A stretch of DNA of 64,000 nt, taken from Lytechinus variegatus. Lineage: Eukaryota; Echinodermata; Echinoidea; Temnopleuroida; Toxopneustidae. Both the position numbers and the translations under genes were made by a program. This document shows positions 1 through 64,000 of this stretch, piece by piece. The DNA lies in assembly GCF_018143015.1 (NCBI RefSeq), contig NC_054758.1, positions 6,745,001 to 6,809,000 on the forward strand, in the 5' to 3' direction. A model generated the notes under the pieces. It was not told the origin of the DNA, did no database searches, and saw only the letters and a list, made by a program, of their open reading frames with translations. The stretch's first letter is position 1, and each line of letters starts with the position of its first letter.

Positions 1-2510
1 CAATCACACAGGGTTTATTCTCTTTTTGCCTGGATTTGCGGTCTGCCAGGAAGCTGAAGGCGAAGAGCTTACCCCCGTAATTTGGTCCTATTTCAGCTCC
101 AACTAAACAGAGTAGGCATACACAAAGGACCTGTAGGGCAATTAAGAGAAGACAAAGACACAATTGAGCATTGTATTACAGCGAACACTGATGATCCTAC
201 TTTCTTAACAAAACTAGTCAATTTTCAAAACAATAATAATGAAGATTACACTGTTTCAAGTAGTATTGTGTCATACCCATAACATTGTGTATGTCTCATG
301 TATTTGTTCCTACTAGCTAAATTGGGCATTTACGATGATAATTTTCTGTATAATTGACAACTCAACTAACTACTTGAAAACACGGAGGGAACGTATATTG
401 AGATGAGCTAGTGAGGTTGCTCTATATTCTGTATTCTTCCCCTCTATACACACCGTTGTCAGGATTGTTAGAAGCAGAAACAATACATTATATTTTACAA
501 CGCTATATGAAATAGCCATCCTGGACAAACTGGACGCACAAATCTGAACGAAGCCTACATGTACGCTGTTAATTCTTGAGTGTTTAAACTAACTCCAGTC
601 CTAGAGATTAGATATAACTTTCAGTGTCAAGTATAAACGTAATAAACATTCATGTTTTCTGGAAGCCAAACATGTCAACATATTTCACGTTCATTGTATG
701 TTATGTTTACTGAGCTATTTTCCTAATTCTTTAGTGGTGTAGACATTGTGAGTGCTAAATTACCACTTAATTTTTTACGGCGTAACTCTCTCTATTTCTT
801 GTCCTCTTTGTGAAGCATAGCTTGATTCAGATAAATAGATCAAGCATAGATGGGAATAAAATATAGCCTATCCTTACCAGTGTGAAGGAAACGACAAAAT
901 GTAAAAGCTTTTCCATGGTGAAACCTTCCTGGCCTTTCTATGGTTCAGTAGGAAGTTTCCGGGAAAATGACAGCAGTATAGCTCCAGATTTTAGGAAGTC
1001 ACTTTAAATCATGTGCCACTGTTACGTGAAATGTCTTGTTGGCTTGGAAACAAATCACTTCAGGAAATCAGGAAATATCCCATACGGACGCCCATCATTG
1101 CACAATGATGTAGAACATGCTTATTTGTGAGTAATAGGCTAATCGAAAGCACAAAAAAAAATTGATGTTCATCCTTTACTTGTGCACTTGGTCACTGGTA
1201 GCGCAGTCAACCTTATCCGCCGCGTTACAACTCTCATTTAGGCATTTTTTGTTGAATTATTCTCAAGATCAAAGAAAATTTCCACAACCTTATGATTATG
1301 ATACACCAAAACACAGGCACACCGCAATAGCCTTTTGAAAATCCATGAGTCAAGTCAATCATAATACGCGAAATATAATCCGCGACTGGTGGTGGGAGAG
1401 GTGGAAGAGCAAATGCCGGATGTACTACCACTTGGATTCGAATTGTCCAATGAAACAGTTAACAACAAACATGAGCAGCTGCACCAACATATCTCCAAAC
1501 CCACCACCATGTCAATCGCAGAATGAGGGATGTGAACTTCAAGTATCATAGAAATAATTATTCGAGGCGTTAATCATAAATCAAAAATAAGACAAAATAT
1601 TCCTCCCGCCATGAGAAACATCAAACTCGGCGTCAAGTGCTAATTTGATAGTAGAGCTCACAATGAAAAAGTGGCATTGCTTACAGTCGTTCTGTATTAC
1701 GCCGGATGACGTCTGCATTTGATAACCAGGTTTTGTTCAGTATCCTGTATTTAGAAAGCGCGTACTAAACCGGTACATCAGAATTGACATTCAGGTAAGG
1801 TCCGTTTTTAGTTGAAAAGATTTAGGACATGAACTTTGCTTTGGAGACAAGAAATCCACACTTTGAAATATAAGTGGAATTGAATATCGTAACTACCCGT
1901 AACTTTACCGTCAAGTTGCTAGCTTTCGTTGTAGGCTATAACTCATAGGTTAGTCGTGTTCATTCAAGACCTACTATTGGTTGGGTTACAAGACACTATA
2001 GACTCGCACAACAGTCGTTTCCTGTGTAATGGTGACTCGGCATTTGATCCTGCGACTATTGCCTCGGGCTTTATTTCGTCTTAGATGTAGGCCGGGTTGC
2101 AATATGGTTTTAGCTTAGGTTTAGGATTAGGTTAGTGTAGGGTATGATGTCAAACCCAGGATCGAAGTTGGTCATTCGTTTAGTCTCTTGAATTAAGAGC
2201 GATGTAATTGTCACTGGAGCAAATGTATTATGGAACACTGCCCGCACTATGGGCGAACGGACACGGGGCTTTGGGGCCATACAAAGCCTTCCCTAGACTT
2301 TCCCCCAAAACCAAAGAAAAAAGGATAGAAATAATAATAAAAAAGAAGGAAATGGGTAGAAATATTATCAAAATTGTTCTCAGATTATTATATACAAACC
2401 TGTCACGCAATTAGATTTTGTTTTTTATGAATATTGCCCAATACGCGATGTATGCCCCTATCAGTATTTGGTTTATCACGCTACTGCCTTCACTTGCCAT
2501 ATAAATAATA
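1..2510. other. No supported gene; AT-rich non-coding DNA
   Basis: Only short open frames (under 70 codons) with no recognisable domain, and no long repeat that I can pair with another copy in the window. I see no RNA gene here. Confidence 0.5.
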
Positions 2511-2680
2511 TAGGATTTATATTGCGCACATATCCACCTTGTTAGGTGCTCAAGGCGCTCCTATATTACCCGGCTAAGCTAGGCGTTCATAGCGCACACA
2601 GCTTTTTAAGGAATTACTTCCTACCGGTACCCATTCACCTCACCTGGGTCGAGTGCAGCACAATGTGGATAAATTTCTAA
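2511..2680 (-). repeat. SINE-like dispersed repeat, truncated copy
   Basis: It shares the core CACCTCACCTGGGTCGAGTG, followed by CAGCACAATGTGG, with copies at 32225-32460 and near 63185-63300. Read on the minus strand it ends in a TATAAATCC-like stretch. The tRNA-type B box seen in the 32 kb copy is missing, so this copy is 5'-truncated. The family assignment rests on shared sequence inside this window only. Confidence 0.6.
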
Positions 2681-3396
2681 ATATACTGTAAATTGTGCCA
2701 CTCGAACAAAATCCTTGATATTTTGCTAACTCAACTCGTGATGTTTTTGCAGTGTTTTGTTCTTGTTCCGAATCAAATTAAGCCATATTTTTGGTGAATA
2801 TATATACATGCATATGCAGTATACAACATAAATTGTACAATGTGTAGTTAATTGTATGCCATAAATGTTTTTAATCTGTAGTGTTATTATCGTCATCAGT
2901 ATTATTTTCGTAGTATACAAATTGTATTCTTGTAGGATTAACAAAACCCTAAACAGACATAACAAAAGACACAAAGATAAAAATGAGCCTGATGATTACA
3001 TATAATTGTGTAACAGTAGTTTTTTGCGATTCTTTTTAAAAACATTTAATGAAAGCTTGATTTCATTTCTTTTGACAGAGCATTCCAAATGTTGGGTCCT
3101 TTTAAAGAAAAAACTTAATTTATGCCAACATCAGGCCATAAGATGATATTTCCTACACGATGAATTTTGAGAGAATGTTTTGCATTTTCTGTTTGCTATA
3201 GCTTTTATTTTCCCAATTAATGACCCACGATGATAATCTAGCAAAGAGGTGACGATAAAAAAAAGGAGCATATACCGCCGCTCCCTCCCAAATTCGAATT
3301 AAATGCACTCTCCTAATTTATTTTCTTTTTAAAGAAATTATAATGGGTGGTGAACGATATCTTTTTTTGTCTGTCCATGCATCGATCCTACTCCAT

Positions 3397-3708
3397 GGCC
3401 CGTATTCTGAAGTCGGGTTTAACTTAAACCTAGGTTTAAAGTTGTGGTTTAAGTATGGGAAGCCAAAAGTATCAAAATTTTCATGAATTTTGCATGTTTC
3501 TTATGTTTACTGTGCCCTTCTTGATTCATCGATGGTGAAGACAATCATCTATTTATACTTCTTACACAAGTATGAATGATTTGAAAGCTGAATGAGCTGA
3601 AAGTATGATATTTCTACTGTTATTGATTATGTAACAATTGGCTGTCCATACTTAAACCACAACTTTAAACCTGAGTTTAAGTTAAACCCGACTTCAGAAT
3701 ACGGGCCC
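3397..3708. mobile_element. Foldback (MITE-like) element, family FB1
   Basis: Both ends carry an inverted repeat of about 60 bp starting GGCCCGTATTCTGAAGTC and rich in GGTTTAA/TTTAAAC. The roughly 190-bp loop is unique to the family. Other copies lie at 24722-25030 and 46122-46615, both with the loop in the opposite orientation to this one. There is no coding capacity, so it is non-autonomous. The superfamily is unknown. Confidence 0.75.
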
Positions 3709-3834
3709 ATGTATTTTTTAATATACATTTTCAAGACCAAAGCGAAGAAGTTCATGTTGGGGTGATTTGCAGAGTTGAAATAAAGTGTGTCATTCATGAT
3801 TTCCATTGAACTGCTGGTCCTCTGCATCTATCAG

Positions 3835-3990
3835 GACTACACACCACCCTCTGTAACCATTACTGGGAGAAGCCAGGGGCTTGAAAATACCAATGTGAAG
3901 GGCTACGTGATTCGAGGAAGGAATTTGCCTCTCGGTTGCTGTAAAACCTGTTCTGTCATCGGTTTGAGTGCGAACGAAAGAAGAGCAGAG
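3835..3990 (+). pseudogene. Possible isolated Ig-like domain exon fragment
   Basis: An open stretch follows a pyrimidine-rich acceptor-like sequence (CTCTGCATCTATCAG) and begins DYTPPSVTITGRS, which resembles the linker and first strand of an Ig domain (Y-x-P-P-x-V-x-I-x-G). Downstream residues (ENTNVKGYVIRGRNLPLGCC) only loosely fit an Ig strand pattern; the usual strand-B cysteine and strand-C tryptophan are not in place. The right edge, AGAG/GTTGAC, is a poor donor site. No neighbouring exon is recognisable. It may be a decayed exon of an Ig-superfamily gene, or chance. Confidence 0.2.
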
Positions 3991-5520
3991 GTTGACATTT
4001 GATTTGATAATGAATTCTTTTTTTAAATAAGCCCAAAACAAATACCGTGAACGAGATCCAGATGACTTGAAGATGATTTTCTCATCCATGTTTTTGTTCT
4101 TACTGTGCACGTCGGCTTGTCAAAACACAGTACAGCGATTTCAATTTTCAAAAGATATTGTTATAAAGCAACGCATTTTACATCATTCAAAAATCTACTA
4201 TGGATCTTACTAGTTCTATTATAATTCATACCCTTACGTAGCTAGTATGCCTACCAGTGTGTCCCCTATTCATTTTGTTTATTTTCAAGATAGTAATCAT
4301 TGTTAACTTTTAAGATCAGCAGAAATACAGAACAAAATACACAAAGTTTTTGATGGGCGGAATTGCGATTGATAACTTAAGTCATGTTTTTCAAAATCAG
4401 ACAGCAACATTTTTGATAGGCCTATGTCGAAAATCATATAGGCCCCTATACGCAAGGTAAATCGTAAACTACACCCCTCAAGAAAAAGCGCTAGTTTTAG
4501 ATGAAGAGGGCCTATACAACCTGTTTGTTGATATTAGATCAATACAAATGAAAACCTTTTTAAGTTAACAAAACTAAAACATCGTTAAGTATATTTTCTT
4601 TTTTTCTGTTTGAGTTGGTAATGCAAGCTTAGATCAATTTGTTAAACTGAAATAATGTTTCAGAGAATGCCCATTTCTTTTCTTAAAAATTCAAGACTTT
4701 TGTGTTTGAATAATACATGCATAAAAGGTATTTCAAGTGGGTCACATTTTGAATTTTTTCGAGCCACGTACGTGGCATCATGCTGAGACGGATGTATAAG
4801 TTCTGGAATCTCCGCCCTGCCTCTAGCGAATTAAAATATCAGTATCTAATCTAAAAGAGATGGCCTGCATCTAGTCAACCAGTGGTCCAGTTGTTATCAG
4901 TCGAACCCTGCATAGAAAGAACATAGTGTTACCATGGTTACACTTTGTGTTCACATAGTGCTCTGTGTGAAGATATGATTCCCACTATTGCAATGATTGA
5001 AAGTAAGAGGAAAGTTTATCCTGACGGAAACTTTTTTTGTAAAAATAATTGGCGACGGTTTGAGGAATATTCATCAAAGGAGATAAAACTAGTGATTTCT
5101 TATATATAAAACGTGATAAGCGAGCAGTTTTCCTCCATGATATCAAATGAATAAACACAAATTTGTCAGAAAATTAATAATAGTTTTTGTTGTACCTCAT
5201 TATATCAAAACAGAAATGATTTCACACACGCTCTTAAAAAGAAAATACATATATTTTATCACGTAGCATTAAAAAAAACTGAATTTATGCATTCTATAAT
5301 ACATAAGATAAGGGTCAGCTGCTCGTTTATGACGTCACAAATCAGAAAATTCTAATAAATTTCTTAAACTTTAATGGATTTTCCTAAACATTCACGAATA
5401 TTTTCATATTTTCTCAGCTTTTTAAAACAAAGTTTTCGTTAGGGTGAAGTTCCCCGTTTTTCAGATTGGGGGCAAAATCATGAATCAACGTTCCAAAGGC
5501 GCTTAATCACACAAAATAAA
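3991..5520. other. No supported gene; AT-rich non-coding DNA
   Basis: No coding frame with recognisable features. A short stretch near 4920-4990 (TTCACATAGTGCTCTGTGTGAAG) resembles units of the repeat at 6360-6680. Confidence 0.4.
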
Positions 5521-5535
5521 CAAACTCACGCTCAC

Positions 5536-5700
5536 ACACTCACCCACCCACCCTAGCACACACAAAATCACTCACACACATGCAACACACGCACCCTCAC
5601 ACACACACACGAACATATATATATATATGCATGTGTATATATATATATATATATATATTATATACACTGATATATATATATATATATATATTCATTATAT
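5536..5700. repeat. CA-rich then TA-rich microsatellite
   Basis: Runs of CACA-type repeats (5540-5610) grade into (TA)n tracts (5617-5695). The open frame across it is an artefact of the repeat. Confidence 0.9.
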
Positions 5701-5724
5701 ATCATGGGAAAAAGACATCTCACC

Positions 5725-6200
5725 AACAAATTAATGCGAGCACGAATCGCGAGCTGAATGTTTGTTCTTTGCTGACCTGAAAAAAGGGTATTTTTTTGGA
5801 ACTGTTTGTAGTGACTCATGAGGATACATACCTCACTAAACAGATAATGTTAGTGCAGAGAGCGAGCTCCCATTTGTTTTTATTCTGACTTAAAATCTTG
5901 ATATTCTAAGCATTTTTGGTACCGATGATTAAGATGGGTATCTAAAACAACAATTGATTCGAGCGCGAAGCGCCCTAGCTGAAATTTTTGATATTTTGGT
6001 CTGAAAATATTAACAGTTTAATTGACGTTTAATGAACAAGATTTATAACCAATAAACGATTATTGCAAATCGAAGTAGGAGTTCTTTTGAGGTTTAGAAC
6101 TAAACGCGGGACATTCTATTCTCCTAGTTAATCATGAAAAGTATTGGTTTTAGCTTAAGAAATGATGCGAGCGCGTAGCACGAGCTAAAAAATTATATTC
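5725..6200. repeat. Degenerate tandem repeat with GCGAGCGCGAAGCGCGAGCT-type core
   Basis: The G+C-rich core recurs at about 5732, 5957 and 6162 in otherwise AT-rich DNA, each time followed by a GCTGAA/GCTAAA plus AT-rich tail. Spacing is about 205-227 bp, so this looks like three decayed units of a satellite. Confidence 0.55.
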
Positions 6201-6359
6201 CAATATGAAAAGCGGACATTTTAAGCACAAATTTAAATAAAGAACGAGTTGGGCATCTCAATCTAGCTTGACATTACAATATTCTTTTATTCTTGCACAT
6301 CTGAAATTAAGGGGGGGGGTCAAAAGTTATGCTTACCCCCCAATATTTTCATTGGTAGG

Positions 6360-6680
6360 GCGATCACATGAAGATGGTATTTACACTCAGTTACAATGCT
6401 CCAGTGTGAATATAATATACCGTTGACAACCATCTCACAGTGTGCACGGGTACCTGTAAATATTAATGTGATAGCCAAAAGTTTGTTCACATAGTGTGTG
6501 TATTGCTATGTGAAGATGGAATTTAAACACGGTCACAATCCTACAGTTATGCAGTGTGAAAGTAATTTTACTTTATGATGTGCACATTTGCAATGAATAT
6601 ATGACTACACTGTGAAGTCCTTCACAATGGTGTGCTCACAGTGGGATCGTGTAGTGAACATTAAGTGTAAAACATAATCT
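6360..6680. repeat. Degenerate tandem repeat built on CACA(T/G)TGTGAA motifs
   Basis: Units contain ATG(T)GAAGATGG..TTTAAACAC followed by TCACAATCC/TTACAATGC and CAGTGTGAA, recurring about every 120 bp, with short inverted copies such as TTCACATAGTG and CTATGTGAA. Confidence 0.4.
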
Positions 6681-6689
6681 CAACCGCGC

Positions 6690-7693
6690 ATAGATATTTT
6701 GTCTCACTTTGCAACACCTTCTGAACACACCATGGGGTTGACGGTGGGGACACTGTTCTTTCAAAGACCCATACACCCTCACATGCATATATATATATTG
6801 CCTTTTTATCACGACTGTTAATATCAGTTTTCTTATGTCAATTTATCGCAAATAATTTCAATGTTTTTTTATCATTATATCAGTACAAATGGTCATTTTA
6901 AATGATAACATGACCTATCATTTTATGTTACTACATAACACAGTTTATCATTAATATGTGTATATGAGAACGAAGGAAATATCACGTACGGAAGAGACTG
7001 TATTTTTTTAATCCATGATTCACATTTTGTTTGTATTGTTGTTGCTTATTCATTTCCTATTCGGTGTTTGGAGTAAAATAAGGAAATCTGAGTGTTTTCA
7101 TCGGAGAATAGATGTTCCGATTTACGACTTGTTTGCTTAAAAACAATCACAACGTTAACACGTAATACATCCAATTACTAACTTGATAATTGTGATGTTT
7201 ATGTATTTTTGAAAAAGGGTTACCGTAGAATAAGGCTATTATCATGTCATTTGATATAACTTATTCCCATGTTATCGGAAGAAAGTGTTCGAGGTATAAA
7301 AATAGTTTCGACATTATGAGGGTTCAGACACGTACTCGAGTGATAATGACTGGTTCGGAATGTCTTGCTATATTGTGAATACTTGTTTCCCTTCACAATC
7401 GTGTGCTTCGTCTCATGCAGGGCTCCTCTCTCTCTCTCTCTCTCTGCACACTTAAAATCTTGCACAACGAACTGTCCACTGTGTTTGGTAATGTATGTTA
7501 ATTTAGAAAATATGTTTATATATTCTGGGCAATTATCAAATTGAGCAAATTTATTACCCGATTGTCAGTTTTACTATCCAATATGGACAGATTTTATGTT
7601 GCCAATAGGGTTAATTAAAAGTTTGACTTTTTTGGCCCAACTATTTTAAGAATGTAATCCATGTATATGCATATTTCTATTTATATGTATATG

Positions 7694-7742
<49 letters not shown>

Positions 7743-8790
7743 GTATTTATATATATATATTAAAACCTTTTTAGTAGTTGACAAAAGAATAAGAAGCAGA
7801 GAGCTTATTAGCATTATTTTATTCATGAAATGAAAGTTTATGGTCATTCTTTGAGAAAAATGGGACTGCACAGCATCGTAAATAAAATCATATAAATTAA
7901 CATTCACCAAAAAAAAAATCAAAACTTCCCATAAGTCAATATAGAAGTCTCAATAGTTTTATTGACTTTTATTTTCAATGGTTTTAGATTTAACACACAT
8001 TCCTTTATTTCTTCAAATAAACATAAGCATGCATTGGTAAATTTTCATTTAATTAACGTATGGTAAAAGAGCTCAGTTGATTAAATCGAAACATCAAAGA
8101 CATATGTGCCTTGGTCGAGGAACGAGCCCAGTCAGGCGCATTCGACAACTCCGCCATGTTACTTCAATATAATAAAATGTAAACGCCATCTACGTCCTTT
8201 TTCGTACATGGTCACATAAACTCGCACGACAGTCCTGCAAATATATGAACATGTTTTGAATTGGGGTGTTGAAAAATAGAATCATGATGAATGACTGTTT
8301 AATGGCAACATAGAAATTTTTTGTTTGAAAATCATTTAATCCAACCAAATCTAAAGAGTGGAGGAATGTTATCCATTTGTTTTCCCTTCACAACAAAAAG
8401 AAAGCTGTCTGCTACCTTGTTGCCTCAAGGTTGACGATGGTAATCAATAGAGGTGAATCAAAACTTTCCTACGCCACTAATAAAGTGTCGGTCATAAATT
8501 CAACATTAAACCAAATACTCTTTCATGCAACTAACATTCAACTATGTTCACGCATATTGTCCATAAAATTGTCAGTAAGAATAAACTTGCTTTATGGCAA
8601 TGTTTTTATAATCTATAGGTAGGCTACGTGTAATCCTTTATACCATAAAATTGAACTTTCTGCTTCTTTGCATCAATAAATTGTTTGCAATCATTCTTCT
8701 TTGATTATGAGATCCATATTCTCCTATCACTATTCTGAATATAATTTACGCAATTAGAGTGAAAATTGATTGAATTTGAATAAATTACAT
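6690..8790. other. No supported gene; contains CT and TA microsatellites
   Basis: There is a (CT)n tract near 7426-7446 and a (TA)n tract near 7697-7765. The rest is AT-rich without recognisable coding or RNA features. Confidence 0.45.
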
Positions 8791-8793
8791 GTA

Positions 8794-9008
8794 AAGGCAT
8801 GGTCACACCGTCCGAGCGTTGTTGGAGCGGTTGTGGAGCGGAGAGAAAAAAAATCATCACCGCTCGCTACCGTTTACCATTTTCGATGTCGATTGTTGCT
8901 TTTTTTTGTTTTCGATTTTTTTCCCCAAGTTTGAGAGCGAAATTCGACCCTCTTTCCCTACCGCTCCACGACCGCTCCAACAACGCTTGGACGGTGTGAC
9001 TAGGCCTT
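8794..9008. mobile_element. Hairpin MITE, family with GGTCACACCGTCC ends
   Basis: The ends pair over about 45 bp: the left begins AAGGCATGGTCACACCGTCC and the right, reversed, AAGGCCTAGTCACACCGTCC; both continue into TTGTTGGAGCGGT. A half copy is at 62628-62743. No coding capacity. Confidence 0.75.
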
Positions 9009-9501
9009 GTACCTAAAGGAAAACTTCGGCCCTATTTGCCCTGCTTTATATTCCGCGAGTAGGCCTAAACTGAAAAAGAAGGGGGGATAAAGAATAACAA
9101 AAAACATGACTAGGCTATCTCTTTAGCAAGGTCATGGGCAATGAATGAATGCGTTAAATTCTTTCACGTATCTTCCGAAGTCAGGTTTGCTGATACCATT
9201 TGGACGTTACAAGTGAAACTTAACCTGCCGGGAAATAAATCATTGTTATTGCGTTGCTAACGGAGGGTAAGGGTGACTACCCCACGCGGCAACAATGACA
9301 CTAAAAAGATGTTCTATGAGGTGACGAACGATACAATAATTACCACTATAATGTTTTTATTTTGAGGGGTAACACTCATTGCAAATACAAGCATACGATA
9401 TATAGAGAAAGAAGGAGATCAGAGGTGGTCTTATGAAATCATGGACATTAATATATACACTCATTGATGAGTTAATGAATTCACTAACATGTGGCTGTCA
9501 T

Positions 9502-9789
9502 CATTGGCGGCGGAAGCCAAAAATTTAAGGAGGGGTCCACCTGAAATTTTGTGATGGACACAGGTAAAATTTGAAAAAAAAAGGTCATCAACCTAAATTT
9601 AAGGGGAGGGGGGGGGGGCAGAGACATTTTAGGAAGGGTCCATTTGAATTTACGGGGTGACGGTGGAAGCAAAACTTACAAGCAAAAAAAAAACAACAAA
9701 AGGTTATCAACAAAAATGTTATGGGGGTCCGTCCCCACACCTCAAATTTAGGGGGGGGGGCCTGTCCCCCCATCCGCTTCCGCCGCCTA
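9502..9789. mobile_element. MITE-like insertion flanked by a 10-bp direct repeat
   Basis: The ends are inverted (GGCGGCGGAAGC and GCTTCCGCCGCC). TGGCTGTCAT immediately precedes the left end (9492-9501) and immediately follows the right end (9790-9799), as expected for a target-site duplication. The interior holds AAATTTAAGG-type degenerate repeats and G-runs. A duplication of 8-10 bp fits hAT- or MuDR-like elements. Confidence 0.65.
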
Positions 9790-9799
9790 TGGCTGTCAT

Positions 9800-11417
9800 T
9801 GTGCTCCGATCATATTTGTCTACTTTGATCCTACTGTGTTCCGCCGTCAATTAGGCTATGAGTCTGCGTCCCACTACAGATCAGTTACGACGAGTTACGT
9901 CTGCTCGCGACCCTGCAGCGGATGTCTGCGTCCATGTCATGTCCACAAAATCCGTATCTATCCGCGGCGAACGTAAATCAACGTAAGTGCCTGTGTGACT
10001 GTCGCTATATAGGTATTCATTATTTATTTGGCGGCGGATCTAGTTGATTGAAAGAAAGAATCGCGTTGAATATCCATCTCTTAATAGGTAATAATAAATA
10101 AATAAAAGATTCAAACGGATGTTTAGCTCCAGACTGAACAGGAATATCAATCCCTCCATCTCTAGAGAATGTTAGTTACAATCTGCCTTCATTATTTTTT
10201 GTAAAGAAAATGTACCAGATAATTAGGAAATATGACACCTTTGTATCATCAAGTTCTTTCCATTTCCTAACAGACGTTTTATGAACTTGTATCCGAAAAA
10301 TACATTTGTTTTTCTTGATGAATTAGGTGACAAATGTCATTCCATAAAACTGTGGTCAAATAGGGTTAATTCTACCATTAGAATGAAATGCCTAACTAGG
10401 TCTTCTATAGTAATATGAAGGTGAAAGGGGAGGAGGCTTTTCTGAGCACCTACAATTTAACTTAAGTTAAAAAATGAATTTATTCTATTCCACAGAAAAC
10501 ATTTGATAATGTTTTTCATATTTGTATGAGTAAGTGCGCTAAAAACTTCATAAAAAAATTGAAAAAAGGTGCATCATTTCATTGTAAAAACCTTGGCCAG
10601 TCATTTTAAGATTTAACCAAACATGGTACCCCATGTCTGCGCACCCGTTCACTTTACACACGATTCAGGCATGTCAGGGATGTTCATGAAAAAGGCTGCA
10701 TTTTGAGGACGTCACATGTACTACCTGAATATCAATATTTTCCCACCATTTGAAACAGGTTTTGAATTGATTATCTGTCTTGCAGGTGTAAAGTTTGTGG
10801 TCGCTTTGTGTCTTCTTTTATTACAATCGAGCAGATACGTTGTGCGCAGACAAGGGGTCCTTACCATACGAATTTCAAATGTTCAAAGGTGAATATATTT
10901 TTGCTTTAAGTTTATTTCATTTTAATAGCCTTTTAGAATACATGTTAAATATAGGTAAAGCATATTTGGTGTATGGTGTGAACAATGTGAATTAGAAATA
11001 TTTATTTTAAGCTTAAATGTCTAAGGGGTAGTATTTTACATCGTCATGATGATGATAACCCAGGGTTTTTATTAAAAATAAAACCTATTACAATTATATA
11101 ATTTTTTTCTGGAAGCGTGGAGTTGTATGGTAACAACGAAGGGCAAATTAAAGATTACCCCGAGAGAGGGATGGCAAAAGTTTGCTGACAAAAATATTAA
11201 GGGTCAGAGATCATTTTCACTTTTTAGTCCGTTTTTGGCTGAGAGTATGAGTGTGTGTGTGTGGGAGTGAGAGTGCGAAAATGTGTGGGTTTTATGGGTT
11301 TCTGTGTTTTAAAGAATGAAGTACAAATATCCACAGGTCGTTCTATCATATTATCATGTTAAGCACGAACGAACCAGTAGGCTTAATAGCGCCACCTCAA
11401 GTCCTTATTCACTCACA
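9800..11417. other. No supported gene
   Basis: AT-rich non-coding DNA. Around 9885-10000 there is a G+C-richer patch with ACGTAA/TTACGT words that may be half of another hairpin repeat. There is a short GT tract near 11250. Confidence 0.4.
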
Positions 11418-11570
11418 CCTGGGGCCCGTTGCAGAAAGAGTTGCAATCAATCGCAACTCAAAAATTCATGCGCAACTTGATATTCAACCAATCAGCAGCG
11501 CGCATTTGGGACTTGCGATTGATTTTTTGACTTGTGTTTAAACGCAACTCTTTCTGCAACGGGCCCCAGG
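11418..11570. mobile_element. Short hairpin MITE
   Basis: Near-perfect terminal inverted repeats: CCTGGGGCCCGTTGCAGAAA at the left and its reverse complement at the right, continuing through GAGTTGC. The 153-bp unit would fold into one long hairpin. The open frame across it is spurious. Confidence 0.8.
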
Positions 11571-11767
11571 CCAGCATAATGCAACATTCTAAGCTGTATA
11601 TTCTTTTAATATAGACCCACTTAAATGATAGTATACTAATTCACCACTCAATACTTTTATATCACACTAATTAGCAAAATAACAAGTATTTTCCTCTCGT
11701 AAACATTTCAGTTTCTAGGTATGAATATGATCATAGGCTATTTCATACTTTGTATTATTTGCACAGC

Positions 11768-11986
11768 AAAAACTCTGATGTTGATTAAACACCATGCCAA
11801 CACCGGACTCTGAGAAGTGTTAAACAACACCGGTTTGGTATTGGTCTAAACCAGATAGGGTTTATGCAGCACCAATTAGTTTTAAAACAGCATCGGTTTG
11901 ATGCCAAACTGGTGTCGTTTCAATACTTCTCGGGTGTGGACATATATAGATTCCGGGCTGGTGTTAAATCAACACCGGAGTTTTTT
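11768..11986. mobile_element. Palindromic MITE with AACACC-type ends
   Basis: The left end AAAAACTCTGATGTTGATTA pairs with the right end read in reverse (AAAAAACTCCGGTGTTGATT). Interior words (CAACACCGG, CCAAACTGGTG) also pair across the centre. About 219 bp, non-coding. Confidence 0.7.
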
Positions 11987-12652
11987 CAGTCTGTGGTTAT
12001 CACTAATGTTGGTCAGTTGGCTCCCTTTAATATTTTTCATTCGTCTAATATGACGGAACATTATTTTATGATCTTCGCATCGTGAGAAATTTCGTGAGAA
12101 ATTTATTGGTACAGAGGGCGCCTGTGGAAATTGAGCAAACTCACAAAATCGATTTCCGAGACAGGAGGGACAGACACTGTCATGTTCTTGATTACAGAGT
12201 CAATTAGGCTGTCACTCTGAACATTTTTCTCTCTCCCCCTCTCTCTCTCTTCCTCTACAGTATTTAATTCATTCTCTCACCATCTACCATGTCTACCTTC
12301 CTCCTCCTACACTGTTAAATGCCGTAAGTGTCATGATCACCAACTCTCCGTCCCTGAGAGGAACACGATGTTATTGCCTTTTCGAAATCACTCCACTTTT
12401 TTTAAAATCATCGCCATGATGAAGAAAGAACTCCAACGTGATGTACCTATTAATAGTATTATCAGAACCGCTGAATACAATGAATTTAATGAAATTCTAA
12501 AGAAAAGCAATCAAAGTGTAAATAATTAAAGCATATCTTATGCTAGGCGTTCACTGGGCCGTCGCCAGCTTGCACCAGTTCGTGCCAACGCAAAGCGGAT
12601 GTCATGGCTGTGGCGCCTAGTGTCGCCGCATAGGTGTCAAGATGCGTGCAGT

Positions 12653-13210
12653 GGCCAGCCTGACATGACACTTGCACGATTTTGTGTCACGCATTGGCCA
12701 TGTTGGCACGACTCAAGTCGTGCCAGTGCGCAAACTAGTCGAGAACTGGCGTGAAGTGTGCGTAAACACGTCGTGACATGTCGTGACTGCGTGGCATGTC
12801 GGGACGAGAATTTTGAAATGTTCAAAATTTTGGTCACGAGAAAATTTAGCCACCGGGTCGTGAACTATGGGCAAACTGTTCGTGAACTCGTCGTGAACTC
12901 GTCGGGATGATGCGGGAGGATGCGTGGCAGTGCGCGCCATGCCAAGACTTTCACGAATGGTTCACGAACAGCTCACTTCGTGTTCACGAATAGTTCAGCA
13001 CGACACCGTCCGAATTGCGCAAACTCGTCGTCCCAATGCGGGAAGTGCGTAAACTATGCGCAAACTATGCGTGAACTCGTCGTGCCAGTTCGTGTACTAT
13101 GCGTGAACAAGTCGTAAAACAGTGCGGGAGCCTCTCAGTTCGTGCCCCCAAAATGGCACGACTTGCCACGACAAAATCGTGGCCAAAAGTCGTGCAAGTG
13201 TCAGCCTGGC
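12653..13210. mobile_element. Inverted-repeat element with internal GTGAACTCGTCG repeats
   Basis: The ends pair (GCCAGCCTGACA...CACTTGCACGA at left; GCCAGGCTGACACTTGCACG reversed at right). The interior is unusually G+C-rich and built of degenerate CGTGAACTCGTCG / ATGCGCAAACT words in both orientations. A palindrome GAATTTTGAA-ATGTTCAAAA lies near 12811-12835. Open frames here are shadows of the repeat. Confidence 0.6.
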
Positions 13211-13245
13211 TTCAGGCTGGCTTATAGCAGTAAGCCAACTTGCTA

Positions 13246-13690
13246 ATACCCCCATCTCACTAGATAGCGATTCCGCTGCGATCGTCAAAAATCGACAAAG
13301 CGTGGTATATCGTAGCTTGAACGTGGCTTGATCTTTCCAATCTTCTCCGTCGTACCTTGATCTTTTCTGAAGCGGCAAGGATCGCCACCATCTTCCTGGT
13401 CGCCACAGAATTTTGAACATGTTCAAAACTTACGTAGCGAGATCACGGAGGTGCTAAAGCGCATCACAATCGAGTCAAGAGCGTATTACAAACGACATAT
13501 TCGTAGCTGTAACGGAGCTCCAACGCTTAAAGCGTAGTAAAAGCGCATTAAAAGCGGTATCGATCGTCCGTGTTTTCAGGCCCGTTCTCAAGACATTTCT
13601 GCTACGCTGCTTCCGTTTACAAGGAGACTGCCTTGCACTCGACACGCTTCACACCGTTTCCACCACGACGCTTTCCCTTTGGGTGGCAAG
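13246..13690. mobile_element. Left arm of interrupted Harbinger-like DNA transposon
   Basis: It begins ATCTCACTAGATAGCGATT, and the right end of the segment at 19261-19527, reversed, begins ATCTCACTAGGATGGCGAT; both continue with a (A/G)CAAAGCGT(A/G)G word. The two arms are held apart by a YR retroelement fossil. The arm contains the palindrome GAATTTTGAACATGTTCAAAA-like word at about 13409-13429, also seen in the 12653-13210 element. Pairing is imperfect, so the arm is old. Confidence 0.45.
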
Positions 13691-13702
13691 TGGCACACGG
13701 TT

Positions 13703-13818
13703 CATCCTAACATCGTTTACCACATAATATCACCCATAGCAACGATCACATTCAGATGTCACTCTAACAAAAAAACAAATATACACTATTTTGGGGATAT
13801 AGCCTGCCGAGCTACTAG
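13703..13818. repeat. Direct repeat, distal copy, at 3' side of the YR element
   Basis: It begins GTTCATCCTAACATCGTTTA and ends in GGGGATATAGCCTGCCGAGC. It matches 14350-14470 with only a few differences and is in the same orientation. Confidence 0.85.
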
Positions 13819-14349
13819 CACGTAGATATGGCATTTATTTCACATAAATTATCAACATTTTCATTTTTCAAAGTATAAAAACAACTTCTAACAAATTCTG
13901 TCTGAGAATAATACATATATAATGTTTTTATACCTCTTAACATTAATCATGTGAAGTCATAACTAATTAATCTGTTATGCCTTAACCCTATATTATGCCC
14001 GGGTTTAAAAAACAGAGATAGAACTGAATCAGCACTAAACTCTGAAAAAACCCTATGGCCACCGCAACTTAAACTTTGATGTAACAACGTCTCCTACCAA
14101 TTATCATTTTTTAATTCACTCTTTAAAAGAACTCCTATTAAAAAACGTGCTGGTGTGCGGTCCTAGAATGACTTCCCCTACAACACTACACCCTTACTTC
14201 GCATCCCCTCTTTTCATATTCAAATGAAACACCTTCGGCGCAACGGAATTGAATAATTCCGTCACGCATGCCGGAGAACAATTAGTGTTCGCCACTTATT
14301 GCCGTATAAACAACATTTGCCAGCTATACGATGTAACGCTGGCAAATAC

Positions 14350-14470
14350 ATGTTCATCCTAACATCGTTTACCACATAATATCACCCATAGCAGCCATCA
14401 CATTCAGATGTCACTCTAACAAAAAAACTAAATATACACTATTTTGGGGATATAGCCTGCCGAGCTACTA
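14350..14470. repeat. Direct repeat, proximal copy, at 3' side of the YR element
   Basis: Same sequence as 13703-13818, about 530 bp apart. The arrangement repeat-spacer-repeat downstream of the recombinase is what Ngaro-type elements show. Confidence 0.85.
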
Positions 14471-14809
14471 TAGGATACTACAAAGAAGTGGAAAAGGTTT
14501 GACTAAACCTCAATCAGAGATAAAATAGAATAAAGGAAAAAAAATATAAAAACCAATCTCTATCTTCTCGATCTTATTTACGTCATTGTGATTTTGCTGA
14601 CTTGTAATGATTCAGAATCAAACTTTTTTTTAAGGAAATATGCACTCTTTTTGACCTATGCAAATATCGCTGGCAATAGTGTGTTCCTGAAATCACCTTG
14701 AAACGTTTAATTTAATTTAACACAATATCACGTATCCTTGTACAAAGTTTGTTCAAACATATCTCTACGTCAGTCACTAGTATTATACTGTATACATCAC
14801 TAGTAAACC

Positions 14810-15840
14810 ATATTACAAATTTAAAACTTGAGATACAGCGAGCCTGTCCTCTAAACTATCTTCCACATATCCATCCTTCGCCTTTTCCCCTTTCCATCTA
14901 CCATGCCTCTTCCATACTCTGTCATTTACTTTTGCCCTGGCAGCTGCCGTGGCTCCACTTGCCCTCAAAGAATGGAGACCAATGTTTAAATCACCGCTTA
15001 CCTCCTTGAGACGAGCGACAACTGTTTCACGTGTTCTCGTATAGCTCATTTGCTTATTTTTATGTATCAGAAACTTTCTTCCCTTATTTGCATATGCAGG
15101 TTTAAATAAAAAATTATCTGATTTCGGATCTATCCCTGCAATCTCCATATACCTCTTAAAAATTGGACAAGCATTTGTTTTCCCCTTTACAAATAACTAC
15201 ATCATCTCCTTTTCTGTACTGATCTGTCTTACTCTTTGAAATGTGTACGGACATATGATCATCGTAAAAACTGATATCACTGCATTTTAAAGATCTGGCC
15301 TCATCGAATCTAAAAAATCCACTGAAGCAAAGAATAATGAATGCTAAATCACGAAGAACAAGAACATCATGAGTATCAGAATGTTTGTCACAAAGATTTA
15401 TAATCTGCTCATTCGACAATATGTCCCTTTTTGACACTTTCTTAACGTTTTCCCTCTTAGCTGCTTCAACAATATTTATTACAAAATTATTAGCTGTAGG
15501 GTCTTGATAACCTCTCAAATTATGAAACCATTTAATGGCGTATAAATCACCTTGAATGACACTTGGAGATTTTCCTCCGTCGATCAAACTCGTCAGGCAT
15601 AAAGCTAATTGAATAGACTCAGCCGGGATCGCTCTGCCACCCTCTGTGGTAATAAATGTTTCCCATCTCTTAAATGCTGAATAATACTTGTTAACAGTCC
15701 CATCACTTCCCGAATGCACCAGGTGAGATGCCATGCTATCTGATAGTTTCCGAAGCTTGCTGGTAACTGCTCCCGATGCCTCTACTTCATCTGAAACCGC
15801 CTTGCGTAGACCTAAACCTGTTAAAACAAAAAACACGTCT
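14810..15840 (-). mobile_element. Tyrosine recombinase region of the YR fossil
   Basis: The N-terminal part has a core-binding-like pattern (GTVNKYYSAFKRWETFI). The catalytic part has the arginine region (FSGFFRFDEARSLKCSDI) and, further on, an H-x-L-R box (GLHSLRASGATAA) and W-x-x-H-G-R-W before the expected tyrosine region (GYVEDS). The family cuts and joins the circular DNA intermediate into the genome in place of an integrase. Part of a broken element; position approximate. Confidence 0.75.
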
Positions 15841-16349
15841 AAACTTGGAATTTAACAGCTAACATTGTGAATCCCGGTTTCGGAGAACCGAAAATACCAT
15901 TATTACCTCTCCCCTTCTCTACTTCATTACAGGAAAATATGAAATACTCCCTGACAAACGGCTTAAATTTCTCTCCTTGTGAAATTTTTGGCCAATAAGG
16001 TGCAGATTTCCACTGCGGCACGATTAGAGTGCCTGCGGCCTTCTCCTGTATCGCTTCATCGATAACTCTCGCTGCCAATCGAGGTGGGGCCGGTACCCAC
16101 CAATTTACTTCATTACTCCACGTTTGCTTAAATGCATCGACCCCTCTTGATGTTAGACAACCCCATCTTGAATTAAATTTTGCACACTTTGTGTTATAGT
16201 CACAAGCAAACCTGTCGAATGTGTGTGGCCCCCATTTTCGATCTAAAAAATCAAATAATGTTGAACTAATACACCAATCATCACTGTCTGATACTCTGCT
16301 AAGACTATCTGCCTTCTTATTCCGTTCCCTTGGAATCCATACTACGTCT

Positions 16350-16670
16350 ATACCTTAATGGTAAACCTCGCATGTCTGGTGGATATCAATCGCAATCTCC
16401 TGCAATTGTCTGTTTTTACTGCCTTTTTGCACAATACTTTTGACATTTCTATTATCCGTATAACAACGAATATTATGCCCTTCCAGGCATGGTCCAAGTG
16501 ATTTCAAAGCTCTATTTAGAGCTTCCATCTCTCTCCATGAAGAACTGTATTTTGATTCAAACTCTCTCCAAGAGCCAACCACTTCCAGGTTTAAATCTTC
16601 ACAAATGAACGCTCCATAACCTGTACCTGAAGCATCAGTAAACATATTGAAATTACACGACTTCATTTGT
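16350..16670 (-). mobile_element. RNase H region of the YR fossil
   Basis: FTDASGTGYGAFI at its start is the RNase H first-strand D motif, SWREMEALNRAL the E motif and CYTDNRNV the next D motif. It directly follows the reverse transcriptase region, as expected for a DIRS-type polyprotein. Confidence 0.75.
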
Positions 16671-17460
16671 GAAAAGGTATGCCATTAAATCTATCCATGT
16701 TCTTGTACCAAAAAAGTAGCTCTTTTTCTGCTTCATCCGACAGTAATACTGGCGCATTCCACAATGCCCGACTATTAATGCACTTAAAAACATCTCTTGT
16801 CTTCAGTTGAACCATCGAACCCACAGCGGGCTGCATAAATATGATTTGACCAGCAATTCCTGTTAAATCCCGCACTGGAATTAATCTCTTCCCACTATTT
16901 GCTTTCACTAGAATACTTTGGATAGATTGTTTGCATTTACAGATCCTTTCCTTTGTGATTTTTACCACCCCATCTATGAAATTCCAAGACAATCCCAACC
17001 AAATAGCCTCTTTTGGGGGCATCCATTCACACTTGTCTTCAGCAAGAATAAAACCAAGCTTGCCCAAATCAGAGCTAATCGTCTCGCTAACCTCATTAGC
17101 TTCATCTATGTTACTGCATCCTGCGATACCATCGTCAAGAAACATGACCACCCTTTTCCCCTGTGATCTCCAGTATGTTATTGGAACCCTGGTCACCTTT
17201 GTAGAGATGTAACCGGCAGTTGAAATTCCAAAGGGTAATACATTGAATTGAAAGTATTTTGTTTGACTCTCAAAATCCCAAGAAAAACCAAGATATTGCC
17301 TGTGCCCTTGCAATATTTCTATGTGATGGTATGCTGACTTCAAATCAAAAGTAAAAACATAGTCCCCCTTTTGGAAAGTGTCCTTACCAACTGATGCATC
17401 TTCGTACTTAAATTTATTCTTGTATAAATGCGGGTTGATATGCCTACAATCCATTACAAG
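16660..17460 (-). mobile_element. Reverse transcriptase region of the YR fossil
   Basis: CRHINPHLYKNKF, FTFDLKSAYHHIEI (motif A), FQFNVLPFGISTAGY (motif B) and VVMFLDDGIAG (motif C with the D-D pair) are in the right order. The FxDLKSAYHHI form is typical of DIRS-order elements. Part of a broken element; position approximate. Confidence 0.8.
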
Positions 17461-18480
17461 CCTGCGTTTGCCTTTTTTTATCAGAAACTGTCAAGGGATT
17501 TAGCACTGTGGGTCTTAATTCTCCTTCAGATATACAACCTTTCTCTAATAACTTATCAATTTCATCCTTAACGAAATCTGAATGGATCAATGACGACCTG
17601 TTATGAATCTCTTTGCTAACTGGCAAAGTATGCAACGGTAGTTTATATCCGTTTTCGATAACATCCAAAATCTCTTCACTAGCCCCAAAATTGGACCATG
17701 TATCCCAATTTTGTTTCAGCCTCCCGACAGGAGAGGCTTTCTTATTTCCAGAACTTGCAATTTCATCATCAGTATTTTTGTATCCTTTTTCTCTCATATT
17801 CTCTGAGGGCTTTGATTCTTTTCCCATATCATCATGAATCAATACAAAGTCACTTATCTGATCTCTGCTTGCCCTGGCTTGACACTCATTCCTCCAGTGT
17901 CCCGGTTTCCCGCATGAAAAGCAAAGACCCGGCTTCTTGCGTTCATCCGAAGATCCTCCAGCACCATGATGAATAGATGTGGTGTAAATCTCCTGCTCCT
18001 TGACGTTGGGACGCCACGATGCCTTGCTCCCGCCATAAGGTTGAAAACGCCTCGGCGCTATTTTCTTTCCTTTCTTGCTCTTCCTCTCTTCTCTCGTTTC
18101 TGCTTTCATCATGAGCTTTTCATCTTCTCAATTATCGGCCAATGTGTTCCTCTCATATTCGGCAACCAACTTCCACCCTAATGGCGAACTGTCCGCCATT
18201 TTTTTTATCAATTTCTGTCTTTTTTCAACTAAGTCTATACCTTCGATTATTTTGTCCTTCGCACCTGCGACAGCTCCTGACGTATCATTGGATTCGTTGA
18301 GACATTGCTCGGCCTCTTTCAGTTTCCTATGAATTTTCACATTCACTTTATGCTGCTCTTCGTTGCCTTTACGCTGAAACTTAAAGTTCTCGGTGTGCAT
18401 TTCTTCTATCTTTGCAACTTGTGCGACGTTTTCGAATATACCTCCCAGAAAAAGGACCAAAAAGGGGAAACTGCCCAAGC
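17450..18480 (-). mobile_element. Gag-like region of the YR fossil
   Basis: It contains one CCHC zinc knuckle, CFSCGKPGHWRNECQ, typical of retroelement nucleocapsid proteins, preceded by a lysine- and glutamate-rich, probably coiled-coil stretch. Part of a broken element; position approximate. Confidence 0.65.
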
Positions 18481-18699
18481 TGTTATGCCGGCGGTCAAAG
18501 AGGAAGAATAAGAGGTTATGGTGGTGGTAGAGGAGGAAGAGGAGGAGGGGGTACAGGAGGAGGATGTAAATCTTACTGCTGAGCCAGCTGGAAAGAAAGA
18601 AAAAAGACGCTCACATGTCTTCATAACAAAATGGGTTACCTCCGCAAAAATATATAAATTGACTATGTTTTAAAAATAGAATGAATTCTAACTACAGTG

Positions 18700-19527
18700 A
18701 CAGTAGAAAATATTAAAATTTTGTTAATGATTCGATCACTGATGTAGTGATTAGGAAAGCACACTTCATGGGGATTCTGGCATTGTGCCCCCCCCCCCCA
18801 TTATGAGTGCTCTCACATCAGTAGACTTCTTTTTGTAAGAAAATTTGAAAGGAATTTACCTAACAATTTTGAGTGACAACTTTTGTGGAAAAAAATAGAA
18901 TATCAAAGATTTTTATGCTACTTTATGAAATTCTGGATGCATCCCTCATATCAACTATTAGGCTCATTGACATCTTTCGAATGAAATTTAATAGTTATTG
19001 TATATTATGACTTCAGTGAGAGCCAGGATCGGACCCAGCATCTTTTTGGCCTCCTCCTTCTTCTGTCCTCGTATTCAACTTCTGATGTTGCTGTATAAAA
19101 TGTATAAGTCCAACCAAATTCTGGACATCCATCTTGGTCGGAGGTTGGCAATCGACTGAAAAATGTCTCATGTGCCGCGATTAATATGCCGATTGCTTGA
19201 AATCGTTTCAAGAGCCCATCATGAACGTAACACAATCGCTCCATTTGTAGTACCACCGTACCGAGGTCCTAATTAGCGTATGAGCCTCGTTGTAAGGTCG
19301 CCTTGATCGCAGAAGCAGCGCATCACATCTGTCTCAAATCGTGGCAAGAGAGTGACAGCGTCGTATTATCAGCGTATTACCATCGCCTTCAGCGCAGGTC
19401 CGCCGCAGGGAAGTTGCAGTGCAATCGCCTCGCAGGCTAAAGATAGAATTCGAGGACGATTCTGCTACGCTTTGCGGGATTTAGACAGATCGCGATGGTC
19501 GCCATGATCGCCATCCTAGTGAGATAA
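18700..19527 (-). mobile_element. Right arm of interrupted Harbinger-like DNA transposon
   Basis: The right end carries an inverted repeat matching 13246 onward. Inside is a short frame (19005-19256, minus) resembling the N-terminus of PIF/Harbinger transposases. A poly-C run lies near 18788-18800. The rest of the transposase is not in the window, so besides being interrupted the element lost its middle. Confidence 0.4.
19005..19256 (-). pseudogene. Possible Harbinger-like transposase, N-terminal fragment
   Basis: 83 codons ending in RRRRRPKRCWVRSWLSLKS. The arginine run followed by W-V-R-x-W-L resembles the start of PIF/Harbinger (HARBI1-type) DDE transposases. Nothing of the catalytic domain follows; the fossil retroelement lies immediately beyond. 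The match is a short, biased motif and could be chance, but the surrounding terminal inverted repeats support a DNA transposon. Confidence 0.35.
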
Positions 19528-19548
19528 TGCGATATTTTGTCAAGTGGT

Positions 19549-19872
19549 GTTCTTATGAACCTGGATTTTCGTCTAATTTAAACTCTGGTCTAAGGTTTGC
19601 GGTTCAAGTACCAATAAATTGTGACAGGTGTCTCTAACAGTACAAGTTTAGCTGTCATCTCACTTGACACTAAAATTAGTTGTCACAGACTTAGAATAAT
19701 TACTGGAATTGTTTTCTTCTTTATTTGCATTAAAACGTGACAAAGGAGCCAAGCAAGGAATGGAAACATAAAAAGTGAATGCTATTGGACATTTCGGGCT
19801 TCCAGTAATTTTAACACAAAGAATAACCGTGGCCTTAGGTAAACCAGACTTCAGAATACTGGCTACTGGTTC
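19549..19872. repeat. Diverged relative of foldback family FB1
   Basis: The left side (GAACCTGG...TCTAATTTAAACTCTGGTC, then TTTGCGGTTCAAGTACC) and right side (GTAAACCAGACTTCAGAATACTGG) resemble the FB1 terminal repeats at 3397-3708, but with many changes. The inner loop does not match. Low certainty. Confidence 0.35.
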
Positions 19873-20019
19873 TAAAAGATGCATAATGTTATATTCATAT
19901 CCTCTAATTTCAATAGAACAGCCAGGACGGTGTGAAGTCAAGCCAGAAGCCAGTGGTTCCCTTAGTTCCACGGAAGCCGCTCATTGGCCAACTTCCAAAA
20001 AAGGTGAAGAAATGCGATG

Positions 20020-20623
20020 AAAGGTCAAGTCCACCCCAGAAAAAGGTTGATTTAAATAAATATAGAAAAATTAAACATGAATAACGCCGAAAACTTCATC
20101 AAAATTGGATGTAAAAAAAGAAAGTTATGACATTTTAAAGTTTCGCTTATTTTTCACAAAACAGTTCTATGCTCAACTCAGTGATATGCAAATGAGAGAG
20201 TTGATGATGTGACTCATTCACTATTTCTTTTGTTTTTTATTGTTTGAATTATACAATATTTTAATTTTTACGAATTTGAAAATTAGGACCCCCTTGCTTG
20301 AATAACAAAATGTTAAAATAATGGATTTCCATGTTTTCAGGGAGAAATTAAACTTTCTTCACATGACGATACCGAGAAAAGCAAAATATTTCATATTTCA
20401 TGTAATAAAATACAAAAGAAATAGTGAGTGGGTGATGTCATCGGTCCCCTCGTTTGCATACCGAACGGGATGTGTATATAACTGTTTTGAGAAATTAGGG
20501 GAAACTTTAAATGTTAGAACTTTCTTATATTGCATCGGATTTTGATGGAATTTTCATCTTTATGCTAGTTTGATTTTTCTCTATTTATTTAAATCAACAT
20601 TTTCTGGGGTGGACTTGACTTTT
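20020..20623. mobile_element. Non-autonomous element with about 50-bp inverted ends
   Basis: The left end AAGGTCAAGTCCACCCCAGA and the right end reversed AAAGTCAAGTCCACCCCAGA both continue with TGATTTAAATAAATA. The loop holds two related blocks (GATGTGACTCATTCAC.. and GTGAGTGGGTGATGTCATC) that also pair. Non-coding. Confidence 0.8.
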
Positions 20624-21056
20624 AAGGAAAAGTGGAACGGACAGGAGGAAGGGAAGGAAAAGAGAAGGCTATTGAATATAACAAGGGTAAAGAAATAAAT
20701 GGAAAAGGGAAAAAATCAAGTCATTATATAAAGCACAGATTGGGTCACTCTTTGGGCTCACACTACCCTGAGTTGGATAGTAATCTGCCCAAGAGTATAA
20801 CATGGTAATAAATTAATCCGTTTTATGTCAAATATGCACAAATTATTTTACTCAAGATTCGAGTTTTGTTATTTTGTACGCATCATGTTCATGATTACAA
20901 AAAAGTGCTGAATATGAAAAAAAGTTCGCTTGATTTAAGTGACGAGATGCGTATTTCTTTCCCGAGTTCCAACAATCAGTCTCTGATTCAGAGTACCTTA
21001 ATTGTTTTGGTGTACTTTACTTTCGAAAAAGATGATAGTTCGTACCCGGTAAACGT
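20624..21056. other. No supported gene
   Basis: AT- and GA-rich DNA between the inverted-repeat element and the 3' end of the receptor gene at 21057-22394. It may hold that gene's 3' untranslated region, but I see no clear poly(A) signal pair. Confidence 0.3.
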
Positions 21057-22394
21057 TCACTGTCGAGTTTCATCGTCTGTTTCAGCAAATGAATTCACGC
21101 AGCAGTTGTTACGAAGGTTTGATATCCTACATGATTTTGAATCGCAGCTCCAGCGATCTAAAAACAAAAACCTACGAAAGTTCCTTCTGAAATGAACATT
21201 CGTAGCGGCGTAGATGATAGGGTTGATCGCTGAATTGCACCAGAGGAGATAAGACGTAATTTCCCAGACTAGGTCATTCGTGCATTCAAATCTGCAAATG
21301 GCGTAGACAATGCTGCAGATGTTGTATGGCGAATAGCAGAGAAAATAGCAGCAACTGAGAGTGGTGAGAACAATCGCAGCCTTCCTATGTCTAGAGATGG
21401 TTCGTTTAAGAGCCTTGTTTGCAATCAATCTGCCATTCAGTTGGTCTTTATCAATAGCTTGCTGGGGAAGTGAAGATGTGAAGACACGAATAGTTCTTAC
21501 GTCAGTCATGGGGATCCTTGCATTGAAAGGGTGGTCCAATGGGTCACCCAAAGTGTGCTGATCAGATCTGTATTGTGGCAAATCTTCAAGCTCTTCTGTT
21601 TCTAGTTTCGAAGAAGTGTGCGTTGGTGAAATAACGTGCGTGAGACTAGGGCGGAATTTCTTTGTAAGGTCCTTATCAGACGTTTTTCTTTCAGTTTCAG
21701 GTTGAAAAATGGGTCTATCGATGTGTCCAATGCCAAGACTTCGATGTCCTTTATCCGGTAAATCATCAATGTCGTGACTATCCCCGATCACTCCAACAGA
21801 TCGTCTCCTTATTTTGATGTAAACAAGAACATTAAAGATCAAGAGAATAGTAAAAGGTATCACAAATTCTATAAAATTTACCACAATTGTTGCTTTTACG
21901 TTTGTCAAAAAATCCATCTCACAATTCGCAGAATAATCAAGGGTGCCGCTTCCGAAAAGACCTTTCCAGCCAAATGCTAAAGTTCCGTAGAAAATCAGGC
22001 ATGTCATCCAAGAGGCGGATAATGCTATTCCAACTCGTCTTTTTGTCTGGTAGCTTTTGTAGCCAATGCCCATTGTAAGCAGACAGTAACGGTCCCAGCT
22101 GATCATGAGCATGGTGAGGGTGGACATCAGTGTCAACGTGAATTCCAATGTGGACCAAAGCTTACAGAATGTCTCTCCGAAAGACCAGTGGCCTTTGACG
22201 ATGTCAACAAGGTTAAAGGACATGACAACGCTTCCAACAATTAGATCAGTGATGGCTAGGTTTACGATAAAGAGGTTAGCGATTTTGGATCGAATTTGGG
22301 CATCACGGATATATGCAACGATTACAAAGATGTTCCCGATAACCGTGACGGCGATGATTGTCAAGAGAGTCATCGACACTGCAGAAAGCAGCAT
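21057..22394 (-). CDS. Histamine H3-like amine-type GPCR (E3.32/E5.46 form)
   Basis: A seven-helix plasma-membrane receptor, probably coupling an amine-like signal to G proteins. Visible landmarks: TM1 G-N21 (1.50), TM2 LAITD50 (2.50), C77 and C158 (ECL disulfide), W-D101-R-Y (DRY), TM5 E176-FVI-P180, TM6 CYSP356Y, ECL3 C367xxxC371, TM7 LLWCNSAINPIIY. The TM5, ECL3 and TM7 forms point to the H3/H4 group. Odd points: E84 at 3.32, where aminergic receptors have Asp, and Tyr354 at 6.48 instead of Trp. ICL3 is long (about 140 residues). The frame opens at TM1 with no N-tail; an in-frame TAG sits nine codons upstream and a good acceptor (TATCTATCTTGTTTATCAG) lies just before the ATG, so an upstream exon may encode the N-tail. 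It is the most diverged of the six local receptors. The ligand is unknown. Confidence 0.88.
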   Translation of the reverse strand: MLLSAVSMTLLTIIAVTVIGNIFVIVAYIRDAQIRSKIANLFIVNLAITDLIVGSVVMSFNLVDIVKGHWSFGETFCKLWSTLEFTLTLMSTLTMLMISWDRYCLLTMGIGYKSYQTKRRVGIALSASWMTCLIFYGTLAFGWKGLFGSGTLDYSANCEMDFLTNVKATIVVNFIEFVIPFTILLIFNVLVYIKIRRRSVGVIGDSHDIDDLPDKGHRSLGIGHIDRPIFQPETERKTSDKDLTKKFRPSLTHVISPTHTSSKLETEELEDLPQYRSDQHTLGDPLDHPFNARIPMTDVRTIRVFTSSLPQQAIDKDQLNGRLIANKALKRTISRHRKAAIVLTTLSCCYFLCYSPYNICSIVYAICRFECTNDLVWEITSYLLWCNSAINPIIYAATNVHFRRNFRRFLFLDRWSCDSKSCRISNLRNNCCVNSFAETDDETRQ

Positions 22395-22425
22395 GACTGC
22401 TGATAAACAAGATAGATACTACAGA
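22395..22425 (-). promoter_or_regulatory. Possible splice acceptor before the first Met of the 21057 receptor
   Basis: On the minus strand a pyrimidine-rich run ends in TTTATCAG, 5 bases upstream of the ATG. Because the frame lacks the N-terminal tail that the paralogues have, a 5' exon joined here would make sense. I could not identify that exon upstream. Confidence 0.35.
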
Positions 22426-23319
22426 AACATGTGAGTGTGTGCTAGTTTTGACGGGATTTTCTTCAATAATCAGAGGAAACGTAACATTACATTTAGACGA
22501 AATATGGTTTTCTTCCCAGATCCACGCTTAGCAGGTTGCTCAACCGAAAGAGTGTTCTAATATCCAAGGAGGTGACGTTGTAGACCTACTATGACCCAGT
22601 GAAAACGGGAAGCAAAATGCTGGCTAGATATTCCCTGGTTCATGAGCATACATTTGCTGACTGTCCAATTAGAGGATGTAAATACATATCTTTGAAATTG
22701 ACAGATGAAATTCAAGTCCATGTTTAGTAAGTGCAGAACATGCTACTATTGATTGCACGGTAAACAAAAAGAAACTCTACTCATTTCCGCAATTCCCTTT
22801 TTTCATCTAACTGTGTGTGCATTATCAATAGGCAGCTCTAATATTGTCCCGTAGTCCCTTAACCAACAGATGCAATTACACTTTCAAAAGATTCCATATT
22901 GTAATTCGTGTCTTATTACACACACCTACTGAAAATTTACAAATGATACCAGATCCTTCCTGTCGATCAGGACGATGTTTGCTTTAATTTAAAAAGATGT
23001 TAAACACACTCCAGGGTTACTCAGTTTTAATTGCAAAATGCATTATAGAATGTGTTTGCCTACACTTGATCTTTCCACCACGTCACCAAATTTTCGGTTC
23101 GAAAGTACAATCATCTATATACTAGGTGGTGTTTGCACTGTTTTGGTTCGCTTACCCCCTGTAATATGGAAACGGTTGGTTCTGAAAAAAGGTCTATGTG
23201 ATTTTCAGAAATCGACTGGTGATGGATGGAAGGCATTCCACTACCTGCCATTTAAATTTTATTTCTTATTTGTTTCGAACCCTCAGACCAAAAACCGAAA
23301 TATAGATTTTTTTGACCTA
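22426..23319. other. No supported gene; upstream region of the 21057 receptor
   Basis: Possible promoter or first-exon territory for the minus-strand receptor. No distinct motif that I can defend. Confidence 0.3.
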
Positions 23320-24721
23320 CATGTACATGTATCTCCGACTGGCATTCCCGGATGCAACTTTGCTCATTGGAAATGATGCCTGGATTTCCATTGTATTTGC
23401 TGTTTCTCATGCCTATTTGCCACATTAATTTCCATTGCAGTCAAATCTAAGCAGGTAGCCATGATTTCTTTTGCACGTTCAATCAGAATTTTCAGGTAAT
23501 TACCCTTCATAAGGAGCGCCGGTTTTTCAAAAATGCACGGTGTTCAAACATTTGCAGACAAATTCAGGACATGAAAATGGGCAGAATTATGAAGCGGTTT
23601 TATTAGTGAATGAATTACATACAGTGTTTGATTTTTCGAAAGGTTCATGTTACATGAATAAAACATAATGGCGATTAAGATGGCAATCATTCGGCTGATT
23701 TATTATTATTTGATTTGTTTCGCAATAAAAAAAAATCTAGGTGTGAAGCAGACGGAAAGAAGAGGAAACGAAGTTAGAAATTGAAGTTATTTCTGTTCAA
23801 AGTTTTATGTGTGTGACAGAGCTATACCATTCTATGGCTATGCATCTCAAGATTTTAAAACAAAATAATGTATTACTCAAAGCATAACTAGCAGGAGGTA
23901 AAGCATCTCTAATCCAACATTTATCCGTGAAAGATTGTTCTGACCAAGTCCTAGAAACTCTTCAGGCGCCAAGTGGTTCATTTAGGCACCTGTACCTGCT
24001 CTGTATCATTTTTGCAGGATTTGGGGGTCAGCGTCTTTCACAGCGGTTTAGTTATTGCTGTTGTTACTATTTTGTACCTGACGGGAGAATGACCCAAAAC
24101 AGTATTCCCACTTCATAGCACGACCCAGTCTCTTATAAAGGTTACTAGTTGATCCAATGTAGGCAATTAATTAAAGTCAAAACGAATATCGAATATATAT
24201 ATGGTTTCTAAATATATAAATAAGTGTTGGCATTAGTTTTAAGTGATTAGCGTATTCTCTGCAGTTATCATAATATACATGTATCATAACATGCATAAGC
24301 TGGATTAATTCGATCACTTTCTGAATTATAGGTAAGTTTTGCAAAGCAAACATTTTCAAACTTGTCAATTAGTTCAGAAAGAGAAGTTACCTGGTTATCC
24401 AGGTGTCAATCGTTTCATGTTTTGTTTAATAAAGGAAAGTTTCACTACATGTACGTTAAAAAAATTGCAGTGTATCTATTATAGAGATTACAACTTTTTA
24501 CACTATCTAGGAATAACTATCTCAGTGATTTTGCTGAACCTGTCACCTAAATACTTACATCGCATTTTCTCACCATAGAAACAACTTTCCATTTTTTGTG
24601 CCTTCTCTTCTAAGAACAAAACAAAGTTAAAACATTGGGTTTATATAAGCAGATATGATCTCTGAACTATGTACACAACCTTTCTATTGCAATTAATTAT
24701 AGACAGGCACCCATGTGTCTA

Positions 24722-25030
24722 GGGCCGTATTCTGAAGTCAGGTTTAACTTAAACTCAGGTTTAAAGTTGTGGTTTAAGTATGGACAGCCAACTGTTACAT
24801 AATCACTAACAGTAGAGATATCATACTTCAGCTCAATTGGCTCTCAAATCAGTCATAATTGTGTAGCAAGTATAAATAGATAATTGTCTTCACCATCGAT
24901 GAATCAGGAAAGAGCACAGTAAACATGAGAAACATACAGCTTAATACAAATTTTGATACTTTTGGCTTCCCATACTTAAACCAAAACTTTAAACCTGAGT
25001 TTAAGTTAAACCCGAGTTCAGAATACGGGC
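24722..25030. mobile_element. Foldback element, family FB1
   Basis: Inverted ends match those at 3397-3708 (GGCCGTATTCTGAAGTCAGG at left, CCCGAGTTCAGAATACGGGC at right), with the loop in the opposite orientation. It is absent from the equivalent place in segmental copy B, so it arrived after the duplication or B lost it. Confidence 0.8.
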
Positions 25031-25470
25031 TTTTGTTTCTGTACCAATTTTCCAGGGGATCCAAACCACCCATCGGGGATATTCGCATTTTTAAGTAGGT
25101 CGACATTAGGTCGGGGTATTAATGACGTATCTCCTAGTTAAATCAAAACGCGTATCATACAGAGTGAGTCAGAAAAAATGTCCAACTTTTGTAAAGTTGA
25201 ATTGTTTAAAATATGAATATTTAATCATTAGTTTCATGATTTGTCTTGATAGAGGTATCCTCCAAGTACATTCAGGTACCATTTCCATTTGATCCCTTGC
25301 ACGCATGACTGAACAGCGGACAATCTTTAGAAGACTGTCAGATCTCACTTGTGAGTTGTCAGTGTTGGTTGCAGATCAGGCGGGCTGATGAGTCCTCAAA
25401 TTTGAATAAGGAAATCAAACAAGAAAAAAGGCATTTCTCTCTCTCATATTGAATCTCGAGTTACAAAGCA

Positions 25471-26784
25471 TTACTTATTGGCATTGCCAATACTTTTATC
25501 CTCGTTTTTGGTACTTATTTTAAATCGCTTGATATCGAATTTCCATCTATTCAGTCCCAAGAACTGGCGAAAATTCCTCCTGAAATGGACGTTTGTTGCA
25601 GCGTAGATGAAAGGATTCAAGGTCGAGTTACACCAAAGTAAATTACTGACAGTTTCCCACACACGGTTAGACACACATTCAAAGCCACAAATAGAAAACA
25701 TGACGCTGGTGATGTTATATGGTAGGTAGCAGATAGTGAAACAACCGACAAGTATTGTAAGAACGAGCGCAGCTCTGCGATGCCTCACTAAAGTTTTGTT
25801 ATCCTTTTTATATGGCCAATTTTTATTTTCTGATTCAGGATTAGGATTCTGCTGCCGAGCTTGGGCAACACTGTGATCTTCTTTCCAGCAGTATTTGGAG
25901 CGTTTGGTTTCTAAAGCTGGATCCAATGAAGATTCAATTACTTCAAGCTGCTCCGTTGCACCTTCGGATGATGTGCTTCTGGGTCCGCTTTGTTGTCGGT
26001 CTTGTGTAGATTCGTGCTCCATTCTTGTATTCTGAAATCGCGTTGTCGAGGCGTCATACGACAGCATATCTGGGTTGATCCTATTTCCGACAAAACCTTT
26101 CGAGCGCCGTTTTATGTTAACAAACACACCTACGTAAACCACCACCAGTATGGCGAATGGTAAAATGAACTCCAAAAAGTTTACTACAATTGTAGCAGAT
26201 AGGTGTGTAAGAAACTCCATTTCACACTCTTCATCAAAGTTCACGTTGTGTTCCCCTGTTATGGAACTCCAAGTGAATGCCAATATGCTATATACAGTCA
26301 TCAATCCGATCCAAAGAGACACAACGGTGAAGGCCATTCTTTTATGACCACGGTTCCTAATGTATTTCGCCCCTTTGGTCAAGAGGCAGTAGCGGTCCCA
26401 ACTGATCAACAGCATAGTCATGATCGATACCATGCTTAGGGTATGCTCAATGATGCACCATAGTTTGCAGAAGACCTCTCCGAATGGCCAGTAGTCTAGG
26501 ATAACCCATGCCAAATTGACGCTCATTATGACTGCACCAATTAGAAAGTCCGAAATGGCCATATTCAGAATGTATATATTAGCAACGGTTATTCTTATTT
26601 TCGGATCGCGAAAATAAGCAAGTACCACGAAGAGATTCCCGATGACAGTAATTAAAGCAATTGTGGTCAAGATGAGAGGCACAGACCAAGTTGTTGAAAA
26701 TGGATATTCGTCCAGAGAACCGCTGGTCGTCGTATACTCATCAAAATCCGATGTATTAGACATATTTGCAGCCAGTATGATCAA
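25471..26784 (-). CDS. Histamine H3-like amine-type GPCR (E3.32/E5.46 form)
   Basis: 437 residues, single exon, full seven-helix receptor. The N-tail is acidic with sequons at N7 and N10. Landmarks: D79 (2.50), C106/C187, E113 (3.32), W-D130-R-Y, E205 (5.46), P209 (5.50), CY353LPY (6.47-6.51), ECL3 C366xxxC370, LLWCNSTLN390PFIY. Glu at 3.32 replaces the amine-binding Asp, Glu5.46 matches H3 receptors, and Tyr353 replaces the toggle Trp. ICL3 is about 110 residues, polar and Gln/Glu-rich. Met1 and Met8 are both possible starts. A TATA-like stretch (TTTATACAGTATAATAAG on the minus strand) lies about 75 bp upstream and is kept in the duplicate. The paralogue at 32695-33971 is nearly identical but frameshifted. 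An H3-like receptor by motif; ligand and coupling are inferred. Confidence 0.9.
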   Translation of the reverse strand: MIILAANMSNTSDFDEYTTTSGSLDEYPFSTTWSVPLILTTIALITVIGNLFVVLAYFRDPKIRITVANIYILNMAISDFLIGAVIMSVNLAWVILDYWPFGEVFCKLWCIIEHTLSMVSIMTMLLISWDRYCLLTKGAKYIRNRGHKRMAFTVVSLWIGLMTVYSILAFTWSSITGEHNVNFDEECEMEFLTHLSATIVVNFLEFILPFAILVVVYVGVFVNIKRRSKGFVGNRINPDMLSYDASTTRFQNTRMEHESTQDRQQSGPRSTSSEGATEQLEVIESSLDPALETKRSKYCWKEDHSVAQARQQNPNPESENKNWPYKKDNKTLVRHRRAALVLTILVGCFTICYLPYNITSVMFSICGFECVSNRVWETVSNLLWCNSTLNPFIYAATNVHFRRNFRQFLGLNRWKFDIKRFKISTKNEDKSIGNANK

Positions 26785-26847
26785 ACGGAATCGGTAGTAG
26801 ACAGATGATGTAGTACTTGAAGGAAAAGTCTGCGCGATCGTAATGCC

Positions 26848-26872
26848 CTTTTCTTATTATACTGTATAAATT
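26848..26872 (-). promoter_or_regulatory. TATA-like sequence upstream of the 25471 receptor
   Basis: The minus strand reads TTTATACAGTATAATAAG here. The same sequence stands at the same distance (about 34035-34059) before the duplicate gene. Conservation may only reflect the recent duplication. Confidence 0.25.
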
Positions 26873-28202
26873 ACAATCCTCTCATTCCGGTCTCCAGCAA
26901 GAATTTCCAAAGCAAAATGAAAATAAAGGAGTATTCTCTTAAAAGAAAGAAAAATGTTTTTTTTTTTTGCTTAAACAACTGAACAACACTTGCAGAATTC
27001 CAAGCAGGTTTATGATCCTCAGCGAATAAGAATCAACACCATTCTCTTTTCCTGTTGCATCAGCTCACTTTCTCTAACGCTGTTTACTTTTTTACCAGCT
27101 AATTAATTACATTCATCAAATTGAAGGAAGTCAATGACAACCATGACAAGGGCAAAAAAAAGGCATTGGGAGAGGCCAAAGCACTAATGTTAATTAAGAA
27201 GGCTTCTTTTGGCGTTCACGTAAATTATTGGAATACAATCATGATACCGTCTCGTGATAATCTACGAAAATGACATAAGTTACTCCAAATCACAGATTTA
27301 TATTCAATATGAGTGTTACCTAGGAAACTGAGATACTAGTTTCCACATCATCTACATCCTGCATGATGATGATCCCTATTTAGGGAACAGCCGACTGTCA
27401 GATCGAAGCGATACTGTTGACACTTGACTGAATTGTTTGTGGTACAATGATCAGTCTATCCTGCTGTATCCACTCCCGACCCATAAACCAACATGGACCT
27501 TCTGGAGAGAAAGGGGGAAGGAAGTGTTGTTATGATATAACTTTTAATTTGCTCAGTGAAATCGATATGCTGAGCGGAAAGAAAAACCCGAAGTCATTGT
27601 TTGTGATGTAATTGCGATGTACAAGGAGAATAGAATTGGGTTTCCATTTTCAAGAGAGTGTGCTTGTATAATATATTTCCTCGTTTCTTCTAATGTTAAA
27701 ATACAGGGTAACAAAACTAATATAATAAATGGTTGCGTTGGAAACAAAGTATTAGTAATGTTATAACTTGAATCATAACTTCAGGACTGGTTGTGGGGGA
27801 GGTACTGAAAGTGGTTTCTATGCTTTTAATTTAACGTTATGTTCAATAGCGCATTAAGTTACCATGTTAATTTGTTGGTTGTGGGTTTTCAAAAAGCACT
27901 CAGTTTAGCATGTAAAAGGTGGTAAGTTGACACACCTTACATATATCATAGAAAATAATCGCAGCCTCTTTTAAATAGGATGGCTTTGAACGAAGAATGA
28001 TTTGTTTTGTATTAATTTAAGTATACCTTTAGAAATGATATCCATAAGCTTTCATTATCAGTACTTCACTTAGCTATTACTGAAATACACGGGCGTAAAA
28101 GTCGGGGGATAGGGATGTATCCCCCTCTTTTCGGATAGTAGGGATGGCATGTAGAATCATCCCCCCCCACACACACTTTTCATGACAGAAACGATTTTCT
28201 TT

Positions 28203-28330
28203 ACCTATCAAATGATTTATTTATTTATCTATTTATTTATTAAACAATATTTCAATAGGGTGCCCTTTCAGCAGAAGCTGGTATCAAAAGGGGCCCTAAA
28301 AGCATAAAAAAACAATACATGTATATACAA
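28203..28330 (-). repeat. Possible 3' end of a non-LTR element with (AAAT)n tail
   Basis: The minus strand reads GGGCCCCTTTTGATACCAGC, then CTGCTGAAAGGGCACCCTATTG, and runs into AAATAAATAAATAGATAAAT. A unique 3' end passing into a tetranucleotide tail is typical of LINE or SINE 3' ends. No coding part is present. Confidence 0.35.
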
Positions 28331-28756
28331 GTGTTAAAACATGATTAATTTATGTTAGTACGCGGATTCATCTTTAAGACAATGACTGCAGTAAAAATGC
28401 TTGAATTCGCCTAATTTTGCAGTCTAATAACGCAAAATATCTCATGCGGTCGCTGAGCCCCCGCGTTCAACATGTTTAGTGTATTCTTACAAAATGTGGT
28501 CAAGGCAAATCCTTAGTTTTTGTTTTATTGCAAAGGTTTTATCCGTTATCATGAGAGCATGTTTGTAATACACCCATTTATGAATTGAATAATTCAAATT
28601 ACTTTTAATTAATTATATTAGTTACATTGTTTATCATAAACCAATAAAACGTTCTTTAAATACATTGATGGGGCATAATTATGCTGCCATCATTGTGGAA
28701 ACAGGATACCTTTAGTCACAATTTAAGCAACCATCTAATGGGTTATAAAATGCGGA

Positions 28757-28900
28757 GGTGCCGTGGCCGAGTGGTCTAAGGAGCCTATATACGTGAAAAG
28801 TCATGGGTTCGTTTCCCGGCCACGGGCACCTATGCCCATGAGGAAACCTTTTAAATGACTATTCTCCTTTATCCTGCATTCAAATGAATGGAAATGCTTT
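28757..28900 (+). repeat. tRNA-derived SINE-like head
   Basis: It contains a class II tRNA A box (TGGCCGAGTGGTCTAAGG) and a B box with one change (GGTTCGTTTCC), about 70 bp in all, but no variable arm and no normal anticodon arm. The ends GGTGCCGTGGCC and GGCCACGGGCACC pair more than a tRNA acceptor would. The downstream part (CACCTATGCCCATGAGG) looks like a SINE body. Not a working tRNA gene. Confidence 0.5.
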
Positions 28901-31331
28901 ACGCATTCTATGTAATTCGGTGTGCACTTTTTTTAAAAAAATATGGATTTTGCTCAAAATAGCCGGAAATGCTGCGTCTTCTCCAAAGATAATCTTAACT
29001 ATTATTACTTGTCCCTTTTTGCAATCTTTGAGATTGCATTTCCATCATTGTGCCAATCCCGCAATGTCCATAGTAGTGAATATTTGCGCCAATTCATTTT
29101 ATCAGGCACCGTGGTTTCCATAATCATGACCCATTTCTTTTTTAATTCTCAACTCACCTCTAACGAGTGAACGAATCTAGATTGTTTTCTTTTTTTATGC
29201 AACAGTTTTATTTTTTTCTTTTAACTTTTGTTATTGATACATTTCCTATACGACGTCCTCTATTGTTCACATTGTTTTAAACGACTAAAAAAGCTTTTTC
29301 GAGGCTCTCTCACGTTCACTTGCCTTATCCCATATTCCTTGAAATACGTTTTTCACGTCATTCTGCCTTCCAACTAAGTACAGAAAATTCGCTTCACTCT
29401 CTCCAGCATATAAATGGGCGGGGATTGGTACAATGATGGAAATGCAAACTCAAGGAAAAGATTGCTGAAGGGGGAGGGGGGGGGGGGATGATAATATCGA
29501 AGAACAGTGGTATTATGTTAGAAATGGGCCATCCTCCATATTTTATTTGACGATTTTTTTTTTCAATTTGATCTTGTATATGGAAATAAATACAAACAAG
29601 AAAACACAACCGTGAATTATGTCACAACAAAACCCTTCAAGTACCAGAACAAAATTGAAATAGGCTTGCTTGTCATCACGAAAAATATATATAACAGATA
29701 GCTCTTGATAATTGCACTTAAAAGGCGTTTCTAGACACTATTCTGTCTCTCAACGGAGTACTAAAAAATGGCCCTCTCGCATATTGACATAAACTCATAA
29801 AGGAGTTTATATCCTACATAAGCAATACAGCCGTCGAAAAAATAGTCCAAGAAAACTATAAGGTGTGACCTTAAAAAAGTTGCAACATATTTTTTTCACC
29901 GCAGTGCATTTCCATGAAGTCCCCAAAACGACATAATAAAAGTCAGGAAAAATCCAATTTGTGGAAAAAACGCCTAATTTGCATAAATCCAAAATGGCGG
30001 CCATTGGGTTTATTTTATCATAGCACTTTTAAAAATTATGATTTAACACTAATACTCCGGGGTATTTGGTATTTATTATTTCCGACGGGGAAGGGGAATA
30101 TGGTCCCTTTATCCTAGCCATAGGTCGCCCGATTGCCTCAAATTTTTGCTTAAGGGTCAAGAATTACGTAATCTACATATCTCCAACTGCGCCATCGGAT
30201 GAAACTTTACTCATGGAAATGGTTGGTCCCTTTGCCTGAATTTTTATTGTACTCGCTGTTTCTCATACCTGTTTGCCGCATTAATTTCCATTGCAGTAAA
30301 ATCCAAGCAATGTGCTAAGAGTAGCAACGATTTTTTTTTGCAATCAGAATTGTCATGTAGTTGCCCTTCATACGGGGCGCTGGCTTTTCAAAAATGCACG
30401 GTGTTCAAACATCTGCACACGAAATTCAGGACATGAAAATGGGCAGAAAGATTAAACTCATTTTTTGTAAAAGAAATATCCACCCCGGTAAAATCCCATT
30501 TTGCCTCTTTCGCTGTTGACTGCGAATGCAAACGACGATTCGGTTTTATTAGTGAATTATGTATTAAATTGGAACAGTTCGTGTAACATGAAAAAACATA
30601 ATGGCGATCTTTACATAATGTTTCATAGTGTGTAGCCTTTTTGATCGCAATAAAAAATCATTTGTGTAGGTATGAAGCAAAAGGAAGAGAAAATGATGTT
30701 AGAAATATAAGTTATTTCTGTTCAAAGTTTGATGTAAGTGACAGAGCTATACCATTTAATAGCTATGAATCTCAAGATTTTAATATTACCCAAGGCATAA
30801 CTACATGTAGTAGGGAATGAAGCAAATCTTATCCAACATCTATCTTTGGGAGATTGAGCTGACCATGTCCTATAAACTCTCTAGGGGGCAAATGGTTCTT
30901 AGGCACCTTTACCTGCTTTGCACCATTTTCCAGGATTTTTGGGACAGCATCTTTCACAGCGGTGTTGTAATTGCTGTTGTTACTAATTTATACCTGACAG
31001 GGAAAGAGCGGAAAATGACACGAAACAGTATTCCCACTTTGAAGCATGACCCAGTCTCTTATTAAAGTTGCTAGTTGATCCAATGCAGCCAATTAATTAA
31101 ATCAAAACGAATATCGAAGTGATACGAAGTTATATATGAATATATATAATATATATATATATATATATACATATAAATATATATATATATATGATTTCTA
31201 AATACATCAATTTGTGCTGGCATCAATTTTGAACAACCAGGGTATTTCATTTTGTTGTTGTCTTTTTTGTATTTCCTTTCTTTTAAAAACGGGGGCACAA
31301 GCCTGCTCCTCCGTGATTGATATCATAACAT

Positions 31332-31804
31332 GCAGGGCTCACAGGCCTAATTCATTTCCCATAGATTCGTGTGCTAAAGTGGCACTTAAAAAGAATTCAT
31401 AAAAATAAGGAGGAAATTCGAGGATTAAATGTTTACTACCGGTGGATAGGATAAATGTCTGACATTATATATCTGACCAGAAAAGGGTACCTCGACGGGC
31501 TCATTTTAAAATAAATCAGCATTTACGAGGACTACACCTGACGGGACCAATTTCATCACTTGAGAGAGTAAAATGACCCTAAATCTTCTGACAGTAAAAA
31601 TATAGTTCCATAGTCAGATAGTGGTGAAATATCTTTCTAACTTGGATATAGTAATTTCAGTAGGTACCCTCCCTAGAATCAGTGTTAGACTGTCAATCAT
31701 ATTCATTCATTTTTGACAATCAACAATATCAAATTTAAAATTGAGCAATAGGTTGGCTCGAATGAATATCTTTTGCCTGCCAGTTATAGGCCCGTGCTAC
31801 CTGC
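31332..31804. mobile_element. Non-autonomous DNA element, family TIR-480, with empty site in the other duplicate
   Basis: The ends are inverted (GGGCTCACAGGCCTAAT against GGTAGCACGGGCCTATA). Copy A at about 24288-24302 reads CATAACATGCATAAGCTGG; here CATAACATGCA is followed by the element and then TGCAAAAAAGCTGG, so TGCA is duplicated. Two younger copies lie at 40166-40648 and 41631-42096. Non-coding. Confidence 0.7.
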
Positions 31805-32224
31805 AAAAAAGCTGGATTGATTGGATCACTTTCTGAATCATCGCTGGGCATGGTGGGTATTGCAAGGCAAACATTCTCAAACTTGTCACTTAGTCCAGAA
31901 AGAGAAGTTACCCTGATTAACAATTGTTTCATGATTTTTTAAGAAAAGGGGTCTCACCAAATAAACGTGTTTTTTTGGAAAATAAAGTACAACGTATTCA
32001 TTATAGAGTTTACAACTTTTTCACCCTATCTATTGATTGAATACTATCATATTAATTTTGCTCAAAATATCAACGTATATACATCATTTAGACAACTTTC
32101 CATTTTTTGTGGTTTCTCTTCCAAAAGCAAAACAAAAGTTATAAGAACAGAAAAATAACAACGGCAATAATAAGGATCATGATCAAAATGATAATATTAA
32201 TAATAATAAACCAAAAGGAATTTT

Positions 32225-32460
32225 CATTCCGCCATCTATCTCAATCTATTCCGAGGCGCATTGCTTTTATTATTATCATTATTATTTCCCCTGCTTTTGC
32301 TCGAGGTGCCTTTCAGCGCTCGCGTGCATTCAAGGAATTAAACCTACCGTGTACTCATTCACCTCACCTGGGTCGAGTGCAACACAGTGTGCATTAATTT
32401 ATTGCCGAAGGAAAACTCGCCATGGCTAGGATTCGAACCCAAGACCTCTGATTAACTGAT
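32225..32460 (-). repeat. SINE-like repeat with tRNA B box
   Basis: The minus strand starts with a tRNA-like B box (GGGTTCGAATCCTAGCC), continues through the core shared with 2511-2680 (CACTCGACCCAGGTGAGGTG) and ends in a TAATAATAATAA-type tail near 32225. This is the usual order of a tRNA-derived SINE. It is missing from duplication copy A. Confidence 0.6.
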
Positions 32461-32694
32461 AGGAAAAAAAACGTTGATTTTACATTGACCTAAGTACAGA
32501 ACATGTCTCTTGCACGCGTAAGAAGTGGGCAAGTTCTCGGTGTTTTTGCTGATCAGTCGGACTGATGCGAGTCTTAAGATTTGAAAAACGAAATAAAAAA
32601 AGAAAAAGAGGCATTTCTTTCTCTCATTTTGAATCTCGAGTTACATAGCATTACTTATTGGCATTGCCAATACTCTTATCCTCGTTCTTGGTAA

Positions 32695-33971
32695 TTATTT
32701 GAATCGCTTGAAATCGAATTTCCATCTATTCAGTCCCAAGCATTGGCGAAAATTTCTCCTAAAATGTACGTTTATAGCAGCGTAAATAAAAGGATTCAAG
32801 GTGGAGTTACACCAAAGTAAATTACTGACAGTTTCCCACACACGGTCAGACACACATTCAAAGTCACAAATAGAAAACACGACACTGGTTATGTTATATG
32901 GTAGGTAGCAGATAGTGAAGCAACCGACAAGTACTGTAAGAACGAGCGCAGCTCTGCGATGCCTCACTAAAGTTTTGTTATCCTTCTTACTAGGCCAATT
33001 GTTATTTTCTGATTCAGTATTGGGATCCTGCTGAGCTTGGAACGCAGGATCGCAACACTGCGATCTTCTTTCCAGCAGCATTTGGAACTCTTGCTATCTA
33101 AAGCTGGATACAATGAAGATTCAATTACTTCAAGCTGCTCCGTTGCACCTTCGGATGATGTGCTTCTGGGTCCGCTTTGTTGTCGGTCTTGTGTAGATTC
33201 GTGCTCCATTCTTGTATTCTGAAATCGCGTTGTCGAGGCGTCATACGACAGCATATCTGGGTTGATCCTATTTCCGACAAAACCTTTCGAGCGCCGTTTT
33301 ATGTTAACAAACACACCTATGTAAACCACCACCAGTATGGCGAATGGTAAAATGAACCCCAACAAGTTTACTACAATTGTAGCAGATAGGTGTGTAAGAA
33401 ACTCCATTTCACATTCTTCATCATAGTTCACGTTGTGTTCCCCTGTTATGGAACTCCAAGTGAATGCCAATATGCTATATACAGTTATCAATCCGATCCA
33501 AAGAGACACAACGGTGAAGGCCATTCTTTTATGACCACGGTTCCTAATGTATTTCGCCCCTTTGGTCAAAAGGCAGTAGCGGTCCCAACTGATTAACAGC
33601 ATAGTCATGATCGATACCATGCTAAGGGTATGATCAATGATGCACCATAGTTTGCAGAAGACCTCTCCGAATGGCCAGTAGTCTAGGATAACCCATGCCA
33701 AATTGACGCTCATTATGACTGCACCAACTAGAAAGTCCGAAATTGCCATGTTCAGAATGTATATATTAGCGACGGTTACTGTTATTTTCGGATCGCGAAA
33801 ATAAGCAAGTACCACGAAGAGATTCCCGATGACAGTAATCAAAGCAATTGTGGTCAAGATGAGAGGCACAGACCAAGTTGTTGAAAATGGATATTCGTCC
33901 AGAGAACCGCTGGTCGTCGTATACTCATCAAAATCCGATGTATTAGACATATTTGCAGCCAGTATGATCAA
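32695..33971 (-). pseudogene. Histamine H3-like GPCR, frameshifted near-copy (D3.32/G5.46 form)
   Basis: A near-identical twin of the gene at 25471-26784. The first 334-codon frame (32967-33971) covers TM1 to TM5 and most of ICL3. In ICL3, near 33025-33050, it differs from its twin by a net 8-bp gain, which shifts the frame; TM6 and TM7 continue in another frame down to 32695. A second single-base loss near 32697-32702 shortens the C-tail (ends KRFK). Landmarks before the shift: D113 at 3.32 (the twin has E), W-D130-R-Y, G205 at 5.46 (the twin has E). The later frame has CYLPY and LLWCNSTLNPFIY. As read it would give a five-helix product. It may be a young pseudogene, a null allele or an assembly error; the otherwise clean frame suggests the break is recent. 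Confidence 0.8.
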
Positions 33972-35449
33972 ACGGAATCGGTAGTAGACAGATGATGTAG
34001 TACTTGAAGGAAAAGTCTGCGCGATCGTAATACCCTTGTCTTATTATACTGTATAAATTACAATCCTCTCATTCCGGTCACCAGCAAGAATTTCCAAAGC
34101 AAAATGAAAATACAGGAGTATTCTCTGAAAAGAAGGAAAATGTTCTTTTTTTTCTTTAACAACTGAACAACACTTGCAGAATTCCAAGCAGGTTTATGAA
34201 CCTCAGCGAAAAGAATCAACACCATTCTCTTTTCTTGTTGCATCAGCTCACTTTCTCTAGCGCTGTTTACTTTTTCACCAGCTAATTAATTACATTCATC
34301 AAATTGAAGGAAGTCAACTACAACCATGACAGGGCAAAAAAGGGCATTGGGAGAGGCCAAAGCACTAATGTTAATTAAAAAGGCTTCTTTTGGCGTTCAC
34401 GTAAAATTATTGGAATACAATCATGATACCGTCTCGTGATAATCTTAGAAAATGACATCAATTACTCCAAATCACAGATTTATATTCAATATGAGTGTTG
34501 CCCAGGAAACTGAGATACTAGTTTCCACATCATCTACATCGTGCATGATGATGATCCCTATTTAGGGAACAGGCTGTCAGATCGAAGCTATACTGTTGAC
34601 ACTTGACTCGAATGTTTGTGGTGCAATTATCAGTCTATTCCTATTGCCTAGCTGATTGGAGATCCTGCTGTATCCACTACCGACCCACAAACCAACATGG
34701 ACGTTTTGAAGTGAAAGGGGAAAGGAAGTGTTGTTATGATATAACTTTTAATTTGCTCAGTGAAATCGATATACTGAGCGGAAAGAAAACCCCGAAGTCA
34801 TTTTTTGTGATGTAATTGCAATGTACAAGGAGAATAGAATTGGGTTTCCATTTTCAAGAGAGTGTGTTGGTATAATATATTTCCCCTTTTCTTCTTATGT
34901 GAAAATACAGGGTAACAAAACTAATATCATAAATGGTTGTGTTGGAAACAAAATCTTGGTAAGGTTATAACTTAAATTATCACTTAAGGACTGTTTGAGG
35001 GGGAAGTACTGAAAGCGGTTTTGTATGCTTTTTATTGAACGTGATGCTCAATAGCGCATTATCCATGTGAATTTGTTGATTGTGGGTTTTCAAAAAGCAC
35101 TTATGTTAGCATGTAAAAAGGTGGTAAGTTGACGCACCTTACATAAATATCATATAAAAAATAACAATTGCAGCCTGTTTTTAGTAAGATGGCTTTAATC
35201 GAGCAAGGATTTTCTTTTGTGTTACTAAATCAAGTACATTTAGAAATGACATCCTTAAGCTATAATTATCAACACTTCACTTAATGATCACTGAACACGG
35301 GAGTAAACGAGGGGGAAGGGGATATGTCCTCTTTGAGATCTTGGCCATGGGTCGCTCGATAACCTACAAAGTTGCATAGCTAAATTTACAAATGTCGTTT
35401 TATTTGTTTATAAAAAACTTTTGCTAATTCATGCGAGAAATCACAGATT

Positions 35450-35835
35450 TGGGTATTTCTCACTAAATAGTTATAAACAAGATTAAATGTTAAAACGGCT
35501 TGCCATACTGACGCTTTATAACTATTTAGTGAGAAATACCAAATTCTGTGAAATGAATTCAATTTCTTGATATATATCAAGAAATGAATTCTTGATATCA
35601 AGAAATCGAATTCGTGATATCGAGAAATCGAATTCGTGATATCAAGAATTCATTTCTTGATATAAAGAAATCGAATTCTTGATATCAAGAAATGGTTTTG
35701 TGTAGTGAAGCAATGGTAATTCTTGATATCTAGAAATCGAATTCTTGATATCAAGATTTTTTTTTATATCAAGAATTCAATTCTTGAAATCAAGAAATAG
35801 GTTTGAATGTTAAAACGGCTGGCCGTACGTCATGA
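35450..35835. repeat. Array of palindromic GATATC/GAATTC words with bordering repeats
   Basis: From about 35560 to 35800 the sequence is almost entirely CTTGATATCAAG, AAATCGAATT and GAATTC words, each self-complementary. GGTATTTCTCACTAAATAGT (35452-35471) is repeated inverted near 35522-35541, and GTTAAAACGGCT with (T/G)GCC(A/G)TAC occurs directly at both sides (35489 and 35809). The tract could fold in many registers. Confidence 0.7.
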
Positions 35836-35929
35836 ATAACATTTTTTTGTACAAATGTCTTTCATATCTCCGTCATCAGTTCCTGAAAATAAGGTTGTGT
35901 GAATTATTTCTTAGCATACATTCGTCATT

Positions 35930-36400
35930 CCGAATCTTCATTATTCCGAAGGTTCGGATATTCCGAAGGTTCGTTATTCCGAAGGTTCGTATTTCCGAAG
36001 GTTCGTAAGTCCGAAAACGAAATGAGGTTCGTTAGTCCGAAAACAAAGTGAGGTTCGTAATTCCTATGGTTCGGTAATCCGAAAACGAAATGAGGTTCGT
36101 AATTCCAAAGGTTTGTAAGTCCGAAAACGTAATGATTAACGAACCTTATTTCGTTTTCGGACTAACGAACCTTCGGAAGAACGAAACTTATTTCGTTTTC
36201 GGATTAACGAACCTTCGGAACTCACTATCGAACCTTATTTTCGTTTTCGGACTAACGAACCTTCGGAACAACGAACCTTATTTCGTTTTCGGATTAACGA
36301 ACCTTCGGAACATCGAACCTTACTTCGTTTTCGGATTATCGAGTTTTCGGAACAACGAAGCTTCGGATTAACGAACATCGAGGTATAGGCAATTTACGCG
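35930..36400. repeat. Inverted pair of tandem arrays (CCGAAGGTTCGT unit)
   Basis: Left of about 36130 the unit reads TTCCGAAGGTTCGTAATTCC and CCGAAAACGAAATGAGG; right of it the same unit runs in reverse (AACGAACCTTCGGAA, TTTCGTTTTCGGA). The open frame over the right half (FVFGLTNLRN repeated) is a by-product of the repeat and not a gene. Confidence 0.85.
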
Positions 36401-37030
36401 TTTCGGAATTACGAAGTGTAACCTCATTTCCTATGTACTTTACTGTTTTTTTGTCAAGCGTTCTCAGATGCGTATGTGTAGGTATGGGTGTGTGTGTGTG
36501 TTTGTGTAGTTTGTGTGTGTTTTTGGTTACTGACACTAAAAAACTATTTACACAAATTGGAAAAGCTCCTAAAATTTTGGGTACAAGTCAGAAACGACTC
36601 TGCTGACCTCTAGAGGTCAAAGAACTTAAGGCCAACGAACTCCAAATATCTAAACATTGATTTTTTGCATCGTTAGTTTATAATAAACATTTTTTTGTCA
36701 AAATAGTCATTTAATGTAGATTGTTAGGGCATCTTTATAGTTTAGAGATAATTTGTGTATTATAATTGTATTATAATTGTTTGACCTTTGACCCTAGAAA
36801 GCTGGTTAATGTCAATGACCTTAGCATTTCAGAATATTGATACTTAGCATCTTTGGTTTTTTGCAAACATGCCTTTCGTGTAAAAATTACAATACAATTT
36901 GTTACAGCAGATTGCATTCCCATAAAGTTCCTTCAATGACATACTAAAATTCCAGAAAAAAATAGAAGTGGTCGAAAGCCGTTTAAGTTGCAAAAATCAA
37001 AACTTGCAACAAATTGTATTATCTCGGGTT
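36401..37030. other. No supported gene; decayed repeat sequence
   Basis: It contains GT-rich tracts near 36488-36520 and scattered AGGTCAAAG / TGACCTTTGACC words that echo the array at 37031-37990. A stretch near 36900-37010 resembles 29905-30000. Confidence 0.35.
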
Positions 37031-37990
37031 TTTGTCTCACCTGCGAAGCAAAGTGAGACTATAGGCGCCGCTTTCCCGACGGCGACGGCGACGGCGGCGG
37101 CGGCGTCAACATCAAATCTTAACCTGAGGTTAAGTTTTTGAAATGACATCATAACTTAGAAAGTATATGGACCTAGTTAATAAAACTTGGCCATAAGGTT
37201 AATCAAGTATTACTGAACATCCTAATAGAGTTTCATGTCACATGACCAAGGTCAAAGGTCATTTAGGGTCAATGAACTTAGACCATGTTGGAGGAATCAA
37301 CATCGAAATCTTAACCTGAGGTTAAGTTTTTGAAATGTCATCATAACTTAGAAAATATATGGACCTAGTTCATGAAACTTGGACATAAGGTTAATCAAGT
37401 ATCAATGAACATCCTGCATGAGTTTCACGTCACATGACCAAGGTCAAAGGTCATTTAGGGTCAATGAACTTTGGACGAATTGGGGATATCTGTTGAATTC
37501 CCATCATAACTTTGAAAGTTTATGGATCTGATTCATGAAACTTGGACATAATAGTAATCAAGCATCACTGAACATTTTGTGCAAGTTTCAGGTCACATGA
37601 TCAAGGTCAAAGGTCATTTAGGGTCAATGAACTTTGGCCGAATCGGGGGTATCTGTTGAATTACCATCATAACTTTGAAAGTTTATGGATCTGATTCATG
37701 AAACTTGTACATAAGAGTAATCAAGTATCACTTAACATCCTGTTCCAGTTTCAGGTCACATGATCAAGGTCAAAGGTCATGTAAGGTCAATGAACTTTGG
37801 CCATGTTGGGGTTTTTTGTTGAATAACCATCATATCTCTGTAAGTTTATTGGTCTAGTTCATAAAAAGAGGACATAAGAGTAACCATGTATCACTGAACA
37901 TCTTGTGCGAGTTAGAGTAGTATGCAAAGTCAGCACTGCTGCTATATTGAACCGCGTGATGCAGGTGAGACGGCCAGAGGCATTCCACTT
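37031..37990. repeat. Tandem-repeat element carrying four perfect DR1 motifs
   Basis: The ends are weakly inverted (GTCTCACCTGCGAAGC at left, GATGCAGGTGAGAC at right). Inside, a unit of about 163-192 bp repeats about four and a half times (TCATAACTT..., CATGAAACTTGGACATAA, TCAAGTATCA). Each full unit has AGGTCAAAGGTCA, at 37249, 37441, 37604 and 37767. A (CGGCGA)n-type tract sits near 37075-37105. The DR1 form is the consensus for RXR/HNF4/COUP-type nuclear receptors; whether any binds is unknown. Confidence 0.8.
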
Positions 37991-38142
37991 GTTTCAGAGT
38001 CACGGACGACACTGTTGTTCTGATTCGCCGATTTTCGGAAAAGACCTGTTTGTCATCCAACGGCTTGTGACAATGGATTATATTCGTTCTGGAAAGCATC
38101 TGCGCACTGATTGCAAAAATTCCTTGCTATTTTCATGTAGAG

Positions 38143-38599
38143 GTATAAGCCAGTTCGTAGTTCCTTTCTGCGCATGATCAAAAGATTCTACGCATGATCA
38201 GAAGAAGGTCATTTGTACTAAAGTGACATGGCGCTTTAAAATCTAATGAGATAAGCACCAACTTTGATGTCTTGATTATTTACATATTCTTTTGAATTGT
38301 CGTTTTCATTTACATTCACAAAAAAACAACAATGCTTCCACGAACGACTGGTATTTCACAGTTTGTCAAGTACATTGTGCAACATGCTAAGATACGCATC
38401 AAAAGTAGGAATGCAACAAATACCTTCATTAAGTGTTCATTGGTGTGCTATTCTAGTCACCTGGTCTAATTAATTTCTTCATCATGCTATGTAAGGCAAG
38501 CTTACGTAATATCTTGCTTTGAAATCTGCCTATCATGATGAAATAAATGAAAGGTCATTTGACCAAAATTTCCCATGAAGTAACTACGAACTGGTCTAT
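38143..38599. mobile_element. Inverted-repeat MITE-like element
   Basis: Left end TAAGCCAGTTCGTAGTTCC pairs with the right end reversed, AGACCAGTTCGTAGTTACTT. Inner words (AAGGTCATTTGTACTAAAGT; GGTCAAATGACCTTTCAT reversed) also pair. About 457 bp, non-coding. Confidence 0.65.
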
Positions 38600-39378
38600 T
38601 CGCTATATCGCGAAATGATTCTTCATCTCATTTCATGAAGGAAAGCACGATCCCGCGAATGCAATACTTGTTTTAAAGACCAGCGACTTTAAAGAATCAT
38701 GAACACTGTGCTTTGATCGTAGTTATGGACGAATGAGTTGACGATTCAACATCACCATCATCGCAATCTGTGATAAACACCTGTTTTGCCAACGTTGGAC
38801 TTCAACCTTTTAAGCTCTTGTAGAGTAGTCGTGTTTGTACTCCGTCTTAGTAAAGATATCATTTACCATCAATATTATTGGTCGGTGTATGGTACGTGCA
38901 AATCATCCACGCATTTATCCTATCATTGCCGGAATGATTATTCCGTAACCAAGTTACATTTTGATGATTTGAGCTTCATGGGATTGACCATCATATATAG
39001 ATTACAGGGCTAAATTGCATTCCGCATTACCCAATGCACAGTTGGAGTAGCTAATCTTCTGCCAGAATAACAATGTCTGCAATGTTTTTAGCATTGAAAA
39101 TATTGTCAGATCTATTTCCATTCATCAGAATATATTGGGATCATCATTTCTTATCATTTTTTTCTTGAGGTAAGTCATTTATACTTAAGGGTATAACAGT
39201 TAGCGGTCGGGAGGTCAGAATAAAATTTCATGAAATATATATATATATTTATATATATATGTGTAAAGCTTTACATGTCCAACAGCTTTTTGGCAACTCT
39301 TTTTATCTTAATATTGTAAAGAAATGTTCTCTTCATCCATTTCTTCACTATATTTATATATATATATATATATACATA
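38600..39378. other. No supported gene
   Basis: AT-rich DNA with (TA)n patches at about 39236-39260 and 39354-39374. Confidence 0.4.
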
Positions 39379-39938
39379 CAGTGCGTATCAAAAAACGGGA
39401 CAGTTTTGAGTCTAAAACAAATGTATATTTTGATGTTAATAAATGATCTGAGATAATATCTTTGAAATGCCATTTAAACAAATAAATTTTGTTCATGCTT
39501 GAGCGAACATACGTTTTTGCCTGGAGTTCAAAAGAGGCTTGCGCCATAATAGCGAAAATTAAACATTTGATGATCAGACTTTTGGCTAAACAGCAGACTT
39601 CCTCTTCATCTTTTCATTATCTTTGCCATAATTTTTAAATTTATGCTGTCAAATCTCGTTTACAAGCTTATTAGTTTACCTATTTTTTTTTCATTTAAAC
39701 TTCTTTTACCTTTGAATTTTCCTTCATAAAGAACAACAACACTTTTTGTCAACCCGAGTAAGAAGATTTGCATTATTAATCGGCATAATTTGTAATTATT
39801 CAAATCCCGTTATTATGTAAAACATTATGTAAAGGATAATACTTCAGAGCACCCATTGACACCAAAATATAGAGATCATAATTTGAAACAAAAAATTTTA
39901 TAGACTTTTCAAATCTGTCCCGTTTTTTATACGCACTG
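39379..39938. mobile_element. Tc1/mariner-like non-autonomous element
   Basis: The ends CAGTGCGTATCAAAAAACGG and (reversed right) CAGTGCGTATAAAAAACGGG match over about 30 bp, continue into GACAG(T/A)TTTGA, and are flanked on both sides by TA. TA flanks and CAGTGCGTAT ends fit the Tc1/mariner group. At 560 bp with no transposase frame it is a deletion derivative. Confidence 0.8.
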
Positions 39939-39944
39939 TATGTA

Positions 39945-40030
39945 AATATATATACATGTAATTTATATATATATATATAAATATATATTATATATATATA
40001 TATATATATTATATACATGTATATATATGT
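39945..40030. repeat. TA microsatellite
   Basis: Long (TA)n with CATG interruptions, immediately outside the Tc1/mariner-like element. Confidence 0.9.
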
Positions 40031-40165
40031 TCATACATTCATACCATGGTTAGTTCCGTCCACTACTGTCGGTTTCACGCTTTCGGCGATCTTCGGGCAG
40101 ACTGATGGTTTGACGGCTTGGTTGAGTCTGCATGCTGCGATGGGTCGTCACACCTGGCCGGTGTC

Positions 40166-40648
40166 TGTGGGTATCACAGGCCTAATTCATTCCCCATAGA
40201 CTCATGTGTTAAATTGGCACTTTAAAAAAATCATAAAAAATAAGGATGAAATTCGGGGGTCGAATGTTTACTATTAGTGGATAGTATGTATATCTGGCAA
40301 TCCGTATCTGATCAGAAAAGGGTCCCTCGACCGGCTCATTTTAAAAATAAATTGGCGTGTTTGAAGACATCTTCGGGGGGAGCAGATTCATCACCTCGAA
40401 CAGCAAAATAGCCCTAATCCTTCCGCCAGTCAAAATATAGTCCAAAATTGGTGATATTTCTTCCCAATTTGGGAAAAGGAAGTTCAGTAATTACCAAAAA
40501 TAGAATCAGTGTTAGATGGACAATCATAATATGCATACACTTTGTCAATCAGCCATATCAAAATAAAAAAAAATAGCGATGGGTTGGCTCGAATGAATAT
40601 CTATGGCCTGCCACTAGCATGACTAGTGATTAGGCCCGTGTAACCTGT
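40166..40648. mobile_element. Element family TIR-480, copy 2
   Basis: Starts GGTATCACAGGCCTAAT and ends with the inverted GGCCCGTGTAACC. It matches 41631-42096 almost base for base, including 170 consecutive bases with one change, and 31332-31804 less closely. Non-coding. Confidence 0.75.
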
Positions 40649-41630
40649 ATTGTTTGGCACATGAAGGTTTCTTTTTAATTTACCTTCCTGGCTTTTCTTT
40701 AACATCTGTACACTCACTTTATCACAAAGAAATGCATGAAATATACAGATGTGTTATGTAATGACCAATTTTAATGTTACTCCTAATGTCTAGTGCCCTA
40801 TGGATTTACACACATCCTACATGCCTATACGTAGCTCAACAATGGATGCAATGTAGGGCCTAAATCCTATAATGCAAATTGTAGATATGAATAGTGTGCA
40901 TATCTGGATTCAAGATCTGCCCACAATATAAATACCAGATTCACATGAGTTAAATTAGATAACAATAAAAAGAAATGAGAATCAACATACAAGCATACTG
41001 TACATTCACATCTTCCTATGACAAGGGCCCAAGCCAGGGTGTAAGAGAGGGAGACAGGGAGAGAGGGAGGGGGGTTAGATGGCTTGTATTCTAAATGGAT
41101 GGGGGCTAGTCTGGCTAGAAGTCAGTTAAAGTTGAACAAGATAGCAGTAGCACTCATTCTCTGCCCCCACCCCCACCATATTAACCATGCTTTTCTCTAC
41201 CCCCCCCCCCCTCTTGAATCCACCACTCTTCAGCCAAATTCTAAAGTTTTCTCTTCTAATTCATTTCCCCATGAACCAATTTCACAAGTGCAATTGATGC
41301 AAGGCCTATCTAATGTGTACTATATCTTGTGATGGGTGCTATACACGATTTACAGCAGCGCTCGTCGGTATACGAAAACACACGACAACATGCAACCCAG
41401 AGACAAACACACGCACAGCCTAGCCTAGGTACACAAACACAGAGTTACTAATCACAATTTGTTACCTGTTATACCCCCTATGTAGCCTTGTATATAGCCA
41501 TGAAGTTCAGTTTTTGGACCTCTTGATGATTGAAACATGTATACTAGTGAAAGCAATCTGCTACTGAAGAGTTAGGGCAGGTATTTCATCCACTAGGGAA
41601 TTCCCTATGTAATAGGCTATGGTCATGGTT
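40649..41630. other. Non-coding DNA between two near-identical TIR-480 copies
   Basis: GA-rich tract (41040-41075) and C-runs (41163-41210). No gene recognised. The copies on either side are in direct orientation. Confidence 0.4.
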
Positions 41631-42096
41631 ACAGGTATCACAGGCCTAATTCATTCCCCATAGACTCATGTGTTAAATTGGCACTTTAAAAAAATCATAA
41701 AAAATAAGGATGAAATTCGGGGGTCGAATGTTTACTACCAGTGGATAGGATATATATCTGGCAATCCATATCTGATCAGAAAAGGGTCCCTCGACCGGCT
41801 CATTTTAAAAATAAATTGGCGTGTTTGAAGACATCTTCGGGGGGAGCAGATTCATCACCTCAAACAGCAAAATAGCCCTAATCCTTCCGCCAGTCAAAAT
41901 ATAGTCCAAAATTGGTGATATTTCTTCCCAATTTGGGAAAAGGAAGTTCAGTAATTACCAAAAATAGAATCAGTGTTAGATGGACAATCATATGCATACA
42001 CTTTGTCAATCAGCCATATCAAAAAAAAAAATAGCAATGGGTTGGCTCGAATGACTATCTATGGCCTGCCACTAGCGATTAGGCCGTGTAACCTGT
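41631..42096. mobile_element. Element family TIR-480, copy 3
   Basis: The left end ACAGGTATCACAGGCCTAAT pairs with the right end reversed, ACAGGTTACACGGCCTAAT. A young copy, as judged by its likeness to 40166-40648. Confidence 0.75.
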
Positions 42097-45000
42097 GGCG
42101 GCAGTTTGATATTATTTCTGATTTTTGTTGAGGCACTTTTTTTCTATTGGTGATAATGACCTTTTTCTCTTCTAGCAGAGATTGCATATATATATATATA
42201 GATACTACGTTATATTTCTGTAGCATTTGAATCGTAATATGTATTTACATTCCCAGCACATCTCTATTTGATTTATGTTATGGGAGCGGCATGTGGGGCA
42301 CATGCCTCCGGGTATTGAATTTCACTTTTGCGCCCCTGGCCCACTCGCCGCTCCCAAGTTTCTTCCCATGTTTGTAAAATTGTATTTTATTTGTATTTTA
42401 TTTTATTTGTTCAAATTGGTAAAACAAAAAAATAACTTAATAAGTAAATAACAATAATAATAGTTATTTATCATCTACATAATCATGTTTAGTGTCATTC
42501 TGTTTTAAATCTATGAACCTACATTAGGAGATTTTCGCGATTACTACTAAAATACGCGCATGGCTAGAAAGGGGTCTGTGTGTTATTGTTCCTCTAATTT
42601 TGTAAACATGGTATCGTAAACAACTTGCATGAATACATGGAAATTATATGTCTGACATGTCTGAGAAATAGGCAATCGCATTCACCACCCCCCTCCAAAA
42701 AAAATCACAACTCTCCTCTCTGCTAAAATAATCATATCTTCAAACATCTCTTCATCAACACTCTTTGAATAATTATAACGTAGGCGTATAGTCATCTCTC
42801 ACGGCGACATTTGCTTTGACATAGGTAGTCCAATTTCTACTCGGTTTATATTAAGGCGCAATTTCTATTTGTAACAACATGGTATGTACACTGCTCTAAG
42901 TATGGCTATTATCTGCCTGAGATTATGAATTAGAAACAGGTATAGACTCATCTGTCTCTTTCCCTTCAATAAATGTAGATTTTATTTTCATTTATTTATT
43001 TTATTTATTTCCCTTTTCTTCTATATTTTGCTCCATCGTGTATTCTCGTCCTTTATTAATATTTTTCGTTATATCCTCATTCCCTTTTTTATTTGTTCTC
43101 TTCTATTTTTTAGATTGACGTGTGTTTTCTTCATATTTTCTTCTTTGTCATCATAATCTTCTTCTAGTACTATTTTTCCTTCGCATTGTTTCTGTAATTT
43201 TGCCAATTATTATTATTAGTATATAGTAAAAGCCTTGATATCATTATTAGTATTATTATTGTAGTTATTATCATTCTTAATATTTCATTATTCTACCAAT
43301 AATTTTGTTGTTCTACCTAGGGACTCTGCTAACCATCTAGTATTGTTACATGTTTTAATTTTCATCCTTTCTCTCATAATTATGATTTCATTTGTTCAAA
43401 ACCATCTTTATAAACTTTCTATTCCACAATTCATTATGAAAAGATAATGTCTTATTTTAAAATCGACATTGAGTGCCCCTCAATATCATACCATTGTTAT
43501 CATTTCCTACATTTAGATTAACACAATGGTCGTAAATACCAAAATGTGTTTAACGAGACATAACATAAACCAGCTACACGTTTTATCATTAAGCATTTCC
43601 TAAAGGGGTGGTCTCAGATATGATTAATAATTTATAATTGTTTTACGTTTTATAACATTAATACAACATTATACGTAGCATTTTCTTAAGACGTGTTTCA
43701 AAAAATTAATTTATAAACATGACTAATTTTTTAAAGGATTTTATTTGAATATCTGTCAAAACGTAAATAAAAGTTGAAAACTATTTTCTTTACAACGGCT
43801 AATAGTTTATTTTACACAAAAATATGCCTTGATAGTACCAAGACCATCTATTTCCTCATTTTATAGTAATGCAAATTTGTAAAGTTCCAAAAACCAGTAT
43901 TCATATTCAATTTACCTGTCAAGTGGTACCAGTATTTTGGAAAAAAAAATCTGTATTAATAAATGCTTTGTTTGATGTAAAGATTGCTTTGAATTAAAAA
44001 ATATCCTAATGAGTCATGGGATATAAAAACAAAAATGAGTGTGGTTAACTTTATCTTAAACTGTTCACAATTTGTAATTTATAGGAATAAGATATCTTGG
44101 AAAAGACAAACATATGACCGATGATCTTTATTTTATTTAAAAAACAAATCGAGTTTATTTCTAAAAACTGTTATCAGAAGAGACTTGATTTAAAACAGGT
44201 CTCAAGGGTTCCTTTAATCTTTTAGTTCATGTTTAGTGTTCACTTATATATATTTTTGTATGTGACTTTTGTATAGAACGATTGTAAATGAATAAAGTCC
44301 CAGTTATGAGGATTAAAGAAGAACAGTACAATAATATTTTCATAACTTATACGTCACATTTTAATGGTTTTATTTCAAATTGGGCATTCGATAAATAGGA
44401 GAATGTTTGACAAATATATAGTACTGAGAACCCTTTTTTTAAAAGACCCATTTAAAAAACTAGCATTTGGCATCCGTCATAATGTCATTAATTTGTAAAT
44501 TCATATTCATTTTATCGGTACACGCCTTTAGGCACATAATTATAACAGGATTGTCCACATAATTTATTTTTTTATTAGAAACATTTTTTTTCAGCAAATG
44601 CATTTTGATGTCTAAATCTCGGTAGCATCATAATTTCTCGAGTCTTTTCATAAACCGCCTTACTCAATACCTCTCTCTTTGTCTCTTGTTCATGCCCTGT
44701 TTTCTATATTTAGGTGCATATTCTAAGAGGCAAGCGGAAAAAAAGAGTTAAATATCAATTTCAAGGTAACAATTGATTGCCCTCTCTTCATTACCGCTGC
44801 AAGAAAAGATAATACTGAAGGATTTGAGTATCGACTAAATTCTTTGGGATTGTACAGAATAGGGTTGATGGCGGAAGGACGGTCGACAGTGAATATCTAT
44901 TCAATTGTGATATTTTTCTTTGAATTTTTCTCTTGAGCTGGAAATTTTAGAATTGATCAGAGTTAGGTCACGTGATTAAGTAGCTTGAAAATTAATCTAA

Positions 45001-45280
45001 CTTATGTGCGTGTATATAGCATGGTGTTTTTGTTTGCCAATGACTTTGTGCTTATATGTTTGTGAGGGTTTTGTGTGTGTGTGTGTGAGGGTGTGTTTCC
45101 AGTAATTACATGCGCGAATATCATTTTTCAAACATTTTTATAACTGATTTCATTGTTTCTCCTTTAAGTTATATATGATTTATGCTGGTATTAAGTTAGT
45201 GAAAAATGTCCAAATATGAAATGTAAAATATTATGCGTTTTGAAATGTTAATTTGAAATGTTATTATTTTTTGTTCATGG
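42097..45280. other. Long AT-rich stretch without recognised genes
   Basis: No frame of useful length in either strand and no paired repeat found. It ends at a poly(A)-tail-like sequence (45287-45318), so part of it may be the untranslated 3' region of a retrocopied transcript. Confidence 0.4.
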
Positions 45281-45286
45281 AATCAG

Positions 45287-45318
45287 AATAAAACAATATG
45301 AAAAAAAAAAAAAAAAAA
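45287..45318 (+). other. AATAAA followed by an 18-base A run: retro-tail-like 3' end
   Basis: AATAAA (45287-45292), eight bases, then 18 consecutive A. This spacing is typical of the end of a reverse-transcribed poly(A) RNA. No coding part is seen upstream. Confidence 0.45.
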
Positions 45319-45382
45319 TCATGCACAATGTTAAAGGTATGTGCATAGCGTATTTGACGTGATGATGAAGTTGATGACTTAT

Positions 45383-45768
45383 GGGCGATTCCATACGTGT
45401 CGTACGGGACATTTTGACAACAATTTCTAGTTTCCTAGCTGAATGCTTGAGCGATAAAATATTCTTTTTGTCAATGATGTAAGCTTTTGTGCGCAGTCAT
45501 GTGATAAACTACTAACCAAAAAAAATGATTATGGTAAATTATTGGTGAAAATATTGTGTGTCGTAGGGGACGCAGAAATGTCCCTTACGACACGCAACAG
45601 TTTAAGCTCTAATCTATGGACAACATATTTTTGTTGGTTGTCAGTTTTTGCATGTCTACCTATCGGTACTTCAATATTACCACAATGCATATTTAAGTTC
45701 TTTGTTCGTTTGGACAGAAGGTTGAATAATATTGTGAAAATGACTGATTTTCTAGCATGGAATCGCCC
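45383..45768. mobile_element. Inverted-repeat MITE flanked by TTAT
   Basis: Left GGGCGATTCCATAC pairs with right GGGCGATTCCATGC (reversed). Around position 45560 there is an inner hairpin (TGTCGTAGGGGACG..GTCCCTTACGACAC). TTAT at 45379-45382 and again immediately after the right end is a likely target duplication. Confidence 0.65.
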
Positions 45769-45949
45769 TTATCTGAGTGTGAGGGTTTGTGTATGGGTGT
45801 GTTTTTCGTGGGGAGTGTGTGTATGAGTTTCCCTTTCCCTCTTGCCCCCCCCCCCCTTCTATCCCATCTTTGTTGCCCCCTCTTTCCTCGTGTCCTTTTC
45901 ATTTTTTTATAAATAATTTGTTTATTGTAATAATAATTGCAATAATAAT

Positions 45950-46020
45950 CTCTATTAAGTCTATGAACAACATATTTTTGTTGGTTGTCAGTTTTTGTCA
46001 GTTTGTGCATGTCTATATTG
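45950..46020. repeat. Direct repeat of part of the 45383-45768 element
   Basis: ACAACATATTTTTGTTGGTT plus GTCAGTTTTTG..CATGTCTA occurs at 45618-45658 inside the element and again here outside it, in the same orientation. Confidence 0.6.
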
Positions 46021-46121
46021 CAATAATAATACTTATTACCTATGTCTGTATCATTCTAAGGGTCGAAATTTGTTTGCAGTCAAACTAGTAATGCACTGTA
46101 TAAAGTAATACTATACTCAGT

Positions 46122-46615
46122 GGCCCGTATTCTGATAGCAGGTTTAACTTAAACATGTTAAACCCAGGTTTAAAGTTGTGGTTTAAGTATGGATAGCAAA
46201 CTGTTACATAAATCACTAACAGAAGATTATGTCATACTTCAGCTCATTTGGCTCTCAAATCATTCATAATTGTCTAAGAAGTATAAATAGATGATTGTCT
46301 TCACCATCGATGAATTAGGAAAGAGCACAGTAAGCATAAGAAACATACAACTTAATAAAATTTTTGATACTCTTGGCTGCCCATATTTAACATGTTTAAT
46401 ACCTTGGTCACATATGATCTACGGCAGCCGTACGGCGAGTCGACAACAGCCGTTTTATTAATTTCAATTCAAACCACCTTATGTAGTTGGTACAAAAAAA
46501 GTTGAAAGGACTGTTTTCGACTCGCCGTACGGCCGCTGTAGAGCAAATGTGACCATGGTATAAACCACCACTTTAAACCTGGGTTTAAGTTAAACCTGCC
46601 ATCAGAATACGGGCC
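46122..46615. mobile_element. Foldback element, family FB1, interrupted by another foldback
   Basis: Terminal repeats GGCCCGTATTCTGATAGCAG and (right) CCTGCCATCAGAATACGGGC. The loop is in the same orientation as 24722-25030. The right terminal repeat is split by the element at 46402-46558. Confidence 0.8.
46402..46558. mobile_element. Nested TA-flanked hairpin MITE
   Basis: Left CCTTGGTCACATATGATCTA and right reversed CCATGGTCACATTTGCTCTA, both continuing to GCCGTACGGCGAGTCG, with TA on each side. It sits inside the right terminal repeat of the FB1 element, so it is the younger of the two. Confidence 0.8.
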
Positions 46616-48420
46616 ACTGAGTTTAAAAAGTGTATTTCATCCTCAATTTACATTAGTCAAAGGAATGAAATAGATATCTGAACCTTTATTACACGAATAA
46701 TCACTGTAATGCCACAATCCTGACTACTGGCAATTTTATAACACATCTTTACATTCCGTTTGTGGGGGTGGGGATGGAGGGGGAGGGGTGCCTTATACCA
46801 GTCATTGTCTCTTTATACCGGATGTCTATCTGTTCCAAGACGTCACTAATTTGTAGAAGTCATTAGACAGAAAGAGACTGTTAAGAGATAAGAAGAAGGT
46901 ATCAGTAAAATGGAAGATTAAGCAGTGGGGCTTAAATTAAAAAAAAAACAGATCTGTAACATGATATGGGAGTGTAAACGAGTTTTAAATTGGTATGGCT
47001 TTATCCAGTGTAATTACATGTACATGCCCGAATGTGCACGCACAATGTTCAGGGTAAATGCATAGATGAAGATGATCGTGATTGGTGATGGTAATATCAT
47101 TCATAATAGAAATGATTAGTATTTTCATATTGCTATTTTTGGTATTATCCTTATCAAAACCGTTATGTTCATCGTCATCATAATTGTCGTCGTCATCATC
47201 ATCATCCATCTGTGTTGTTTCTATATGTTTGTTTTTAATGGTTTTAATTGTATATTTTTGTTTCGTTGAATTGATACTCTTGAACCCTTGGTGGGCTATA
47301 TTAATTCACGATTTACAATAAACATTCATGGGTGTGGGTGCGAATATGTGCGTTTCCTTTTTTTATCATCGTTGAATGTCACGAAATGTGGATCATAAAC
47401 AGAAATAAGGCATTCCTTCAATATGATATTAATCAAAATCTCAGACATGTCAGCATGGTCAATATCTGACACGTAACTGACACTCTCCATATTAATTATA
47501 AGCATAACTTCCCATAGTCCCTTTCAGACCTAGGAAGAACGGGTGGTAATTATACTGACTGCACCAGGTGAAAACAATGCACACTTTCGATTATCCTCCT
47601 AGGTAGCCAGAAAAAATGAAAGGAAAAAATATTACCCTTTCCTAAAATATTACCTAATCAATTCCTGCCTAGAGATATTAATATCATGATTTTTATTACT
47701 TGCAGTAAGAAGCAGTTATAGCCATAGTAGTGGAAGTAAAGTAGCGCAAAAAGCGCTTCGTGTGAACAGGGTTATAGAGCTAGGCATATCTGCGGTGCAT
47801 AGTAACCAGTAAGGACATGGGTAAACATAAACGTTTCAGAAGCAAAAATAATAATCCAAAGGCAAGTTTTGAACGTTTGTCAAACAATAAAGACGCCATT
47901 AACTGACATGATGGTCACATGGGTAGATGGGACATCACCTGAATTACCTGTCATCCTTGTTAGTTTTGATGATTTACTTCTAGAAAGTAGGTGATGTTAT
48001 CAGTCAGTGGCGGATGCGCGATTTAGAACTGGTAGAGGGGCTCATGAAGAAATAAACGTAAAATGTAAAAGGTCATCACTCTCTTTTTCTACTACCCCCC
48101 CCTCCAGGAAATAATAATAACAAATATAATAATAATAAAAATAAACAAATAAATTAATAAAATAAATAATTTAATAATTAGATCGATAAATACACTTTTA
48201 AAAAATAAAAACATATAGAAATACAAAAATAAAAGCATGTGTTTGTGAGTGTGTACGAGTGTGTGTGTGTGAGAGAGAGAGGTGTGGGTGTGTATTCATT
48301 CACACTTCCGAAAATATGGAAATATGGCATACGATGGAGCAATATATTTTGTGTACTCAGATGTGGCCTATCAAACCGCTTATCGTTGTAGCAGAAGAGG
48401 AACTAATAGTAGTAGAAGTA
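46616..48420. other. No supported gene
   Basis: Includes G-rich (46763-46790) and ATC-repeat (47170-47205) tracts and an AT-rich AATAA run (48110-48180). No coding or RNA gene recognised. Confidence 0.4.
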
Positions 48421-48462
48421 TAAGCAGTAGAATTAGTGGAACAAGTAGCTGGAAGCAGCGGC

Positions 48463-48495
<33 letters not shown>

Positions 48496-49190
48496 TGTTG
48501 TTGTTGTTGTTGTTGTTGTCACTCTAAAGATTATTGGGTAAAACTGCTCCATGAGGGTAATTATGTGTCCAACCAACATTGGGCATTTCTTTTGGGCACT
48601 TTTATTTATCCAGTATGATGAAAATTTTGCCAATTCTAACGTAATTGCTGCTTATTTTTTAATCTTACTGGACAATATGCTTCCCGCATTGGGTAAAATA
48701 CTGCCCCAAATTGGTTGGACACATGATTACCCTCGTGGTGGATAAAATTTTACCAAATATTTTTTACAGTGAAGTAGTAATAGTGACAGAAGTGGTAGTC
48801 GTGGTAGAGGTAATTGTAGAGTAGCTGCAGTAGTAGTTTTAGTAGTAGTTAGTAGTAGTAGTAAATACTACTACAGTATTAGTAGTAGCAGTAGTTATTA
48901 GCAGTATTAGTAATAGTAGTAGTACTACTATTAGTAGTAGTAATAGTAGTAGCAGTATAGTACGGTAGAAGTAGTAGTAGTAGTGGTAGTAGTAGTAGTA
49001 GTAGAAGTAGAAGTAGAAGTAGTAGTTGTTGTTGTAGTAGTAGTAGTAGGAGTTAGTGGTAATAGTAGAAGTAGTAGTAGCAGTATTAGTAATAGTAGAA
49101 GTAGTCGTAGTATAGCAGCAGTAGTATCAGTAGTAGTATATAGTAGTAGCAGAATTAGTTGTAGGAGTAGTAGCAGTAGTAGAAGAATGC
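48421..49190. repeat. Trinucleotide repeat tracts (AGT/GTA, then TTG)
   Basis: (AGT)n at 48464-48494 turns into (TTG)n to 48519. A longer, imperfect GTA/AGT tract runs 48775-49190. The two are separated by a MITE at 48535-48757. Serine/valine-rich and threonine/leucine-rich open frames here are artefacts. Confidence 0.9.
48535..48757. mobile_element. Hairpin MITE inserted in trinucleotide repeat
   Basis: Left GGGTAAAACTGCTCCATGAG pairs with right reversed GGTAAAATTTTATCCACCAC, both continuing with GAGGGTAAT(T/C)ATGTGTCCAACCAA. TTGGGTA-type ends recall the element at 63521-63745. Confidence 0.7.
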
Positions 49191-50019
49191 ATACGGTAAG
49201 TGTAGACAAAAATGGCATCGGAGGCCCCTCGTACCGGATCGCTGCTTCACATGAAGAGGCTGCACTAGCGTTAAACAAAGAGTATGCATACTTGTTTACA
49301 CACAGGAATGATACCAGTGCCTGCTAATATTGTGTTATCGTAGAAATGCGATTATCAGAAATTAGTAATCATAGTAGGTATACCATTTTTCTTACAACTG
49401 AAAGTACGGTTTGTGCCATAGCGGCAAAGCGGATACCACTACCGTTTCCTTTTTAAGAAGAAAGGAGGTGTGATGATATCGAATTACGAAGAAATAGTAC
49501 TATAATGAGAGAAATAAATTTGTGAATTCTAAAGTATAATAAATTCCCCTCCCCCCCCCCTCAGTACCCATATCAACTCTAAGATGATCTAAATGGCGTC
49601 AGCTCAATGTGTTTAAGTTGTGCGCCCCCCCCCCCCCCCCCACATCAAACAATATATAGTGTTTCTCGTTGTTTGTATTACTATTAGGTTGATTACGATT
49701 GGTCGTAGAGGTGGTAATATTATTTTACATTGTATCACGAATTGATATTTATTATTAAAATGCCAACTCGTTTCTTCCTTCCGCCCATGTCCAGGCAATT
49801 AAAAAGTGTTTAAAGCGTGGTCGGCGGTAATTTCATCGGCGATTTCCCTCAAAGTGAACGTGTTTACAATACTCATGTAGGATTAGAGGATTTGCTTACC
49901 CAACGTGCTAATTTTTGGTTTCTGATGATACAGTAATGAAATCTAAATATTACCATGGCAGTAATTTCACTTACAAAACCGCTCTCGCAGCGGGCCCCAT
50001 ATCATTATATTTTGTTATT
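49191..50019. other. No supported gene
   Basis: C-runs near 49550-49560 and 49623-49640. No coding frame that I can support. Confidence 0.4.
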
Positions 50020-50225
50020 ACCAATCTACGGGCGCCACGCTAGAAAACGACCAGACCATTTTGATAAATGTTTAGAATGATCCAGCCTGTATTTGATCCT
50101 ACTGACCTCTATGGCATGAGGCCGGCGATTACCTTTTATTATTATTAAGCATTTCCCGCCATATCAAACGTACCTGAAGAACGAATTTGGGAAAAACAAA
50201 AATCTCTAATGGTTTTGCTTAATAT

Positions 50226-50689
50226 TTTACAGATGCAACAAACCAGGTTCTATGGAAATCTTGGATGTCTATCATGAAAGTCTGCTTTGATTGACAGTGC
50301 CGATAATTGAGGAAATTTCAAGGTTTGTCAAATAGAAACAAATTGGTGGATTCAGAACAAATACGTATAAGTAACCAGTCTTTATATGGAACTCCCTCGT
50401 CGATGTTTGACTATTAAGTGATACCTGAGCTGTTACCACAATTTGGAGACCCAATTTCAAACCGGACTCGTCATAAGACAGAATACGTCAGGGAGTGTAT
50501 ACTGACTTTGGTATCGACTGAAACCCTGCAGATCGGCGGAACGTTAAAAGCGTGCATGCTCTGGTCTGGTATATCATGTATATTGTTTCATACCGGACAA
50601 AAACAAATAAGTTAGTGAGAACTAACGGGATAAACAAGTCCAGTGTAGATTATTTAGTCTTAAATCCCTGATTTGATAGCTTAATCGAA
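50226..50689 (+). promoter_or_regulatory. Conserved upstream block of receptor unit 1
   Basis: It matches 53585-54055 and 60005-60455 closely, including AGTGCCGATAATTGAGGAAA, ACCACAATTTGGAGACC and ACCCTGCAGATCG. It begins just after an acceptor-like TATTTTACAG. It probably holds promoter and 5' untranslated sequence. Short open frames inside are not kept in length among the copies. Confidence 0.4.
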
Positions 50690-51979
50690 ATGGAAAACAC
50701 TTATCAAAACACCACCAGCTGTTGCGAAGATCAAGATTTGTATGATATAAGTGAACATCCCATGCATTCGATTGCGTGGCTAGCCACTGTCCCTTTGACT
50801 CTTTCGATAATAATCGCAGTCACTATAGTGGGGAACGCGATGGTGATTGCAGCTTACTTTCGGGACAAACGCATCAGGAATAATGTTGCGAACCTTCTCA
50901 TCTTAAACCTTGCAATAACAGACTTTGTCGTCGGTGCTTTCATCATTTCCATTGACACTGCCTGGATCATCAAGGACGTCTGGACCTATGGAGAGGTGTT
51001 CTGCAAAATCTGGCTAGACGTTGATTTCGTAGTCACCATGATGTCTTTGCTCACCATGGTACTAATCAGCTGGGACCGTTACTGTCTCCTGACGATGGGG
51101 ATGCGGTACAAAACATTCCAGACTAAAAAGCGTATTTGCGTGATTCTTACCATTTCTTGGACAGTTGTTACTCTGATATACACATTCCTTGCTTTCGGAT
51201 GGAGTCCCATTACCGGTGAATATAACGTAGATTATTCACAAAACTGTGAAATGGAGTTTACATACAACGTGGCTGCAACGCTCGTCATCAACATTTTCGA
51301 ATTCTTCATTCCGTTTACTATTTTAATTATCCTTAACATTGCTGTGTATAGTAACATAAAACGGAGATCTAATGGTACCGTCGGTCAAAGCCCTTCAATA
51401 CATGCGTCGGCTAGGTCACCAAAGAGAAGCTTTGGGCCTGGATCTCCAAAGAGGGTAAACTACCATCCTCCAGACGGTCCATCTGGCCCAGTAGCAGTCT
51501 CACCTAGACGCGGTGGTGATGCTGTTGAAGCAAATGCAACTAGCGAGTCTACTGACAACCGCGCAGATGGAGAAAACTCCCTCACAAGACAACTGTCAAA
51601 TGAAAGAGACTCTACTTCAAAGAAAGAAGGTCGAACATTCGCTAGGCATCGAAAAGCAGCATTCGTGTTAGCCATCCTTATCGGCTGTTTCTTGCTCTGT
51701 TGGTTACCCTACCAAGTAACAAGCGTAATGTATGCAGTCTGTGATACCGATTGCGTCTCCACTCGTTTGTGGGAGGTCACGAATTTACTTCTTTGGTGTA
51801 ACTCAACCATTAATCCCTTCATCTATGCTGCTACTAATGTCCACTTTCGTCGAAACTTTAGGAAGTTTTTGTTGCTTGATCGTTGGGCTTGTGACTTTAA
51901 AAATTGTAAATTGAAATGTCAAAATGCCAATCAGATTCAGGTTGCCACAGGAAGCCTTAATGACAGCACAGTTACCTAA
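50690..51979 (+). CDS. Histamine H3-like amine-type GPCR (canonical D3.32/E5.46)
   Basis: 429 residues, single exon. The N-tail has a sequon at N7 and a Cys pair (C11-C12). TM1 has G-N49 and TM2 LAITD78. C105/C186 form the conserved disulfide. D112 (3.32) and E204 (5.46) are the two acidic residues that bind histamine in vertebrate H3/H4. W-D129-R-Y; P208 (5.50); CW338LP (toggle Trp present); ECL3 C351xxxC355; W369 (7.43, as in H3); N375-P-F-I-Y. ICL3 is about 95 residues with several Ser-Pro sites. The tail has an amphipathic helix 8 and cysteines at 401, 406 and 410. Start chosen by the AAATGG context and by agreement among the three copies. AATAAA signals follow at 52124 and 52135. Of the six local genes this best fits a working histamine-type receptor; the ligand is still inferred. 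Confidence 0.92.
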   Translation: MENTYQNTTSCCEDQDLYDISEHPMHSIAWLATVPLTLSIIIAVTIVGNAMVIAAYFRDKRIRNNVANLLILNLAITDFVVGAFIISIDTAWIIKDVWTYGEVFCKIWLDVDFVVTMMSLLTMVLISWDRYCLLTMGMRYKTFQTKKRICVILTISWTVVTLIYTFLAFGWSPITGEYNVDYSQNCEMEFTYNVAATLVINIFEFFIPFTILIILNIAVYSNIKRRSNGTVGQSPSIHASARSPKRSFGPGSPKRVNYHPPDGPSGPVAVSPRRGGDAVEANATSESTDNRADGENSLTRQLSNERDSTSKKEGRTFARHRKAAFVLAILIGCFLLCWLPYQVTSVMYAVCDTDCVSTRLWEVTNLLLWCNSTINPFIYAATNVHFRRNFRKFLLLDRWACDFKNCKLKCQNANQIQVATGSLNDSTVT

Positions 51980-52123
51980 TATCTGCAAAGCGACCGTCTT
52001 CGATCTAGAGAGTTTCCTTGGAAACATGTCGGAAGACCCAGACACGAAACCTTTGTCAATACAATAATCAGACTACTGCACATCTTGCGCCTGTGACCAT
52101 ATAATGCATGTGATAAGTATAAA

Positions 52124-52140
52124 AATAAAACAAAAATAAA
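52124..52140 (+). promoter_or_regulatory. Possible poly(A) signals of receptor unit 1
   Basis: Two AATAAA hexamers about 145-160 bp after the stop codon. Confidence 0.4.
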
Positions 52141-52519
52141 TGAGTTGGTACCAATGGTTCTTATAACGTGTATTAAGGGACAGGTTAACCGTGATATGAC
52201 TTTGAAGAAAACGGTAGGAGCTGAAAGATCTTACTTATCAGCTGTGTATGTGATGTAATATAACAGTGAATCCCAAACAAGAAATCGTACCTGAGAACTG
52301 CTTCAGAAGGGTGAAATATGAATTTCTCTCTTTCTCTTGAAAAGAAAAAACATTTCAGAGGCGCCAGCTCCCCAATATTTCACACGTTATTCGAAAAGTT
52401 GCTCGAAAAGAAGGGTTTTTTTTAGATGTGAAGGTCTGAATGTTGTCACATGTCATCCCATACAATAAATATTCGTTGTATTGATTTCCTCAGGAGATTA
52501 AAGCTTGGTCCAATTGTAC

Positions 52520-53180
52520 TAACGGATGCAGAGAGGATGTAAAACAGAAAATAATCTTGCCATCAATTGGAAAATGTTATGTATCCGTTATGTACCCTTT
52601 GCTTATGTGTTTCATACGCTCTATATCCATCGAACATCCGTCCACTGTAATGTCATTGTTCGATCATTTTGCAGTTTTGTCCAGTGTCTAGAGCAGATAA
52701 AAACGGATGGAGCCACCTCGAACTTTTGCTTGTCCGCTGTATCCGTTATGAATGCGTTTTGTGTCCGTTGGCCAGTGGGACGAGACCTTTAAAGGCCTGT
52801 CCGGTCCCGCTGCACTTACGACGTACGACGTAAATCCGCAACACTACGAGAAACAAACGCCCCATCTCCGTTATCATCCGTTAAACGGAAGCGGAACAAC
52901 GGAAAGAGGGATGAAAGAAAGGTACATGGAACGTCTATATATTGCTAGTAGCGCGGAAATAGAGAGAATGTTAAAGCGTATGCATCTCGTATAAAGTATT
53001 CAAACCTCCCCTGTAATGCATTTGGAGGAGCCATCCACTTTCGTCACCTTTCATACGCTAGGCATTCGATAAACATCCCCGCTAAATTATACCAACGTCG
53101 GTATATTTTCCGTTATGTTTTCGACAATTCTTCGCTAATTTTGCCCATTTTTTGAGCGGAGGGAAACGGATGAAGCGTCC
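52520..53180. repeat. CCGTTATG/GGATG-rich complex repeat, copy 1
   Basis: Built of words such as ACGGATGCAGAGAGGATGTA, TGTATCCGTTATGTA and CATCGAACATCCGTCCACTG. A similar block at 56046-56900 stands at the same place in unit 2, so it was present before that duplication. Open frames in it are shadows. Confidence 0.6.
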
Positions 53181-53480
53181 CCTACCATAAATAGTAGAGG
53201 ACACGATATTAAATTTCCCCCTACTATTTTTGGTCTGTTATGATGGAGAAAAATACATCATTCACAATCGAAATAATACATTATTTTGGACTAAATGACC
53301 TTACATTTTGGGTGAAAACCTTACTTTCTTGTCAATTTTATTCGGGTTAAAATGACCTTACATTTTGGGTGCTAACCTTTTTTTTTCTTTTTTTTTCGGG
53401 GGGGGGGGCTCGCAAAAAATTCCAGCCCCTGGTCCCCCCATCCTTTGGCACAGATTTCTTGTCGCCCATTCTCCTTCAAT
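53165..53480. repeat. TAGTAGGGGACAC-type repeat, copy 1
   Basis: It shares ATAGTAGAGG(G)ACAC, GGTCTGTTATGATGGAGAAA and TGACCTTACATTTTGGGTG with 59092-59424 and 59604-59912. Here the CATGGGCGG-type left end is not recognisable. Confidence 0.6.
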
Positions 53481-53584
53481 GTATGTACATGCATATATGA
53501 TATTCCTACCACCCCCCATCCCTGTGCGAATGACGTATCTGAAGAACGAATTTAGAAATTAAAAATTGCTAATGGTTTTGTTTA

Positions 53585-54055
53585 ATATTTTACAGATGAA
53601 ACGACCCAGGTTCTATGGAAATGTTGAATATCTGTTATGAAAGTCTGCTTTGATTGACAGAGCCGATAATTGAGGAAATTTCAGGGTTTGTCAAATGGAA
53701 ACAAATTGACATGTTACCTTGTTTCAGAACAAATACGTATATAATCAGCCAGTCTTCATATGAAACTCTTTCGTCGATGTTTGAGAGTCAAGTGATACCT
53801 GAGCCATTACCACAATTTGGAGACCAAATTTCAAACCGGAATCGTCATAAGACAGAATACGTCATCGAGTGTATACTGACTTTGATATCGACTGAAACCC
53901 TGCAGATCGGCAGAACATTGAAAGCGTGCATGTCCTGGCCTGTCATAGTGTTCCATACCGGACAAAAACAAATAAGCTAGTGAGAACTAAAGGGATAAAG
54001 TAAGTCCAGTATCGATTATTTAATCTTAAATCCCTGATTTGATAGCTTAATCGAG
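53585..54055 (+). promoter_or_regulatory. Conserved upstream block of receptor unit 2
   Basis: Counterpart of 50226-50689. A 108-codon frame here is not maintained in the other units and reads the same non-coding block. Confidence 0.4.
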
Positions 54056-55366
54056 ATGGAAAACACGTGTGATATTCATCAAAACACCTCCAGCTGTTGC
54101 AAAGACCAAGATTTGTATGATATAAGTGAACATCCCATGCATTCGATTGCGTGGCTAGCCACTGTCCCTTTGACTCTTTCGATAATAATCGCAGTCACTA
54201 TAGTGGGGAACGCGATGGTGATTGCAGCTTACTTTCGGGACAAACGCATCAGGAATAATGTAGCGAACATCCTCATCCTAAACCTTGCAATAACAGACTT
54301 TGTCGTCGGTGCTTTCATCATTTCCATTAACACTGCCTGGATCATCAAGGACGTCTGGACCTATGGAGAAGTGTTCTGCAAAATCTGGATAGACGTTGAT
54401 TTCGTAGTCACCATGATGTCTACGCTCACCATGGTTCTTATCAGCTGGGACCGTTACTGTCTCCTGACGATGGGGATGCGGTACAAAACATTCCAGACTA
54501 AAAAGCGCATATGCGTGATCCTTGCCATTTCTTGGACAATTCATATTCTGATATACACATTCCTTGCTTTCGGATGGAGTCCTATAACCGGTGAATATAA
54601 CGTAGATTATTCACAAAACTGTGAAATGGAGTTCACATACAACGTGGCTGCAACGATCGTCATCAACATTTCCGGATTCTTCATTCCATTTGTTATCTTA
54701 ATTATACTTAACATTGCTGTGTACAGTAACATAAAACGGAGGTCTAGGGGTACCGTCGGTCAAAACCCTTCAAGTTCAATAAATACGTCGGCTAGGTCAC
54801 CAAAGAAAATCTTTGGACCTAGATCTCCAGGGAGGGTAAACTACCGCCATCCCGACGGTCCATCTGTACCAGTAGCAGTCTCACCTAGCCGCGGTGATAA
54901 TGGTGTTGCAGCAAAGGTAACCACCGAGTCTACTGACAATCGCGCTTGTTTTAGTGGAGAAAAACCCCTCACAAGAGAACTGTCAATTGAAAGAACCTCG
55001 ACTTCAAAGAAAGAAGGTCGAACATTCGCTAGGCATCGAAAAGCAGCATTCGTGTTAGCCATCCTTATCGGCTGTTTCTTGCTCTGTTGGTTACCCTACC
55101 AAGTAACAAGCGTAATGTATGCAGTCTGTGATACCGATTGCGTATCCACTCGTTTGTGGGAGGTCACGAATTTACTTCTTTGGTGTAACTCAACCATTAA
55201 TCCCTTTATCTATGCTGCTACTAATGTCCACTTTCGTCGGAACTTTAGGACGTTTTTGTTGCTTGATCGTTGGGCTTGTGACTTTAAAAATTGTGAATTG
55301 AAATGTCAAAATGCCAATCAGATTCAGGTTGCCACTGAAAGCCTTAATGGCAGCACGGTTACCTAA
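54056..55366 (+). CDS. Histamine H3-like amine-type GPCR (D3.32/G5.46 form)
   Basis: 436 residues, single exon, all seven helices present. Sequon at N10. D115 (3.32) and the W-D-R-Y motif are kept, P211 (5.50) and CW345LPY are kept, and TM7 reads LLWCNSTINPFIY. The H3-type acid at 5.46 is replaced by G207 (GGA where unit 1 has GAA), so the second amine contact is gone. ICL3 differs from unit 1 by several substitutions and a net four extra residues, while TM6 to TM7 is identical in protein and nearly so in DNA. Start by the same ATGGAAAACAC context as unit 1. An AATAAA lies at 55507. Probably functional as a fold; ligand preference likely shifted. Confidence 0.9.
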   Translation: MENTCDIHQNTSSCCKDQDLYDISEHPMHSIAWLATVPLTLSIIIAVTIVGNAMVIAAYFRDKRIRNNVANILILNLAITDFVVGAFIISINTAWIIKDVWTYGEVFCKIWIDVDFVVTMMSTLTMVLISWDRYCLLTMGMRYKTFQTKKRICVILAISWTIHILIYTFLAFGWSPITGEYNVDYSQNCEMEFTYNVAATIVINISGFFIPFVILIILNIAVYSNIKRRSRGTVGQNPSSSINTSARSPKKIFGPRSPGRVNYRHPDGPSVPVAVSPSRGDNGVAAKVTTESTDNRACFSGEKPLTRELSIERTSTSKKEGRTFARHRKAAFVLAILIGCFLLCWLPYQVTSVMYAVCDTDCVSTRLWEVTNLLLWCNSTINPFIYAATNVHFRRNFRTFLLLDRWACDFKNCELKCQNANQIQVATESLNGSTVT

Positions 55367-55506
55367 TATCTGCAAAACGGCCGTCTTCGATCTAGAGAGT
55401 TTCCTTGGAAACATGTCGGAAGCTAGGCCCAGACACAAAACTTTTGTCACTACAGTTATCAGACTACTGCACATCTTGCGCCTGTGACCCTATAAGGCAT
55501 GTGGTA

Positions 55507-55512
55507 AATAAA
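55507..55512 (+). promoter_or_regulatory. Possible poly(A) signal of receptor unit 2
   Basis: AATAAA about 140 bp after the stop codon, at the place corresponding to the signals in unit 1. Unit 3 has AATTAA there. Confidence 0.35.
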
Positions 55513-55654
55513 TATTTTAAAAATAATGCATTGGCACCAATGGTTCGTATAACGTGTATCAAGGCACAGGTTAACAGTGATATATGACTTTGAAAAAAAT
55601 GGTAGCAGCTGAAAGATCCCACTTATCACCTGTGATGTGTTATAATAATGAATG

Positions 55655-55779
55655 CAGTGGCGGACCGTGACCCCGAGGAGACAAAGCATTTTTTTTTTTG
55701 GGGGGGGCACGGCATTGTTCACAAACAAAATCAGTGTCCCCCCAATGCTTTGTCTCCTCCGGGTCACGGTCCGCTACTG
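55655..55779. mobile_element. Hairpin MITE (hAT-like) specific to unit 2
   Basis: Ends CAGTGGCGGACCGTGACCC and (reversed) CAGTAGCGGACCGTGACCC, pairing on through GAGGAGACAAAGCATT. AATGAATG flanks both sides, an 8-bp duplication typical of hAT elements. Unit 1 at about 52262-52275 and unit 3 at about 62335 lack it. Confidence 0.8.
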
Positions 55780-56045
55780 AATGAATGAATCCCAGACAAG
55801 AAATCGTACCTGAGAACTGCTTCAAAAGGGTGAAATTTAAATTGACCGCTATCTGTTGAAAAAAATCATTTCAGAGGTGTCAGCTCCCCGATATTTCACA
55901 CATTATTCCAAAAGTTGCTCGAAAAGAAGGGTCTTCATCATGTTCATTGCAGATGTGAAAGTCTCAATGTTGTCACATGTCATCCCATACAATAACATTC
56001 GCTGTATTGATTTCCTCAGGAGATCAAAGCTTGGTCCAACTCCAC

Positions 56046-56900
56046 TAACGGATGCAGAGAGGATGTAAAAAAGAATATAGTCTTGCCATCCATTGGAAAA
56101 CGTTATGTATCCGTTATGCACCCTTTGCTTATGTGTTTCATACGCTCTATATCCATCGACCATCCGTCCACTGTGATGTCATTGTTCGACCATTTTGCAG
56201 GGTTTTTTCCAACATCTAGAGCGGATAAAAACGGATGGAAGCACTGTGAAATTTTGCTTGTCCGCTGTATCCGTTATGTATACGTTTTGTGCCCATCGGC
56301 CAGTTACTTACGGATGCAAATCGGATGTAAAGCGTAAACAAATCTTGCCATCCATTGGAATACGCTATGTATCCGTTATGTACTTATTGTTTACGTGTTA
56401 CATGCGCTCTACCCATCGAGCATCCATCCACTGTGACTTCATCCGCATACAAAGTTTTGAGCTGGACAAAACTTTTAGAACGGATGAACTTTCGCCGTGT
56501 ACGACGTAACTCCGCAACATTCATGACATCACCAGAAACAAACGTCCCATCTCCGTTATCATCCGTTAAATGTCCGCTGTTTCCTCTCTGTATCTTCTTG
56601 GAATCCTTGAAGCTCATATTCGTTGCAGCGGAACAACGGAAAGAGGGAGTAAAGATAAGGTAAATGGAACGTCTTTATATCGTTAGTAGCGCCGAAATAG
56701 AGAGGATGTTAAAGCGTATGCATCTCGTATAAAGTATTCAAACCTCCCCGGTAACGCATTCGTAGGAGCCACCGACTTTCATCTCCTTTCATAACATCCT
56801 CGCTAAATTATACCAACGTCTGTTATTTTCCGTTATGTTTTCGGCAAATTTTCGCTTATATTGTCCATTTCTGGAGCGGATGGAAACGGATGAAGCCCCC
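56046..56900. repeat. CCGTTATG/GGATG-rich complex repeat, copy 2
   Basis: Counterpart of 52520-53180, here partly duplicated within itself: CTTGCCATCCATTGGAA and TATGTATCCGTTATG occur near 56083-56115 and again near 56343-56382. Confidence 0.6.
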
Positions 56901-57126
56901 CCCCCCCCTCCCCGAAAGTCTGCTCGTCCGCTTTGTCTTTTATAGATACGGTCTGCATTCATCGAAGAGTCCTTTAGTAAATAATGATTTTCAGTATATC
57001 CATGTAGATATCTTTAAAGTGTCTGCAGGTATACATGTATCAGTGCATGTATGCATTTTTTTCTCCTTTGTGTATGTTTTTTTGTCAATAAGAACAATAA
57101 CTAGATTTTAATTCGTCATGTGGACG

Positions 57127-58742
57127 AATTAGGTGGTCTGTCCTTATTCTTGCCATCATGATCATTATCACCATGTTCATGCAGGTCAATATGATCTTCA
57201 TGATGACTACGGAATGTTCATTATGGATGGAATACTTACGAAAGACGGAGATGATATAGCACTGTGAAAAAGGTCGGTTTAATATATGGCAATACATGTG
57301 ATATGAAAAAAAAGTAATTATAATCTGTTTTATCTTGCTAAATTTTAACTTTTATACCTTTGAATTGGCATAAAGGATCATGCACGAGGTGGTAAAAAGA
57401 AAAAAAAAATCATCTTGTTCGCCCCAGGACTCGAACCTGCGCCCCCGAGTACGCAAGTCAAGTGCGTTATCCATTCAGCCACGATATTCCCCATAGAGAT
57501 TACACTAAGAAAATTTGAGAATTACAAATCCAATTTTGCAAGCGAAAAACGGGCATGATCCCGGCATCTGATAAAAAATGAAGGCAACACTTCTGACTAA
57601 AAATCTCAGCTACAACATATAAAGAAAGCTCATGTATAACTCACAAGGAAAAAATGGAGATATAGCACACGAAATAAAGGAATGTAGAATCTAGTTTTGA
57701 GAAAAAGTCATGTCCCGTAGAGATAACACGCAAAATGAGGAAAAATGACATGCCTCTTTTCGTCGCTGTTTTACGCCATGATGCGTTTCTCAAAATGAAA
57801 ATTTATGTTAACTGTGGAGAAAGAGTACATTCTAAACTAAATTACAGTGAAATATGGGCGAAAAATGATCAATATTTACGGAGTTATAATAAAATTTGCA
57901 TATTTGATGACGTTATTTTTGAAAAAAATGACATTTTCAGCTATTTGATTTTCAGCCTTTTGATTACGTCATAATCAAATTGAGGGATAATGTTGACATG
58001 AAATGAAATCTACAACTTATCGATATATGAAAAAAAAATTGGGGATCAACCGACTATTTAAAGAGCTACAATGTACAGTGAATTTTCAATAGGCATGTTT
58101 TTGCCCATACATGGCCTATAGTGAGAACTCGCGCGCACACTGCTGCAAACTTTAACGGGTGTTAATTTCCTCATTAATGGTAGTAGGTTGATCAAGGTAT
58201 CAAATTGCTCAAAATTATATCATCAATGCTTTGATATAAAATATAACGGTTTTTCTGCGTTGCATTAAGGCGTTACGCGCGGAAATTAACGCGCGCGCAT
58301 ACGTGTGTGCGCGCAAATTTTTGAAATGCTTAAAATTACCTGAAACGTACTCTACTTTGGTCAAAAAGTGAACTGAGCATTTTAGAATTTTGACGCTCGC
58401 GTACGCGTGCGTCGTGACCTTCTGGTGACCTTTGTTGACATGAATCGTCCCTTCATCTGAAGTTGATGTGATGTTAATATTGTTAATTTTGGATAATTGA
58501 TAATGGAGATATGATTGATTATGTGATTTTACAAAATGGCGTCTAGATGACGTCATTATGGTCTGATGACCTTGAAAAGCTTATTTTGGCGTTTCCATGA
58601 CAGATGCTATTGATGACATGAAATTCAATAAACTTGACACTGTCAAATTCGAGATATCTTGGCGACAAACATGTTGCCATTAAAAAGAAAGAAAATTCTG
58701 ACGAAATTAAGAGGTGATCTGTCACAGACAGACCACCTAATA
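57127..58742. mobile_element. 1.6-kb inverted-repeat element with tRNA-like segment
   Basis: Left end TTAGGTGGTCTGTC pairs with right end GACAGACCACCTAA. The interior is AT-rich with a G+C patch of alternating CGCG near 58270-58320 and 58390-58415. No transposase frame; the longest frame (79 codons at 57735) has no recognisable domain. It includes the tRNA-like sequence at 57421-57495. Confidence 0.5.
57421..57495 (-). repeat. tRNA-Ser(UGA)-like sequence, probably SINE-derived or a pseudogene
   Basis: The minus strand has an A box (TGGCTGAATGG), a possible anticodon hairpin ACGCA-CTTGACT-TGCGT whose loop would place TGA at the anticodon, and a perfect B box (GGTTCGAGTCC). The T stem has four of five pairs. 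The acceptor ends do not pair, so this is unlikely to be a working tRNA gene. Confidence 0.45.
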
Positions 58743-59091
58743 AATTCAACATGAATTAATGTTCAGTATTATTTTTCCCAATATAACGTTTGTAATGTTA
58801 ACGTGCGCCTTTAATCAACAATAAAATGTCATATTGTACCCATGGGAGCCACTTCAGTTCAAAAAACTGTTCTCCCGGCGGGGCCTATTAACATGATTAC
58901 CCGGCAAAGATCGAAATTCCACTACTCAAACGTGGAAAATGAATGATCGCTCTCTGAAATTGATCCGCCATCAAGGTCCTCGAATATGGAATTCTTTGAA
59001 TGTCAATGTTACATCATGTAGCTACTTAAGTTGTTTTAAACGAAAATGTACGTCAAGCTTGCTATCTTATAGTCATTAATTTGTTTTCACA

Positions 59092-59424
59092 TGGGCGGAA
59101 TTCCCAGGAAGGACAGGGGACGTGTTGCCCTACCAAAAATAGTAGAGGGACACAATATCAAATGTTCCCCCTACTATTGATGGTCTGTTATGATGGAGAA
59201 AAATACATCATTCACAATCGAAATAATATATTTTGCTCTAAATTTACCTTACATTTTGGGTGAAAACTTTAGCTTTTTTTTCGGGGGGGGGGGGGTTGCT
59301 TGTAAATTTTATTAGGGTTAAAATGACCTTACATTTTGAGTACTACCCTTTTTTGCTTCTTCCTTTTTTTGGTCAAATTTTCCAGCCCTGGTCCCCTACC
59401 CTTTGGCACAGATTTCCGCCCATG
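59092..59424. mobile_element. TAGTAGGGACAC-type MITE, copy 2
   Basis: Ends CATGGGCGGAA (left) and TTCCGCCCATG (right) are inverted repeats. The interior is shared with 53165-53480. Confidence 0.65.
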
Positions 59425-59603
59425 TTCCTTCAATGCATATTTGATATTCTTAACCCCCCCCGCCCCGGTCCCTGTGTGATTGATTTTGTGATGTGAATTC
59501 ATTTTCTTATTTGTTATTATCAATCCCCGGGCGCCAAGCTAGAAAACGACCAGACCATTTGAATAAATGTTTGGAATGATTTAGTCAATTTGTTCTTTTA
59601 TTC

Positions 59604-59912
59604 ATGGGCGAAAAATCCCAGGGGGGGGCGACGTGTCCCTCTACCTAAAATAGTAGGGACACAATAGGCCTATCCCTTGTCCCCATACTATTTTCGGTCT
59701 TTTATGATGGACAGAATGAAATTGAAATAAAACATGTATTTTGGACGAGATAACCTTACTTGTTGGGTGATAACCTTTTTTTTTTCTTCGTTTTTTTTGC
59801 TTTCAAAAGTATTTTGGTCGAAATGACCTTACATTTGGGGTGATAACCTTTTTTTTTGCTTGTCAAACTTTCCAGCCCCTGGTCCCCCTACCTTTGGAGA
59901 CAGATTTCCGCC
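59604..59912. mobile_element. TAGTAGGGACAC-type MITE, copy 3, inside receptor unit 3
   Basis: Begins CATGGGCGAAAAATCCCAGG and ends GACAGATTTCCGCCC. Unit 1 shows uninterrupted sequence at the matching place (about 50095-50150), so it was inserted after unit 3 split off. Confidence 0.65.
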
Positions 59913-60004
59913 CTTGCTTTTATCATCAAGCATTTCCCGCCATCCGACATATCGCGTGCCTGAAGAACGAATTAAGAAATGTAAAAATTACTAATGGTAG
60001 TGTT

Positions 60005-60455
60005 TAATATTTCATAGATGCAACGAACCATTTTTGATGAAAATTTTGAATATCCATGAAGAAAGTCTGCTTTGATTGACAGTGCCGATAATTGAGGAAA
60101 TTTTACAGTTTGTCAAAAGGAAACAAATTGGTGGGTTCAGAACAAATACGTATAAGCAACCAGTCTTCTCTCTCGTCGATGTTTGATAGTTAAGTGACAC
60201 CTGAGCCATTACCACAATTTGGAGACCCACTTTCAAACCGGACTCGTCAAAAGACAGAATACGTCTACTGACTTCATGACTTTGATATCGACTGAAACCC
60301 TGCAGATCGACAGAACGTTGAAAGCGTGCATGTCCCGGCCTGGCATTCTGTTCAATACCGGACAAAAACAAATAAGCTATTGAGCTGTAACGGGATAAAG
60401 TAAATCCAGTATCGATTATTAAATCTTAAATCCCTGATTAGAAAGCTTAATCGAA
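60005..60455 (+). promoter_or_regulatory. Conserved upstream block of receptor unit 3
   Basis: Counterpart of 50226-50689, with a few small deletions near 60155-60175 and 60265-60275. Confidence 0.4.
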
Positions 60456-61760
60456 ATGGAAAACACGAGTGATATTCATCACAATACCTCGAGCTGTTGC
60501 GTAGATCAAGATTTGTATGATATAAGTGAACACTCCATAAGTTCGATTGCGTGGCTAGCCACTGTCCCTTTGACTCTTTCGATAATAATCGCAGTCACTG
60601 TACTGGGAAACGCGATGGTGATTGCAGCTTACTTTCGGGACAAACGCATCAGGAATAATGTAGCGAACCTCCTCATCTTAAACCTTGCAATAACAGACTT
60701 TGTCGTCGGTGCTTTCATCATTTCCATTGACACTGCGTGGATCATCAAAGACGTCTGGACCTATGGAGAAGTGTTCTGCAAAATCTGGCTAGACGTTGAT
60801 TTCGTAGTCACCATGATGTCTTTGCTCACCATGGTGCTAATCAGCTGGGACCGTTACTGTCTCCTGACGATGGGGATGCGGTACAAGACATTCCAGACGA
60901 AAAAGCGTATTTGCGTGATCCTTGCCATTTCTTGGACAACTGTAAGCCTGATATACACATTCCTTGCTTTCGCATGGAGTCCCATTACTGGTGAATTTAA
61001 CGTAGATTACTCTCAAAACTGTGAAATGGAATTTGTATACAACCTGGCCGCAACGATCGTCATCAACATTTGCGGATTCTTCATTTCATTTACTATCTTA
61101 ATTATCCTTATTATTGCTGTGTACAGTAACATAAAACGAAGGTCTAGGGGTACCGTCGGTCAAAGCCCTTCAAGTTCAATAAATACGTCGGCTAGGTCCC
61201 AAAATAAAAGCTTTGGGCCTAGATCTCCAAGGAGAGTAAACTACCGCCATCCCGACGGTCCTTCTGGCCAAGTCGCAGATTCACCTACCCGCGGTGGTGA
61301 TGCTGCTGCAGCAAATGTAACTACAGAGACTTCTGACAACCCTGCAGATGGAGAAAAACCCCTCACAAGAGAACTGTCAAATGAAAGAGCCTCTTCTTCA
61401 AAGAAAGAAGGTCGAACATTCGCCAGGCATCGAAAAGCAGCCTTCGTGTTAGCCATCCTTATCGGCTGTTTCCTGCTCTGTTGGTTACCTTACCAAGTAA
61501 CAAGCGTAATGTATGCAGTCTGTGATACCGATTGCGTCTCCACTCGTTTGTGGGAGGTCACGAATTTACTTCTTTGGTGTAACTCAACCATTAATCCCTT
61601 TATCTATGCTTCTACTAATGTCCACTTTCGTCGGAACTTTAGGAAGTTTCTGTTGCTTGATCGTTGGGCTTGTGACTTTAAAAATTGTAAGATAAAATGT
61701 CAAAATGCAAATGAGATTCAGGTTGCCACTGGAAGCCTTAATGGCAGCACGGTTACCTAA
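60456..61760 (+). CDS. Histamine H3-like amine-type GPCR (D3.32/G5.46, Pro5.50 lost)
   Basis: 434 residues, single exon, sequon at N10. Keeps D115 (3.32), W-D-R-Y, CW343LPY, the ECL3 C-x3-C pair and LLWCNSTINPFIY. TM5 reads NICG207FFIS211FTILIILI: the H3-type acid at 5.46 is Gly, as in unit 2, and the near-universal Pro5.50 is Ser (TCA where units 1 and 2 have CCG/CCA), with Asn to Ile a few residues on. The open frame is nevertheless intact with normal length. The TM6 to TM7 sequence is identical to units 1 and 2 apart from one residue. Same start context as the others. No AATAAA at the site used by units 1 and 2. It may be a receptor with altered activation or an early decaying copy. Confidence 0.88.
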   Translation: MENTSDIHHNTSSCCVDQDLYDISEHSISSIAWLATVPLTLSIIIAVTVLGNAMVIAAYFRDKRIRNNVANLLILNLAITDFVVGAFIISIDTAWIIKDVWTYGEVFCKIWLDVDFVVTMMSLLTMVLISWDRYCLLTMGMRYKTFQTKKRICVILAISWTTVSLIYTFLAFAWSPITGEFNVDYSQNCEMEFVYNLAATIVINICGFFISFTILIILIIAVYSNIKRRSRGTVGQSPSSSINTSARSQNKSFGPRSPRRVNYRHPDGPSGQVADSPTRGGDAAAANVTTETSDNPADGEKPLTRELSNERASSSKKEGRTFARHRKAAFVLAILIGCFLLCWLPYQVTSVMYAVCDTDCVSTRLWEVTNLLLWCNSTINPFIYASTNVHFRRNFRKFLLLDRWACDFKNCKIKCQNANEIQVATGSLNGSTVT

Positions 61761-61795
61761 TATCTGCAAAACGACCGTCTTCGATCTAGAGAGTT

Positions 61796-62350
61796 TCCTT
61801 GGAAACATGTCGGAAGCTAGCTAGACCCAGACACAAAACTTTTGTCACTACAGTTATCAGACTACTGCACATCTTGCGCCTGTGACCCTATAATGCATGG
61901 GGTAAATTAATATTAAAACAATAATAATGAATGCGTTGGCACCAATGGTTCTTATAACGTGTATTAAGGCACAGGTTAACAGTGATATGACTTTGAAAAA
62001 AAAATGGTAGCAGCTGAAAGATCTTACTTATCACCTGTCTTTGATTTAGATTTTCCTTGGAAACATGTCGGAACTCAGAAGGCCCAGACACGACTTTTTT
62101 TTCAATACAATCAGACTACTGGCGACTACTGCACATTGCGCCTATGACCCTGTCATGCCTGTGGTGGATATAAAATTCTAAAAAATTAATGCTTTGGCAC
62201 CAATGGCTCTTATCCTGCACTCCTCTTTCCCCATTTCTATGAGTAATGTGACACAGGTAAACAATGACTGGACTTAAAAAAAAAATTAAAGCAGCTTAAA
62301 GATCCCACCTATTACCTGTGTCCGTGATATGTTAAACAATGAAGCTCCGA
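61796..62350. repeat. Local tandem duplication of the 3' flank of unit 3
   Basis: TTCCTTGGAAACATGTCGGA followed by CAGACTACTG..GCACA..TTGCGCCT..TGACCCT and TTGGCACCAATGG appears at 61795-61950 and again at 62051-62210, the second copy more diverged. Units 1 and 2 have one copy. Confidence 0.65.
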
Positions 62351-62627
62351 AAAAGAAATCGTACCCGAAAAGTGCTTCAAAAGGGTAAAATATAAATTGA
62401 CCGGAAACACAATCTTTATTTCATGATGATGGTGGTGAGAACAACATTTTTGTACAGCGCCATTTACCTGTAAAAAACGGCATTCAGAGGCGCCAGCTTC
62501 CCAATATGCCACACGTTATTCCAAAAGCTGCTGGAAAAGAAGGGTCTTTATTTCAGATTTGAAGGTCTCAATGTCGTCACATGTCATCCCATACAATAAC
62601 ATTCGTTGAATTGATTTCCACAGGGGG

Positions 62628-62743
62628 GGGGGTTCGATTTATGTTTTCGATTTGTTCCCCAATTTTGTGAGCGAAATTCTGCCGTCTTTCCCTACCGCTC
62701 CACGACCGCTCCAACAACGCTCGGGCGGTGTGACCATGCCTTT
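62628..62743. mobile_element. Half copy of the GGTCACACCGTCC MITE
   Basis: It matches the right half of 8794-9008 (TTTCGATTTGTTCCCC, TCTTTCCCTACCGCTCCACG, GGCGGTGTGACCATGCCTT) without the left end, and interrupts the 3' flank of unit 3. Confidence 0.7.
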
Positions 62744-62979
62744 ACATACGCTCTACCCATCGAGCATCAATCCACTGTGCTCTCAGCCTCTTTATGAATC
62801 ATTTAAGCTCATATTCACAGCAGCGGAATAATGTGTGATTGACTTTGTGGTGTGATTTTTTTCTTCTTTTTCCTCTTCTGTTTGTTGAGGTTCCATTTTC
62901 TTTTGTTCACACAGGTCAACTATTTTTCTTACTTCGGTAGCGTTTTATCGCACAAGCGTTGCCCTTTAATTCCCCCTTT

Positions 62980-63150
62980 TCCACATCTACTTTGTAAATC
63001 AATGCTTAATGGAATGCATCTGTCATCTACTGTATTTAAATATGCTTATTTCTAATTATTTGAATTGCATTTATAATGATCTCATGTGTTGTGAATTTGT
63101 AAATTCTGAATGTGTTGGAAATAAAGACACTGAATTGCATTGAAATTATT
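62980..63150 (+). repeat. Possible LINE 3' end
   Basis: An AT-rich stretch ends in GGAAATAAAGACACTGAATTGCATTGAAATT; an AATAAA(G) followed by short ATTGAA-type repeats is common at the 3' ends of some non-LTR elements. No coding part is visible. Confidence 0.35.
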
Positions 63151-63184
63151 GTCCCGGCTTTAGCACGGCTACCGTGATCGGGCC

Positions 63185-63300
63185 GCTCGAGCATTCGAGG
63201 AATATTTTTTTACCGGGTGCACATTCACTTCACCTGGGTTGAGTGCAGCACAATGTGGGTAATATATTACCCTTATCTACGCATAGGGGAATAAAATAAG
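63185..63300 (-). repeat. SINE-like dispersed repeat, partial copy
   Basis: Core CATTCACTTCACCTGGGTTG followed by AGTGCAGCACAATGTGG, as in the copies at 2511-2680 and 32225-32460. Confidence 0.5.
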
Positions 63301-63520
63301 ATAAGCATTCTGCGTTAGATATTGATGTGTGATTTCCACCGGGTGGTAGAAAAAAATGTACTCTTTTACAACAATATTGGTCAATTTAATCAGATATATT
63401 GTCATCAATAAAATAAATATTACGTGTCCGGAATGTGTTATTTCTCCTACATGTCTTGTATAATGTGTAACAGTTACGCTTTGATATTCAAGAGATATCC
63501 AAAGGCTTGATATCATCAAC

Positions 63521-63745
63521 ACTCTAAAAAAATTACCCAATATTGGGTAAAATGGGAATAATGTTTGTTGGGTGAAAAGACACCAAATATTTTATAATTT
63601 TTGTTGCAATGTTGCGTTGAAATTTACCCTTCAAACATGCATTTTACCCAATATTATGAATATTTGGGGAAAAATTACCCAGTATGCCTAAACATGCATG
63701 TTGCCTTTCTACCCAATATTGGGTAATTTTTCAATTTCTTTTTAG
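63521..63745. mobile_element. Palindromic MITE with TTACCCAATATTGGGTAA words
   Basis: AAAAAATTACCCAATATTGG at the left pairs with CCAATATTGGGTAATTTTT at the right, and further TTGGGTGAAAAG / TTTACCCAATATT words repeat inside. Non-coding, about 225 bp. Confidence 0.65.
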
Positions 63746-64000
63746 ATTGAATCGACTGGTACAAACTGTCATGAATAAATTTCGTCGACTGTCAACGAAA
63801 CCACAATCGGAAAAGAGCTGAAATACAATTCATTGTAAATTCTATTTTCAATGACATTTATGTGAGAGGTGATAGTGATAGTGTAAAACAATTTTGTATT
63901 CCCCTAATTCAAAAGTTATTTCAAAGTTGAAAATCATTTTGCAATGATTTTCTGCAAATCTTTTAGGATAACGGCTTCATAGGAAACAGATTCATTGCAG

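Follow-up and report, generated by a model that had tools for sequence, protein, structure and literature searches.

In the vertebrate histamine receptors H3 and H4, the residue at 5.46 largely fixes the pose of histamine, and alanine at E5.46 of the H3 receptor (H3R) abolishes histamine-driven Gi activation, according to the available portions of PMC11946611; the same portions describe binding of histamine by H1R (Asn at 5.46) and H2R (Thr) without Glu5.46. A second described system is that of the fish and mammalian TAARs, expanded amine receptors that, in the accessible sections of PMC8546428 and PMC4695389, have gained or lost acids in TM3 and TM5, with Glu3.32 present in two TAAR7s of the mouse and two of the rat. 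A third is the surreal-GPCRs (Raible et al. 2006, as cited in PMC5442662), a rhodopsin-type expansion in the urchin lineage that PMC5442662 presents as an olfactory family, new and expanded on its own. An open-access literature search found no paper on an expansion of H3-like receptors in urchins.

The window analysed here, 64,000 nucleotides of Lytechinus variegatus (NC_054758.1, positions 6,745,001 to 6,809,000), from a genome that its bindin marks as a sea urchin's, holds a cluster of H3-like receptor genes, one of which, 50690, shares D3.32, E5.46, W7.43 and N5.58 with human H3R, the best match in both sequence and fold. The urchin clade to which the cluster belongs differs from the vertebrate H3/H4 receptors in being many-copy, with some copies in tandem, in lacking E5.46 in 14 of its 18 rows, in carrying E3.32 in two, and in including a six-row subclade without P5.50. 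Like the TAARs, it varies in its amine-contacting acids, but it does so at 5.46 whereas TAARs use 5.42, and it keeps an acidic 3.32 while losing E5.46, whereas most teleost clade III TAARs have lost D3.32 (PMC4695389 and PMC8890504, in their available text). With the surreal-GPCRs it has in common an expansion of rhodopsin-type receptors within the urchin lineage. The reading that appears probable, if by no means assured, is that an H3-like expansion has kept the acid at 3.32 and repeatedly replaced the residue at 5.46, with a predicted split of ligands among the copies.

Receptor copies and their contact residues

On the minus strand lie 21057 (21057..22394), 25471 (25471..26784, first ATG at 26763) and its broken twin 32695 (32695..33971), and on the plus strand 50690 (50690..51979), 54056 (54056..55366) and 60456 (60456..61760). 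The frame of 21057 begins at TM1 and does not include an N-terminus, reflecting either a separate 5' exon or a truncation. PF00001 (7tm_1) scores above its cut-off over profile positions 1-260 in 50690, 60456, 25471, 21057 and 54056, and covers just 1-185 of 260 in 32695; the five open copies, with 7tm_1 over the TM core, DRY and NPxxY, are class A (rhodopsin-like) GPCRs. All six window copies have the acid (D or E) at 3.32 expected of aminergic receptors, and all six have I or V at 5.42, where a TAAR would have an acid. The closest solved relative overall is human H3R, which is the best sequence match of 50690 and 60456 and the top fold match of an AlphaFold2 model of 54056; for 25471, an M4 chain scores equal to H3R. 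A tree in which H3R and M4 are the human amine receptors, and on which the H3/H4 grouping rests, separates 27 urchin rows plus human H3R from human M4, L019 and L020 with support of 100/99. Glu at 5.46, the mark of H3/H4, is found in 21057, 25471 and 50690 and is absent from 54056, 60456 and 32695.

When aligned to the human H3R chain, the two contact residues of 25471 and of 60456 fall on its D3.32 and E5.46. The residue pairs listed in the first-pass annotation, together with their codons, were recovered in full: E+E in 21057 (3.32 GAA, 22143-22145; 5.46 GAA, 21867-21869) and 25471 (GAG, 26446-26448; GAG, 26170-26172), D+G in 32695 (GAT, 33633-33635; GGG, 33357-33359), 54056 (GAT, 54398-54400; GGA, 54674-54676) and 60456 (GAT, 60798-60800; GGA, 61074-61076), and D+E in 50690 (GAT, 51023-51025; GAA, 51299-51301), so that Glu and Gly at 5.46 are GAG/GGG in the minus twins and GAA/GGA in the plus copies, as it had claimed. 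Its statement that D+E occurs only at 50690 holds within the window, but among 28 related rows of the genome, drawn from the best 30 of 53 matches, it is the commonest pair (9 of 28), and it is common to H3R and most outer relatives. Likewise, the minus twins do differ at both sites at once, E/E against D/G, but in this most striking of the contrasts one partner is an open receptor and the other a copy whose frame is broken. In 32695, IL3 carries two indels, an insertion of 11 bp and a deletion of 3 bp, and the C-tail a 1-bp deletion; the frame is lost near 33034-33056 (IL3), leaving TM6-7 out of frame, and the gene's own reading frame ends in IL3 after 334 aa. It would yield no full receptor. 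The open E+E genes, 21057 and 25471, also share Y6.48, N6.52 and S7.39, and 60456 carries P5.50S (TCA, 61086-61088) and N5.58I besides G5.46. A fourth plus copy, just beyond the window at C19:6821607-6822843, has G5.46 and is frame-broken.

Change at 5.46 and the tests of selection

The 28 related rows (the best 30 of 53 matches minus L034 and L046, the latter being the fourth plus copy) have D at 3.32 in 25 cases, E in two and S in one, and at 5.46 E in 12 and another residue in 16. For the tree, L060 (S3.32, E5.46) was set aside along with four more distant rows, L010, L017, L021 and L023. Position 3.32 holds an acid throughout the 18-row clade of the window genes and undergoes zero chemical-class changes among the tree rows, and W7.43 is unchanged among the rows used in change counts. 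At 5.46, the replacements in this clade are G, Q, S, A, V, P and Y, arising through at least 11 changes, the most among 186 TM positions, while in nine outer relatives E5.46 is present in seven and the position changes twice. The ranking is high without being unique: once the window rows are removed, the position falls within the top 10-33 of the 186, depending on set and measure, and across the 28 rows with H3R it ranks 28th by any change and third by class. As to a single origin of E3.32, an AU test against holding 21057 and 25471, the genes with this residue, together gave p 0.038, a weak and post hoc result. The C13 pair L042/L045, whose members differ at 5.46 (A/V), may be alleles; they were counted as two rows, and counts without L045 were also made.

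The proposal that change is focused on the binding pocket stands in part. Position 5.46 is a replacement hotspot in the clade, but 3.32 is acidic in 27 of the 28 rows, and whole-pocket change-count tests, over 22 positions that we take to line the pocket and that were fixed after the residue table and before the counts, found the pocket no faster than other TM sites. Codon models, fitted without L040 and 32695, used the author's own code with branch lengths fixed after M0, small negative values being optimiser noise; sets A and C excluded IL3 and the tails, and set B included them. The M0 omega of 0.16-0.20 in the three sets indicates purifying selection overall. Site omega at 5.46 is 0.82 in set A (rank 4 of 286) and 0.49 in set C (rank 4 of 277), against 0.06 and 0.08 at 3.32; in set B, the six rows without P5.50, 5.46 lies outside the top 14 sites by omega. 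None of the three sets yielded a site class with omega above 1, M8 being no better than M7 or M8a. Among simulated positives, four of five gave 2dlnL (M8-M8a) above 15 and the remaining one 2.1. The best reading of these data is that the anchor at 3.32 has been kept while the second contact at 5.46 has been lost and remade again and again under relaxed selection, perhaps with a diversifying component, as happened in TAARs at other places in the pocket.

It is possible, if rather unlikely, that the extra copies are simply decaying and that 5.46 drifts in them because histamine binding ceased to matter there. The broken frames of 32695 and the fourth plus copy, the loss of P5.50 and N5.58 in 60456, and a site omega at 5.46 that does not exceed 1 are all consistent with decay, yet the open copies are constrained (the M0 values above, and pairwise omega of 0.06-0.25 over TM1-3 of the plus copies), and 3.32 stays acidic and W7.43 invariant in the counted rows while 5.46 changes.

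Positive selection for new amine ligands, a chemosensory diversification for which the available text of PMC4695389 offers the TAARs as precedent, is an unlikely driver of the change at 5.46 and in TM4-5. Replacement to silent changes number 28:16 in TM4-5 and 10:22 in TM1-3 (p 0.010; 0.016 and 0.11 with two other plus-pair choices), but these segments were picked after the counts were seen. When the recent groups are pooled, broken twin included, 14 of 80 pocket sites are variable, compared with 54 of the 614 TM sites elsewhere (one-sided p 0.016), but the pocket excess in each group alone is not significant (p 0.10-0.64). The pair L042/L045 has pN/pS of 0.60, compared with 0.06-0.22 in four other possibly allelic GPCR pairs (in a fifth, the two proteins are identical), and its TM5 contains five replacement changes in four codons and zero silent ones. 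Against these signals stands the lack of any gain of M8 in the three sets, though most simulated positives were detected, and gene conversion disturbs tests of this kind.

Predicted ligands of the copies

Under the favoured reading of a kept anchor and a released second contact, sea-urchin H3-like aminergic receptors would expand via tandem duplication, the copies would swap sequence with one another, as mosaic sites indicate, and the open copies, under purifying selection overall, would still bind amines via 3.32. Those with two acids, 50690 (D/E) and 25471 and 21057 (E/E), could pair them with a dicationic ligand such as histamine, while 54056 and 60456 (D/G) may no longer respond to histamine in the H3 manner and would be either weakly active or tuned to different amines, probably monocationic ones. 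The rate of change at 5.46 resembles relaxed constraint, to which a measure of diversification may be added. Because the amine-gripping acid is kept and the second acid repeatedly changed, another amine may be the ligand of some copies, a ligand change that we infer from sequence. Since H1R and H2R, which lack Glu5.46, bind histamine all the same, the D/G copies might still respond, in another pose. In a more elaborate and rather doubtful scheme, the repertoire is H3-derived and TAAR-like, 5.46 acts as a specificity switch that is under selection and still segregating, and 21057 and 25471 independently reached a coupled bis-glutamate pocket (E3.32, Y6.48, N6.52, S7.39) that might suit small di- or polyamines.

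The natural series of E, G, Q, S, A, V, P and Y at 5.46, set against an acidic anchor, offers a direct test of how amine receptors change ligand. In urchin larvae, the available part of PMC3460732 reports that, among three histamine antagonists, only the H3 one triggered settlement without a cue, an effect on which the H3-like expansion could bear.

Duplication, probable exchange and assembly

The minus twins lie in a duplicated unit whose copies, 25354..28114 (holding 25471) and 32532..35320 (holding 32695), are 91.3% identical, with a silent divergence between the twins of 0.05 in the 5' part and 0.25 in the 3' part. The plus copies are mosaic, 28 of 54 neighbouring 2:2 sites sharing a pattern where 17.7 are expected (p 0.003). 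The claim that G5.46 arose at least twice fits the tree as far as separate origins in the minus and plus groups are concerned, but mosaicism obscures the number of events within the plus group. The idea that 21057 and 25471 owe their shared Y6.48, N6.52 and S7.39 to gene conversion in TM6-7 found no support: without the trait sites, the TM6-7 identity of 21057 to 25471 is 53.8%, equal to that to the plus copies and below that to L049.

Self-matches of at least 300 bp at high identity are limited to the 2.8-kb (minus) and 2.1-kb (plus) units, which are accompanied by a 466-bp pair at 80% (23738-24193 and 30667-31118) and a 523-bp pair at 87% (52267-52776 and 55786-56304). That the minus twins are two haplotypes assembled in tandem is highly improbable: haplotype copies do seem present elsewhere in the assembly, but this pattern of two units with 80% and 87% pieces is unlike tandem haplotypes, the twins differ by multi-base indels, and the 2.2-kb spacer tested (28200-30400) has its one full-length match at its own location.

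Residues at 3.32 and 5.46 in the window and among its relatives

The window, C19:6745001-6809000, contains six receptor genes, named here by their first coordinate, of which five have an open frame; a profile search gave a full-length 7tm_1 match in all five open genes, 54056 included. By sequence comparison the closest solved relative of 50690 and 60456 is human H3R, while an M4 chain and H3R score about equally against 25471. AlphaFold2 models of 25471 and 54056 average a pLDDT of 73.5 and 71.3 over the whole chain, the TM core being confident, and the top Foldseek match of the 54056 model is H3R 7f61. The codons at 3.32, the amine-anchor position of TM3, and 5.46, the second histamine contact of H3/H4 receptors, read as in the first-pass annotation: E/E in 21057 and 25471, D/G in 32695, 54056 and 60456, and D/E in 50690.

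A search of the genome (869.6 Mb, 33 contigs) supplied 28 rows related to 50690, with D at 3.32 in 25, E in 2 (21057 and 25471) and S in 1 (L060), and at 5.46 E in 12 and another residue in 16. In a tree of 31 rows, 27 of them urchin and L060 left out, the window genes lie within an 18-row clade (support 99/99) where 5.46 is E in 4, Q in 4, G in 3, S in 2, P in 2, and A, V and Y in 1 each. The residue pattern is real and is one piece of a wider pattern. The distant relative L060 (C7:23891468-23892526) has S3.32, H3.49 and G7.43 yet E5.46, a second acid without the amine anchor. Within a six-row subclade (L042-L045, L047 and L048), P5.50 is replaced by V, L or S, W3.37 is found in five rows and an acid at 5.46 in none; TM5 of this subclade looks rebuilt.

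E3.32, Y6.48, N6.52 and S7.39 are common to the minus-strand genes at 21057-22394 and 25471-26784, which the tree places apart; grouping them is weakly rejected (AU p 0.038, the group having been named after the tree was seen). The set reflects either convergence or an old shared state. In aminergic pockets 7.39 lies near 3.32. In active H3R, E5.46 is described as steadying W6.48 (PMC11946611), and for these two reasons a coupled change of E3.32 with the other three residues is plausible.

Rates of change and tests for selection

The proposal that change is focused on the binding pocket is supported for 5.46 and not supported for the pocket as a whole. Within the 18-row clade 5.46 requires a minimum of 11 changes (9 by chemical class), the top of 186 TM positions; over 28 rows including H3R it ranks 28 by any change and 3 by class. 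Because the window itself prompted the question, changes were recounted without its rows. Positions as high or higher than 5.46, by any change and by class, then numbered 11 and 10 of 186 for the 12 non-window clade rows, 21 and 16 without the possible allele L045, 27 and 13 for ten open-frame rows, and 33 and 11 for all 21 non-window urchin rows. In nine outer rows 5.46 changes just twice, and 137 and 92 of the 186 positions equal or exceed it; the site thus came under less constraint within the clade. The 22 pocket positions are no faster than other TM positions (mean changes 7.5 vs 7.57, p 0.99; class changes 4.45 vs 3.87, one-sided p 0.19), nor are they inside the clade (p 0.40 for any change, 0.12 by class).

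Codon site models on three sets of 8, 6 and 16 rows (A, B and C), the check suggested for positive selection, found no omega >1 class in any of them (2dlnL, M8 vs M7, 0.41, 0.21 and 1.12). When omega was set to 4 at 5% of sites in simulation, 2dlnL (M8-M8a) was >15 in four of five sets and 2.1 in one, and 0/4 null sets exceeded 1.3; such models are blind to one lone selected site. Site omega at 5.46 is 0.82 in set A (rank 4 of 286) and 0.49 in set C (rank 4 of 277); in set B 5.46 (residue 202 of L044) falls outside the top 14 of 350 and its neighbour 5.48 ranks second. At 3.32, omega is 0.06 and 0.08.

Recent pairs hint at something beyond mere relaxation. With segments picked after the counts, replacement:silent changes were 28:16 in TM4-5 vs 10:22 in TM1-3 (p 0.010) over the minus-strand twins 25471 and 32695, the C13 pair L042/L045 and 50690/60456; the twins and C13 pair alone gave 12:2 vs 8:13 (p 0.007), and substituting other plus-strand pairs p 0.016 and 0.11. 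Pooled recent groups changed at 14/80 pocket vs 54/614 other sites (one-sided p 0.016), and singly gave p 0.10, 0.12, 0.13 and 0.64.

Twins, mosaic copies and possible haplotypes

In 32695 IL3 is interrupted by an 11-bp insertion and a 3-bp deletion, and the tail has lost 1 bp, so that TM6-7 are out of frame. The twins do differ at both 3.32 and 5.46, but with a broken frame these differences cannot be taken for a ligand difference between a pair of functional receptors, and the headline contrast is weakened. Compared separately, their 5' part (305 codons) has 10 silent and 15 replacement changes and their 3' part (97 codons) 13 and 7, an unequal silent rate (p 0.0003, rounded site numbers). 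Gene conversion has probably evened out the two copies in their 5' part, and both pocket changes would then postdate that event.

The four plus-strand copies are mosaics: their 55 2:2 sites divide 21, 19 and 15 among the three pairings, and like patterns adjoin more than on shuffling (28 vs 17.7, p 0.003). G5.46 is common to three of the four, including the broken copy outside the window (L034, L046; C19:6821607-6822843, plus strand), which is frame-broken near ECL2 and has D3.32. E5.46 in 50690 may have been either kept or regained. Minus-strand frames at window 15156-18112 hold an RVT_1 reverse transcriptase, an integrase-like tyrosine recombinase match under cut-off and, by eye, a zinc-knuckle-like motif, perhaps a retroelement of DIRS/Ngaro type.

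The H3-like receptors L042 and L045 (C13:21326627 and C13:15011500) lie 6.32 Mb apart. A profile search found bindin (PF02084) in the genome, which marks it as a sea urchin's; its C13 copies are 95-98% identical when aligned, and this pair and three 7tm_1 pairs on C13, matched on similar scores rather than alignment, are offset by 6.29-6.35 Mb. Away from C13, five GPCR pairs mostly share 95-99% DNA identity (L005/L006 down to 81% in one flank). Given these offsets and near-identical pairs, L042 and L045 may be two haplotypes; for several genes, among them bindin, the assembly seems to have kept both haplotypes. Their 93.4% identity over 3.7 kb is below that of the other pairs, so L042 and L045 may instead be a true duplication. 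The two differ at 5.46 (A/V), 5.48 and 5.49, their TM5 is replacement-rich, and their pN/pS is 0.60, against values of 0.06-0.22 for four further GPCR pairs of this kind; in a fifth (L017/L018) the proteins are identical.

Histamine contacts and the question of ligands

In H3/H4 receptors D3.32 and E5.46 hold histamine's two ends, and changing E5.46 to alanine in H3R is reported to abolish the histamine response (PMC11946611). The pattern seen here is a natural variant of this kind; copies that lost the second acid while 3.32 stays acidic would, on the H3/H4 precedent, be amine receptors with altered second-contact chemistry. TAARs offer a functional precedent. In sTAAR365, D3.32E left cadaverine and putrescine efficacious but far less potent, and in mTAAR9 the change eliminated activity (PMC8546428). 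Ligand diversification, proposed earlier from the residue swaps, is plausible but unproven. Histamine is reported to act on urchin larvae, and of three antagonists only thioperamide (H3) increased cue-free settlement, antagonist specificity in urchin not being known to those authors (PMC3460732). Of four urchin species, three are reported to have H3-like transcripts in their embryos (PMC12467107).
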